Assembly (NCBI GenBank): GCA_029168955.1
Contig: JAPDOI010000134.1
Coordinates: 1,240,001-1,304,000 of the forward strand
Direction: 5' to 3'
Length of the DNA: 64,000 nucleotides
Source of the DNA: Aplectana chamaeleonis
Taxonomy: Eukaryota > Nematoda > Chromadorea > Rhabditida > Cosmocercidae
A program made the position numbers and the translations under genes. Shown here piece by piece: positions 1 to 64,000 of this stretch. The notes beneath the pieces were generated by a model, which did no database searches, was not told the DNA's origin, and saw nothing but the letters and a program-made list of their open reading frames with translations. The stretch's first letter is position 1, and each line of letters starts with the position of its first letter.

Positions 1-74
1 GCGTCGCTCGTAGCCGGAAGTATAATCCCGGTCATTTATGCGGCAGTGAGGCTAGCCGGCGAGCGAGACCGTAC

Positions 75-144
75 ACTGGCGCCTCGCATGATTCCGACGA
101 TACTCCACGGATCGACCTGCTGCTTGTGTTCCACCAAAATCGCG
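75..144 (-). CDS. kri-1: kri-1 exon 14 (FERM F2 continuation, donor uncertain)
   Basis: The acceptor is TGTAGTTAG|C, and phase fits exon 13 (AG+C). AILVEHKQQVDPWSIVGIMR corresponds to KRIT1 KKHKQGFLNEENLKSIVP. The reading frame stays open to a TAA at 36-38, so a donor must lie before it. AGT|GTACGG at 74/75 is preferred because GTACGG is also used at exons 6 and 13. Confidence 0.72.
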
Positions 145-3100
145 CTAACTACAGACCAAAAAATTTCAGAAAAAAAGGAAAAACCGGTTCCTATAAACTG
201 AGTGTTTTTGCTTTTGCCAGTAAACTCTCGTATCATAAGTACCGTACCTCATTTTCACCGTATTGCCGAACAGTATTTTCGTCGATATCGCCGCCAAGTA
301 TATCGTGTCCTTCTCCTTGCATGGATAGTATCCTTTCAGAAAATTCTGCCTGGCCTCATCATAGAGCAGTGTGAGCCCAAACTCATTGCAGCCAGCCTAA
401 ATCAAGGATGATGAATGACGTCATCGTCTATATGATTCTTGCCGTCTACTTCACTCCAACAAGTGAGTTTCCATCTCACAATTCAATTATTTGACTCTTT
501 CTGACGTCTCTATTGGCCGCCAGTTCCGTTTCGGCGCCATAATTATGGGGCAAATTATCAGCCAATTAGCGCAATGCTCATAACCTTTAGGGTAATTATA
601 ATAGCTGCAGTTGGGCTAGGGAAGGCGAGAGGTCCACGAAGGGTTCCAAAGTTCAGTTTTGGGCCATCTAGACAGCAAGAACTGCACGTGAATCACTTTC
701 GTGGCTAAGAACATGGTGCAGCTGCATGCCTGAGCAAGCCAGTTGGAGGTTTTTCACCCTACCAGCTGCTACAGCTGGGGGTGATTCATGTCCATATAGG
801 GCTGTTACCAGCATTTCTCAGAGGGGAAACTTGCAAATGTAAGGAAGAAATAATCCTTCCCAGTGTAGCCCTATGTATGTTTCCGATTGACCTAGCAGGG
901 TAATGTAACCCATCAATTATGTAGTTGGAGGTACATAGCCGAGGATAACTATGCGATCTCACGCGATAGCGACGGGTGCCTTTATTGAATTGTTGCCTCA
1001 ATAGAGGAAGATTAATATAAATTAATGACCTCAGAATACATCCTTAGCTCATTTCCAAATTCGACCCTGGGTAAATTTGAGAACAGAAATCGATAAAATG
1101 GGTAAGGGAGGATCTATGGGGGAAAGGCTTTGCTCAGGAATGACATGCTATGTAGGAGTTTTTTTTTTTTGAAAACCGGAATTCTTATTAACAGATCAAC
1201 TATGTCAGTCTATGAAATCGGAACACGGAAAGCACCTGAGTCAAAATTTGGGAATTGGAGAGGTCTACTATGTATTAAAGGCACAGGACACCCAAAAAAT
1301 TAATCTTCAGATTTTATGCTCATCTTGGAGAGAGTCACACACTGATCACAGTATTATCTCTGAAATCGTCCATGACCCCCTTTGAACAGAGTTATGGCTC
1401 TTCAAAGATGCCTAGATTTTGAGGGTGAAAAATGGGTGGACGAGTTGTCTAAGGCCTGTATTTCCTTTTTTTTTCATTTCTTAAATATTTCTCTTCATTC
1501 ACAATCTTTGCGTGAGAGAAAGCCAGGATAAGGAGGCAGTCCAGCAATGGACTGAAGAACGAAAACTTGTGGGAATTCATTCATCCATCGAGCCGCTATC
1601 GAGTTCGAAAATCTGTTTGGGGGTCGGGCCTGTGGTGGTCGCTTATATCTCGCTTATTTGGAGAAGTTGAGATCTCAAATTTGGCACGTCTTATACAGGA
1701 AGGGTCTTCTACACAATTACACGGAAATCTCCAATTTCATATCTAAGGGTGTACTGTGCCTTTGAGGATGGTTACAATTCCAACCCTCCCCCCTCCCCAC
1801 TCCCGCATTTCTAGGCATTTCCAGGGATCGGAGCGCCAGATCCATTGGACATCGTGAAATTCCGATTGTGTGGGCCCCTTAAATTTTGTTTTGCATTCTA
1901 AGCCATTTTAACAGACTGGAAGCAGGATTGCGATGAAATACATATCCGTTTTCCGGTTCCGTTTTCCAAGTCCTTAAGGAGGCAGGGAGTACGGGTTTTT
2001 ATCGTCTCTCATAGTTCTGGGAGTCGGTGAACCAAACGACGAACCGATTGGCATCTGATGTGGGAAATAAATATTTTATAAAATATTCAAAAAAAATATA
2101 TCTTTTGGGAAGTTACGATTTTCCTCATTTTTAGGCGGTTTTTAAGAATAGGAACACTAGATTCATCGAAAGTCGAAAAATTTTCATATTTCTAGAGATT
2201 ATTCCTAGTAAGTTGTAGCAGAATTTTCTCGGCGTTGTCGAACTCCAAACCTGTAAGAATTGTTTCTTTGGCCTAGTTTAACCATTCGAAAAATGGAATC
2301 AGCTTATCATCATAATCAAAAAAAAATCGAGAATAATTTTTCAGAATTCCATTTTGTTTTGTTTTTTTTAAATTTTCATTCAATTTTTTGTTCTTTCCCT
2401 CTAATTATTTTTCGATTGATTTATTTCCATGGAGCGAGTTTCACATTTTTCGATTTTGTTTTAATTTGCATATTGCATTATTTTTCGGAAGCTTTGAGAA
2501 CTTTTTCGCTTTTTTCGTCCAACTTTCATATTACACCGCTTTCAAGATCTCTCAATGCAACTGCTGCTCTAACTCTCCAATGAGAAAACAGATTTTCTGA
2601 CTATAGGGGGGGGAATAACAGAACTTGAACATCTACTCTGATCGGATTCGCCGTGAACCTGCCGCAAACCCGCCGGGGCAGGCTTGAGGCACCGATCCGG
2701 CAGTTTCACGGCTCCGCGGACCTCCCGTGAAACTCATTCTCGACGCTGCGAATCTACAACTGAATGGTTTATGGCAGGATCACAGACGGTTCAAGGTGCC
2801 GCGAACCCGTCTTAGATAATACCAAAAATATTAAGAAGTTTTTCAAGATTTCCTCTCTATCACTTTTTTTTCGCTGGCCTTTTTTATAGAATTTGGAATG
2901 AATTCTATCACCAGAGAAGGTGTTTTGTACAATTCTAGAGACGTCATTGGAATCCGCGTGTGAGGTTCGGCTGTGCCTTTAGGCCTGCAAAATGCGAAGC
3001 ACGCGAAATTCTCTTCTACACGTTTGTGCTATGAAAAACGCCAACAATAAATTTTCAGTGTGCTCTGCTTTTGAAAACCTTGATTTTCTATTTTTCTCGC

Positions 3101-6100
3101 ATTCTCTGTGCCATAGGAAGAATAGGATCATTGGAAAGCTCTGAACAATTTCCTAAACAAATTCCTGTTTCAGCTCTGTTATTGAAGGGAAAAGTGCCGG
3201 CGATTCCGTTTATAGCTGGATGTACGTCGATAACTCAAGAGATATTTCGAATGTTCAAGTTTTAAACTCACTCGACATTTGGAAAATTCGAAAAATCGGG
3301 TTTTGACCGACCCGGTGTTTTAGATTTTCGAATAATGGAGTTCTCGACTAACTGGGTGTTTCGAAATTTCAAAAAATCTAGCCATTGACTGATTCGATTT
3401 TTCAATTTTTTGAATAATCTACTCTTCAATTGAACTGGTTTTTCAGATTTTTCAATAATCAAGTGTTCGACTTACTCACCTCTTCAACCTTTGAAATAAT
3501 CGAGTTTTCGACAGACTCAATTCTTTAGCTTTTCGAATATTCGAGTATTCGACTAGCTCAAATTTCAAAATTTCGGTCAAACGAGTTTTCAACTTTCTCG
3601 ATTTCTTGAGACTTTCGAATGACCAAGCTCTTCAAAATGATAAATTATCGAGTTTCCCACTAACTCGGTTCTTCAACCTTTCCAATGATCGAGTTTTCGA
3701 CTGACTCGATTTTTCAAGTTTTCGAATCAACGAGTTTTTGACAGCCGCGGTTTTTTTAAGTTCTCGAATCATTGAGTTTCGGATTGACTCGGTTCTCCAA
3801 TGTTTCGAATATCTTCGATTGACTTCAATTTTTTTTAGCTTTTTGAATATTCGAGTTTTCGAGTATCTCAAAATTTTAAAATTTCGGTCATTCGAATTTT
3901 CGACTGGCTCGTTTTTTTTCAAATTTTCAATTAATTGAGTTTGAGACTAACTCGGTTTTTCAGGTTCTCGAATCATCGAATAGTCGACTGACTCGACTCG
4001 ACATAGGTATCCTCTGGTTGCGAGCCAAATTTACTCTGCTACCTCGCGCGCTTGTGCGTAGCGAGGTTAAAGACCGTGAGAAAGTGTGGGAAGAAGGAGA
4101 CGCAGCGTACGCGCGCAGAGGCACGCGATGAACGGAAATAAATTTCACTCGGAAACAGAGGATACAGTATCCAACCCGAACGAACTTCGCAAAAAAATGC
4201 GTGTTCTCGTGCTTTCCTGATAAATTCGTCATAATTGGGTTTCGGGGGTAAAATATATTTCCAGAACCGCCCCATCAAGATCTACATAGTGGTGTTGGAA
4301 TTTTCTTGCTAACTATACCTAACTATATAAGGATGTCACCCTTCCCAGAACACATTTTGACTCGTTAAAATGACACAGCCGTCTAAGCTTTATGACGAGA
4401 CCAAAGGTGTTCTGAAGAGGGCAACTTGCCTGTAGCTAACGAAGAGTTACATTTAACAACGAAATTCCAATAACACCTTATAGACGTCGATCAGGCGATT
4501 CTAGCGATATCTTTTTTATCCCCGAGCGCGTGATTTAACAGAGTTATGAGGAAGTGCCGAAAAAATCGTGAGAAACCGCTTTTTATGTAGCTGTTTTTCA
4601 GAGTTGGGGGTTGGGTATTCTGAACCAGGTATCATCCTTATGTCGGGTTGAGTCATCGATTCTTGATATCGACTAAAACAGTCGACATGGAATCATTCGA
4701 CTAAGCGATTATTCGACATTTTGAAAAACCGAGCTATTGGAAAACTCAATTATTCCGGGTTTAACACTCTATTATTCGGAAATCTAAAAGATCGAGTAGG
4801 TCAAAAACTCAATTATTCGAGATTTCGAAAAGCCGAGTTAGTCAAAAACTATTCTAAATTATTCTAAATTGTGAGAAACCGAGCTGGTCGGAAACACTAT
4901 TCGAGAATCTGAAAATTTGAGTTTGTCAGAAATCGATTACTCGAATTTCAGATGTTTCAAGTTAGTCGAAAACTCGATTTATCGAAAAAAATTCGAGCTG
5001 CTGAAGTATACCAGGTATTCACGCAATCAGACAAATTTTGTTTGAATTTTCGCCTCCGACTGATAATTTGGATGGTCCTGTTGTTGAATATTTGAACTTT
5101 GTGCGATAATCCACCTTTTTGAATAAATAAAATAAATAAGCAAGTTCTTCTAAAAGCCCTTTTCAAACATGTCAGTATTCGAGTACTACTCGAGTGCCAC
5201 ATTCTTCTATTATTCAAAATTCACTCGAATATTCGAACGTTTTTGAATCACAGAACTCAGTCGAATATTGTGGTATCCTGATAATATTTGGGATTAGCCG
5301 CCGAATATTCGAATGAAACTTCGGTCATTCGGGTACTCGGTCAGAATTTTAAGGGCAATAGTCACAATAAAAGCAAACGAGTTGAAATGGGCTTGCAGGC
5401 TTTCTATTAAACCGCGGTCATAATTGGATGAGCCGACGTATCTAGCCCGGTCGATACACACAGAAATCATTGGAAATGGGATGCGAAAATCACCCGGTGT
5501 ATCCCGCCGACACCCCCAACACCCATCAACACCCGCCGACACCAGCCCGGTCGATACGTATGTATCCGATTAGAGCCCACCGGAAGTGATGACGATGATT
5601 ACGAGGCCAACAGGATTGCACATGTTAAGTGAAATAGTGAAGGAGAGTATAGCGAAGAAACAGAGGTAGCAGTGTCGATAGCTTCCTAGTGATACGCAGT
5701 GTATTATCATCGGCCCGCCCACCCGGCATTTTTCTCATCCCCCGTCATCCACGTATTGCATGGATATCGACCGCGTCGGATACACCGGGTGATTTTCTCA
5801 ACCTCACCCCCTCATTTTAATCATACGTATCGACTGGGTGGGTGTTGGGTGGGGGGGGGGTGTCGGCGGGATACACCGGGTGATTCTCTCAGCCTCATCT
5901 CACCATGTTGTTCGTACTACGTAACGCCAACACCCCCCCCCAACACCCACCCGGTCGATACGTATGATTAAAATGAGGGGTGAGGTTGAGAAAATCACCC
6001 GGTGTATCCGACGCGGTCGATATCCATGCAATACGTGGATGACGTGGGATGAGAAAAATGCCGGGTGGGCGGGCCGATGATAAAACATTGCGTATCACTA

Positions 6101-9100
6101 GGAAGCTATCGAAACTGCTACCTCCGTTTCTTCACTACACTCTCCTTCTCTATTTCTCTTAACAGGTGCAATCCTGTTGGCCTCGTAATCATCGTCATCA
6201 CTTCCGGTGGGCTCTAGTCGGATACACCGGTTGATTTTTACAACTTCACCCCATCATTCTAATCATATGCATCGGCCGGATGGGTGTTGGGGGGTGTTGA
6301 AGGGTGTTGGGGGTGTTGGGGGGGGGTGGGGGGGGGGGGTGTCGGTGGGTTACAGATGCAAATAGCAGCAACTCTGACCGGGGCCTTAGTTCGGGCTACC
6401 GATAATGATAGGGGACACTGTAGCCCTTTCTAACATCTAAAAGAGCTTGGCATTGTCTCGTTATTGTACTGTCGTTCTCTAGGCAAAATTCCGGTCTGCA
6501 TTTGCGGACTACGGTTATTGCACCATGCGACACGTGATAATCGTGTTGGAACCAGTTGGTCCCGGCACGATTCACCTTTCTCCCAGCACGATTATCACGT
6601 GTCGCATGATGCAACAGCTGTAGTCCGCAAATGCGAACCAGAATTAGGCCCAGAGAACGACATTAAACGATAAGCAGAAGGACAAATTCTCAACGGAGAT
6701 TTTTCAGAAGAAAAGGAAATTGAAAGAACAATGAAAGTTGGGGCAAAAGACAAGAAGAGGAATGGAGACAATTTTTCAAGAACTAGAAAAATAAATCGCC
6801 AAAAAACAATTACAAATAAAAACTGAAAAATTAACAGAAAAAAGTACGCCACAAAAGTTTCAAAAGAATATAATTATTATATAAGCAGACGATGGTAAAA
6901 ATAGATACCTTGTCGTTTGAAAACAAGAATAAACCAAAAAATAATAAAAAAAATCTACGCCGCAGCAATTTCGAAAGATCAAAATTATTCTGTAAACATA
7001 AATAGGAAAATACCCAATTTGAGATGACAACCCTTTTCTTGCTCTCAGAAAATATCTTAAGGTTTCCTTTTCCAACTCTTTTCGGAAAAGAAAAATTTTC
7101 TCCTACCACGTTCAGCGCCAGAAGGAAAAAATCTGAACATATATACTCTGTTTATCTTGAATTGCACAAAACACGGTCCGCCAATAGTCCTCTAATTGGC
7201 CCGCTAGTAACGTAGTGTACGTCCACGACGCGTTCTCGGCAGACCCGGGTGTGCACCCTGTGGCCGAGTGACGGCATTGACGAATCGATCGCTCTGCACA
7301 CCGGGTGCACACCCGGGTCTGCCGAGAACGCGTCGTGGACATGCACTACGGTACTAGTGGGCCAGTTAGAGGACTATTGGCGGACCGTGTTTTGTGCAAT
7401 TCAAGATAAACAGAGTATATTTAAGAATGAGAAAAAATTCGGAAGAAAAGTAAAACTTGGGGACAAAGGACAGAAAGAGTAATGAAAGCAATGTCTAAAA
7501 TTGGAAAAAATAAATTGTTCGAACGCAGAAAAAATCAAAAATGAAAAATTTGTAGAAAGAACTATGACGCAAAAATTTTGAAAGAATAGAATTGTAATAT
7601 AAACAGAAGATCTGAGTCAATAATCCTAATCCTGTTCTAGACAAAAAATTCTGCACATTTTTTGTTTCAAGTCTCCATTAAAAGAAAATTTCCCTAATTC
7701 AAGTTTAGTGCTAAGGTTCTTAATTTCATACAACCCATTTGCAGTTATTCTCAGGTACAAGCAACTCACATATCATTAATTGTATTTGCTCAAAATGTAC
7801 ATAAAACCCAGTGAGAATGGGCTCTTTATCCGGCAGATTCAGATTCAACCTTTCTTAAACTGGGCTACTTTTCAACGAGATTCGGTTTTGTTCCTGTTTT
7901 TATTGAATTTGATGGGGAGCCTCTGTCTTGTCTATGTCTACGTGGAGCTTACAATCTGAACAGAGTCTGCGTCTGAAAAACCGACGCCAGGACGATTATC
8001 AGACCAAAAAAGTCCTGTCTGTGGAGTAGCTTTCAATGATTTATTATCTGTAATCCTGTTAGAGTCGATTTTTCAGCTGTTCATTTAGATCGGTACCCGT
8101 TGGTGGAAGGGACGGGACGGATCATTCTAGATTAGGTCTTGTACTGATTTTTCTTGCTCATTCTTCTCAGGCACTCAGGGTGAAGGTCCGCGTCCCTTTG
8201 AGCCGAAAACGACGGCCCGCGACCCACATTTCGAGGGTGCCGGCCAGCGGCGAACTATGCTGCATGCGATGCACGCGCAACGCGGATATTGGCTCGCCCG
8301 CGTGCAACAAAACACGCTACGGCTGCTCCCAAAACACGCATTCAGCCGATTGGAAAGACAATTGATGGTGATCACGAATGATCACGTCGTAACGTGCATA
8401 TCACGTGCACAGCCGGTATAAAAGGTCTCATCTCACTCAAGTCATCATTCGGCATTCTATTGCCGGCCCTGGAAGATGACTTCGAGCCGCTCCCCGGAGG
8501 CCAGCATGTTTTTGACCGCTGAGGGAAAAGGGATATCCCAACGGTATGGGGGGATGGCTTCCGCCGCGATCCGCAGGGAGGGTGGTTCCTCGCAACAGAC
8601 TGCGACGAAGACTACGTCCTTGTGGCGAACCGAGGCAAAGCGTTTCTCCGCCGTGGACCCGGAGTGACAGCTAATTAATAATATAAATAATGATCGCTGG
8701 CCTTCTGGTCAAGGTCGGCGGGCCGTCGACATGCGGCTGGCCGGCGAACCAAGCGCGGGCCATCGACGGAAAAGGGTCACGAGCCAGCTGAAAAAGGTCG
8801 GCGGGACATCGAAATGAAGCTGGCTGGCGAACCAAAAGCGGGCGGCCGTAGGATGGAGACCGCGGGCTAGTTGGGAAAGGCTCGCGGGCCGTCACCCTGA
8901 GTACCTACATAAGTTGGTCGTTTTTCGACACTGCTGATTTGTATTACCCTGAACCTTTCGATTACGTGCAAAAACTCGAAGACTGTTTTTATCGCGGACA
9001 TTGCCTATAACCTACTTTATCGCTCATAAGAATACGGCCAGAAAGTCAGCGAGGTCAGGTTTTTGAGACTTTTTCGTCTCCTTTGTATAACCGTCTTCAA

Positions 9101-12100
9101 AGTCAACTTTGGGTGAGACTAGGGTGATATTCATGATCCTGGCGTTGAGGGCTACGCAATGGTTCACACTTTGCGGTGTTACGTTGAGAACTGTAGAAGT
9201 TTTGTAATCAGCCAGGTTTGTAATTACGGTATTGTGGCGGACAGGGCGCTACCGTCTCTGTCTGCGTTTCACTGTGTCTACCGTATAAATAAAGCTGGTC
9301 AATTGCGAAACTTCCATAATCCTCAAGGTAACCCCGACAGCGGCTATCGCCCTCAGAGCCCTCAGAGCCAGGATCATGAGCACCTCTATGATTTCGCTCG
9401 AAGTTGACTTTGAAGAGTTATACAGGAAAAAAAAAACGAAAAAGACATGAAAACCCGACCTCGCTCGCTTTCTGACTAAATCCTACGAGCGGTAGTGTAG
9501 TGGAAAGAATATTTAACTCAATGAAGGGAAACTTATATCTAGGAGAGTAGCTAGGTAAGAAAAGTAGGCCTATCGCTCGCTACAGCCGTTAAGTACTATG
9601 TATCCTACATTATTTTTCCTGTTTGACATTAGGATCATGGCTCCTTTGTCGAAACTGCTCAACGGAAGCAAATTAAGTATGATCAACATTAGCCTGTTTT
9701 CTTGGTTTTTGTGATGTATTGTACCTTTTCAAGACAAATATCTTTAAGAATCATTTTTCCGATTCCTAAGACCTTGTGCATACTTCCTGCGACGAACGAC
9801 GCGACCTGATATTGGTGATGAATATCGATAAAAATCGATATGGCTGGTAAGCACTGTTGCGTTCGCGCGTCGCGGGAAGTATTAACTGGGTCTCAATTAC
9901 GAACAGCATAGAAAGCTTTTTTCAATCCAAGTATCTTCAAGAATCATTACCAATACCTCAGGCCTAGTGTATACATACTTCTCGCAACGAGCGACGCGAA
10001 ATGATGTTGGTCACGAATATCGAACAGAAATCGATGTGGCAGAGACGCGCTGTCGCTGTCGCGCATCGCGGGAAGTATATCCTAAGCTTTGGTGACGAAT
10101 AACACAAAAAGTTCTGTCAATCCAAGTATCTTTAAGGATCACTGCCAATTCCTATAGCATTGTGCATACCTCCCGCTACGAACCATGCGACCTAATGTTG
10201 GTGATGAATGTCGATAAAAATCGATATGGCTGATATGCAGTGTTGCCAGCGCTCGTCGCGGGAGGTACAAACTAGGCCTCAGTTACGAACAGCATAGGAA
10301 GCTTTGTCAACCCACAGATCTTCAAGCATCATTACAATACCTAATGCTTAGCCCATACTTCCCGCGACGCGGCATAATGTTGTTGAGAGACACCGATAAA
10401 AAATCGATATGGCTGAGATACACTGTCGGTGTCGCAAATCGCGGGAAGTATGTACAAGGCATAAAATATTTTCCTAAAAGTTGTAGCGAATCTTGCTTCT
10501 GAAGCACAGTCCGTTCGAATTATTCAGGAATATTCCTGACTAACGTTCTCAGCGCCTCCTCCACTCCCAGTTGCGCTTAATCACCGCAATTACCTATTAT
10601 TTTCAGTGCCACAAGTCGGGTCAATATGTGCCGAGCTTTTGAGTAAGGACTACAAAACTTCCTTCCTCAACAGCTACAATTTCGCCGGGGTAATCATGGC
10701 GTTCGGAGTCAGACCTCTGGAGGGACGGGACCTACAAAGGAAAAGTTTTGTTTCTGTTTAGAGGTTCAAATTTTTGCTTGGCACGAGTTCTGCTCGAAAC
10801 GGAGAGGGACGAGTTTTACGAGCAGGTGTTTTCGAGTGGTGTTTTCGTGCCCAAAAACGGCGCGGAAGGGAGACGACGATGGAATAATGATCGGGCGGCC
10901 CTTACTAAAATGAAGCAGGTGCGGCGACAATAAAGACGCAATAAATAAAGCAATAAAATGCCATGTGAGTAGGAAAGGGGAGGAAGAACCTTTGGGTGAG
11001 CACTGCAAATTTCGGGGCATTTTTTAGCTTTCTGAAGTTCGCCTAAGGTCGGATTTGTGACTTGCAAAAGGGCAGGATTCACTATTGGAGGTGGCAGATT
11101 CTTGGGGACTTGATGCCGGGGAAGAGTTTGAAAATCATACTTTTACCTTAATAACTGTTTTTGGATCCAACACAATTTCGCTAAGCTTGCAAAAGTGAAA
11201 AAATGTAGTAAATTGTACTGGAAATTCGAAAAGTCAACCCAAAGGACAGTAGAAAAGATAGAAGTTTTCTACTTCTTGCTCTGTGACCCAACAAAATCTT
11301 CAACGTTTTCAGTGTTGGCCCTGGAGTGTATACAATGCGACAAGAACGCCGCCTGGTACTCTGAAGAGGAACATGAGCGACATATCGAGATGTGCCAACA
11401 CGGATTGGTGCCACCTACCCCTTGCCGGAACCACTCCCATACCCACTGCATTGTCAGCTGGTATCGCAGCGGTGGAAGTAAAGGTTAGTATTTTTATACA
11501 GAGAGTCTCCGAAAATGTCAACTAATGTCCGTGGCGGTGGACCTAATAATTTTTCACTAGGGCCGGTAGTGGGCCGGTAAGGCGCCACGTATCAATATGG
11601 AATGCGTCGCGGATGACCCGCTGACTGGTGCCCAAGTAAACACAACGGATTTTTATGTTTACACAAGGTGCTGGGTTGATCGCAAAACGCTTGGCTCCGG
11701 GCGAGAATGAACCAGCATATTCCCTTTCTGGGGGAGCGCCTTATCGCACTGCACCACCGAAGCCCCAGCGCCGCCCTCACTCAACTGCTCGGTAAATCTT
11801 CACCGAAGCAATCATCCTTTCACCCGCATAAGAGATGAATCAGTCTGTACAGTCTAATTCGAACAGACTTTAGGCATCTGGTGCCTCGGGCAATTCGTGT
11901 ACTTCTCCGCAATGTTCTTCGACATCAAAAGGCAAACAATCTCAGACAAACCATCGCTCGGAGCGGGACCGGAGAGCGGCTCGAGCGGCGCTGTCTCTCC
12001 TCTCCGAGCGAAAAATAGCCATCTACTCGGGCCACAGCAGCCGCTCTCCGGGCGACCGCAGTCCCGCTCGGAGCGATATTCAGTTGCACTTGGCACTGCG

Positions 12101-15100
12101 GTGGCTGTCCGGGCGATTTTCAAAAATTCCCCCTAGTTTCTCTTTGTATCCGCCTCTTCTCGAGAGGTGCGTGAATGTCGCGGTCCACGGCAGAGAAATC
12201 CCCGCCTCGGTCCGCAACACGGGCGTAACCTTAGCCGAGGTCTGCGGTGAGGAACCACCCTCCCTGCGGACCGCGGCGGAAACCGCCCTACCCCCAGCCG
12301 TGGGATCCCTATCCCTCAGCGGTCAAAAATATGCTGGCCACCGGAGAGGAACTGCAAGTCAACATTCAGGGCCGGCACCAGAATGCTGAATGAGGACTCG
12401 AGTGAGATGAGGCACCTTTTATACCGGCTGTGCATGTGATAAACACATTAGGACGTGACAGTTCGCTTTACCATGTTTTTCATGTCTGCCACTGCACCAC
12501 GCACTCTTCAACTCGGATGATGGGTCCCTCGGATGATGGGTAACGGACCTAAGGCCCCCGTCAGACTTCGTCGAAAAACCTGCTGAGTCCGACTGAGTCC
12601 GAATGAGTCCGGGGTGGAAAAACCTGCTGAGTCCGACTGAGTCCGGTTGCCCCCAGCGCCAACCAGTTTCTTTGCGAAACACGCAATCGATAGTCAGCGG
12701 ATGCAGTACGTGGGGCAGAGCGCAGACGACGAGAGTCGAGATGCGGCGGGACGCGGCAGGTCGCAGTCGGCGGAAAAAAATGCACCCAAATCACGTGAGA
12801 AACACTTATTTCGACCGGGTGGGGTGGGGATGATTTCGGTGGGACTCGGTGGGACTCAGTCGGTGCATTGGCGCCGCCCTTGTACGCATGAGAACCATCA
12901 GTATCGACCGGGGGGATTGCGGTGGGCATCAAACGGTCGCAGTCGGACTCAGTGGGTTGATTTTTTGCACCCATTTCCCACGAATTCGGTGCGTATCGAC
13001 CAGGTGGGACTCAGTAGGTCCACCGACTATGAAGGGGGCCTAAGCTCGGGGAAATCGCAGTGGCTGTATTCGGGAAGACGAAAGAAGACAGAAATTCGCC
13101 AGGTGATCCGATATGCCTGCCTGAGTAGTCGCAGAAAGCGAAAAGACAAGGAAAAAAACGGAAACAGATTGAGCAAGGGGCGCCGTGACGGCTCGGCTTG
13201 GCCTGCAAACACTTCATGACATCCTGCACACTTTTTGACAGCGTCTGATGTATTCCTATTTGGGTCCCGCACATTTTTATGGCGTCTGACGTACTCCCTC
13301 TTGGGTCCAACATACGTTTTACGGCGTCTGACGTATTCCCATTTGGGTCCCGTATACTTTATCCGGTGTCCGGCGCACTGCCACTGAGGTCCCACAGTTT
13401 ATCACTATTTCTGGAGTTGGCACCGCTGTCGCCCCGAGAGCGACCGAACAGCGGCTGGGGGTGTGAACTGGCACCGGACAGGGACCGCGGAGCCAGTTCG
13501 CCCTCGGCCGCTGTCCGGGCAATGACGTCATAATTGGGAGGAGCCGGTGTCGCTTCGAGCGATGGTTTGTCTGAGATTGGATCAACTTTTGGACGAGATA
13601 TTACTCTGACATTCACCTTTGAATTTTTTTAAGGGAATTTAAACATTCGAGGACAATGTTGGGGAGACTTTGTGAACCTACGGTTTTCCTGGAAAACTGA
13701 ATTCACCTGGAAGATTCTTTGTTGAATACCATTGCTCACCTCAGCATAGCCCTCCTCTAGCCTTTTCTGCCCAAGGTCTCTAGGCCAACTTATCTTAATC
13801 TAAACTCTGCGGGACGTTCTTTTCCTTCCTTTTCCGCAACCTTCTGGGACCAGCACACTCAATTACTCGACGGGGATGCGGTCGGTTGTCGTCAAAGTCA
13901 TTTGTCAACGCGGGCGGCTTTCTGTCTCTCATCACCACCCGCCAGGCGCTTATGGAATCGCCTCCTCCCCGGGGACACACTTGGCAGCCGCCTGGCCACT
14001 GATCCTGGTTCCAGTGAAAGAAAAGTCCAAAGGGTTCTTCTTCCTCTTGGTCAGAGAATGGATTCCTTTTTTCCATAGCGAGCAGTAAGCACAGGTCATC
14101 CAATGGCTGGCCATATATTTTACCCAAGCACATAATTTTGCTGGCTAAATGGCTATGTCAACCGTCGACGAGTCTGACATTCCGTGAACGACTGCCATAC
14201 AATTAAGGTTCGGTTCAGGGACAGGCAGGCGTAATGACTTTTGGGGTTGCTTGTGCATCATGGTTTCGAATACATAGGGAAAGTAAGAACTTCCTCTCTA
14301 TGAATAATCTTGCCTGAGATTGTTGGCCCTATTTGATGAAAAAACTACTTTCACAGTGCTTCTTGCAAAATGCATTTCAAACATAATCCTAAAAGAAAAA
14401 TCACAGCTTCAGTTAGTTCTAAAAGTGTCTCGTTCAAACTCAGGATTTTCGACTATTTTTTCAAGTCGAAAAAAATTGTCGAACAGAAACTCTGAACTTC
14501 GTTTTAATTCAAATTTTTTCGATTTTCGTCCTTTTGACAACTTTACGCAAGTCAACTTCTCATATTAATCAGAAGAAGAGTATTTAGACGGTCCCTATTT
14601 AATAGAGAAAATTAGGATCGATGATTTGTGCTTTTAATTTTTGGAAGACCGTATCAGAAAAGTTGACAAATGCTCACTTATTTAGCATTCCTAGATCTCG
14701 TTTTTATATTTGTTCCTACAATGGGTAGAATAAGGAAGGCTACATGTGCTCAAATTAATTCTCCAATCGTCGAAAAATGCCGCGCTCCAAAGAACCGCAG
14801 AATCTTCAGAAAGATTAAGTCAAAACTACTTTCCCCGAGGCTCATCAGTAGGCTGGGGAGTGCTGTAATTATTGAATAAAAACTTTAGGGCAAAAAAATT
14901 TCACTGCAGAAACGCACAAATTTAAAGTCAGCGCCGTGTGAAATCAGAAACCGTTCCTGCTCAAGAAAACCGATTTAAAGGCAGTGTTCACGATAAATCT
15001 CGTTCTCGAGGTCTCTGTGTGAAACACTAAGTTGGCAGGTGCTGTAGAGGATAGGGTCGAAGAAAGCAACGAAAACTGGCCAGAAATAAATACCGACGGC

Positions 15101-18100
15101 TTTGAAAGCTTGCCCGGTGCACATACCTATCCCGGTCCGCCCCCCAATCGGACGAGTTTTTGGCGCCGCACACGTTTCGATGGCAAATTGCCAAGTAACT
15201 CTGCCGTAGTTAGCATTATCGATTTGCGCACATTTCGCGATTAGCGCGCGCTTGCCAAAATCAGCAGGGCCCATGATTCTCGTCCACGCCCTGAATTTAG
15301 AAACCGTTATTTTGAATTATTCTGGACGTTTTTCTTCCCTGTTTCTTCACTATTAGTTACCTCACGACCAAACAATCCCATTTTTGTGTCGAACTCGAGT
15401 GCGATATTCATCGTAAACACTGCCTTTAATAGCGAAACGGCCCCCAACTCATCAATTTTCATTAAAAACAACTCTTGGGAAACTTCCTTGAAGCCAGCGT
15501 TCGCGATTATCTTCATTTTTGAGATTATTCGCTATATTGATTAAGTGGCCCACGGGTAGAACAAAAATGACGTAGAAATTGAAAAAAAACGCACCAGAAG
15601 TCCACGAAATAATCTAATGCAGTGTTCACGATGAATAACGCACCCTAGTTCGACCCAAAAACGGGATTCTTCAGCCGTGAGGTGATTAATAGTGAAGATA
15701 CAGCTAATAGAAACGTTCAGAAATAACTCAAATACCGGTTTTTAACGTTCAGGGCGTGGACGAGAACCATGGGCCCAGCTGATTTCCGCATGCGCGCGCT
15801 AATCACGAAATCTGGGCGAATCGATCGGGGTGGACGCAGCAGAGCTTCTTGACAATTTGCCATCGAAACGTGTGCGGCGCCACAAGCTCGTCCAAATGGG
15901 GGGCGGACCGGGATAAGCAGTCGCACTGGGATAATTTTCAAAGCCCTTTTTATCGATTTTTGGCCCGTTTTCGCTGCTTTCTTTGGCTGTATCCTCTCCA
16001 GCAACTGCCAGATTAGTGCTTTACTCTGAAACCTCGAGAACGGGATTTATTGTGGACACTGCCTTTGAGTATCACCCTGCCTCTCAAGTACCACAGGAAG
16101 TGTTTCTTGTGACAATGAAATCTTTTGTGGAGCCGTCCTTTGCAATCTTCTACTCTATATTGCTCCGTTCTTTTCTTAGAGCCTTAACAAATCCTGGCTT
16201 CCACAAAATATTCAAATATTCACGACCACGTGTCCCACCGGTGGGACACGCGTTGACTACCACTTTGGACCGCGTGTCCCACCGGTGGGACACGCTTTTC
16301 GAAAATCGATTTCTCCGCCACAGCAGAAAACTTTCGAATCTTCACTTGATCAAAGTATTGACCTGATTAAGACTTGAATAGAAACCTCGTGGTTCATCAG
16401 TAGGTCGAGTGCAACAACATGTTTGGAGTTTTCTAAAATCAGGTGGGGTGAAGTAGAAGAAAAAGTGGCTGTAAAACAACTTTAGAAGCACCTTATGACA
16501 TCTTTTTTCCTTCTATGGCAAGCTTTTAGGTTGCTTAGTAGAACCCTATCGTTTAAAACTCGTTTACTTTTCTGAAAGCGTTGCAGCTCAGTTGACCCCC
16601 TTTCGGTTTCGAGTATTTGTTTCTCAAAAACCAAAGCGTCTCGGAGGCTCAAACTCTGGCACTGTTCAATCATCGTTGCTAGCCACAATATAGACACAAA
16701 AAAGAAAAAGCAATTGCCCGTGGGACAATATTCAAGCCAGCGTGTCCCACCGGTGGGACACGTAATACGGTGACGCAATATTGCACGCGGCCCGAACGTG
16801 CAGTCACCCAAAATTAGGCGTGGTCGTGAATGGGTTAAGGGCAGTGAAAGATCATTAAAAACCATCTAAAATTAGATCTTTCTCTTGAAAGCTACATTTC
16901 AACGGTGGATGAGTTGCGCGGGCATGGGCCTGAACTAGCCAGCGTATGCAGATGCGCCCCAATGCCAAAAGTCAGCCGCGCTCGCGCTCCAATGCTAATA
17001 AAAAAGCGGGCCAAACTCTTCCTCGGAAAGCTCGACCGCGAGCGGATCTCGGAGCCGATTAAAGCTCTTCCGGGCTCGTTTCTGTTCGTTCTTTAACCGC
17101 TACTGCTCCAATGAATCCCCGGCCTTTCGATTTCCGGCGGAAAACTGAAGACGAAATTTATCGTGGACACTGCCTTCAAAGGCACAGTCCAACCTCAGAG
17201 GTATTTTTTAAGATTTTGGTCCGGTCCTCGTCTGTAGCAACCCTGCCGAGCGCGAAGTCTGAATTCGATCAAATAAGGGAGAAAAATCTAGAGAAAAGTC
17301 GACCACTCCCCTTTGAAGGAAAAAATGGGCAACGCCCAGTGGCAGGTTTTCGACCACAATAGGGGAGAGACGCGCGGATGATTTTATTCAAAATCTAAGT
17401 CCTTCCTTTTGTTTTCGGTCTCGCTTTATATTGTAACCTGCTTCAGAATGATGGCTGCGAATAACGAGAAAATACAGGCTCGAGACAACTCGTTCGCGAA
17501 CTTCTACCATTTCAAATTCAGAATTTTTGAGGAGCCGTAACTCAGTTCGCAGTGAATTCTGAGCGATTCTGGAGACACCATTGCGATCAGCGTGGAATTT
17601 TCTCCAAGATAGGCACAAAAGCGAAAATTTGATTTTGAGCTCGGACTGTGGCTTTGAGCGCCCTTAAGTTCCCTACCACGCTGTTTTTTTTTTGAGTTTC
17701 AGACGTTGGAGATGGTTCAGCGCTTTGAAAATTTTGTGTGATAAGACATTGCAGTACTTACTCCAGGAGAATATCTTCAAAAATATGAAGCGTGCAGTGA
17801 GCAGATTTGACCGTCGCGATCCTTCGAGTTAATGGCAGTGTTCACAATAAATCTCGTTCTCGAGGCCTCGGTGTGAAACACTAAGTTGGCAGGTGTTGCA
17901 GAGGATAGGGTCGAAGAAGGCCACGAAAACTGGCCAGAAATAAATACAAACGGCTTTGAAAGCTCTCCCGGTGCGCCTCGTCCACGCCCTGAATTTAGAA
18001 ACCGTTATTTTGACTTATTCTGGACATTTTCTTCCCTGTTTCTTCACTATTAGTCACCTCACGACCAAACAATCCCTTTTTTTGGGTCGATCTCGAGTGC

Positions 18101-21100
18101 GATATTCATCGTGAACACTGCCTCTAAGATAATTGAGAGCTGGATCCTTCGCACCTACCGCGGCGCTTCCCTTCCTAGTGCTAGACGACCGACTCGAAAG
18201 CTCCGCCTTTTCGCACCTTCGAGCTTCATATTTTCAGGGGGGCAACAATGGTATGGGTAGGAATTATTCCCGAAAATAGCTGCTAGCACTTTTGTGAGCG
18301 TCTGTGCACATTGAATCGACGTTTTTCAACAACTCGGATTTTTCAATGAATTTTCTAAATAAATAAAACAAATCTATCAAAGTTGTACGCAGTTTTGCGA
18401 TGTATAAGTTCTTGAATCTGACCTAAAAATAAAATTAAGTGGAGACTGCAGATCCGGTTGCAGACCATTTAACCTAAGTGCACACTTATCTTGAGCAAAA
18501 TAAATGGGTTTCCTGAAAATAGCTCTCATGCCATTTGGCTCCCTCCATCATATATGATTCCTTCAGCCATCTACCCCAGAAGTTCGTTTTGCTAGCGGAC
18601 AATGTTTCTTCTATTTACGCCTTCCGTTTTCATCCTCCCAAGCACCGGAAGAATTATCGGGATTTTCGATTCAAAGTTTCAGCTTTGATTAGTTTCTGTC
18701 GCAGATAACTGCCTCGAGATGCGGTGTAAACAGGCCAAAACGTGTAATCTGACGCAGAGTTCACAGTGGTGACAATTTTCTATCCGCTGGAACTTATCGA
18801 AAACAATCCTAACCTTGGATATGTATAGCGCTATTATAACCTAGTGCATCATATTGTTCAATGAGACACTCACTGGAGCGCTAAACCGCTCTGAGTCCAA
18901 TTAGGCGCATCCTTTAATAAGTACCGCCGCCATACATACATAGTATGTGTAGACACTGCCGATATATCCATCCGTGTGCGACATCTAATTGTGCGAAATT
19001 GGCAGCGCCGTCAATCCGCCCGCTACGCCAACAGACGCATGAAGGACCACCACTCCATAGGAAAATAGTGGGTTGATTGTCGACAATATGGCACTGGGAA
19101 CCCGATTCTTGACCGGGAGTGGATTTGAATGTGGTTTTGCCAGGGAGAATCTGAAGGACCTCTTGCTAGGAGATGTCTTCTTCAGGGGAGAATCTGACCC
19201 TGAGATTAAAACAAGCATCACCTTTACGTGACTTATGCAAACAGCGACTACATACTTTTTTTTTCAAAAATTTATCGCCCTAAAAAAATTTTCCATCGCC
19301 AAAACAGCTGTTAAGAAAAGTTATGGGTTTTTACAAGAAAAGAGCAAAACTTGATCAGCCACCATTTTGATTAATCGTCGAGATAATATTCGAGTAACAC
19401 GGGCATTCGATAATTCGAAAAGTTCACTAATCATTTTGCTTTTCTAAATCTAGCGGAAAATAGAATTGTTCGGCTCCATGACATTGCTCACTTGCGTGCC
19501 TACGCGTCGCGGTCTGGTAAGTGTTGCGCGCACGGCGAACGCGGAAAACCTACTATCCATCGCAATCAGCATTTCATGCGCGAAAACGTCTGTCAGCGAC
19601 ATGATATGAACATAGGAAAGTTATGAATGCTCCAGGAAATGCCAATTTACCTGATTTCACCCAAATACGGGGATGTCGCATGGCCGCTCATATCGCAGCG
19701 CGTGTAGGGGTCTGCAGAGTTGCATCGACCGGCGACTGGTAGCCGAGCGTCAGCCTTGACGCGGCGACAAAAATGCTTCCGAATATCATCATCGCCGCGT
19801 CGGTTCCCGCTCGCTGGCAGTGACGCAGGGTCGTCGCAGCGTGAAAACACTCTGCGATGCCCCCAGTCGCCCTTCACACCGCGTCGGTCGTCCACCTCGC
19901 CGAACGTTATCGATATTGCATCACCCAGCGCTGTTCGTCGCTGCGAGCAACGCCGCGACTTCAACTGTGCAGACCTCTTATGACCGCGACGCAGCAAGCA
20001 CGGGTGAGCAATGTCCGCTCACCGAATTTTTCGTTGTGTCAGAGGTTTGACTGCTTCAGGCATTACGGCTACTCATTTTTTCGGAGGATTGCATTATTTA
20101 AAAAATTGAAATAATCGTTTTTTGTAGTTTTTCATTCGGAACTTCGAGTTAAGGGCCTGTTCGAATTTTTTTTATTGGGTGTATTAAGTTCTCGGGAACT
20201 TTAATTATACCGGTCTTTCCGACTCTTGCATGCATTTGGAAAATCTACTATATTTTTTAGATTTAATCCATTTTAAACAACCTAGATTTTCTCGATTATT
20301 CGAAAATTTTGGCAAGTTAAATATCTAGTTTTCGGAAGTATCCGATTAACCTGGGAATTTTAATCATGCGCTTTTCCAAAAAAAAGTGTTTGATTTATTC
20401 AGGGATTGAGAACCCGTCTTCCGGAAATTCGTCAAAATGCGTAGGCGACTTTTCAGAGTACTTGGGTGTTTCAGATGAAATCTTTGAACACATCTATTAC
20501 GTTGAATTCATTGGAGATTTCAAATTGGAAAATTTTCAAATATTAACTTTACCCGGGGAACTTGAATTATTTAGAGCTTTTAATCGAATCATTTGAAAGT
20601 GTCTCTATATGGCTTTTCAAATATAGTTTCTTTGATATGTCAAAAACATCCGGTTTCCTCAATAATCAATGATATTGAATTTTCAACTTCTTCTGTCTCC
20701 AAATATGTATCTTGTCATGCGAAGCTTCGAAATACTGGGTTTTACCAATATTTGATCTATTCGGAAACTCAAATTACAAGAAATTTTGAAATATGCAATT
20801 CATTCTGCATACAAGTGTTTGAGCAGAAGCAGACTGTTTACTTTAGAACGCTCCAGAGTTGAACTATGGGCACAGTCAAGAAGGATGCGCTGATACTTCT
20901 TAGGCGATTCTCGGCCCCGAGCCGCCTGACAGTTCGGCTCGTGTTTTCAATCTGCGAGTCGGCTTCTGTTGCTGTCCGGGCCACTGCTGTTGCTTTCCGG
21001 GCCACTGCTGTTGCTGTCCAGGCTGCTCCGGTTCGCCCGAACAGCAACAGCAGTGGCCCGGAGATTGGGAGAACGAGCCGAACTGCCAGGCGGCTCCGAT

Positions 21101-24100
21101 TCCTGTTCGGCGCGGCTCGGGGCCCAGAATCATCTGAGTTTGCATTTCTCATTGTAAGCTGGCCTCGGTGCACATATGTCATAACATATGCGCACCGAGT
21201 TTGCGCCAGCACACAAAAAAGAACGCTAAGTATCAGTGCAATCCGTGCTGACTGTAGCTTGACGCAAAGCATAGAAAACGCCTATAACTTCTCTAGGAGT
21301 GAGTCTTGGCAGCTGCAGAGGGTATAATCGCATCCTACGTTCAAAAATAAGTATGGAAAAATTAAATTTTATTTAGAATGCCTAGGCTGAACAAAATTAA
21401 TTCCTCTGTCAGGCAAACCGTCCCTAGATCAATTCCATTTGTAGCTGAAAGTTTTGCAGTAATTTCAGATCGAGTGGTCACGGAGCGAAAATGCGGTGGA
21501 GTCGAGGACGTAACAGGATGCACCCTATACAACTCGAAAATAAGCCGGAAGGTATACTTTCTACCACTGCAGTTGAACTTGAATTATGATCTCAATTTTG
21601 AAATGAATATGTGTACAACTATAAATTGTTCGAGGAAAAAAAAGTAAAGTTTCATTGTATTACAGAAAAATGATTATTATTTTTTTTACTTCCTAAGGCG
21701 CCGAATAGACTCCCGCCGCTCAAAGACGCGGCAGCATGCAAAGCAGGGGAATTGATCGTGCGGCCCCGCATGATCGATTCTCCTCTATTGCATGCTGCCG
21801 CGTCTTTTAGCGGCGGGAGTCTATTCGGCCTCTAAATTGATTCCGAAAAATATTTTTCTATTAATTTTATAAATTGTTCCAGAGGAGAAAACTGAACAAA
21901 AAGATCAGAAGAATCAAAGAAGTGTTTTAGAAAAAAAAACCAACGAAAAAAAGTCAGATATGTTTTTTTGTTCGTAGCAATGTTCACAATTCAGGTCCGT
22001 CACCTCCTCTCAAAGGACCACTCATCCGTGACAGTCCGGCGAGAAACGTCAACACTTTTTGTTGAGGTTTGTTGTTGGAAAAAACACATATTTCTGAAAT
22101 CGAGTAAATTTATTCTGCCTCTGACTATTTCCAATTCAAGGTATGCAGCGAATCCTGCCCCGGCGGCGAATGTGTCAATGGTGGTCCCGGAACGACTGCG
22201 ATTACTGTCTCACTCTTGCTACTCCTATCGTTGTGCATATTTTAGTGACAATTAACTGGTGATTGCCAACGATGGAGTACGGTATGTTGTTGCGAGAATA
22301 TTAATAATAATACGCAATTACACACCATCTTTCGCCCTAGACGCCATTCCGTACTCTATAAATGGGGTTATGCTAACATATCGATCAATATCGATTTCTT
22401 TCCATTCTGCATTATTCCTATTCTTAGACCTTCCTTCAATGACACGGTGACATGCTGAACGGTTTCAATATGTAGAGTGATTCACTAGTCAACTGATTAT
22501 CACAGCTGATTTAATTTGGATGTCTTTCTCATGATTGTTTTGATTATGTTTGTAATTACGTCACTGTATTATGTACATACCCTCCATTTCGGAGCGAAAT
22601 TCACCTAGGTCTGTCACGTGCGTGTGCGCGCGTAGAGTAGGTTCTCCTTCGTGTCCACAATCTCTCACTGTCTCTCCTCTCTGCCGCACACGCACGCGGA
22701 ATATCGTGGTGCTCAGACGATTCTCGGCCCCGACTGACAGTTCGGCTCGTTCTCCCGATCTGCGGGTCGGCTTCTGTTGCTGTCCGGGCCACCGCTCTTG
22801 CTGTCAGGCGGCTATGAGTTCTGTTTGGGGCGGCTCAGAGCCCAGAGTCGCCTAAAGAATTTCTCTACGAATTGGAGGGTTGCTAAGAACTATTCTACTT
22901 TTCAGACTCTGAAGTCACTTTTTTTGCACAAACATGAATCGAGAGAGTTATTTGGGGGGGGGGGTGCTTGTCAGAAACTAATGCGGGATCTGTTTTCAGT
23001 TGGGTTTTTTAACGATTAAGGTATCTACCTTAATCGATCAAAAACCCAACCGAAAACGAACGTTTGTTCTAACTCTCAAATTCGACGTATTCTGTGCAAA
23101 TAATCTAAGGCTGAGGAGCATCGGCTTTCTGCACGCGACGCTAGCCTCAGGTCTGCTCAAAGATTCCCGAAGAAAAAATCCGAAGTAAAGAGTCCAAGAA
23201 GTGAAATAGAGTCTCTGAATATTGCAAGAGCTAAGAACTAAATAAAAAGTGATGGAAGTCATAGAAATTTATTAAAATGTCTGTATGAATGAGACTGTCC
23301 GCCCGCGCGGTCGGCGTGCGTGCCAAGCGGGGGTCACGAAGGCATTTTTTAAACGAGCCTCTTTACGATTCGGATACGGCTGACTGGGATATTATTCACT
23401 ATTAGTCTGATATTCCTGCTAATCGATTCACAGGCTGGAAATATGCCTTCACGACGCCCGATCAATACGCTCGCGGACCGCGTGGGCGGAGAATCCCATT
23501 CGGGCAGACCTTATATGATGTCAGGTCCAACCTTGAATTCCGTTGCAAGTGACGCGTGTGCGCTGCGGCGTAGCACGAGGTGTGGCCGCTCCCGCGAGTT
23601 TTCCTGGTCTGTCCATCTATCGACTTTGGCTCGCCATTTCTTCACGTTTAAATGTGCCAGCGGTTTGTGGTCAGGTTTCAGTTGAAGGCCTGAACAGGAG
23701 GTGGGTTTAGAGTCAAAATAGAACAAGGGTCCATGATCGAGTACACGAAAATGGACGAGTTAACCCAGCTCATACTGTTTGGAACATCAGGCTATTCAAT
23801 TCACGCGAAGTGGTCCCTCAGGGAATAACCTGACGTTTCGACATACAATAGGCGGGCTAACTCGTCCATTTCCGTGTACTCGACCAATAAGACAAAAATC
23901 TTTTTGCAGTTGAACTCACTTAAGCTTTCCGAGCACACCCAGAGCGCAAAAAGCTTGAGGGCATCGGGTGCAATGTTGAGTTCTCTTCCAATTTCGGCCA
24001 GAATTGCTTCAGCCGACGTTTCCGCTCCGTCACTGAGCTGGACCATCACGTTGCCAGCGTTTAGGAAGTCTATCTGTAGGATGTCAGAAGTCATGCAGGG

Positions 24101-27100
24101 GCGTAATCATATCAACGACAAGAGAAATCTACAATTCCCACCTGTATTTTCTCGATTTTCTTCCAATTCGCAAGCAACCTGGCCACATCCTGCCATTCCT
24201 TTTTCGGCACATTTTTGCACAAGTCGATAGCCCGGTTTCCATCGCGATTTCGTAGATTCTAAGCTCAAAAATTGTTCAAAAAATGATTGTGGCAGAGCAT
24301 AGACGTGCAGAATATGCTCTGCGTCTCTTCATTCCACATTGTTGCCATACACCTCAGGGTTGATTCCCATTACATTTTCTTTTTCTACATTCATTGATAT
24401 AATCTTACATATTGCCTTATAAGGATTGTTACGACTTTCTATTGATTGTATTGATTGTACAGTGCTCATATATGTATATGAATAAATGCGTTAACTAACC
24501 ATATCTATACCAGGATGACTTAGAAGCAGCTCAACAAGGTAGGCATTTCCATTCAAGGCAGCGAAGTGCAACGCCGTAGCTCCGCCCTTGTTCTGGGCAT
24601 TTACCTGAAAATTTTCAGATTATGTCTTTACAACATTCAAGTTAAAGACATCGTACGCTCAGAGAGCCTTCTATTATTTTTTAAGGCTTTTTTTGTAGAT
24701 TGACCTCTATAGTGAAGGAAAGTGTCGGAAGGAACCCTAAAAACCTTCATTAGTAACGGAAAGTCTTACTGAACACATTATGAGATTGAATTTATATTTC
24801 CCTCCAAAATCGTTTTTGGCGTTTTTCCACATTTCTAGACCTCACCACCGTCATTTTCGAAGTTTTTCTGCATGTGGAGTATATGCCATAACTGTTATCA
24901 TGTTGTATGACGGTCGCACCAACATTCTACGAGAAAGTGGTAGATGACTGGTGAGAACCGGCGGCGGATCCTCACATTAACCAGGTTGTTCAATGAGTTC
25001 TCTCGTTCGATAAGAAAAACACAATTTTATGGTTTAAAATACACTTCATTATTCAGTATAATCTCCCTGAACATTAATACACTTAAAAAAACCAAAAAAA
25101 ATCCAAAAAAAATTCAAGCTCATCCAGAGTGATGAATCGACGCACAAAATCCACTTTATCCTTTTTGAAACGTTCTAAATGTTGCTGAGAAAGTCGCATT
25201 CGAATGTGTTTTTGTTCCTTTGTTAGCGAATGCGGCACCCATTGTGCACACAGCTTTCTAAAACCCAAAATTTCATTAAAGATATGGCTCACTCTGCCTA
25301 ATGAGAGCCTCTACTAAATCTCTCTCAGTCAATCGACGATCTTTCAAAACCATATCCTGTATTTTGGCTGTGATTTCTGGTGTTGATGCGCTTTTTGGAC
25401 GTCCTTCACGTGGATCGTCTTCAAGGCTTGTACGACCACGTTTAAAGGCTGTGGTCACCATGAAAAACGTTATAGAAAAAACTACAAAAATCAGTTCAGA
25501 TCAAAAACAACTGAAAAACTATGAAGGTAGAACGGTGAAAACGGGCTAGAATTAGAGTTTCTAGGGCCCAAAGAAGCTTATTCGTGCACACGTGCACAGC
25601 GATGACGAAAAAGATTGCCGTCTCATGCCGAGCAGTCAAAAATCATCGACATTCACAGGACGAAATAAATGCAAATTTAACGAATAAAAACAGTTGAATA
25701 ATGAAAGCATCACTTCAGTCAATGTTTTTGACTAGATGTGTACATAAATCCAAAGCTTCATTGATTGAAATTCAATTTCAAGCCAGCTGATGTTCTTGAT
25801 ATAAGAGGTCATCGATGCCGAAGATGTGGAGAGGGCTCGTCCACCATCAAAAGACAAGAAAGTTCAGGCTTCAAATTTGGCCCAAAACAGTGGTTTTTTC
25901 GCGATTTTTTCTTATAGGTCCTACTACTCGAGACCCAGAAAAGGGTTAGGAGAAAAAATACGACAAGCATATTTAATCGCGACCACTGCCTTTAAATTCA
26001 GCAACCCATCTTTCTACTGTTCTAATTGTAGGTGAACAATCATTATAGACATTTACCATTCGTTCGTGAATTTCTTTTAGTGCTGCACCTTCCAAAAATA
26101 GGAATCTTATCACTGCACGTATTCAATTTTTTTCCATCGCTGTTCCACAGCGACACTAAATGGCTTGTAAACAAAGAGTGAATTGACAGACTGAAATGAA
26201 ACTTCACATGCGTTCATATGAAGAGTGTACTATCAAAACAAAAATTTTCTGGGCTAGTTGCAACGCCCTCTCTTAGCGAACGACAAAACATATTGAACAG
26301 CCTGGTAACTCCTTCCAGCCTCATAACCCTACGCTTCTGACGCGCCGAAGTTCACCGGTGTGCTCTACCGGGCTCATTCATGTAATTGAGACTGAGAAGT
26401 GGAAATTGTTCTCCAGGGGCGGCATGCATGAACGCAGCGGGCGGTGTCAGGGAGCCGCTCCGCGTGCCATGCGCGCAGCGTCGAGCAACGGGGCGGTCCC
26501 GAAAATCAGGCACGTCAATACACGCCACGAAATTCGTGGCCGCCCCGTTGCTCGACGCTGAGCGCATGGCACGCGGAGCGGCTCCCTGACACCGTTCGCT
26601 GCGTTCATGCACGCCGCCCCAGCACGAACGATGACTTTAAGGCTAATTTAACGTTCTCTTGACTTGCATAATTTTGTGCTGGCGAAATCATGCAGAAGTG
26701 ACCTAAATATTGAAAGTCCCGATCTTGATTAATTTCAAAACTTACTATTTCGAGTTTCAACTACGTAATTAAAGCTTAAACGTCTTTTATTGCTCTATGA
26801 ATCATATTGCAAATTTTGTGGGTCAGGGTAAGAAATCGCATGCACTTTTCAGCACTGCGCCTTCAATGAATCATACACCGACATTGATTCGCCGACGCCC
26901 AGCTTAGCCATTCGTGTTCTTGCCTCGAAACTGAAACCTTCCCCTATTTGATCCTGCTATTACTGCCCGTACGATATGCCTTGTCCACTGAAAACTGGAG
27001 AACTTATTCTTCGAACTGAATTCCCGGAAGAACCCTATCCACGAACCTGTTCATTCAAACTGAATCTGGATGATGCCCGTATTGGAATTCGCTACTATAA

Positions 27101-30100
27101 TAAACACGATCTGTTTGAAAAGCTGAAGAAAGAAACTGCTAAAATGGGAATCCCGCTCAGATCCATGTACTGGATCGACCAGCACATCGAACCTGTCCAC
27201 CTTACTAACGCTGATGCCGTAAGGGACGCCGCACGTGCTCCACGAACATTATTTGTCAGAGATTTCGATAATGTTCGGGAGAATCCGACACCGTCACGTC
27301 ATCGAAAAGGAAAAGCCAGAAGTCGTGCCTCTTCCTACAGCAGTGATTCTAGTTCGAGTGATAGTTGCAGGAATCAGAGACATCCGAGGGATTTTTCTCC
27401 ACCTTGCTACCCAACGATGTACCCTGGCCACGGATTTTGTCCATGCTTTTGCCATGGACCTGTACCTGGTTACGGCCATCATGGTCCCTATTATTACTGA
27501 AGTTTTCGTGAGTAAATTTTTTGTGTCCTTTACAGGTTTCATGTTCTTTTCCATTGTGCGAGTAAAAATCAATAAAGGTGTTACTAGCTCAAGTTTTTTC
27601 GGGAAGGTTACATCCGATATTTAAATTCTTAGCCATTTAATTACTTGGCAATCGCGGTTTTTCTTGGAAGGGAATGCGTCTTGTGAGACCCACTGTATGT
27701 GTGTACCATTATCCATACTGCGAATTTTCACGCCGTGATGCTACGGATGCTACGGATAATCTAAGCAAAAGTCACTCTTAGCCCAGGAGTTCACCGTTGA
27801 TTAATCCGGTCCCCAAGGTGGTTTTGCGCTGAACACAAAGAAATTCACGCCTCATATACCGTCGGCATGGATCATTAGGATCAAAGCCTCATTAGGATCC
27901 ATACCGCAGCAGCTTTTTGACCGGAAGATTTTGCTGCAGTGTCCCTGGCCTTGACATCGCCGCGATAGTACCGCAGCGGCCCCGCGTTAGAGCCGCGCCG
28001 GCTTTGCGAGGTTGCAGCAGTGAACGTGCGTGGAGTACGATGTACTGTCCTGTGCGGTAAAACGAAATAGTCGCTGGTTCAATTACCCGAGTTTGAGGTA
28101 CATTCCGTATTTCCATGAGCGCAGAAATGGCGGTAGCTTCTATCTTTATCAGACAGAGGACGTACCAACCGCAGGCGCGTATTTTTGTACTTAGGCTTTC
28201 CTAGTTGTATTATACTTCTCAATTAACTTCACATGAGGGACTCTCCCGGAGCCGCGGCGGCACTATCGCGGAGCAGTCGCGGCGATTTCTCTCAGAGTAT
28301 GAGATGCGATCTAACTTAGCACTCGCTCGCACCCTTGCCCGTGCTGATAAGTTCTTCTAGTTAAAGGCACATGAGGCTATGAATACGTAGGTCGGCACCG
28401 GTGCATGAGTCAGTAGGAAACAGCCGATACTTTAAAAGCTTCAGGGAAACTACTTCCTTAAAAATTGATAGAGAGTAAATTGCCAGGGTATGACTCGAAG
28501 AAAGACTGTTCAATTTGCTTAGAAGCTAAGATGATCGCTGTCCATACCCCACTCATACATCTGTGCTCGTGCGTGACATCAGTTATACATAGGAACCCTC
28601 ACATTGGCATTTCCACTGTTCAGAAGTGCTCTCATCGCATCTAGCCTTTCATAGAATGCCGCGTAGTGTAATGGAGTCCATGAGTCTCGATCTGCTTCCT
28701 TCGCATCCACACCCAATGACACAAGTGATCTGAAAAGGACAGTCACCCGTCAGACTTCAATTGCAGCCAGAGGCATTTATCAATGGGGAAATTCATTCTT
28801 CAAGATATAAAGCTATCTCTGCGTAAGAAAATTACAACGTTTGGGATAAATTCAGGTCTTCACAGCATGGGAATTCCGCATATGTTGTGCGCCTTAACCT
28901 AAAGAGTCGCCAAGTTTTGTTGCCTTGCGTAGGGTGCCGAACACGGATCTGCGGTCCATTTGTCGATTTTAGGAATATTGGTTTATGTCAAAACAGCTGT
29001 ATATATCATACCTATCGTAAAGTACAGTGAACCTCCCAATGTCAATGAATAAACTCCAGTGTCTTATTCTGCAATATAGAAAACCCACCAGAAGAGTTCT
29101 GAGCCGAATTCTAATTATTGCCGGAACACCATATAAAGCTTCTAATGCATTTCCCTTTTTTTCGCTCAAGCTTTGAAAACACCTATATATAACTTTTTTC
29201 AATTCAAAAGTAGGTACACTACCCGCGCTGAGTTTTGTAGAAACGGGGAGCAGTTGACAAACTTGGCAAAAAAGCGTGCGATGCAGGTAACCTTTTTGAA
29301 CGAAGACGTTTTTGGATTCTGGAAACGCTATCATATTCACAGCTCGAATTCCTACATAATAATGTGCATTGTGGACCGAAATTCCCTGAAATTGCTTTGT
29401 TTTTGAGTGAAATTGTTTTTAAGGTTGTTTCACAAAAACGTCGCGCGCGGCAAAGTGCGGCGAAACTTGAGTAGTAATAGTACTTTTCGCAACAAATGTC
29501 CGACTTTTCAGGAAGCTCCCGAGAGTGTTTAATGAAGGCTTTCGATAATTCAATCTGCGTAGATCTCTAGTTAGCCCCACTTTCATCCAATTCACGAAGA
29601 CGACACAGAGATTGCTTTTTTAGTACTCGTACAATTACTACTCAACGTTTCGCCGCACTTGGCCGCGCGCGACGTTTTTGTGAAACGACCGCAAGAACAT
29701 TTTTACTCGAAAACAAAGCGATTTTAGAGAACTTTGGTCCACAAGGCACATTATTACGTAGGAATTCAGGCTGTGAACATGATAGCGTTCTGAGAGTACG
29801 AAAACGTCTTCGTTCAGAAAAGTTACATGCATCGGACGCTTTTTTGCCAAGTTTGGCAAATGCTTCCCGTTTCTACAAAACTTAGCGCGGGTATATGTAG
29901 CTTAAGAGGGCTTATTTGAATCCTGCGTCCAAAAATGTCTATAGATAGAAATCACGTAAAAAATTTAGTCTGAAGAATGGACGGAGCTGCGACGGCAGAT
30001 CGCCGCGCGCGATCGAAACTTCGTTTGCAGGCGATGCCTCCAACACTGCACAGGCAGCCGCCTGGCCTGTTCGTCAGACTGAATCGAATAAGGAAACCTA

Positions 30101-33100
30101 ATGTACTTTTTGACTAAAATGACTGGATTTTCCAAATAGCCTTTTCTTGTAAGTAACATTCTATATAGCGCCTGAGGGTGACGTATGCGCGAAAAACCGT
30201 GTCTTATTTTTCAAAAATGTTTTTGAGCAGGCCTCCAAGTTCTTGAGGTGCAGGATAATGACGAAGAAGCCCCGCAGATCCGTCAGCTTTCAAAAAAAAA
30301 CTCGTTTTAACACCTTCCAAACCATTCCTATCCCGCCCCTTCCGTCGATTGCGGTGGTTTGGGTGCAATACGTCAGAAGCTTTTCAAAACGTCGAAAGCA
30401 TTTTTGCGCTCTGAACTTATCGGGTAGGTAGATTTATTCCGTCTTTCTAATTCCAAAAATACTCAAAAATAAGAGGCTTCAAATGAGCAAGTTTGGATGG
30501 CAGGATTTTCCGAGAAATGAGTTCTCAACACTGGGTCCTTCGCATCTGGCATGGCGCTTCTGTTCCTCGTGCTAGATGACTGATGAGAACTGGTGAGCAA
30601 TCCTCAACTTTAACGGCTTCAAATTCAGAACCATACGTTTTTGACGCGCTAAATACCACTAGTGTGGTCTACCGGGCTCAGTCAAGAATCTGGGTCTGAA
30701 AAAATTGAAAAAAGGTTTTCAGCGCGAACGATGCTTTTGAGTCAGTTGTGATGCTTTGGCTGATACACTTATCGTAATTATTCGAGAAAAATAAGCCTAA
30801 TCCAAATTTTTTCTCTGTGTCCTTAATCCCTGGACCAAGCTAGGGTGAAAAATTACACAAGATGAGGCTCTCTTCGAAATTTTCTCGAATTTTTCAATCT
30901 CTCAAATTTATAAGCGTGAGAGTAGGACTAAAAAATGAATAAATTTCGAAAATACTAACTCTATAGCAGAGGCATCCCCAACATACGCAGCTCGATGCAT
31001 CGGGTAGTTCCTACCCCAATCATCTGAGCCCACAGAGGCTTTGGAAGGTGTGCGATTGGCTCTCACTGAAGCTCCCGCAATGAAGTAACAGTTCTCCTGA
31101 AAATAGAGATTAAAGGAACATAATTTGACCTTACCTCGTTTGGGGTGACACGTGGAGTCTTCTTGTAAATTTAGTCCAGCGTGTGGATGCGGTTGCGCAG
31201 GTAGAACTTCGCGCGCGATCGAAACGGCCCGCAGCAGTGGTCGCGCCGTGTCAATTCACCGAACTTAACTCGAAAAGGGGACCGTACCTCCTCCTCAGCA
31301 ACTGCCAGTCCACTGTCAAATAGTGGATTCATCACAAATGTGTTATACTTGTCATATGTAATCATTTCCACTCGACATAGATTTCCGTAACGAACTTTCT
31401 CATCTAGATCTACGGAAGAAGCAACGCTGCGAACACTGCCAGAGATATTCCTGAAAACATAATCGATAAAAAAAAAGGAATGCCGTCATGAATGAAAAGT
31501 TCCTCACCTCAGACAACCATCCATCTCATTCCCCACGTAGGCTGGGTTATGCGAACATCGCAACACCCTACTTCTGGCAGAGGGCCGCAGGAACAGTGAA
31601 GCCAGAAAGCGCGGATTGTGACGCTGGGAGTGTCCCAACCATCTGAAAATAGGTGGCTGACTATAGAAAAAGTTAAGCCTCAGATACTCACTCTTCAATC
31701 CTGAGCACCATGTGCCTCGTTTGAATATCCACACTTTCCGGTGTCTGTATGCACATGTTGACAAGACGGGTGAGATTCTCGAGGCGGCCATATGGATAGG
31801 TTAGACGATCTGCAAAGGGACACTTTGTTGTCCTTATCATATGTAATTTCATGGAGACTTGACATTTGTGCCTACAACAACACGCATAAACTACAAAAGC
31901 GGTCATAATTTTCGTGTTTTTCGAGGAAAAAATCTTGAATAAAGTAGACGTCTTTCTTGCCCCTTTGTCATAACTCTACTCAAAATGATCCATTTGGGAA
32001 TCTGAAACAATATTCGGTATCAGCATAGACAGTTCTCTCTGTTGAAGTGCTCCATGGCTTACTTTTATGCAGAGCATATGAGAGTGAACCCATGCAATCA
32101 TTCCTGTCTCGATTGGGAAACTACTCTGGGAGTTTTCGGCCCTGAGCTGTCTGAAATTTCGGCCTGCTCTCCCAATCTGTGGGCCGGCTCCTGTTGCTGT
32201 CTGAGCGACTGCTGTTGCTCTCGTGCCACTACTATCGCTACCCGAAAAGAAACGCCAGGCATGCGAAACTTTGCGCGCATGCGGTACGACTCGCGTTGAA
32301 ATCGTGACGCGTGCGTGCGACACTTCGCCCCATAACCATCGCCACTGCATTCATGCATGCCACACAGAGACCCGCAGATCGGGAGAACGAGCCGAACTAG
32401 CCGGCGGATCTGATTCCTGTTTGGTGCGTCTCACGTTGATTGTTTTAGTCCCAATTTTTCCTACATAGGTAAGTTGTTCAAAGGAAACAATAACGCTCTG
32501 AAAAGATATTGGAGGGCGGCCGCGATCACAATCCTACATACAATTTTGACTCTGGGTTCATATTAGCGCGGGGGAACAGCGCTCAGAGAAACGGCTCATC
32601 ACTCATCTGTCGGCTCTGAATAAAAAAATTTTCATAATGACGTGCTGAAACTTGGCATTAATATTTCTGTTGAGACAGAGCTCTTATGCCTCCAATCAAC
32701 CTCATCAGCCCAGAGTAGCTCTGAGAAAATTCGCCGCGTCAGTGCCGGAAAAGTTCCGCAACCCTCGACTATGCCGCGATAGTTCCGCGATACTACCGCA
32801 GCGGCTCCGTGATAAGGCGATTATGTTGCAGTGTTTTAGGCCTCGACAGCGCCGCTATAGAACCGCAGCGGCTCCGCGCTAGAACCACCCTGGCTCTGCG
32901 TTTGAACCGCGCCGGCTCCGAGAGGATGCAGCAGCGAACCTGCGTGGAGTACGATGTACTGTCGTGTGTGGTCAAACGAAGTTGTCGTCGGTTCAGCTAT
33001 TCAATTTTGAGGTACATTCCGTATTTCCTTGGGCGCTAAGGCAGGAGTAAACTCGGTCTTTATCAGACAGAGGACGTGACAACCGCAGGTGCGTATTTTT

Positions 33101-36100
33101 GTTCTAAGGCCCCCCCAGTTGTTTTACGTTTCTTTATTAACCTCGTAAAATATACTCTTTCGGAGCTGCGGCGGCACTATCGAGGAGCCGCAGCGGCATT
33201 GCCGCATCGCCGCTATGGCTCCGCGGTAGTGCCGCTGCGACTCCGCTATAGTGCCACTTCGGTGTCTGTAGGCTCCGAAGCGGCACTATCGCGGAGCCAG
33301 AGCGGTATATTCTCTCAGAAAAGCACCCATTAAGAACCGATCCTTCAGCGAGCGATTCGACGACCCCTAATAGAACTTTTGCCCTAACAAGAGAAAAGCT
33401 TGCAGCGTTCACAGCATCCGCGAAAACGAACTTCACTGATACTATCTTTTGGGGATCCATAATAAGCCTACTTAGAAACTTCCTGAGAGATGCTTGTTCA
33501 AAGAAGTTATGAGCTCAGAACGGTCCTTTTCTGTACCTACTGTATCTACCGGAACGCGCAGAGGGAAACGGACCTCTAAACTGTGATCAGGGCCCAAAAT
33601 AACCTTCCCCCAACCGGAAAAATTGAGGTGAAAGCAAATTTGTCGAACACTAAGCAGGATAACAGAGTTTTCGACTTGTACTGAATGTTGAGTGCGCATC
33701 GAATCACTGTATTTTCTCTTTTACAAAAGCATGTTCTTCCATTTATCGAGTCTTTTTCTTAGATGTACTTCTAGTAGAGGTGAACTCCAAATAGAAGATG
33801 CACTCCTATTCTCCTGCCTTCTTCTCTGGATCTCTCACAGTGGAAGTTTTGATGACAAGACTATGGTTTTCATCATCAATAACCATGAAAAGGTAAGGTA
33901 TTCAAGTTCGGTTAAGGCATTGCTCGCACGCTCCTTAATGTTATCGTCCTCTTCTGAGCCGTACCACTGTTCTGAAGTCCAAATTTTTTTCCTTATCTTA
34001 TTTTTAAATGAACTGCTAGTAAAGCTGTACATCAAAAATTGGGTATACAGCTAGTGGAGAAAATACTGTACATAATTAAGGGGGTTCTGAAAGCATTCAA
34101 GTAAAATGCTCCAGGCCTTACCCAAAACTCTCCTAAGCGGTTATTTGGGGGCGCTGATCACGATTCAGATGTTTTTTGTCGATATTTTGCAGTTTTCGAC
34201 TGAATTCGTTGGAAGCTCCACATCGGGAATTGTAAGTGCAAAACGAAAATCCTGAGGAGTTCTGAAATGATGCTATATAGGTTTAGCTCAAATTGTTTCT
34301 GTGGGGGTTATTTGGAGTGCTCAACACGAACCTGAGGTCAGTTTGTCGATTTTGAATAGCTTACAAAATTACGGTGGGTATACGGTAGTTTAGTCAGTCT
34401 CAGATTTAACTCAAAAATTCTAGGCGGGGTTATTTGAGGTGCAGAATACGAATTTTGATGTCCATGGTACCCTTATCTTTACGCGGAGCTTCGAAAAAGC
34501 TCATGATTCTTGGAACCAGGGGCCGGATTCATCAATGCGTGCCGTTCGGTAGGGGTGGAGGCTTGTGATGATCACCCCGTGAGAGCCTATGGCATCTTAC
34601 CAGAGCAGTGCCTCAGCTGCCCCAGTCTATTATACTCTGTTTATCTTGAATTGCACAAAACACGGTCCGCCAATAGTCCTCTAATTGGCCCGCTAGTAGC
34701 GTAGTGTACGTCCACGACGCGTTCTCGGCAGACCCGGGTGTGCAGCCGGTGTGCAGAGCGATCGATTCGTCAATGCCGTTACTCGGCCACAGGGTGCACA
34801 CCCGGGTCTGCCGAGAACGCCTCGTGGACGTACACTACGGTACTAGCGGGCCAATGAGAGGACTATTGGCGGGCCGTGTCTCGTGCAATTCAAGATAAAC
34901 AGAGTATAGCTGGGTAGGCCAAAGACGCTGTCGGTATAGCTTCGTTGGGTGGAGCCATGTACTCCATCATCCCTCACCTCTGGGCAGGTGAAGGGGGATA
35001 CCTTCAACACTGGGAAAACCGGTGGCAGCAGGTGAAACGCCCCGAAAAAGAATGAAAGTGACCCAACACTGATGCAAGTCAGTTTCAAGAATCGGTGGGT
35101 GTCACTGCCGCTTTTTCGTCCATAGCGTTTTTTTGCTTGCAATTAGAGATCTACTTTGGTAAAGGTTGTTTTCGGAATACTTATACAATTCTGCATCGAA
35201 CAGCGTTTTCATTTTCTAAAAACACATTCCCTTTCTTCCAGCCAATTTCAGTTTATAAAGTGCATTTTCTTCGCCTGAAGTTATCGATTTTTCGTCCATA
35301 ACATCCTTGTGCTTGGAGATCGGCCTTTGGTGACGGTTATTTTCGGAATCTCTATGGAATTCTGCGTTGAATAGTAGTTTCAAATTGGAAAAAAAATTTT
35401 CTCGATCCTTCAGCCTAATTCATTTTACGAAACACCGGTTTATAGCCTACAACTTTTTAACCGTTAAAGATAGGGTTATGCTGAAGATTGTTTTGGAAAT
35501 TTACGTAAAGTTCTGCGTCGATTGATATATCGGGTTCCTAACTTTGCTTCTCCATAAGCCAGCCAGGTCGATGGAGCCGAGCTCCGTTGTTGGCTCCAGC
35601 AAAACTCTGCGTCTCTCATTTATACCGTAGAGGCGAGAGCACCCTGTGGAGATAACTACGGAGCTCGGCTCCACGGACCTAGCTGACTTATGGGGCAAGC
35701 AAAGTTAGGAACCAAATGTACCATTCGACGCAGAATTCTACGTGGATTTCAACAGCAGCCTTAAACGTAACCCTATCTTTAACACTTAAAGAGTTATAGG
35801 CGAAAAACCGGTGCTTCGTAGAACGAATTAGGCTGAAGCATCGAGAAAATGTTTTTCCAAACTCGAAACACTATTCGACGCAGAATTCCATCCGAATCCC
35901 GAGAACAACCTTCACCAAAGGTCTATCTTCAAGCACAAAAAGTTTATGAACGAAAAACCGATAATTTCAGGCGAAAAAATGCATTTTATAAACTGAAAAT
36001 GTCTGGAAGAAGGGGAACGTATTTTTTGAAACTGAAAAAGCTATTCGATGCAGAATTATATGGAGATTCCGAGAACAACTTTCCCTAAGAGGCGCTTTTA

Positions 36101-39100
36101 GTGAAAGAAACGTTATTTCAGAAATTAAAATCTGCTGAGAGATTGGAAAAGTATTTATCTCAAATTGAAAACATTATTACTTGAAACAAAATTTCATGAA
36201 GATTTTGGAATTAGCTCCTTTAAAGGATCCATCTTGAAGGGCAAAAATGTTATGAGCTAAGAACAGATAGTTTTTCAAAAATCGCTTTAAAAAAATTTTC
36301 GAAAAATTTTGACTCCAAGACAGCTCAAAGGAAATTTTTCATGACCTAGGCAGATCATTTCATTAGGATAAAGGAGTTCTTAAAGGAAGTCCTCTTACGA
36401 AAAAAAATTTCAAAGTTAATGTTTAAAAACAAAAATATACTAAACGCAAGAAAAAGAGCAATAAGGAAAGGTTGAACTTTGAAGTTTCAGGTCTATGGGA
36501 GCCTTCACCATTCACCACTCAGGTATCCTAAGCAATCTTCACCTCTCGGACCGCTTTCTCCACCCCAACGAACCTATGGCTGTCGGGTAGCGATCTTCCG
36601 CTTTTGCAGGGTAACCATGAAACGTGCCGAAGCCTCTACCCCTACCCAGCACTGTCGCATTGATGAATCCGGCCCCAGCCGCTCGGGGTGGGGTACTGCA
36701 AAGTTTTACTATAGTTGCTAAGGGGATACTGACAATGCAATTCGTTTCCGCTGATGCGACCGACGCTCTCTATACTTCCCTTGTTAGAGGGACCCAAAGC
36801 TTACGCTTCCGCGAGAAAACGGGAAACTTTTTCATAGTGAACACTGTCCATAACAATCATTCTGTTCCGATTTCACTTTATAATATTCTACCCAAATCCT
36901 CGAGCGAATGGGATATAAACTGCCTTCCCTATTTTCACACACTCAGCTTTCTCTGTACCTTTTAAGATGACATGTACCATGTGACACTCCTCATTAACAA
37001 CCTCTGTTCGTAAACGTGCATAACAGAACACAGTTTATCATACGTTCATTCATTTAATCACAGACATCGTACAAAGAACGACTAAAAGAGTATCGGAGAA
37101 TAACCTGTATGAAATGACTCCAAAGCTAAATGACATCAAATAAGACATCATATTCTTGCACAACATCTACATTCAGAAGCCATGAAAACCGCCGCGACCA
37201 AGACGGCGACCAAATCCACCGCGAGATGTGAATGGGTAACCTCCGAGACGAGGATCCATGGGGAATCCATCAGGGTATCCGAACGGCTGGAAGAAAGAAG
37301 ACGGTCCAGGGAAGGGGAATGGGCCACGGTGGTGTTTGCGATGACGAAAATGACGACTTCTGGAGCGGTCTCTGGAGTGAGAGCGGTCCCTGGAGCGGGA
37401 GCGGTCTCTGGAGCGTGAGCGAGAGTGCTTGCGGGCTTTGGGGCGTTTTTTGGACACAAGTTTTCGTCCACGAGAATGACCGTGTTTCTTAGACTTGGTG
37501 CGTTTACGTTTACGCAGTAGTTTTCTGCCACGGGTTCGCGGACCTAGTTCGTCCTCACTAGAAGAGGAAGATGATGATGAGGAAGAGGAAGAAGACGACG
37601 AGGAAGAGGAGCTCTTCTCCTCCTCAAAATCGCGGACGTATAGACGAAGGGTATCGGAATATTTGGCAGCATCCAGTAGATCTCCAGCATTGCTCATGGA
37701 CACTGGCTCGCCATCGCCATCCACCCAGAAAATGTTTTCGAGCGAAACACCGAGATCTTCAGCTTTCTTCTTGAATTGCTCAAACAGATCATTCTTGTCT
37801 TTGTAGGTGACACGAAATCGAGGCGGACGATTAACGAATAGTTTGAAGGTGACAGTTTGGGGTTCAGTAGTGGGTTCGTCAGGCATAATTGCAGTGATGG
37901 CTGTCACGGGAGCGCTGCGGGGTTTATATACCCCCGCGAATGTGGTCGAGATCTTTATTTCGAAAAGGCAGGAAGGCGGAGCGTGCGAACACACGGTGGA
38001 ATGACTCACCCACAGCTGATTGTTTTCCTTACCGAGTGTTACTATTCCCGATATTCGAAACTACTATTCGAAAAGAAAGCTGTTGTTATCGGCGCATGCC
38101 TGCTGAAGGCGTTATTTTCGAAAATCCTTATCGAAAAGCGTACGTGAGCTTCTGTCCATACTGCCAATATTAGAGATTGAAGGAGCAACTTCATTGAAAT
38201 ATCAGCATACTTGATTCTTATCAGAAGGAAAAAAGTGTTACAGGATCCTGCAATGTAATCGATTGCGTTAATGGACAGATTAAGCCAAGACAAGTGCAAT
38301 GTACGCTTCAGTCAGCTGTCGCATTTCTCCCCTTTTCAGCCCTTCCTGAATTATATACAGGGTACGGCGCGAGGTGTGATACAACCCAACATTGGTCCGA
38401 CCCACCACCCAAGTCAAGCGATTTGCTCAGCCCCCCCCCCTGGGGAAAATGATGGCGACGACCGGGGGGGGAGGTCCTCATTTCGTAATTTTTTATTTTA
38501 GTGAACGATTTTTCAATTCAAGACTACATGAAGACCTAATAGTGCAATAAATAAATGTTTTCCACGGGAGCAGACAAAAACAACTGTCCTACGAAAATGG
38601 CACCAAATGTTTGTTCAATGGCTGAACGTTCATTAGTGCCTTGAGGGTACATAGCTGCGGTTTCGGGAATGAAAACCACATTCGGTAATTGGCTATTCGG
38701 ATGTGAACACGCACCCAAAGTTTCATGAACGCAGTTTTAAGCCGAACAGCGCTACATAGGGTGGGGTCCATGAAAAAATGTGAAAGTCGGGAATTGTGAA
38801 ATACTTACAAGTTTTTATCGAGTTTTGAATTAGGGAATTTCGCGTTGCTAGAACGTGCGGAAAACCTAGTCACGGACCCATTTAATCAATTTCATTCTTT
38901 TACCCGGTTTAAACGGTCTTTGAAGACCCATTTTAGGTGTGATACAATCGATTGTATCACACCTAAAATGGGTCTTCAAAGACCGTTTTCAACCGGGTAA
39001 AAGAATGAAATTGATTAAATGGGTCCGTGACTAGGTTTTCCGCACGTTCTAGCAACGCGAAATTCCCTAATTCAAAACTCGATAAAAACTAAGTATTTCA

Positions 39101-42100
39101 CAATTCCCGACTTTCACATTTTTTCATGGACCCCACCCTATGTAGCGCTGTTCGGCTTGAAGCTGCGTCCATGAAATTTCGGGAGCGTTTTCATTTCCGG
39201 ATAGCCAATTACAAAATGTGGTTTTGATGCCTGAAACAGCACCTACGTGCCTTCAGGGCATGAAAACAGACTCCGCCCACCCTATGTAGCGCTGTTCGGA
39301 TTGAAGCTGCATCCATGAAACTTGTGGTGCGTTTTCACTTCCGGATAGCCAATTACTAAATGTGATTTTGATGCCTGAAACCGCACGTACACATGTGCCC
39401 TCAGGGCATGAAAACAGACTCCGCCAACCCTATGTAGCTCTGTTCGGATACAAGCTGCATCCATGAAAGTTTGGAAGCGTTTTCGCAAGCGGACATTCGT
39501 ACTCAAAATGTGAGTTCCGCGCCCGCAACCGCTCCTATGTGCCCTGAGGGCGTAAAAATCGAAAGGCGATTTCATTAAGGAAATTGTCGGAGATATTACA
39601 GTGAACAATGCTCTTTTGTGACAGTCAGCTATCCATCGTTTTACAGTTTTGCGAAATTTTTACCTCTAACGGGATCGAACCTGTGAATTCTAAATTGCCT
39701 AAGAATGCATCTTAGATTACGAGACTTCAGAAAATCTGTGTCATTTCGTTGACAGGATAGTCCGCTTGTAATGACCTCCTTGAGAGCGAGTACTCAACAC
39801 CACTGCTGCTGACATATCTAGCAGCCCTTTGGTGACACACTTTACCTGGCCATGACTCCTCCTCCATGTCAGAGTCATTAAAGGCACAGTATACCCTCAG
39901 GTATGAATTTTGAAATTTTCATATAATTGTGTAGAAGACCCCTTCTGTATAACACGTGCCAAATGCGAGATCTCAATTCCTCCAAATAAGCGAGATATAA
40001 GCGACCACCACAGGCCCGACCCCCTTCGCTCACCACCACAGGCCCGACCCCCTTCCGGATTTTCGACCTCGATATCGACTGGATGGATGGATGAATTCTT
40101 AACCAATCACTGTTCTTCAGTCCATTGCCGGGCTGTCTCCTTATTCTGGCTCGCTCTCGTACAACGCTTGCGAATGAAGAGAAATACAGGCCTGAGACAA
40201 CTCGTCCACCAATTTTTCACCCTCAGAATCTTGGCATCTTTGAAGAGCCACAACTTTGTTCAAAGGAGGTCTTGGACAATTTCAGAGATACCACTGTGAT
40301 CAGCGAGTGACTCTCTCCAAGATAAGCATGAAATCTAAAAATTAATTTTTTGGGTGTCCTGTGCCTTTAACGATGGCCGTACTACCGTTGTCTATTGTCT
40401 TGCATGCTTCATCACCAACGAATTTGTAAGCTCTTCTTGTGTGTTCCTGCCACATTTTCACATCCCCATTTCATAACTTGCCTCATTTGTTTTTTTTTCG
40501 CAAATGTTTCTCACTATTCGGTTTCTTTTTGATCTCCTGTCTCATTTTGCTCTCTCAGTATAATCTCCAGTTTTAATTTGATCTCTTATTGTGATCTCAT
40601 TTCGCCGTCATTTTTTATACTAACGGTATGGTTCTCAACCCCCCCCCTCCGGCCTGGTAGAAGTCCATCTTGTTTCTTGGTTGACCGAAGGTCCTACCCC
40701 CATCCCACCGGATGTCGATGGGTCCGACCTCCCCTCTGTGATACATCACACCTCACGCCGAACCCTGATTACATATCTACAGGGTGCGTATTGTACGTGG
40801 GCCGGATCAAATGATGGAGTGATGAAATCATAATACGATTCTGGAGCAATCAAAAAGTCGGTCATTTGAAAAGTGCGATTTTCGACTTATTCGGAAATTC
40901 AATCTTTTGAAAAGAATAATTTTTGACTTATTCGGAAAGTTTGTCTCTCTCAATAGTTCCTAGTTTCGGGCAAAGATGGTAGAAATTGGGCGGTGGTCGG
41001 AATGTGTCCAAACCGCGAAAAGAGAAGAGCGGGGGGTGGGGCAGCGTGGTCCGCGTTTGGAGGGTACTACGGCTACCGCCAATCACATCCCTTCGCTCTT
41101 CTCCTGCCCCTTTCGAGGTTTTTGGAGCGAGCGGTGGTGAATGTACTGAAGCCGAAGAACATGATTTCGAACACCGCTTGTAATTCTGTGCTTGAACTCA
41201 TCGTCCTTGATCTAGTGGAGCTTTTAGTCTCTGTAATAGGTTGATTAGATGATGTACAAGTGAAATGAGAATTTCGCAGGAAATTCACATGAAAATGCTT
41301 ACAAACACTGAACTCCTTCCAACACAACCTCTAACGTGCAATCTTTTACTGACCTTATAGCAGGAATAGGAGGAGGCAGCAGGGATAGCACCGCTAAGCA
41401 ATAAATAATCAAGGTTCGGCGGTCCATTGACTTCAACTAAAAACACTTTAAACCCTTAGGAGACCCTGCGCTACACGGCGAATCGATTCAGTGAGCTTTT
41501 AAACTGGATTTCTACCGGCGCGAATGATTGTGGAAAAAACGGATTCAAGACGCTCAATATCTACCGCTTATGCAAGTTGTTTTATGTATGGGTACTCCAG
41601 CAATAATTGGGAGGAATGTGTTTTTTTTTAGTTGAAATAAAAAAATTGATTTCATGGGGTGTGTGAGCAGTTTGGACACGCCGTCTCTTGAAGGCACAGT
41701 ACACCCTCAGATGTGAAATTTGAGATTCTCGTGTAATTGTAAAGAAGACCCCTCCTGTATAACACGTGTCAAATTCGAGATCTCAATTCTTCCAAATAAG
41801 CGAAATATTAGCGACCACCACGGGCCCGACCCCCTCCAGCCACCACCACAGGCCCGGCCCCCTTTCAGATTTTCGATCTTAATAGCGGATAGATGGATGG
41901 ATGATTTTCAACTAAGTCGTCTTTCCTCACTCCTTTTCCGAACTAACTTCTGGTCCTGTGTTGCTCTGGTGCCGCGACTGCGAATCAAGAGAAATACAGA
42001 CTTGAGACAACTGGTCCACAAAAATTTTGTCCTCAAAATACAGGCATTTTCAAGAAACCATATCTCCGTTCGTAAGAAGTCTTGGACAATTTCACAGATA

Positions 42101-45100
42101 CCATTGTGATCAGAGTGCAGCCCTCTCCAAGTTAAGGATAAAACTTAAATAATAATTTTCTGGGTGTCCTGTGCCTTTAAAGGCATTGCAGACGTTAAAA
42201 AATCGTATTTCGATGTTTTTCAGGGGGTAAGTCTACTTATAGTCAGTAAAGGTTAATAGGAGAGAGTCACCTTAGATAACTCACATGCCGAAGAATAACT
42301 GTCTAAAGAAAGCTCTGAAAAATTCAATTAAGTCGGTTTGGTGTGTTTCGGGAGACTGCAGACAAAGCGGCAAACCTGACGCCTAGAATGGTTTTGCATT
42401 TTAAAAGTCTTAGATTAGTTAATTTGTTTACTGTTTCTCGTACCGAAAACTCTTCTTTAAAGGCAGTGTTCACGATATGAATCGTTTTTCTGTTTTCCGC
42501 CTATCTTGAAAACGGTCCCATGCTGATTCCAATGATGTCTCTGAAATCGTGCAACACCTTCTGGGAACGGAGTTATGGTCCCTCAAAATTTGAGCTAAGG
42601 AAACATGGTGGACGATTTGTCCGAGGCTTGTAACTTCCGTCTTTTGCAGCCGATGTATGCGAGCTGGCCTGAGGAAAGAGAGAAGTTGAGATTGAAGGGA
42701 AGAACGGGGCTATTGATCGGAAACCATCGCTCATCTCCCGATCTCGAGCATTCATTTGTTCACGTCGGTGGGCGTGTGTTGCGCTTTTGGGGTTTGCCTT
42801 GCGCTCGAAGTGGCAACTTCGCGCTCTTTTGGAGCTCTTCCTGGCTCGTTTTCATGCGTTCTTTCGACGTCAGCGTTACAGTGTGCCCCTCCACTACCCA
42901 TTCCTAGTGGGAACTGAAACACATTTTTTATCGTGAACACTGCCTTTAAAATCGAGACGGGCCGGTGCGGGGACGTTTGAACCTTTCGCGATAAAGAATA
43001 TTCGAAAATTCGGTGCCTGTTCCTCTAGTGAGACGAACGCAGGACAATTGTTACGTGACGTGGGCGGGATGATCCAGTGAGTTGGCTTATCCACGAGAAT
43101 TTCACATACTTCTTAGCTGTTTTTTGCCGTACATCCGTTATTACCCTTCTAAGAGGGACTAGAGCTTGAGTTTTTTTTTGCCAAAAAACGGCGAATTTTT
43201 CAATTGTGAACAATGCCTTCAATGGGGTGGGTGAGCAGGGTGGACATGAGGTCTCTTAAAGGCAGTGTTCACGATAAAAAATGTGTTTCAGTTTCCACTA
43301 GGAATGGGAAGTGGAGGAGCACACTTTAATGTTGACGTCGAAAGAACGCAGGAAAACGAGCCAGGAGAAGCTCCTAAAGAGCCCAAAGTTGCCATTTTGA
43401 GCGCAAGGCAAACCCCAAATGCGCAACACACGCCCACCGACGCGAACAAATGAATTCTCAAGATCGTGAGATGAGCGATGATTTCCAATCATTAGCCCCG
43501 TTCTTCCCTTCATTCTCAACTTCTATATTCACTCAGGTCAGCTCGGATACATCGGCTGCAAAAGACGGAAGTTTCAAGCCTCGGACAACTCGTCTAACAT
43601 GTTTCCTCAGCTCAATTTTTGAGGGACCATAACTCCGTTCCCGGAAGGTCTTGTACGATTTCAGAGACATTATTGGAATCAGCATGGGGCCGTTTTCAAG
43701 ATATTAGGGAGAACAGAAAAAACTATTTCTATCGCGAACACTGCCTCTAAAAGTTGACGAGCGCTGAAATTGCCCAACAGCCTGTTTCAGGGCGGTGCTC
43801 TGTAGCTCCGTTTCAATCCGAGATACTAGGCTGCATATGTGACTGTCTAACCATCATGAATAGGTCTAATTATTGACAAGATACAAAATTTTACATTAGT
43901 GTAAGGGGATGAAAGGAACTGCTGAGCTATTTGGAAACAGAGTACTTTAACTCCCCTGACTTTAACTCTATTTCTGTTCGTTGTCCTCTTAGAACAAAAC
44001 ACACATCGAATGATAGAAATAGGCGATGAAAATTGGAAGAAAAATCGAACAGCGTCGACAAGCATGTACCTTTAGGCGACGCTGGAGCACACATCAGAAC
44101 TGTACCGGGAGCGATTCTGGCGCTCGACGAGGGCCCATCACCATCCCATAGTGGTATAGCGACTGCTCTACGGAATGTGGATCTGAAAACCTATTGCACT
44201 GGAGTCGGAAAGCGTCAAGCGACTTGAACAGCAAATTAATCCTGTACGCTCGACTGGATGCTTTGAATCTATCCAAACACCATATTTCAGTTCTTAGGCC
44301 CACTCAAACTCATATATGGGGAGCCGTTCTCAAAAGCAGAGAGTAACAGCTTTTCCTAAAGTGATTATTGAGACACACACTGTGGTTTCGTCTCGCATCA
44401 AGTTTGTAGACAGACACTTTGAAGTCCTTATGTTGATCACCCTAAGGTGATTCACATGTAAAACGGAGAGAAAAAACCGTGCATGTTCCCCAAAAACCGT
44501 TCCGCTGTAGCCCTCCAATGGACCCTGAACTGGAGTTCAACAAATAAAGAGATAAATTGCTCACCTAGTTTTCGTTGCCAACTCGCTGAGCACAGAATCC
44601 GCAAGGCTAATCGAACAATCGGTGACTCGAAAGAATGGCAGTTTCACGACCGTGCTCGCCACTTTATGTCCTCCAACTGTAGTACGCTTCTTCACCGGGT
44701 ACGGCTGAAATGAAAAATTTTTAAGGGTTTCCGGACTACCTGATTCCATCCAAATACGGGGATGTCGCATGGCCGCTCATATCGCCGCGTGTATAGGGGT
44801 CTGCAGAGTTGCAGCGACCGGCGAGTGGCCGTCGAGCGTCAACCTGCACGCGGCGACAAAAAATATTTGCGAACATTACCGTCGCAGCGTCGGTTGCCAC
44901 TTGCTGGCAGTGACGCAGGGCTGTCACGGCGTCCAAACACTCAGCGGTACCTCCTCGTTGCCCTCCATGCCGCGTCGGTCGCCATCGCCACCAAACGGAA
45001 TCAATATTGCATCACCCAACGCTGTTTGTCGCTGCGAGCAGCACCGCGATTTCAACTCTGCAGCCCCCTCCCAACGGCGAGCCTCTAATCGGATCCTAAG

Positions 45101-46980
45101 GGGTCGTTTATACTTCCGCCGCCGAGCGGCGCGGCACAGTGCATTTCTGTAAAATTGATCAAGAGGCGCGGCATGATCGATATTGTAGGCTTGCACTTCT
45201 CCACGCCGCTCGGCGGCGCAAGTACCATCTACCCCTAATCGATATCGATCAAGCGGAGCCGCTCGATCGATTCCCCCCCCATTGCATGCTGTCGCGCCCT
45301 TCAGCGGCTGGAGTCTATTCGGCCCCGTAGGGTTCTACAGAGTAGCAGCGACCAGCGGCATGTCTCCGAGCAAGAGGTGTTCGGTGGAATCGAAACATGA
45401 CGCGGCGTTGAACACCAAGATTTAGCAGAGTTGCCGCGAGTTTGTCGCTTTTCTACCATTGCGTATGCAATAATTCATCCAACATCACAATTTGTTTTCA
45501 ATAGGTTTTATTGTTCCAATATTTTCGGGGTTTAGAAAGTTCCTATGAACTATCTCTGAAGATTTATATCGAAAAAGGCAGCGAAGTAAAAGTGTCATTT
45601 AAATTTACTGAAGTGATCATACCTTGAAGGCATCGTTCGCGCTGGAAACACTTCTTATTTTTAGGCTCAATTTGATGATTGAGCCCGGTAGACCATACCG
45701 GTAAATTTCGGGGCGTCAAAAAAAGTAGGGCTATTAGGTTGGAAGTGGTTAAAGATGAGGATCCGCCAGCACTTCTCACCAGTCATCTGCCACCATAGAA
45801 TGTTGATGCGACCGGCAAACAACATTAAAAGCAGTTACGGCACAAACTCCACATGCAAAAAAAACTTCGAAAATGACAGTGACGAGGTCCCCAAATGCAG
45901 AAAAACTTCAAAACCAATTTTGGCGCGAAATTCAAATTCAATTCTGCAGTGTGTTTAGGACTGACTTTTCTTTACGAATGAAGGTTTTTCATGGGCCCTT
46001 TCGATGTTTCCGCTCACTAGAGGCCAAGATAAACAGAAACATGGAAAAATAAGATAAGGTTTTCTGCGCGTATTATGCCTTTAACATAGAGATTTCAAGA
46101 CAACGAAAATAGTAGAGTATTTATGGGTAGTTGAACATATACTCTGTTTCCGAGTGTGATCTATTTCCGCTCATCGCGTGCGTCTACGCGCGTACGCTGC
46201 GTCTCCTTCTCCCCACACTTTCTCGCTGTCTCTACCCTCGCTCCGCACAGGCGTGCGTGCGAGGGAACAGAGTAAACCTGACTCGGAACCAGAGGATATC
46301 ACCATTTCGCTACTTAGCAAAAAAAATGGAAAAAAATTATCTGGAAATCAAAAACCAAAACCAGGATCAATATAGAAAATTTTACGCTTTCAAATATTTC
46401 CCAATTATTCTCTTACAATTTGAGCTGAATTTCAAAAAATTACGCCTCCAGAAGATTGATTTTGCGAGGAAGTCGAGACGGGGTCCAAATCAATTTATGT
46501 CGCCGCTTCTCGCACCGGCGGGAAATAGTCTGAACCATTTTCTGCCTCCGCTCGCTGATGGAGTCGCTCCGGGAGTCGCTGCTGTCGCAGCCGCGTAAGC
46601 ACTCTGCGGGGTCATCACGTCCACACTCTCGCGGGGCACGTCGCCGCCCTCGCCCGCTGCGCGGCGTCCCACGTTCTCCAACGTTGCCGTGTCGCAGCGG
46701 CACTAGCGACAGCGCAACTCTGCAGAGCCCTTTACGCAGCACGGAGGCGTTGCGGTCATAAACAACAGAAAGCTGGCGTTTTGTTCTTTTTCCACAGGAA
46801 AACCGTACTCTCTGAAGACAGAGCCATTAAAATTCCCACCTGCAGGTCCTCATACTTTGGCACACCGTAGCTAGTCGATGGCTCATCTAGTACAACGACG
46901 TCATAGTCATGCGGTGACAGAAGTGTACGATCAGTAACTGCGCTGCGTCTTAGTTGAATAATCGCCACGGATACGTCCAT
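75..46980 (-). CDS. kri-1: KRI-1 / KRIT1 (CCM1) orthologue: ankyrin-repeat and FERM adaptor, 14 exons, 3' end outside window
   Basis: I joined 14 minus-strand exons: 46980-46840, 44704-44565, 44182-44070, 31809-31692, 31642-31508, 31450-31288, 31096-30960, 28729-28603, 24604-24500, 24258-24142, 24073-23920, 23689-23532, 396-248 and 144-75. Every junction is GT-AG and every phase matches, giving about 609 codons. The product aligns with human KRIT1 from its N-terminus into FERM F2. Landmarks are DVSVAIIQLRR at the N-terminus, HNPAY, MNPLF, ankyrin cores WTPLHYAA and ATALHFAA, WVCSESLSLQLKP in F1, and LLYDEARQNFLKGYYPC in F2. KRIT1 is a scaffold that binds ICAP1 through NPxY, binds CCM2 and Rap1, and acts at junctions; C. 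elegans KRI-1 acts in intestinal signalling of lifespan and apoptosis. About 130 C-terminal residues, including F3, should lie below base 1. Introns reach 12.3 and 23.1 kb and contain three other genes. The family identity is firm; the last donor is less certain. Confidence 0.93.
248..396 (-). CDS. kri-1: kri-1 exon 13 (FERM F2 lobe)
   Basis: The acceptor is TGATTTAG|GCT and the donor ATGAG|GTACGG. The exon has 49 codons plus 2 bases. FGLTLLYDEARQNFLKGYYP matches KRIT1 [20 protein letters not shown], and LAAISTKILFGN matches LASLLLQIVYGN. This strong match 23 kb from exon 12 shows that the gene crosses the whole left half of the window. Confidence 0.9.
397..1278. other. kri-1 intron 12, left edge: nothing recognised
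   Basis: Non-repetitive sequence as far as I can see, with stops in all frames and no splice-flanked ORF of note. Confidence 0.5.
1279..1761. mobile_element. MITE family A, copy 1
   Basis: About 485 bp between TTAA (left) and TTGA (right). The termini are AGGCACAGGACACCC and, inverted, AGGCACAGTACACCC. The interior (GGTCGGGCCTGTGGTGG...) matches the copies at 39882 and 41692, in the opposite orientation. Confidence 0.8.
1762..3261. other. kri-1 intron 12: AT-rich stretch, no gene seen
   Basis: AT-rich, T-run sequence to about 2600, a GC-richer patch at 2640-2830, then AT-rich again. Short frames here (for example at 2260-2583) are Phe/Leu/Ser-only and judged noncoding. Confidence 0.5.
3262..3990. 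repeat. Degenerate TCGAGTTTTCGACTGACTCG low-complexity tract
   Basis: About 730 bases built of loose roughly 20-40-base units around TCGAG, TTTTCGA and GACT(C/A)GAT(T), with no stable period. Short ORFs here are a composition effect. Confidence 0.7.
3991..4200. repeat. Repeat shared with 46136-46300 and 22570-22700
   Basis: CTCTGGTTGCGAGCC, GAAAGTGTGGGAAGAAGGAGACGC (20-base core) and CGCGATGAACGGAAATA are found reverse-complemented at 46136-46310. A decayed third copy lies at 22580-22700. Confidence 0.65.
4680..5270. repeat. TCGA-rich low-complexity tract, second block
   Basis: The same word family as 3262-3990, mostly reverse-complemented (AAAACTCGATTATTCG, GAAAAACCGAG). The two blocks flank 3991-4680 as an inverted pair. 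Confidence 0.6.
5572..6216. repeat. Large near-perfect palindrome
   Basis: GAGCCCACCGGAAGTGATGA at 5572 returns inverted as TCATCACTTCCGGTGGGCTC at 6197-6216. The arms (about 320 bases) match almost throughout, including the CATTTTTCTCATCCC and GCATGGATATCGACCGCG segments. The spacer near 5835-5945 is G/C-run rich. It lies inside kri-1 intron 12. Confidence 0.85.
6290..6345. repeat. G-run / GGGTGTTG tract
   Basis: Runs of G separated by GTGTT, ending in a stretch of ten Gs, just outside the palindrome at 5572-6216. The composition allows G-quadruplex formation on the plus strand. Confidence 0.6.
6470..6662. repeat. Foldback element, about 75-base arms
   Basis: The arm starting TCGTTCTCTAGGCAAAATTC and containing CACCATGCGACACGTGATAA is matched inverted by TTATCACGTGTCGCATGATG ... 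AGAGAACGA. The spacer is about 40 bases. Confidence 0.75.
7139..7424. repeat. Foldback MITE, ATACTCTGTTTATC ends, copy 1
   Basis: The ends TATACTCTGTTTATCTTGAA and inverted TTCAAGATAAACAGAGTATA carry about 115-base arms around a short unique loop. A second copy at 34631 has the loop inverted, so the two copies are inserted in opposite orientation. Confidence 0.85.
8380..8670 (+). promoter_or_regulatory. Repeated promoter-like block with TATAAAAGG, copy 1
   Basis: GTGCACAGCCGGTATAAAAGG at about 8403 is followed by TCATCTCACTC..GTC.TCATTC.GCATTCT and a short GC-rich ORF (MTSSRSPEASMFLTAEG and so on). A diverged copy lies on the minus strand at 12140-12430 with the same TATA box, leader and downstream GGGAGGGTGGTTCCTC block. 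The ORF is not conserved between copies, so it may be noncoding or a decayed gene. Confidence 0.45.
8690..8895. repeat. Two-unit GC-rich tandem repeat (about 84 bp)
   Basis: AAGGTCGGCGGGCCGTCGAC and AAGGTCGGCGGGACATCGAA start two diverged units, each continuing into GGCTGG(C)CGGCGAACCAA. It directly follows the promoter-like block. Confidence 0.6.
9020..9500. repeat. Foldback element family G, copy 1
   Basis: The outer arms pair (CCAGAAAGTCAGCGAGGTCAG with the inverted ACCTCGCTCGCTTTCTGAC). The inner arms pair around TTCAAAGTCAACTT. A relative lies at 54217-54665. Confidence 0.7.
9740..10455. repeat. Tandem array of about 190-bp units, each holding a hairpin
   Basis: Four units start their hairpins at 9779, 9974, 10165 and 10354 (spacing 195, 191 and 189). 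In each, CATACTT.C.GCGAC is matched about 100 bases later by its inverse GTCGCGGGAAGTAT, with CGATAAAAATCGAT in between. Related single hairpins occur near 49660 and 51150. Confidence 0.85.
10607..10761 (+). other. Orphan exon-like ORF
   Basis: A good acceptor (TATTATTTTCAG) opens a frame reading PQVGSICAELLSKDYKTSFL and NSYNFAGVIMAFGVRPLEG to a TAG at 10759-10761. GTAAGG at 10652 and GTAATC at 10690 are possible donors. The composition is protein-like but I recognise no family. It could be an exon of another nested gene or a transposon relic; phase and content do not fit the signal-peptide exon of the Ly6 gene. Confidence 0.3.
11313..11483 (+). CDS. Ly6/uPAR gene, first visible exon (fingers 1-2)
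   Basis: The acceptor is GTTTTCAG|TG and the donor AAAG|GTTAGT. After two bases completing a split codon it reads LALECIQCDKNAAWYSEEEH and so on, with five cysteines. The product must be preceded by a signal peptide encoded upstream. Confidence 0.8.
11313..22245 (+). CDS. Ly6/uPAR (three-finger) GPI-anchored protein, nested in kri-1 intron 12; first exon not found
   Basis: Four plus-strand exons join in phase: 11313-11483, 21469-21551, 21995-22066 and 22141-22245. The mature part begins LALECIQCDK, the usual start of a Ly6/uPAR domain. It has ten cysteines in all, enough for five disulphides. The protein ends with a CPGGECVNGG segment and a hydrophobic tail (TTAITVSLLLLLSLCIF, then stop) typical of a GPI-attachment signal. 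Secreted or GPI-linked Ly6 proteins of nematodes (for example the ODR-2/HOT group) act at the neuronal or epidermal surface; the ligand here is unknown. The signal-peptide exon should end in phase 1 upstream of 11313, but I could not pick it out. Intron 1 of the visible part is 10 kb. The gene runs antisense to kri-1, inside its intron 12. Confidence 0.78.
11940..12125. repeat. GC-rich hairpin related to family E
   Basis: ATCGCTCGGAGCGGGACCGG and the inverted CGCTCGGAGCGATA close a hairpin with internal GAGAGCGGCTCGAGC. The outer segments reappear at 13400-13590 in the opposite sense (CTTCGAGCGATGGTTTGTCTG). Confidence 0.6.
12140..12430 (-). promoter_or_regulatory. Repeated promoter-like block with TATAAAAGG, copy 2
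   Basis: On the minus strand CAGCCGGTATAAAAGGTGCC leads into CATCTCACTCGAGTCCTCATTC and a GC-rich body shared with 8380-8670. The frame that is open in copy 1 has stops here. Confidence 0.45.
12549..13044. repeat. Foldback element with TAAGGCCCCC ends
   Basis: TAAGGCCCCCGTCAGACTTCG at left and, inverted, TAGGCCCCCTTCATAGTCGG at right. The arms are rich in GACTGAGTCC / GGACTCAGT units. No coding evidence. Confidence 0.65.
13241..13392. repeat. Four-unit tandem repeat, about 42 bp
   Basis: GCGTCTGA(C/T)GTA...TTTGGGTCC units start at 13241, 13282, 13324 and (diverged) about 13365. Confidence 0.7.
13795..14133 (-). other. Unrecognised ORF, 112 aa, in kri-1 intron 12
   Basis: The open frame reads MCLGKIYGQPLDDLCLLLAM, SDQEEEEPFGLFFHWNQDQW and PRRVIECAGPRRLRKRKEKN. 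It has an acidic middle and a basic C-terminal cluster resembling a nuclear localisation signal. It does not match KRIT1. No splice context or promoter is evident, so it may be a small gene, an isolated exon or chance. Confidence 0.3.
14979..15425. mobile_element. MITE family B, subtype 1
   Basis: Flanked by TTAA. Termini are AGGCAGTGTTCACGAT and, inverted, AGGCAGTGTTTACGAT. The interior carries TGGCCAGAAATAAATAC and a GGCGCCGCACACG block, also found at 15618, 17833 and 47517. Confidence 0.8.
15618..16064. mobile_element. MITE family B, subtype 1, inverted copy
   Basis: Inverted relative to the neighbour at 14979 and sharing its interior (GGGCGTGGACGAGAACC, GGCGCCACAAGCTCG). The left terminus has decayed (TGCAGTGTTCACG). 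The right end is GTGGACACTGCCT. Confidence 0.65.
16226..16763. repeat. Three copies of a 20-base perfect palindrome
   Basis: GTGTCCCACCGGTGGGACAC occurs near 16229, 16271 and 16741, each within a CG/ACG context. It is self-complementary and so could bind a symmetric protein dimer or mark a mobile element's ends. Two copies lie 42 bases apart. Confidence 0.8.
16838..17175. mobile_element. MITE family B, subtype 2, partial
   Basis: The right terminus is ATCGTGGACACTGCCT. The interior (AACGGTGGATGAGTTGCGCG, GCTCCAATGCTAATAAAAAA) matches the element at 57789 in inverse orientation. The left terminus is uncertain (TTAAGGGCAGTG at 16834). Confidence 0.55.
17833..18123. mobile_element. MITE family B, subtype 1, internally deleted
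   Basis: The left terminus TGGCAGTGTTCACAAT and right terminus CGTGAACACTGCCT surround only the outer parts of the 14979 element. The central part is missing, so this is a deletion derivative. Confidence 0.7.
18124..19654. other. kri-1 intron 12: no gene established
   Basis: Contains a roughly 130-base frame after a TTCAG site near 18552 (PSTPEVRFASGQCFFYLRLP) and a 78-codon minus frame at 18985-19221. Neither has family resemblance or matched splice partners. Confidence 0.4.
19655..20010. repeat. Dispersed repeat family J, copy 1
   Basis: GGGGATGTCGCATGGCCGCTC and GGGGTCTGCAGAGTTGCA and about 330 bases around them recur in the same orientation at 44739-45090. No intact ORF is shared. Confidence 0.75.
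20897..21130. repeat. Hairpin repeat family E, copy 1
   Basis: The arms CCCCGAGCCGCCTGACAGTT and AACTGCCAGGCGGCTC pair. The loop side has repeated GCTGTTGCTGTCCGGGCC units. Relatives lie at 22712, 32120 and 55050. Confidence 0.75.
21469..21551 (+). CDS. Ly6/uPAR gene, second visible exon
   Basis: The acceptor is AATTTCAG|AT and the donor GGAAG|GTATAC. G+AT gives Asp, then RVVTERKCGGVEDVTGCTLY and so on: two cysteines, ending in phase 0. The R-x-C...T-G-C-T spacing resembles the third-finger entry of nematode Ly6 proteins. Confidence 0.8.
21697..21830. repeat. Hairpin repeat family D, copy 1
   Basis: The arms GGC(G)CCGAATAGACTCCCGCCGCT and AGCGGCGGGAGTCTATTCGG pair almost perfectly around GATCGTGCGGCCCCGCATGATC. 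It lies in an intron of the Ly6 gene. Confidence 0.8.
21995..22066 (+). CDS. Ly6/uPAR gene, third visible exon
   Basis: The acceptor is CAATTCAG|GTC and the donor GTTGAG|GTTTGT. The exon is 24 codons (VRHLLSKDHSSVTVRRE and so on) with no cysteine. It is phase 0 at both ends, so it could be skipped without breaking the frame. Confidence 0.65.
22141..22245 (+). CDS. Ly6/uPAR gene, last exon with GPI signal
   Basis: It begins GTA TGC AGC (VCSESCPGGECVNGG) and ends with a 17-residue hydrophobic tail and TAG. The best acceptor is a non-consensus AAG (AATTCAAG|GTA). Using the nearby ATGCAG would lose the first cysteine and change the frame. Confidence 0.72.
   Translation, partial: VCSESCPGGECVNGGPGTTAITVSLLLLLSLCIF
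22712..22852. repeat. Hairpin repeat family E, copy 2 (short)
   Basis: Shares GATTCTCGGCCCCGA, GACAGTTCGGCTCGTTCTCC and GCTTCTGTTGCTGTCCGGGC with copy 1. Part of the right arm is lost. Confidence 0.7.
22985..23065. repeat. Short hairpin
   Basis: GTTTTCAGTTGGGTTTTT is matched by AAAAACCCAACCGAAAAC with an inner TTAAGGTA/TACCTTAA pair. Confidence 0.6.
23532..23689 (-). CDS. kri-1: kri-1 exon 12 (FERM F1 to F2)
   Basis: The acceptor is CTGTTCAG|GC and the donor TTCAAG|GTTGGA. LQLKPDHKPLAHLNVKKW is almost identical to KRIT1 LQLKPYHKPLQHVRDW. It continues through HLVLRRSAHASLATEFK (KRIT1 QLFLRRDVRLPLEVEK). It ends in phase 0 before a 23.1-kb intron. Confidence 0.94.
23737..23884. repeat. Foldback insertion in kri-1 intron 11
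   Basis: TCGAGTACACGAAAATGGAC and inverted GTCCATTTCCGTGTACTCGA frame 148 bases. Intron 11 (230 bp) is mostly this insertion, so the ancestral intron was probably under 100 bp. Confidence 0.7.
23920..24073 (-). CDS. kri-1: kri-1 exon 11 (FERM F1 lobe)
   Basis: The acceptor is CCTACAG|ATA and the donor TTAA|GTGAGT. The exon has 51 codons plus one base. It starts IDFLNAGNVMVQLSDG (KRIT1 IYRMDGSYRSVELKHG) and ends FALWVCSESL (KRIT1 FTIWICSENL). Confidence 0.94.
24142..24258 (-). CDS. kri-1: kri-1 exon 10 (last ankyrin repeat, linker to FERM)
   Basis: The acceptor is GAGCTTAG|AAT and the donor ATACAG|GTGGGA. The exon is 39 codons. NLRNRDGNRAIDLCKNVPKK and the following EWQDVARLL match KRIT1 [20 protein letters not shown]. 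It ends WKKIEKIQ at the FERM boundary. Confidence 0.93.
24500..24604 (-). CDS. kri-1: kri-1 exon 9 (ankyrin repeat)
   Basis: The acceptor is ATTTTCAG|GTA and the donor ATG|GTTAGT. The exon is 35 codons in phase 0. VNAQNKGGATALHFAALNGN matches KRIT1 [20 protein letters not shown]. Confidence 0.93.
25099..26137 (-). pseudogene. Mariner transposase pseudogene
   Basis: From the ATG at 26135-26137 the frame hits TGA at codon 5. It continues to VAEFK, where a 546-bp element interrupts it. It resumes RGRTSLEDDPREGR and then shifts frame near 25290 (EAL / VSHIFNEILG). It ends at ITLDE before a low-complexity scar. The D,D34D catalytic region is missing, so it cannot be active. Confidence 0.85.
25446..25991. 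mobile_element. TTAA MITE inserted in the mariner
   Basis: Its termini are AGGCTGTGGTCACC and, inverted, AGGCAGTGGTCGCG, flanked on both sides by TTAA (25442-25445 and 25992-25995). Removing the insert and one TTAA restores the mariner codons GCT GAA TTT AAA CGT (AEFKR). This fixes the boundaries and target duplication of this TTAA-type family. It has no coding capacity. Confidence 0.85.
26340..26640. repeat. Foldback repeat with GC-rich arms
   Basis: The arm beginning GGGGCGGCATGCATGAACGC near 26414 is repeated inverted near 26600 (TGCGTTCATGCACGCCGCCC). The inner segments (AGCCGCTCCGCGTGCCATGCG) also pair. No coding potential beyond frames created by the hairpin. Confidence 0.75.
26976..27500 (+). 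CDS. PB1-like domain protein, intronless (family member 1)
   Basis: This 174-aa single-exon ORF has one PB1-like beta-grasp domain at about residues 25-96. It contains FKLNL, YNKHDLFEKLKKE, MGIPLRSMYWIDQHIEPV and TLFVRDF. The consensus shared with the three relatives in this window is a lysine in strand 1, [ND]-D-L-F-E-x-[FL]-K-K, x-G-[IV]-P-L, then D-x-D-G-E-P-V (OPCA-like), and L-[YF]-V-R-D. Here the acidic OPCA core is weakened (DQHIEP). After it come a Ser-rich basic stretch (about 105-135) and a short Cys/His/Gly/Tyr tail (CPCFCHGP...YYY). PB1 domains pair head to tail, which is the inferred function. The gene sits in kri-1 intron 8 on the opposite strand. AATAAA follows 70 bases after the stop. 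Confidence 0.82.
   Translation: MPCPLKTGELILRTEFPEEPYPRTCSFKLNLDDARIGIRYYNKHDLFEKLKKETAKMGIPLRSMYWIDQHIEPVHLTNADAVRDAARAPRTLFVRDFDNVRENPTPSRHRKGKARSRASSYSSDSSSSDSCRNQRHPRDFSPPCYPTMYPGHGFCPCFCHGPVPGYGHHGPYYY
27571..27576 (+). promoter_or_regulatory. poly(A) signal AATAAA of PB1-like gene 1
   Basis: A perfect AATAAA hexamer about 70 bases after the TGA at 27500, on the same strand. It supports this ORF as an independent transcription unit inside the kri-1 intron. Confidence 0.6.
27890..28330. repeat. Dispersed repeat family I, copy 1
   Basis: Shares GCGTGGAGTACGATGTACTG, a GCCGCGATAGTACCGCAGCGG block and a GGCGGCACTATCGCGGAGC right part with 32740-33330. Confidence 0.7.
28603..28729 (-). CDS. 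kri-1: kri-1 exon 8 (ankyrin repeat)
   Basis: The acceptor is CTTTTCAG|A and the donor AAT|GTGAGG. The exon has 42 full codons, including DSWTPLHYAAFYERLDAMRA, a canonical ankyrin helix pair that matches KRIT1 DHWAPIHYACWYGKVEATR. It joins exon 7 through GA+A. Confidence 0.93.
28730..30959. other. kri-1 intron 7: inverted repeat pair, no gene
   Basis: Holds an inverted pair: about 29222-29480 (CGCTGAGTTTTGTAGAAACGG ... CGCGCGGCAAAGTGCGGCG) and about 29640-29890 (CGCCGCACTTGGCCGCGCG ... CGTTTCTACAAAACTTAGCG), that is, a foldback of about 670 bases, plus a family F fragment near 30600-30740. Confidence 0.6.
30960..31096 (-). CDS. kri-1: kri-1 exon 7 (NCYF, then first ankyrin repeat)
   Basis: The acceptor is TATTTTCAG|GAG and the donor TAGA|GTTAGT. 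It encodes ENCYFIAGA and so on, then NYPMHRAAYVGDASAI. The N-C-Y-F falls where KRIT1 has NPYF, and YPMHRAA matches the KRIT1 ankyrin start FPLHRSA. Confidence 0.92.
31288..31450 (-). CDS. kri-1: kri-1 exon 6, with the NPLF motif
   Basis: The acceptor is TTTTCAG|G and the donor GAGGAG|GTACGG. The exon has 54 full codons and contains YNTFVMNPLFDSG, matching the second NPxF motif of KRIT1 (CIYNPLFGSD). The reading frame stays open past the donor, but exon 7 joins in phase 0. Confidence 0.92.
31508..31642 (-). CDS. kri-1: kri-1 exon 5, with the NPAY motif
   Basis: The acceptor is TATTTTCAG|A and the donor TGAG|GTGAGG. It encodes WLGHSQRHNPRFLASLFLRP followed downstream by HNPAY. KRIT1 has WLDERHAQSHFIPALFRP followed by INPAY, the ICAP1-binding NPxY site. 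Intron 5 is 57 bp. Confidence 0.93.
31692..31809 (-). CDS. kri-1: kri-1 exon 4 (Nudix-like region)
   Basis: The acceptor is CTTTGCAG|AT and the donor GAAGA|GTGAGT. It encodes RLTYPYGRLENLTRLVNMC and so on, matching KRIT1 TYTPGCPIFYCLQDIMRVC. Intron 4 downstream is only 49 bp, typical of nematode short introns. Confidence 0.92.
32120..32430. repeat. Hairpin repeat family E, copy 3
   Basis: Contains TTTTCGGCCCTGAGC, GGCTCCTGTTGCTGTCTGAG and the right arm GATCGGGAGAACGAGCCGAA. About 120 bases are inserted in the loop. Confidence 0.65.
32740..33330. repeat. Dispersed repeat family I, copy 2, with GC-rich subrepeats
   Basis: Same markers as copy 1. The right half (33160-33310) is built of GCGGCACTATCGCGGAGCC and inverted GGCTCCGCGGTAGTGCCGC units. 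Confidence 0.7.
34515..36680. repeat. Composite foldback region
   Basis: The outer arms are GGCCGGATTCATCAATGCG (34520) and inverted CGCATTGATGAATCCGGCC (36657). Inside are the foldback MITE at 34631 and a roughly 930-bp imperfect palindrome (about 35150-36085) whose arms repeat GAATTCTGCGTCGA-type and TTATCGATTTTTCGTCCATAA segments, centred near 35620. It may be one large foldback transposon. Confidence 0.6.
34631..34909. repeat. Foldback MITE, ATACTCTGTTTATC ends, copy 2
   Basis: Same ends and arms as 7139-7424 at high identity, with the loop reversed. It lies in kri-1 intron 3, within a larger foldback region (34515-36680). Confidence 0.85.
37173..37886 (-). CDS. PB1-like domain protein with poly-Ser/acidic and RS-rich tail, intronless (family member 2)
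   Basis: From the ATG at 37884-37886 this encodes 237 aa. The PB1-like domain is residues 11-86: VTFKLFV with the basic lysine, KDKNDLFEQFKKKAEDLGV, NIFWVDGDGEPV as an OPCA-type acidic motif, and LRLYVRDF. A serine homopolymer with EDE follows (about 91-113). Next comes a Lys/Arg region with many RS and RSRD dipeptides (about 120-190), then a Gly/Phe/Pro/Arg-rich end (GGFGRRLGRGGFHGF). The layout suggests a self-associating PB1 head on an RS/RGG-like disordered tail, possibly nuclear and RNA-linked; this is inference. An upstream in-frame ATG at 38009 exists. I prefer the MPDEP start because a TATATAA box lies about 40 bases before it. It lies on the same strand as kri-1, inside its 12.3-kb intron 3. 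Confidence 0.85.
   Translation of the reverse strand: MPDEPTTEPQTVTFKLFVNRPPRFRVTYKDKNDLFEQFKKKAEDLGVSLENIFWVDGDGEPVSMSNAGDLLDAAKYSDTLRLYVRDFEEEKSSSSSSSSSSSSSSSSSSSEDELGPRTRGRKLLRKRKRTKSKKHGHSRGRKLVSKKRPKARKHSRSRSRDRSRSRDRSHSRDRSRSRHFRHRKHHRGPFPFPGPSSFFQPFGYPDGFPMDPRLGGYPFTSRGGFGRRLGRGGFHGF
37924..37930 (-). promoter_or_regulatory. TATA box of PB1-like gene 2
   Basis: On the minus strand the sequence reads GGGTATATAAACC, about 40 bases before the MPDEP start codon. The short gap argues for a compact core promoter and a very short 5'UTR, and against use of the upstream ATG at 38009. Confidence 0.55.
38626..39262. repeat. Near-perfect palindrome, about 310-base arms, no spacer
   Basis: The centre at 38949/38950 reads GATACAATCGATTGTATC. 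From it both arms run through CCTAAAATGGGTCTTCAAAG, GAATGAAATTGATTAAATGG and CCCACCCTATGTAGCGCTG with few mismatches. Confidence 0.88.
39130..39555. repeat. Three tandem units continuing the palindrome arm (about 145 bp each)
   Basis: CCCTATGTAGC(G/T)CTGTTCGG starts at about 39134, 39280 and 39428. Each unit goes on to GCTGC(A/G)TCCATGAAA and GGGC(A/G)T(G/A)AAAA. The first unit is also the outer part of the right palindrome arm. Confidence 0.8.
39655..39740 (-). other. tRNA-like fragment with B box (low confidence)
   Basis: On the minus strand GGTTCGATCCC (B box) follows a perfect five-pair stem CTAAG-loop-CTTAG whose loop ATGCATT would place GCA as anticodon. No acceptor stem pairs and the T stem has a mismatch, so this is probably a decayed tRNA or a tRNA-derived repeat. 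Confidence 0.25.
39882..40366. mobile_element. MITE family A, copy 2
   Basis: 485 bp flanked by TTAA on both sides, with termini AGGCACAGTATACCC and, inverted, AGGCACAGGACACCC. It has the same internal order as the copy at 41692. It lies in kri-1 intron 3. Confidence 0.85.
40985..41125. repeat. Dispersed hairpin repeat, copy 1
   Basis: GGCGGTGGTCGGAATGTGTCC and CAATCACATCCCTTCGC recur at 63355-63490 (CGGTGGTCGGTGTATCATCC, CAATCACAGTCCTCCGC). Confidence 0.55.
41303..41427 (-). other. Possible small secreted-protein exon
   Basis: An ATG nine bases after a TTTTTAG site (possible trans-splice acceptor) starts a signal-peptide-like sequence, MDRRTLIIYCLAVLSLLPP, followed by SVKDCTLEVVLEGVQC. A GTAAGC donor follows; without splicing the frame stops two codons later. 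The nearest acceptor (TTACAG, 41231) gives a quick stop and a later one (GCTTCAG) extends into a repeat. Lies in kri-1 intron 3. Confidence 0.3.
41692..42176. mobile_element. MITE family A, copy 3
   Basis: 485 bp flanked by TTGA and TTAA, with the same termini and interior as copy 2 and in the same orientation. Two copies 1.8 kb apart in one intron. Confidence 0.85.
42461..42945. mobile_element. MITE family B, subtype 3, copy 1
   Basis: 485 bp with TTAA on both sides and termini AGGCAGTGTTCACGAT. Inverted relative to the neighbour at 43260 and similar to it throughout (for example GACGTCAGCGTTACAGTGTG). Confidence 0.85.
43260..43746. mobile_element. MITE family B, subtype 3, copy 2
   Basis: 487 bp with TTAA at left and CTAA at right. 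It is inverted with respect to 42461, and the two elements form a head-to-head pair 314 bp apart, in kri-1 intron 3. Confidence 0.83.
44070..44182 (-). CDS. kri-1: kri-1 exon 3 (Nudix-like region)
   Basis: The acceptor is TTTTCAG|A and the donor AAAG|GTACAT. It encodes STFRRAVAIPLWDGDGP and so on, collinear with KRIT1 RGKRVVLMKKFPLDGEKMG. It ends in phase 1 (a single G), which pairs exactly with exon 4 after a 12.3-kb intron. Confidence 0.9.
44565..44704 (-). CDS. kri-1: kri-1 exon 2 (Nudix-like region)
   Basis: The acceptor is ATTTCAG|CCG and the donor CTAG|GTGAGC. The exon has 46 codons plus 2 bases and starts PYPVKKRTTVGGHKV. It corresponds to the KRIT1 segment KKKRKKVLLETKLQG. Intron 1 upstream is 2135 bp. 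Confidence 0.88.
44739..45090. repeat. Dispersed repeat family J, copy 2 (kri-1 intron 1)
   Basis: Collinear with 19655-20010. It begins just upstream (kri-1 sense) of the exon 2 acceptor. It is followed at 45100-45330 by a segment related to the hairpin at 21697. Confidence 0.75.
45100..45330. repeat. Hairpin repeat family D, copy 2
   Basis: The right end CATTGCATGCTGTCGCGCCC ... GGAGTCTATTCGGCC matches the right arm of 21697-21830. Two GATCGATATC-centred inner hairpins add length. Confidence 0.55.
45628..46080. mobile_element. TTAA-type MITE, family F (AGGCAT...CGC ends)
   Basis: The left terminus AGGCATCGTTCGCGCTGGAAA and inverted right terminus AGGCATAATACGCGCAGAAAA are flanked by TTGA and TTAA. 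Related pieces with GCTCTACCGGGCTCA lie at 26340-26640 and 30600-30740. Confidence 0.7.
46136..46310. repeat. Repeat shared with 3991-4200
   Basis: TACTCTGTTTCCGAGTGTGATC, CTCATCGCGTGCGTCTACG and CTTCTCCCCACACTTTCTCG match the 3991-4200 block inverted. Confidence 0.65.
46840..46980 (-). CDS. kri-1: kri-1 exon 1 (start codon, N-terminus)
   Basis: This exon has 47 codons starting MDVSVAIIQLRR and ending KYEDLQ, with donor CAG|GTGGGA in phase 0. It matches the KRIT1 N-terminus (AYVAVIRPK...), so the ATG at 46978-46980 is the likely start. A possible trans-splice or 5'UTR acceptor (TTCTAG) lies about 30 bases upstream. I see no TATA box. Confidence 0.88.
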
Positions 46981-47516
46981 ATACGAGCCAGATCAAGGTG
47001 AGGCACTAGAATGATAATGCACATTGAACATTCTGATTTGCCAATCAACAAAATGACGTACGGTAGGAAAAAAGTAGCGGAAAATCGAGTGATTCTGTCA
47101 GAAAGTCGATATACTTACGGTAGCGTTTACCGAGCCAATATGTAGTCTAAGAGCGATAATGCTCTTATCAGGGTGTCGCGAAGCGCGAACAAGTTCGCCA
47201 TAAACATGTTCTGCGCCGGAAAATTAATTTTCCGCGCAAGGAATATGTGCTAGACAAGGTCTACTAGCACGAGAATTTCCAAGAGTGATTCGCACTGATC
47301 TCATTCCCAACGATTTCGATTTTGAAAAAAAAATCAATAATGAATCTAGAATACCCTAAAGAAAGCATTAAGAAAAGAGTTCGGGAACAGAGGACCCAGA
47401 ATGGGCGGTAAAAAATCTTTTGAAAAATCGGCGTTGGTGGATCCGCCAAGATGAAAGAAGTTGTTCGAAGTCCAAGTCGGATTTCGGTCATAGTAGAAAA
47501 CGACTGCCGAATCTCG
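46981..47516. other. Region immediately upstream of kri-1
   Basis: The likely kri-1 promoter or 5'UTR must begin here, but I see no TATA box. Minus-strand TTCTAG at about 47010 could be a trans-splice acceptor. No other gene seen. Confidence 0.35.
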
Positions 47517-47945
47517 AGGCAGCGTTCAAGATGATTATCATATTCGAGTTCGATTCAAAAATGGGATTATTCGGTCTTGTGCTGTCGAATAATGAAGAAA
47601 CAACGAAGAAAAGCGCTCTGAATATGCTAAAATAGCTGTTTCTAACGTTTAGGGCGTGGACGAGATTACGGGCCCCGCTCGTTTCCGCGAGCGCGCGCTA
47701 ATGACGGAATGTGCGCGAATCGATCAGCCTGGACGTAGCGTAGTTTCTTCGCGATTTGCCATCGAAAACGTCCGCGGCGCCACAAGCTCGTCAGAAGGGG
47801 GCGGGGCGGGCAAAATGCAGGCCTTCGTCTTAATCGATTTCTGGCCCATTCCCGATGCTTTCTCCGACCCTATCCCCTCCAGCACCCGCCAGCGTAGTGT
47901 TTCGTACTGGAAACTCGAAAACGAGATTTATCGTGAACACAGCCT
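47517..47945. mobile_element. MITE family B, subtype 1, upstream of kri-1
   Basis: The left terminus AGGCAGCGTTCAAGAT and right terminus CGTGAACACAGCCT enclose the subtype 1 interior (GGGCGTGGACGAG, GGCGCCACAAGCTCG). Confidence 0.7.
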
Positions 47946-48310
47946 CTAAAGAGTTCGGGCCTAGGTAAGCGTATTTTAGAGTTACTCTTTGAATTTTGGA
48001 GTTTAATATAAAGCTGAAAATCCCTTATAGCGCTTAAATTCAAACAAAATCTTCTGTTTTGTTATGAGAACCAGACAAACGTAAACAGAAAGAGAAACGC
48101 TGGAAGACCTTTTATTATGGAGAAGACTGCCTGGTGGACTCACCCTGCATGGCAGAGAAAAATAATTTGAAAAAAAGGGTTACGGTGAACCCACATAGCT
48201 CGAGAAGAAGCATTTTGAAAAATTCCGCGAACAAAGGATCAAGAATGGGCGAAAAAATCGCCCATGGTGGACCCATCACGATCGAAAAAAAAGTAATTCA
48301 GCGTCTAACA

Positions 48311-49383
48311 AGGGAACCACAATAAGTCATAGTGACCATTCCAAATGAAATGCACTGTTCTGGAATGATTTTTGGACGAAAAGTCCAAATATGCCCATCG
48401 CAGCTGCGTAGACCCACTCTGAAAAAAGTTATCAGCTCTTTTTGAAGCTTCGCGGCAAGGTAAGGGAATTTTCAGGGTGTTTATAAATTTTTCTCCTGAT
48501 TTTGCTAAAAACATGTATGTAGGGGTAATCTGGGGTGATGAGCACGAATCTGGGGTTTGCTTTCTCAATTTTCAAGGTTTACTGTAGGTTACGGTAGGTA
48601 ACATGCCATTTAGGAGGCAAAACCTACCTCAATATTCCGATAATCGACAAACGGACATCAAATTCGTATTCAACACCCCAAATAACCCCCACATAGAAAC
48701 TTTGAGACGAATCTGAGACTTTGACCAAACCACCGTATACCCACCGTAATCTAACGTAAGCTGCCAAAAATCGATAAACCGACATCAGATTCGTGTTCAG
48801 CACTCCAAATAACCCCAGAGAAATAACTTGAGCATATTCTATAGAAGCACTCCGAAAATCGTCAAAAGTCGCGATTTGCCATCAAATTCTCCCCCGATGG
48901 GAATCTGTGAACGAATACAGTCGAAAACTTCGGAAAATCGATAAACGAACCTCAGATTCGTGATCAGCACCCCAAATAACTCCCCCAAACCGAATTTTTA
49001 GTCAAAACTGAAATATTTTTCTAAAACGCTTCGAGAGCCCTCTGATTGGTATAAATAAGCGCCCAACCGAAAATCCGTACAAGTCCAAAACGTTATTAGT
49101 CTGCGCAAAGTTTGGAAAATGTTCCTTCAACCTAACTTTGCGTAGTGGGGTAGTTTTGGGCGCTGAACACGACTATGAGGTCCGTTTCCGAATTTTCGTT
49201 AAAATAATGCGCTTTTCGGAGGGTACAATAAGTACGAAAATCAGAGAAAAAATGCCTATAACTTTTTTTCAGAGTGGGCCTAGGCAGCTGCGATGGGCAT
49301 ATTCGGACTTTTCGTCCGAAAATGGTTCTAGAAAAGTACATCTCATTTAAAATGGTCACTATGACTTATTGTGGTTCCCTTGT
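48311..49383. mobile_element. Element with about 135-base terminal inverted repeats
   Basis: AGGGAACCACAATAAGTCATA at 48311 and inverted TATGACTTATTGTGGTTCCCT at about 49363 begin long arms (CCATCGCAGCTGCGTAG, CCACTCTGAAAAAAGTTAT). The interior has several GGGTTATTTGGGGTGCTGA-type units that also occur near 34150, 51770 and 62880. No transposase frame. Confidence 0.7.
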
Positions 49384-50199
49384 AAGTCTGGTTTTCGCTA
49401 TAGCAGACCGTTGTCAATTACGCGACTGAGGTTTCTTCTGTAAAAATCTAATTTCTCATCACTCAATGCGCTGCAAGTGCGAGCGGTGCTGGTCTTTCCG
49501 TCTGCCAAACGCTCTTTCGTTGTCTCTGAATTCCGCTCAGCGCCCGCACGTGAATGAACTACATTAACTTGGCGTTTTTTGACGCGGAATTCCTATAGGC
49601 TCTTCCACAACAAGTCGCTTCGACTAGTCGCAGCACTGCCAACATTTAGGCCTAGTGCATACTTCTGTCGCGGCGACGGGGTCGCGGTGTAGGAACTGGT
49701 ACAACCCGCCGCGCCCAGCGCAGTGATCGATCGCGTCTAGCACTGACAATCGTCGCGCGCGGCCAATCTAGTGGGAGCTGCTATGCGCGACTGTGTCGTG
49801 CCTGTGTCGCGGCCAATCTACACTTTTCCACAATGTGCGCGCTGTTTAGCGCCGTCTGGATGGTGTGTCGTGTCGTCGTGCACTGCACTACGACACCGCG
49901 ACGTAAACGCCAGACATCCGACCTGGAAGGCAATAATACGTTTGTTTCAAAAGTTTTTGGTTGGTAAATAGCCTCGTATTCGTTTGGTATGTGTTCTAAT
50001 CGACAGTTCTTTCTTGTTAGATTATATAACGACGATCGGCCACTCGAAGGTATTCATATTCCGAATACTACCATGGATTTCTTCATGATTTCGATCACTC
50101 CACTTTTTCTTCTTTTATGCTTTTTTTTTTAAATGCAATGCACTACTCCTTGTCCGAATTATGTTCGCATTGAAAATCATAAAGAGAGACACTCTATTT

Positions 50200-50600
50200 T
50201 GAGAGCAAATTATAATTGTACAATTTCGAAAACAATTCGAACGAACGAAAAATGAAAAAAATTCGTTCGAAAGAATTTCGAACGAACGAAAATTGAGAAA
50301 ATTTCGTTCGAAAAAAAATTGAGCGAACGATTTTCGAAAAACTTTAAAAATTTGGGAGGTCGAGAAATTCGAAACTAATCGAAATTTCGATTTTTTTCGA
50401 AATTTCGTATTTTTTTCGAAATTCGTCGGAACTTTCGAAATTTGTTCGAAAAAATTCCGAACGAACGAATTTCGAAAAATTTTCGTTTGGCAAAAGCTCG
50501 AACGAACGGAGTCTGAAAAAATTTCGTTCGACGAATTTTCGAACGAACGAAAAAAATTTCGAAAAATCTTTCGAAAATTTCTTTCTTGTACAACTATAGA
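50200..50600. repeat. TTCGAA/GAACGAAC low-complexity tract
   Basis: Dense TTCGAACGAACGAAAA and AATTTCG words. The 181-codon minus frame across it (FRKIFRNFFRSFENSS and so on) is only Phe/Arg/Asn/Ser and is judged not to be a gene. Confidence 0.75.
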
Positions 50601-51379
50601 GCAAATACCACGAAAATGGAAAAGTGGCATCGAATTTCGCAGAAACTGGCGCGAATCCACATTTCGAAATTCACTTGAAATTTTTTCAACCTTGCCTAGA
50701 ATGGGTCTTTTTGGGTGCTGATCACTACGGAAATCACCATCGGTTGAGATTTTTTATGGTTCGCGATCTTTACGGTGTATAAAACGTCAATCAGCCACCT
50801 TACATGATGTTGAAATATCGAAAGAAGTATCTTATCAATGATCACTGCCTTAAAAGTCTCCAGAGGTGAAGTTTTAGTCAAATCTGAAATTGAACAAAAT
50901 CACCTCACGTATAGAATATTCAGGTAAAGAGGGAGAGGACGAAATGAATTCCAGCTTCGTGTTGAGCACCCACACACGAGCCTGTGTTGGATGATAGAAG
51001 ATTAGACCCTATTTTCGAGAGGAGATGAATAAACACTCTGTCAAGAAAATAGTGTGTATTTTGTCGTGGACGCAGTATTGCGTGATATCCATTCGCAGGC
51101 GACCGGCCTACCACCGATCACGTCGTTGAGCACTCTCTGTCGCGGCGACGCCGTCGCACCCGCGACGAAGTATGCACTAGGCCTTACAAAACCCGTCGCG
51201 TCAACAGATCTTGCACTGAGTCGCGACGAGTTGGAAAAGTTTGCAGTTTCAGTCGGGATCGCCGAGCAACTGGGGTATTATATAGCTGGTCGAAGCGACC
51301 TGCTTGATTTTGTTAGGTCGCTTCGACTAGTCACGATGGAAGCGATTTGTCTAGTAGAAGCGACTAGGTCGTTTTCTAA

Positions 51380-51465
51380 ACTGCAATTTGGCGCCGAATA
51401 CCCTACGTCTTGACAAATCTTTTGTCAAGACGTAGGGTATTCGGCGCCAAATTGCAGTTTCCACA
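51380..51465. repeat. Perfect short palindrome
   Basis: CTGCAATTTGGCGCCGAATAC and its inverse meet at a TGACAAATCTTTTGTCA centre near 51418, with arms of about 38 bases and no mismatch seen. Confidence 0.85.
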
Positions 51466-52448
51466 TTTAATCTCGCGGCGTTGTCCGTCTGTGTCTGCAG
51501 CTGCTAAGCAGACCTCTTAGACGGTATTGAGAGGAAATTTACTCAGCGGGACCAGGAAACTGAGCAAATTTCGAGATGTCTAGAGAAATGCCTTGGATTA
51601 GGCTGAAAACATTTTCCTGAGGGTTATCCGAAGTCTTGAACACCTTACAATTAAGTTCCATCAATCAGTTTTCGACAAATTTGGTTCGAAGCCTTGCACC
51701 AGAGCAAAATGTGACTTTCGATGACTTCCCGAACGCTCTAGGTTTACCTCAAAACTACTCCGCAGCGGTAACTTGGGACGCTGAACACAAGTCCGGGGTC
51801 CATTTATCGATTTTAGATAGATTACGGTAGGTGACGTTGGCTACGGTAGATTGGTCGAAATCTCAGACCCAGCTGGAAACTTCTCTTTGAGGGTTAATCG
51901 CTGTTCTAAACACGAATCATAGGTCGAAACTGCAAAATCCTCAATACCGTCGTAGGTTCCGTCAGATAAAAAACTATGTAAAGTCCGCCCGCATGAGGAT
52001 GTCCGCCCGCGCGGTCATCGTGCGTGTTGGACGACCATGGCACAGGGATTTTTTTGCACCTCTAAACCGGTTGGCAAGAATATTGGAAAAAAACTGAGTA
52101 AAACCCCAGCCAATTGTATGCAACCGAGCTGAGGTTTCTACGAAAAATGCCTTCGCGATGGCCGCGCGATGCGCACGTCGACTGCCTGTGCGGTCAATCT
52201 CATTTGGATAGGCTTCATTTTCGGTACCCTGTACTGAGCCCCAACTTGTCAAGAATCCGACCCCAGATTCGTATTTCGGACACCGAATAACCTCCAGATA
52301 AAAGTTCTACATCGCTTTTGAAGCTTTTTTCTGGATGTCTCATGCATAAACGTTTCAGGAAGACAGGTTCCTAGAACGGTCATGCAGGAAAATACGTAAC
52401 TCTATAAAAAAAGAAATTTCCCTATCATTCTCGTGGCTGGAAACGCAT

Positions 52449-52846
52449 ACTGTGCAGTATACTTCGGCATCGAATAATTTCGAGTCATCCTATAAATGGA
52501 TTTTTCTTTCGAATGACAAAATGGTTCGAGCCGTCTTCGGTTGACAACAAGCAAGAAGTAAGCTTCTCATAAGTCATGTCATGGCATAATCATTTGCTTT
52601 TACGAAATCATAATTATCAATTATTCGAAAAATAGTCGACTTCGAGTCATAGTCGACTATTTTTTCGAATAATTGATAATTATGATTTTGTGAGGGCAAA
52701 TAATTGTGCCATGACTTGACTCATGAGAAGCTTACCTCTTACTTGTTGTCCTAAAACCGAAGACGGCTCGAGCCTTTTTGTCATTCGAAAGAAAAATTCA
52801 TTTATAGGATGACTCGAAATTATTCGATGCCGAAGTATACTGTGCA
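52449..52846. repeat. Near-perfect palindrome, about 195-base arms
   Basis: ACTGTGCAGTATACTTCGGC at left and inverted GCCGAAGTATACTGTGCAGT at right. The arms match through ATAATTATCAATTATTCG to a centre near 52646. Confidence 0.87.
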
Positions 52847-52889
52847 GTCGCCCTTATCAAATATTAACTGGCTGGTGGCGTTCCACTAA

Positions 52890-53290
52890 AGACAGAGTTT
52901 TCGATAAAATCTGTTCTCGTGCTATTCTCATAGAAAGGTAGACTGTCGTCACAAAAGTGAGAATTAATGAAAAATCGAAGAAAAAATTTTCAGGAGCATA
53001 TTGCTTGGTGTAATCCCCCCCCCAACGATCGAGATTTCTATGAATGATTGTTCTGTCAACTTTTATCTTTCTTCTAAAGTAATTTCTGAGTACTTCCGGG
53101 AACTACTGACTGCTTCAAGAGCAGATTGAAAGCCGGATAAACAAGCTTTAGTGAAAATCAGCCATTATAACTTGTTTTTGAGAGTTTTCCCACAAATTTC
53201 CATTTTTTCACACCTTCTTTGTTTTATAATGACCAAATCTACATACTCATAAAGAGAACTCAAAAAGCGTCTGAAACCCTGCCCTTAAGA
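52890..53290. repeat. Dispersed repeat family L, copy 1
   Basis: AAAGACAGAGTTTTCGATAAAATCTG... through CTTGTTTTTGAGAGTTTTCCC aligns with 58235-58660 along its length. No ORF. Confidence 0.75.
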
Positions 53291-54216
53291 AAGCCCAACT
53301 TGAAACACTCTGGAAATAGAACTACCTATTAATTTTCAGAATATCCGTTCCATCCCAGGGCAAAATAGTCGAGTTAGCGGCTGACTTCTTGAGTTATGTA
53401 CAAAGCGATAGTTTCGGATAAGGATGTCTAATTGGCAAAAAAATTGAATCAAGGCGAGATGTGAAGTGCTCAAATTTAGAGAAGAATATTTTTAAGCATT
53501 GCGTGTAAGTGCGAGAATCGGAAAATCTTAGGACCCATTCTATTTTCAGAACTGAACGAGGATTAATATATTTTTTCTAATAACTTGAACGTCGTTGCTA
53601 CAGTCAGCGCACGTGATGTACATACTCTACTGTAAAGATCCGGTAAGGATTTCTGTCTTATTGTTAGATATAGCAGCAGAGTTCGCATTAAGAAAATGCG
53701 TTCAAACATACGTCAGCAATCCAAAATTTACCAGCTAAATGCTAAGGATGTTAAGTAGCGAAGAATAATGCAGAATAAATTAAAACCCGAGAATTGAGAC
53801 GAAATTAACTCAAGTACATAAATCACGGCAAAAAATAAAATTGAGCACGACCTCTTATCTCATGATACACTTAATTAGGAGAACCAACGGAAAGGTCTTG
53901 AAAATAATTCATAAAAAATCGATGACTTTAGGGTGTGGCTGCTGGCAGCACATAGAATTTGTTCATTAGGTGGTGATTTTTTGTCCATTGATCGAGTGAT
54001 AAGAGCCGAGTTCCACGCCCTCGAAGGCAAACATTGCTGACATTCGGTGACGAGCGATTGATCGAGACACGAACACATGACAATTCCAGAAGACCCGGCC
54101 AATAAAAATTCGTAATTGGAAGCTTTGTGAAGGAACGGAAATTCGGGATTCTGAGAATCTGAGTTTCACCGAGGTTATATGTCTGTGAGAAGTTTGTTGG
54201 GCATCCAAGATTACAC
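53291..54216. other. Intergenic, nothing recognised
   Basis: Mixed AT-rich sequence without repeats shared inside the window and without a convincing ORF. Confidence 0.4.
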
Positions 54217-54665
54217 TACCGCTCGTAGGATTTGGTCGGAAAGCGAAAAAGGTCGGGTTTTCGCGTCTTTTTAGCATAACTCGCTTCAAAGCCAACTTTG
54301 AGCGAAACTGGGGAAATACTTATATTCCTGGCGGACAGGGCTATCGAGTGGTATAACCATTGTCGGGGTTCATAGAGATCCATGAAAGTTTCGCAGTCAA
54401 CGAACTAGCTCTTATATATGGTAGGCACAGAGTAGCGCCCGATCCTCCACGGTACCGTAATTACAATCCTGACTGGTTACGGAATTTCTACAGTTCTCGA
54501 CGTAACCACCACGAAGGCTAAACCACTGGGTGACCCCAACGCCAGAATCATGAATATCACCCTAGTTTCGCCCAATGTTAACTTTGAACCGAGTTATACG
54601 AAAGAGACGAAAAAGACGCAAAACCCCGACCTCCCTCGCTCTCTGACGAAATCCTAAGAGCGGTC
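54217..54665. repeat. Foldback element family G, copy 2
   Basis: The ends TACCGCTCGTAGGATTTGGTC and inverted GACGAAATCCTAAGAGCGGT match copy 1 at its right end. The inner part GAATCATGAATATCACCCTAG also matches. Confidence 0.7.
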
Positions 54666-55049
54666 ATGCAGAGATAACTTTTTTTACGATGTAGCGCGAA
54701 ATGGCTTGATAACACCTGGACGTGTTTAGCACGGCGTTTGCGGTGATCCACGGCAAGCCATTTTAGCACGGCACGCAGGTCGATCACAAGTGGGAACATT
54801 AAGCACGGCATGCCGGGCAACCCTGGGCAAGCGCTGTTAATTAAAACACGCAGGCAAAATCATGGCAGCCTGATTCAGCATTGCGAACCGCAGCAAGCCC
54901 ATTTGGCGCAGCATGCAAGACGAACCCGACGATTGATTTAGCATGTATTCAGGGCGATCCAGAATGGGTGAATTTTCAGATTACGCTTTATACATTGCCA
55001 GACATTTCACTCATCAGACAAGACTATCAAAGCACGGTGAGCTCGTCCG

Positions 55050-55310
55050 AGTCGACTTCAAGGCAGCTCAGGCAATTCTCTGGTCCAAGCCGTCTGGAAG
55101 TTCGACTCGTCCTCCCAATCTTCGGGTTTGCTTCTGGTGCTGGCCGGGCCACTGCTGTTGCCTTCTGGGCAACTGCTGTTGCAGCCCGGGCATCTCCAGT
55201 TTGACTGGATAGCAATAGCAGTGGCCCGGAGATTGGGAGAATGACACGAACAGTCAGACGACTCCAAATCCTGCTCGGTGCGCTCGAGACCGAGAAACGC
55301 CTGAAGCCTA
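55050..55310. repeat. Hairpin repeat family E, copy 4
   Basis: Contains GGCCGGGCCACTGCTGTTGC and, inverted, GCAATAGCAGTGGCCCGGAG, with flanking TCGGGTTTGCTTCTGGTGCT. The arms are about 110 bases. Confidence 0.7.
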
Positions 55311-56540
55311 GTTTTGACTGCAGGTGGTCGCTGCGGCCATGCGAAGGACAACTGTTCCTTTTTCATCGCGAGTAACGGAAAGCCGCTCCAATTGTGATCG
55401 CTTCGTGGCAAACGTCCTACATCGCTGGGTCGCGGCGACGAAATCCTATGTTTTATTGCATCGCTGCTTGAAGAACGATTCTCAATGGTCACTGCCGTCG
55501 CTCCATTGCGGCCGAAATGGCAGCCATGGAGCGATTGCCAGCGAATGACACGTTTCGTCGAGTGAACGTTGACCCTTTCTTGCAAGGTCAGTGTTTACGG
55601 GTTGAAAAGTGTTATTGATAACTACCAGCCATTAATTTCACTGATCGATAGAATTTCTTCGATCATCCGTGAGGTTATGCACTATGAACAGAATCGCTGC
55701 CGCTGCTACATCGCTGCAGCAGCGGGTGTGAAATCGCCGCGATGAAAAACAGCAGCGATGCAGTGAAAACTAGGCTTGAGAGTGTTCAGGTTAAGATTTT
55801 TTTTGCAGGAACGTCAGATTGAGAAGCATTCACTAGTGAAGAAGTGCTGAAAAAAGAGCGCTAAAAACGGGCCGAAAAAAGCGTGGATCAGTAGACCGAA
55901 TGGCTCGCCCCGCCCTCATTGTGGAAGAGTTGTCCATTCAAAGGAATAGTTGTCATTGATTCGAATACTCTTTATAACGAATGATTGTAAGAGCAGAAAA
56001 ACGATTCTTATCGTGAACACTGCCTTTAAAGCAATTAGAGCCGCAAAAGGCAAGACAACTCATCCTTTGTGCGTAGAGAGTCCCTATATCGACAACCACA
56101 CTCTATCGCGGATAGTGCGTCTAATATTTTCTTGGCAAATTCACCATTTGGAAGCTAAAAACTGACGAGGTTTTGCAAATATTAAGTTGGACAGGGTCCG
56201 GCATAGACGGTGTATGATGTCGCAGCATGTTTTCCCGCTATGCGCGGCTTCCTGTCAAAGGTTCACTGTAAAGGTAATCTTGTCAAGGAGCTTCAGCATT
56301 GAGGTTCCCAATTGTGGCTGATCTCTAGCGAGTTCCGCAGTGTTCCGTCAGAATATAACTAGGGTCTTACTACGACCAGATGCAGAAAGCAATACATCTA
56401 GTCGCTAAGCAGAATTCAATGGGTGCACCTTCACAAATGAAAAACGTTACAATGAGTCACCGACCGTGCACTCTGTGGCTCCTCCCATCGGCTTCACATT
56501 GACTTAGGCTGCGCCCTCTGCTCTCTCCCCATCGCCAACT

Positions 56541-57122
56541 ATGCTAGAACCTTCGCACAATGATCCCAGAAGTATCACCATCCAACTACTCAAAACCCCA
56601 TCACCGCATTTCATTCTGCCTCGGAGGAACAGTCGCATTCTGTTTGAATCATTCAAAAAGAAGACGGAGCAGTTTGGTATTCCAATGAAAAAAATTTTCT
56701 TTGTCGATGAGAAGGTAGATGAACCTATACCTGTAAACGAAGCCGGCATACTCTACAAGGTTGCGAACTCTTGTCCGCCAATACTTCTCTACGTCCAGGG
56801 TGAGGTCGAGTACAACTTCCGCCCTAAACCAACGCTCAGGGACCCTAACATTCTTGAATATTCTGCTAACTATCGTGAGGACTTCGCAGAATTTAAGCTT
56901 AATTTCAAACGCGCACCGCCTTTGCGAATCAACTTTAGGAATCGGCGCGAACTGTTTGAGGAATTTAATAGAGAAGTCAACAAACTTGGCATTCCACTCG
57001 ACAGCATCTGGGCAACAGATTCCGACGGTGAGCCGGTGGCAATCGAGGATGCTGACATCCTTTCGGATCTTCTTGATTTGTTTACGAAAACTTTGTATCT
57101 ATACGTGCGTGATTCACAATAA
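56541..57122 (+). CDS. Tandem PB1-like domain protein, intronless (family member 3)
   Basis: This 193-aa single-exon ORF has two PB1-like domains. Domain A (about 11-88) has ITIQLLK, RILFESFKKKTEQFGIPM, FFVDEKVDEPIPV and LLYVQGE. Domain B (about 116-190) has FKLNFKR, RRELFEEFNREVNKLGIPLD, ATDSDGEPVAIEDADIL and LYLYVRD. Domain B keeps a clear OPCA-like acidic motif, and domain A is degenerate. Two PB1 faces in one chain would allow polymers or bridging between partners (inference from PB1 biology). The 70 bases before the ATG resemble those before member 4. The stop codon overlaps an AATAAA hexamer (57118-57123). It lies upstream of kri-1. Confidence 0.85.
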   Translation: MLEPSHNDPRSITIQLLKTPSPHFILPRRNSRILFESFKKKTEQFGIPMKKIFFVDEKVDEPIPVNEAGILYKVANSCPPILLYVQGEVEYNFRPKPTLRDPNILEYSANYREDFAEFKLNFKRAPPLRINFRNRRELFEEFNREVNKLGIPLDSIWATDSDGEPVAIEDADILSDLLDLFTKTLYLYVRDSQ

Positions 57123-57123
57123 A
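57118..57123 (+). promoter_or_regulatory. AATAAA overlapping the stop codon of PB1-like gene 3
   Basis: The last codons read TCA CAA TAA AGG, so the TAA stop lies inside a perfect AATAAA hexamer. If it is used, the 3'UTR would be only about 10-30 bases. Confidence 0.35.
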
Positions 57124-57788
57124 GGCCAAGTTTCAATGAATGTTTTAATTTTGAAATTTCTATTTAGAGTTGGAGAGAGAAGTTCACTTGAAAAACTCAC
57201 ATACACTGGGGGGATGCGGCTAGTTTAATTCAGTGAAAGGTCTCGAGTGATCCACCGCGTGAATGACCAAATCTATGTCGCTAGCCTGAGACTGATCGAG
57301 AGCTTCGAATTCAGACAGGATAAGAAAGAATGGACATGTTCCAGAAGTTTCAGATAGTCCACTGTGGTTCCATACAGCTAGACCGTCCCTTGGCCTATTT
57401 TGTTGTTATCTCTAATGGTCTTAGTTCCACTCGTGAAATTGTTATGTTCATATGACATAAAGTATGCGTAAACCTCATGTGTGCTCGTTCTAAAGTTCAA
57501 AACATTCATCGATGCTTGGTGCTTTTACATTTGATTGCGATATTCGTTGTAATCGTTGGTGGTTAGAAGTTACGACCATTTGACTGACGGAATCGCGAAC
57601 GGGGACAAAATTCAGTGCGAAACAAGTGAGGACTACCTTTTCACACCGATATTCTTTAGTTAGGATACTTCCTTATGAAATGATTATTCATACAACCGAT
57701 TGGTCGCCGACGGGATGTGGTCCCAGTTCACAAAAATGATGGGGTTGACAGGTCTTTTGCTTTCGAAAGCATCACGATTTTCACTTAA

Positions 57789-58220
57789 AGGCAGTGTCCA
57801 CGATAAATTTCTTCCTCGGTTTTTGGCCGGAAATCAAAAGTTTAGGGTCTCATTGGAGCACTGGGGTCGAAAGAACAAATGAAAACGAGCCCGAAAGAGC
57901 TCCATACGGCTCCGAAGTCCGCTAGCCTTTCCGCTCGCGGTCGAGTTTTCCGAGGAACAGTTTGGTCCGCTTCTTTTTTAGCATTGGAGCGCGAGCGCGG
58001 CTGAGTTTTAGCATTGGGGCGCATTTGCGCACGCTGTCTACTTCAAGCCTATGCGCGCGCAACTCATCCATCGTTGAAATGTGGCTTTCAAGAAGAAGAG
58101 CTGATTTTGGATGTTTCGCAGCGTTTTTTATGATTCTTTCTTCACTGATGAAACAGTCAGACTCTAAGCCTTCGTTTTCTGGTGGAAACTCGGAAACGAT
58201 TTTTATCGTGGACACTGCCT
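57789..58220. mobile_element. MITE family B, subtype 2
   Basis: 432 bp flanked by TTAA on both sides. Termini AGGCAGTGTCCACGAT on both strands. The interior carries GCATTGGAGCGCGAGCGCGG and a matching half repeat. Confidence 0.85.
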
Positions 58221-58234
58221 TTAATTGAAGGCAG

Positions 58235-58660
58235 GGTTCTCGATTAGATAGGTTGTTGTGCTATCCTCATAGAAAGAGGATCTGGCAATCACAAAAGCGA
58301 AAATAAGTGAAAAGTTGTAGAAAAAACGCTTGGGAACAAATTTAAGACTTGGTGTCTTCCCCCCCCCCAACCATCGAGATTGCCATAGATGCCTGTTTTG
58401 TCAACTCTTGTTATGCTTCTTGAGTAATTTCTGAGCTCTTCTGGAGGCTACTGACTATGTACTTTAAGAGCAGAATAATAGGCGGACAAACAAGCATTAA
58501 TGAAAATCGCGTTAATTAGGGGGCCGGCCGACACCTGTAAATAGCCGTTATACCTTGTTTTTGAACGTTTTTCCCGTAAATTTCTGAGATTTTTTTTCAC
58601 TTTTCTCTTTTTTGTAATGATCGAATCTACATTCTTCTGGAGAGAACTTAAAAACCGTTT
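58235..58660. repeat. Dispersed repeat family L, copy 2
   Basis: Collinear with 52890-53290 (TCATAGAAAG, GGTGTCTTCCCCCCCCCC, GTAATTTCTGAG). It directly follows MITE 57789-58220. Confidence 0.75.
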
Positions 58661-59242
58661 TTATCGCGGATCTGCCTTTCAGCAAAGTGATGAAGTGAGG
58701 ATTGAAGCCGTTTGGGGGGGGGGGCACTCAAGAAAATGAAATGATTCATTTATGAAAATGAAAATTTGGGCTGATATCATATGCCTGATAGCGTTATCAG
58801 TCATTGTTTTTGTGGAGACTCCATGGAAATACTTGGACTTCTGAAAGCTGTGTCATTCATTCTCCAACTGAATCCTGAGTGCCCCCCCTAGCGGTGTCAT
58901 ACCGTGATCTCGGGTGGACTTGTTGCTTCGGAAGGCGGGATAGCTTCATTTTTGTGAACTGAGATTGCAATCCGTTGCCGACGGGGTACAACTAACTCGG
59001 CCAATCCATCTCACCCAGTTTCTTCGAGAATGCCAAATTTTGACACCAGATCTTGTTTCAAAGGCGACGTTTACCACTACCACACTTACACTTTCCGGCT
59101 AAAAAGCCTGTCGGCTTTTTTGCCGGAAAGTTAGTGGGAAGCAGACTTTTCCACTTCGACAATCATACGTCTTCGGTGACCCATTTGCAAACGCCCTTGG
59201 CCGTTTTATTATGTAGCGCTACAGAGCTCAGAATTATTTTAA
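58661..59242. other. Intergenic, G/C-run and small hairpin
   Basis: A G10 run near 58714 and a short hairpin CTTTCCGGCTAAAAAGCC / GGCTTTTTTGCCGGAAAG at 59091-59130. No gene seen. Confidence 0.45.
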
Positions 59243-59951
59243 AGGCAGTGTTCACAATCTAAATCCCTTTTCTGTTTCTTCGCCTATCTTGAAAACAGTC
59301 CCACGATGATTCCAATAGTGTCTCTGCAATCGTGCAAGACCTTCTGAGAACGGAGTTATGATCCCGCGAAAATTGAGCTGGGGAAGCACGGTGGAAGAGT
59401 TGTCCGAGGCTTTTAACTTCCGCCTTTGCAGCCGATCTGTGCAAGCTGACCTGAGTGATGAGAGAAGTTGAGAATGAAAGAACGGGGTTTTCTCCAGCTT
59501 CTCTTATCTTGCACCTTCGGCATTTTCGTATAGTAGTGTTAAACAGTTTTTCTGCTTTCGAGGTTAATATTGTGGACAGATTTTATTGGTGCGGCCTGAG
59601 CGTTTCGACGATGATCGCCGTCTTCAGAAACACATCTATCCGCCCACCGAGCAGCGTTACGTCTGCTGTTAACGAGAGACCAGTAAAGAAAGACGGGAGA
59701 CCAGGAAGAACGGGGCTTTTGATAGGAAACCATAGCTCATTTCACGACCTCGAGTGTTACATTGTTCACGTCGAGGGGCGGAAAGGGGCCGGAGTTGCCC
59801 AAAGCGGTGGGGTTTGCCCACTTTTTCAAGCCGTTTTGCGGCTCCTGGGTTGCTTTTCGTCCCGTTTCTTCGACGCTGTCCTGCTTCTGAGAGCCACGAG
59901 AAGCGTTTGTCATGGAAAATTTGAGGAGGAAGTTTATCGTGAACAGTGTCC
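59243..59951. mobile_element. MITE family B, subtype 3, expanded copy
   Basis: TTAA-flanked with termini AGGCAGTGTTCACAAT and a decayed GTGAACAGTGTCC. The outer parts match 42461 and 43260, but about 220 extra bases lie in the left half, probably a secondary insertion near 59500-59700. Confidence 0.65.
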
Positions 59952-60302
59952 TTAACAGAAGTAGTGCAAGCATCCACAAGCATGTATGAGTGTTCCGCAG
60001 GATAGGCGTAAGCAAAAATGCGTGCGATCCATAAAGGAAATTATGAGGAAAGCAGTAGTACAACAAAACAATACGGAACCTTGAACGACACCAACCAGAA
60101 CATTGCGTGGAATTAAATGCGGGCGCAGCCGCTATAAACCATACAAATTTTATTCATGCTGCTTGCGCGCATTCGGGCCTAGATCGCAGCGTTTCCTGCT
60201 AGCGCCGAAAATTGTGCGCGGTCCGAAAGGTATAAGAGGAGTATCGTGATGCGGAGAACAGTCATCTGAAAGCGCGCAACTTTTGTGATTATACCGACTG
60301 CG

Positions 60303-60743
60303 TCAATTTTGCGCGGTCATTCCTGATAATTGTCCGAGTGTCTGTAAGGTCTCGCAGTCGTCCACATTCAAATACAGAGCAGTGACGCCAAATAATTCTA
60401 TCACACAATTATATTGGGTGTGCTTGAGCGTAATCGCCCCATAAATTGAGCCGATTGCGCTCCTCTGCGCAAAGTACGGCTCTCGCAGGCGCACCAGATT
60501 TGGTTTTGAACCGGCTACGCGCGCAACTGCTTTTTCGGGATCTAAGTTTACAGTAAACGTAGGAATTAGTTCTGAATTGCATTGAAAAGAGCGCACAAAG
60601 TTGATATTATTGTCCAAAAATGGTTTAGAATGGTTTTCTAAGATATGAGAGAATGTGAAAAACCGCTTTCTCTGATAATCTCCTTTTTTTTCGACGGCGT
60701 TCACGATCCTGTTGGCACTCTTGAATTGAGCTACAAAGCTCAT
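60303..60743 (-). CDS. Unrecognised intronless ORF, 146 aa
   Basis: An ATG in good context (TAAAAATGAGC) opens a 146-codon frame with protein-like composition: basic N-terminus (RIVNAVEKKGDYQRKRFF), an ISE-type mixed centre (NFVRSFQCNSELIPTFTVNL), and a hydrophobic CVIELFGVTALYLNVDDC near the end. It has no signal peptide, no obvious transmembrane segment and no motif I recognise. An AATAAA on the same strand lies about 150 bases downstream (60149-60154). It stands between MITE remnants and the gag remnant, so it could be a small gene or a piece of a mobile element. Confidence 0.5.
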   Translation of the reverse strand: MSFVAQFKSANRIVNAVEKKGDYQRKRFFTFSHILENHSKPFLDNNINFVRSFQCNSELIPTFTVNLDPEKAVARVAGSKPNLVRLREPYFAQRSAIGSIYGAITLKHTQYNCVIELFGVTALYLNVDDCETLQTLGQLSGMTAQN

Positions 60744-61139
60744 TTTTAGACAGGAGGCTGGAAATGGATGCAGGTCGCTCCTATTCTAATTTGAACTTGA
60801 TACATTAACTTTGAAGGGTACCTCAGGATCGTGTGTTTACATACTAAAGTAGCCGTGGAGCGCGAAAACTGCTTAGGCATGCTACGGCTGCTGCGTGGGT
60901 GGATCTGCAGCTAACTAAAACAGGTCGTTGGGAGTAAGTACTGAACTTGTCAGATTTCAAACTCTTGACACGTCATCTATCGATAATCAAAATTATCGAT
61001 TTTCGCTCTCCTTGCACAAAATGCGGCGAGAAGGGGTGATTGTTGATGGGTACGGGTCTCCTCGTTTGGGATTTTTACTCATCATACATTGTCTACCGAT
61101 CTGTAGAGGGGTAGGATGGGATACGGTAGAGAGGGATAG

Positions 61140-61260
61140 TGATAAGTGATAATACACGCTATATAAACACTCGCTAGTCAATAAAAGTGTTCATCCTCAA
61201 CTGTTCGTGTTCGGCAATCGTCAACTGGCGATCAGTCTGAACTCTACGCAAGAAGGACAA
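61140..61260 (+). promoter_or_regulatory. Probable LTR/leader of the gag remnant
   Basis: TATATAA at 61160-61166, AATAAA at 61180-61185 and a TGGCGATCAGTCTG stretch about 40 bases later (primer-binding-site-like, starting TGG) precede the gag ATG. I could not find the LTR boundaries or a 3' LTR copy in the window. Confidence 0.35.
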
Positions 61261-61319
61261 GAAACCGACCCACAGCAGTCAAGGTAACCGGAGGAAAGAA
61301 GAAAGAAGAAGGATAGAAG

Positions 61320-61985
61320 ATGCAAGGCCAGGAGGATGCTAGCAAGGGCGGTATGATGGAGCAGAAGCCTCCTCAATGCTGCAACCGACGGCAGACCTCG
61401 GTGGGCAAGAGCCTAACCGAGGCCGCACGCTCGGTCCATACGTACCGGGCACGTCGTGGCACAAATGGTGGCAGCTTTTCTCAAATTTTTTAGTGTTGAG
61501 GAAGGTGGTCGTAGAGAAGGGCCAACGCCTAATCTTTCTTCAGAAAGTGGGCGGGTCCAACTACGGACTCCTAGAGTCCCTCTTGCAGGGCCGGGAGCTC
61601 GAGGAAGTTGAACTTCTCGAACTTCGGGCAACAATGGAAAAGCATTTTCAGCCTAAAAAGCTGATACTAGCAGAACGATTTGGACTAATGTCCAAATTTC
61701 AGAAACCAGGACAAGCCCTGCACGGGTATTATGCGGAGTTGCAGAAGCCGCAAATGGATGTAGCTTCAGTAACATCAAAGACCACCGCGATGCATTTGTG
61801 ACAATGGTATTCATCGATGGGTTTTCCGCGATTGAAAGAAGGAAGAGACTCTTTGAAAAAGAGGAGCTGACATCGAGAGAGGCACTGGAGCAAGCAGAGG
61901 CTTATGCGGACCCGTCCCCATCCGTGCGAGCTAGGTTTCATGTACATATCATGCTTACTACTTGTTGCCCATTATTTGTAGTAGT
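61320..61985 (+). pseudogene. Ty3/gypsy-type gag remnant, frameshifted
   Basis: A 5' ATG frame (MQGQEDASKGGMMEQKPP) passes by a shift near 61375 into a frame reading LGPYVPGTSWHKWWQLFSNF, FLQKVGGSNYGLLESLL, LRATMEKHFQPKKLILAERF and KPGQALHGYYAELQ. A second shift near 61790 leads to DAFVTMVFIDGF and REALEQAEAYA. The pattern (PG-x-S-W...F..F, F-L-x-x-V-G, HF-x-P-K, E-R-F, G-x-x-L-x-x-Y-x-A-x-L, final ALEQAEAYA helix) is that of a Ty3/gypsy-like gag capsid. No protease, reverse transcriptase or integrase follows: PB1-like gene 4 begins at once on the other strand. This is a dead, truncated copy. Confidence 0.7.
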
Positions 61986-62053
61986 TAACTGATGCATGCT
62001 GTTCGAAGCGTAGCATTAAAATACGGAAGTTTCATTTCAACCATTGAGAATTA

Positions 62054-62626
62054 TCACCATGAATCTCGAACATATAGAACCAAATATATAGACCACGATA
62101 GATCAACGCCACTCTCCAATGATCGCGGCTCGCCGTCGTAGTCCGCGAACCAAATGGAGGTAGTTGGAATGCAGAATTTGTCCAGTTTGTCTTTGAGGGG
62201 CTTTAATAGGTCGTCTCCGTTATTCTTGTAATAGATGGTGAATCGTGGTGTGCGTTCAAAGTAGAGTTTGATTAGCACCTCATTGGCGTCGTTAGCGGTG
62301 GCGTTCTCGGATTCGTCGAGATCAGCATGCGGAATATAGCGAAAGGTCCGCTCAGCATCACCTTGAACCAATACACCCTTCAATTTGCCGCCATCGTAAC
62401 CATTTGATAAGCTCACTAGAAGGTCTGCATCGTCCACAGGTATTGGTTCGTAATCATATTGAGAGTAGAATATATTATTCAGTGGAATACCGAGTTTCTC
62501 TGTCTTCATCTTGAATGATTCGAAGAGATCATGTTTTTTGTTGTAGGATATCATGAATTGTGGCGTAGGGCTCTTGAACAGCTTAGCAGTGACGCGATTA
62601 AGTTGATTGGAAGAGTCGTCTGACAT
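62054..62626 (-). CDS. Tandem PB1-like domain protein, intronless (family member 4)
   Basis: From MSDDSS (ATG 62624-62626) this is 190 aa; an upstream in-frame ATG at 62722 would add 32 residues. Domain A (about 11-90) has VTAKLFK, KKHDLFESFKMKTEKLGIPL, NNIFYSQYDYEPIPVDDADL and VLVQGD. Domain B (about 116-188) has VLIKLYFERTPRF, DDLLKPLKDKLDKFCIP, IWFADYDGEP and LVLYVRDSW. The order, spacing and VQGD/VQGE end of domain A are shared with member 3, so the two are sister genes in opposite orientation about 5 kb apart. The MSDDSS start is preferred because it aligns with the starts of members 2 and 3. Function is unknown beyond the PB1-like fold inference. Confidence 0.85.
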   Translation of the reverse strand: MSDDSSNQLNRVTAKLFKSPTPQFMISYNKKHDLFESFKMKTEKLGIPLNNIFYSQYDYEPIPVDDADLLVSLSNGYDGGKLKGVLVQGDAERTFRYIPHADLDESENATANDANEVLIKLYFERTPRFTIYYKNNGDDLLKPLKDKLDKFCIPTTSIWFADYDGEPRSLESGVDLSWSIYLVLYVRDSW

Positions 62627-62726
62627 GATTGTGGACGGGAGGACTGCGGTTGCATGGGGCAGCGTCAGCGATCGTTTGAGAAGGGGTGAGGAGTCAGAGT
62701 GCATTGTGCGATATTGCGCCATCCAT

Positions 62727-64000
62727 GACTCATCAAAGAGCCGTAGACTTTAAGAACAGACTTATGACTGCTGTTTACACGGTGCAATCGGTTGTTCGGT
62801 GATTCCTAAAATGCTACAACAGATCAGCCAGGAAACTTCTCTGTAGACATTGTTTAGCTTGCTCAACACCCACCTGAGGCCCGCTTATGGATTTGGGATA
62901 GGTTGCGGTAGGCTACAACGTGTATGCGGTACTTTCACCAAAGTCTCAGATTTATCTGAAAACTCCTAAGAGGAGTTACTTGGGGGAGCTGAATGCGAAC
63001 TGGAGATAGACTTTTCGATTTGCGAGATAATAAGAATTAAATGGCGGTAGATCTACCGTAGCTTATTGTAGGCTTCAGAATATCAAGAAACGGATCCCAT
63101 ATTCGTATACATCAAGGTACTCCTTGGAAAAAGTCTTACAAAATCCGAAGAATTTTTTTAACGTCCTGAAGATTGATCAAGGCTATACAGATTTTGCTGA
63201 ACCTAGCCTGCACAAGGTTTTTTTTATCTGCTTAAATCTTCAAGTCCGTACGACGATCGTTGCGTAATAGTGCTTGTACATGGAGGTTGGTGTGGGACTG
63301 AAGTGGAGGTGTCAAGAGCTGAGCGTGTATTGGCGAAGGGAGGAAGAACCAAGGTGGATGGTGTTCGTCATGTGTCCAAATCGCGGAAGGAGCGTATGAT
63401 TAGCGAAAGGCTGTGACTGGCGGTGGTCGGTGTATCATCCAATCACAGTCCTCCGCACCTCCTCCGCCCTTTTCGCTGTTTGGATACACTACGACCACCA
63501 CCCAGCTGTAGTGTATGCATTTTGCGATGTTAGGCCTTCAGTGATTGATTCATGGGTGGACGTGCAGCGTGGATTCACTGAACCGGGTTTATTGATATTT
63601 GTTTGCTTACCTTGGAAGTTTCTAAGATCGCGTGAGTGGGGAAGAGCGGTGTGGCGACCGAGTGCATTGATGTCGTCAGAAGGACTTCCATGCAATCCAT
63701 TTCCTTGTGTGAGGGTTTGAACGTTCTTGATGCGCCTCAACTGTGAAATAATGGGCTGCTGGGCAAGTCGCTCCGGTCGGTGCAAGAATTTCCCAGATGT
63801 TGGGCATGTGGTTGCAAGCCCTAGATGGGCAAGACTCTTGGCGTATGTCTGTGTGTAAGCTTCGACAATCCTTCACTGATTCAATCTGGAATCGAATTGC
63901 AAGTGCGAAGACAGTATTCGCGATGAGAACCGTATATTATTTTCAATGTTTTCGAGAAGGTATGCCCATGAAGTAGAGGATTATGTTGGATGGCTTTCAA
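62727..64000. other. Right end of window: no gene established
   Basis: Contains a GGGGAGCTGAATGCGAAC-type unit of the repeat family seen at 34150 and 48540, and the hairpin repeat at 63355-63490. Overlapping frames at 63430-63785 on both strands lack recognisable domains. Confidence 0.4.
63355..63490. repeat. Dispersed hairpin repeat, copy 2
   Basis: GTGTCCAAATCGCGGAAGGAG is mirrored by CTCCGCCCTTTTCGCTGTTTGGATACAC. Related to 40985-41125. Confidence 0.55.

Follow-up and report, generated by a model that had tools for sequence, protein, structure and literature searches.

Four open reading frames in a stretch of the Aplectana chamaeleonis genome belong to SL4P, a family of strongylid proteins that is represented in this genome by about 70 loci. 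These genes have single frames, share a common domain and evolve under purifying selection, and an AP-1-like site lies upstream of 27 of the 43 genes in which promoters were compared. We read the family itself as known; here it has a large cluster, a new promoter signature and a class of tandem proteins with unequal faces.

SL4P genes in the window

The window, that is, the whole stretch of 64,000 nucleotides that was analyzed (C474:1240001-1304000), contains 4 of the 70 SL4P loci. An earlier note, made from the sequence alone, had reported four open reading frames with one domain in common; all four are intact, and the coordinates agree. Gene 1 (26976..27500, + strand, ATG at 26976; SL4P E 6.8e-17) carries a PB1-like domain at 27003-27272 (+), and is followed by an AATAAA at 27571-27576 (+). 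Gene 2 (37173..37886, - strand, ATG at 37886; E 1.6e-28) has a single domain at about 37620-37886 (-). Gene 3 (56541..57122, + strand, ATG at 56541; E 7.2e-28, in two stretches) consists of two domains without a tail, at 56541-56810 and 56829-57119 (+), and its stop codon lies inside an AATAAA (57118-57123, +). Gene 4 (62054..62626, - strand, ATG at 62626; E 9.9e-33, in two stretches) is likewise a tailless pair of domains, at about 62351-62626 and 62057-62317 (-), the second of which is missing about five residues near helix 2.

These domain boundaries come from a six-domain profile that, compared with all six frames of the window, recovered those six domains at 102-123 bits and no further copy, the sole other match scoring -3.2 bits. 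The shared domain is thereby substantiated, and the proposed architecture was also found, two genes combining a single domain with a low-complexity tail and two genes carrying a pair of domains. The domain starts 8-21 residues after the initial Met in the window genes and within about 40 residues family-wide, and visual inspection of the SL4P proteins reveals no obvious signal peptide, observations from which we infer that the products are intracellular. The open frames, together with the regular spacing of promoter site and ATG, argue for window genes that are intronless and have short leaders.

All four genes match PF17618 (SL4P, 'Uncharacterized Strongylid L4 protein') in a Pfam scan, with 61.7, 99, 96.9 and 112.5 bits against the Pfam curated cut-off of 28.1, and the same match was obtained for 8 of 8 aligned rows. 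The family itself is therefore known, and the statement in the earlier note that no such nematode system had been described has to be withdrawn: 'Strongylid L4 Proteins' have already been named in print, with 24 genes in Ancylostoma ceylanicum (PMC6497320), a number designated by another method than our count of about 70 loci. The SL4P passage of that paper mentions neither a PB1 fold nor tandem classes nor a promoter element. In the open-licence literature and the Pfam entry, we found no function for SL4P; the accession PF17618 retrieved no paper from the open-licence literature, and neither did PB1 in combination with Haemonchus.

A search for relatives of gene 2 yielded two proteins, from Nippostrongylus brasiliensis and Cooperia, both Strongyloidea, each with a single domain and, as in gene 2, a tail rich in RS/RG; the Nippostrongylus protein already bears the UniRef label 'PB1 domain-containing'. 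Sequence search found no relatives of gene 3. A search via a further alignment (A2) also returned none, yet that alignment contained pieces of both known relatives and missed them, so its silence is no evidence of absence. Among 14 control genomes, there was no match for SL4P, and the equal silence of these genomes for PB1 makes them uninformative about other animals.

Elsewhere in the window, Rfam gave no match at gathering scores, and ten other open reading frames had no Pfam match at E 0.01. A repeat of roughly 490 bp is present in two copies 1810 bp apart (39878-40370 and 41688-42180); each copy contains a 129-residue open reading frame, the two being 60% identical, with no Pfam match. An open reading frame of 141 amino acids at 61376-61801 (+) has, by eye, the look of a retrotransposon gag fragment, and it too lacks a Pfam match.

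Genomic expansion and purifying selection

A search of the 1.04-Gb assembly detected at least 111 SL4P domains, which form 70 loci, 29 single-domain and 41 two-domain, when same-strand matches less than 300 bp apart are joined. The description of a four-member family thus holds within the window and falls far short genome-wide. The main cluster comprises 56 loci (93 domains) in 530 kb (C474:1045408-1575805), with 9 further loci on contig C17 and 5 across three other contigs. Single-domain loci prevail on the left side of the cluster (12 of 15) and two-domain loci on the right (28 of 30), and the contig ends about 9 kb beyond the last SL4P locus.

From 48 of the 70 loci, 50 open reading frames (one of them a duplicate) were read, the closest Met upstream of the domain being taken as the start codon. 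In domain regions, dN/dS was 0.08-0.47 in 28 of 29 pairs with more than 60% identity, pairs that share members and hence are non-independent; the odd pair (0.94) consists of two fragments without a start. For the window genes, the values were 0.16 for gene 1 against a paralogue, 0.08-0.19 for gene 2 (four pairs), 0.39 for gene 3 against a paralogue, and 0.31-0.35 for gene 4 (two pairs). Ratios well below 1 support coding status and indicate purifying selection. The suggestion of a rapidly evolving system, if taken as fast protein change, finds no support in these values, and it is the gene number that stands out.

Some copies in the cluster are irregular. The tailed-tandem gene at L014/L015 (C474:1099771-1100740) has its two domains in different frames, separated by about 520 bp, and the minus-strand fragments at L013/L014 are two copies without a start that have the same unrelated-looking beginning. 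These odd copies could be either broken copies or intron-bearing genes.

A common promoter element

When 6-mers and 7-mers were scanned, the latter also with a free base at position 3, 4 or 5, TGANTCA was the sole word present in the 150 bp upstream of all four window ATGs. It occurs as TGAATCA in gene 1 (26867..26873, +, starting 109 bp before the ATG) and as TGAGTCA in gene 2 (38002..38008, -, 122 bp), gene 3 (56453..56459, +, 88 bp) and gene 4 (62726..62732, -, 106 bp). Among 200,000 random quartets of window pieces, none had the word in all four.

For the family-wide counts, 7 of the 50 open reading frames were dropped (one duplicate locus, five without an ATG before the domain, and one with an ATG only inside it). 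As a held-out test, TGANTCA was sought at -80 to -130 in the 39 genes outside the window and was found in 23, with a chance expectation of 1.9% per gene; the TGA[G/C]TCA form is present in 17 of these 39 at -60 to -160. The overall count of 27 in 43 compares with 3 for the next best of 64 such palindromes and with 1 in 40 downstream stretches. When similar upstream regions are grouped together, 12 of the 17 groups contain the word. The extended form in these promoters is (A/G)TGAGTCA(T/C). An exact site is absent from 16 of the 43 genes, and the one-mismatch form that ten of these have in the interval is weak evidence, given a one-mismatch chance of 23%.

Other elements accompany this site. 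Of the 43 genes, 28 have a GC box, CYCCDCC, between -100 and -40 (2.3% expected by chance), a count that is no held-out test because the pattern was defined after the upstream sequences had been viewed; in the window, it occurs as CTCCGCC in gene 2 (37975-37981, -) and as CTCCTCC in gene 3 (56479-56485, +). Gene 2 also has a TATATAAA box (37923..37930, -) 44-42 bp before the ATG, and a TATA box at -42 to -46 is found in gene 2 and two paralogues on C17.

In Caenorhabditis elegans, TGAGTCA is bound by FOS-1, a repressor at kreg-1, and FOS-1 together with JUN-1 activates spermathecal plc-1 (PMC3578760). An AP-1 factor may act at the SL4P promoters.

Predicted fold

The earlier note had assigned the domain to PB1 from motifs. 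The domain model is a PB1-like beta-grasp (pLDDT 82); in structure comparison, the top 17 rows are all PB1/phox entries, the best of which is nearly 2 Z units above UBX. The fold side of the assignment is thus upheld by prediction, and the profile side is not, the Pfam PB1 model (PF00564) matching gene 2 at 12.5 and 15.8 bits, under the cut-off of 23.6. This model was listed for one of eight aligned rows, with a best domain of 15.8 bits, and a genome-wide search with it, in which four candidates were scored, reported no SL4P locus. The sole PF00564 pass in this exon-by-exon search is C1669:250898-251104 (-), at 37.8 bits.

The predicted models rest on 8 and 6 rows. For the tandem protein of gene 3, the model has pLDDT 78 and pTM 0.70, and all 50 structure matches listed, with 65-88 residues aligned, span domain 1 into domain 2. 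As every listed match mixes both domains, their arrangement is not readable from the model; the cross-domain matches suggest a strand swap or an artefact, the modelled arrangement may be such an artefact, and we gave up the domain-domain geometry.

Several other candidates were set aside. A PDB sequence search gave just two matches, at E 0.7, taken as chance; GYD (E 0.0049) and Transformer (E 0.01) Pfam matches among the aligned rows were dismissed as single and weak; and NCBIfam gave no sensible match, that of one row to a cytochrome model (E 2.2e-4) being tentatively put down to composition.

Predicted contact faces and tandem classes

In the plant protein AtNLP7, the PB1 contact has been modelled as K867 with D909/D911/E913/D922, and K867A and D909A/D911A mutants are monomeric (PMC8200828). 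The OPCA acids of gene 2 have the AtNLP7 spacing (0/2/4/13), and its domain combines a strand-1 Lys, a strand-2 Arg and all four OPCA acids; the gene 1 domain is missing two of these acids. Across the window, the motif pattern proposed earlier proved uneven: the strand-1 lysine is present in five of six domains, the first domain of gene 3 having Gln, and the D-x-D-G-E core is intact in three of six.

In 65 domains from the genome, we recorded whether strands 1 and 2 carry their basic residue and how many of the four acids are present. The strand-2 position was chosen by analogy with p62 R22 rather than by a computed alignment. Seven fragments and one duplicate were dropped; two incomplete domains, a second domain truncated at a locus end and a first domain that lacks strand 1, were retained, the missing residues being scored as absent; and three rows listed as single (two of the split locus L025, one of L016) were reassigned to tandem classes by tree position. 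A basic strand 1 with all four acids occurs in 7 of the 65, so that the earlier idea of Lys and OPCA acid on one chain applies to some members, such as gene 2, as a minority state. Of the 16 single domains, 5 have this complete type I/II set; in tailless tandems it occurs in none of the 22 first domains and in 2 of the 21 second domains, and in tailed tandems in none of the 6 domains.

The classes differ in how the faces are divided. Among the 16 single domains, strand 1 is basic in 11, both positions are basic in 9, and three or more acids are present in 10. The corresponding counts for tailless tandems are 16, 5 and 2 of 22 first domains, and 21, 17 and 6 of 21 second domains. The mean number of acids (of four) is 2.81 in single domains and nearly alike in tailless first (1.82) and second (1.90) domains, so it is the basic face, not the acid count, that separates first from second. 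In the tailed tandems, all three first domains have at least three acids and a basic residue at neither place, and all three second domains have both basic residues and none has three acids or more; these three related genes count as one event. More generally, related rows are non-independent, and the class contrasts represent few evolutionary events.

In a tree of 71 domains, first and second domains of tailless tandems each form their own branch, with support of 97/91 and 98/97, respectively; the former comprises 20 such domains and two rows labelled single, the latter 20 and one more. The three tailed tandems are placed elsewhere, among single-domain genes, and the branch leading to this group (94/89) falls short of the support threshold of the program. 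This topology suggests that the tandem form arose twice, a provisional reading given the few columns and long branches.

Tails

The gene 1 tail comprises 78 residues rich in Ser, Arg, His and Tyr, and that of gene 2 has 151 residues with 17 RS/SR dipeptides, an MDPRL box and a GGFHGF end. Tails of the gene 2 type, including those of the Nippostrongylus and Cooperia proteins, have 12-24 RS/SR dipeptides and a net charge of +14 to +31. Several other single-domain tails (L005, L006, L017) contain little RS and are rich in Cys, Pro and His. Of the 23 two-domain open reading frames read, 20 are tailless.

On the minus strand of C474:1334001-1344000, L021 (SL4P locus C474:1338084-1338323) encodes a single domain with a 478-residue tail, mostly of 16-residue GPGHRSRSRSHSRGRH-type repeats, with 132 RS/SR counts and a net charge of +117. 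The short tails of L009 and L017 (C474:1047117 and C474:1125337) end in Cys-rich CQCCPSCRCC[FY], and a YCGC-type motif is present in several other members of the left cluster.

Discussion

We propose, with a confidence about midway between belief and disbelief, that SL4P members with the predicted PB1 fold are co-regulated intracellular scaffolds in which the basic face of one domain joins the acidic (OPCA) face of the next. The polymer would be built from single-domain members of type I/II, gene 2 among them, whose RS/RG-rich tail would recruit RNA or other proteins. Tandem members, with their unequal faces, would be linkers (bridges) or end caps: in the tailless ones, domain 2 has the stronger basic face and both domains are poorer in acids, and in the tailed ones the first domain is acid-only and the second basic-only. 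The whole set would be turned on by an AP-1-type bZIP factor, plausibly at the fourth larval stage, the namesake of the family. The presence of a PB1 domain by itself does not predict self-interaction (PMC9582228).

The RS-rich tails lend themselves to another view, namely that SL4P proteins are nuclear nucleic-acid binders, similar to SR proteins or sperm chromatin proteins, in which the tail does the work and the PB1-like domain pairs weakly. The high RS/SR counts and positive charge of the gene 2-type tails, which extend to Nippostrongylus and Cooperia and culminate in the L021 paralogue, are what this view would lead one to expect. We nevertheless consider it unlikely because 41 of 70 loci have two domains, nearly all the two-domain open reading frames read are tailless, and several single-domain tails are poor in RS. 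Improbable to a similar degree is a ubiquitin-like beta-grasp with some other partner, in which the PB1 likeness would go no further than the fold and the Lys/acid pattern would be incidental. The PB1/phox entries that occupy the top 17 rows, the best well above UBX, speak against it, as do the basic strand-1 residue in 21 of 21 tailless-tandem second domains, faces that vary class by class, and an OPCA spacing as in AtNLP7 and p40phox.

That the family is a decaying or transposon-like multicopy set with no function of its own seems very improbable. Single open frames in many copies and the split or broken loci (L014/L015, L025, some with stops) would suit such an origin, but dN/dS is 0.08-0.47 in 28 of 29 close pairs, the loci are clustered rather than dispersed, and a promoter element is held in common at a steady distance.

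The scaffold reading can be compared with known PB1 systems. Like p62/SQSTM1 and plant NBR1 polymers, SL4P has the predicted PB1 fold and, in gene 2 and near paralogues, a basic strand 1 with the acidic motif; unlike them, it has RS/RG-rich tails and tandem domains, no ZZ or UBA in the Pfam scan, and no Pfam PB1 match over the cut-off. Human NBR1 no longer has a basic face and is reported to cap p62 filaments (PMC9582228). Tandem SL4P domains that lack one face would play a role comparable to that of metazoan NBR1, an acid-only chain terminator; in SL4P, however, face loss occurs within two-domain proteins and differs between the two tandem classes. Plant NLPs share the Lys and D-x-D-x-E-x8-D arrangement and rare two-PB1 forms, a few peanut NLPs being annotated with two PB1 domains (PMC7474775), but possess an RWP-RK DNA-binding domain, none of which was found in the four SL4P proteins by the Pfam scan.

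A more elaborate version of the scaffold reading, which we offer tentatively and think is probably too ambitious, envisages a lineage-specific PB1 polymer toolkit of about 70 loci under one AP-1 switch, with tailed single-domain subunits and two independently evolved tandem classes whose differently divided faces would make them linkers or caps setting filament length.

For a family listed as uncharacterized in Pfam, the predicted PB1 fold, the face classes and the promoter site provide a testable idea: that a scaffold able to form polymers was expanded in strongylid worms to serve a task at a particular stage. Should this hold, SL4P would be a natural experiment in how duplication can parcel out the two faces of a polymer domain among subunits, linkers and caps.
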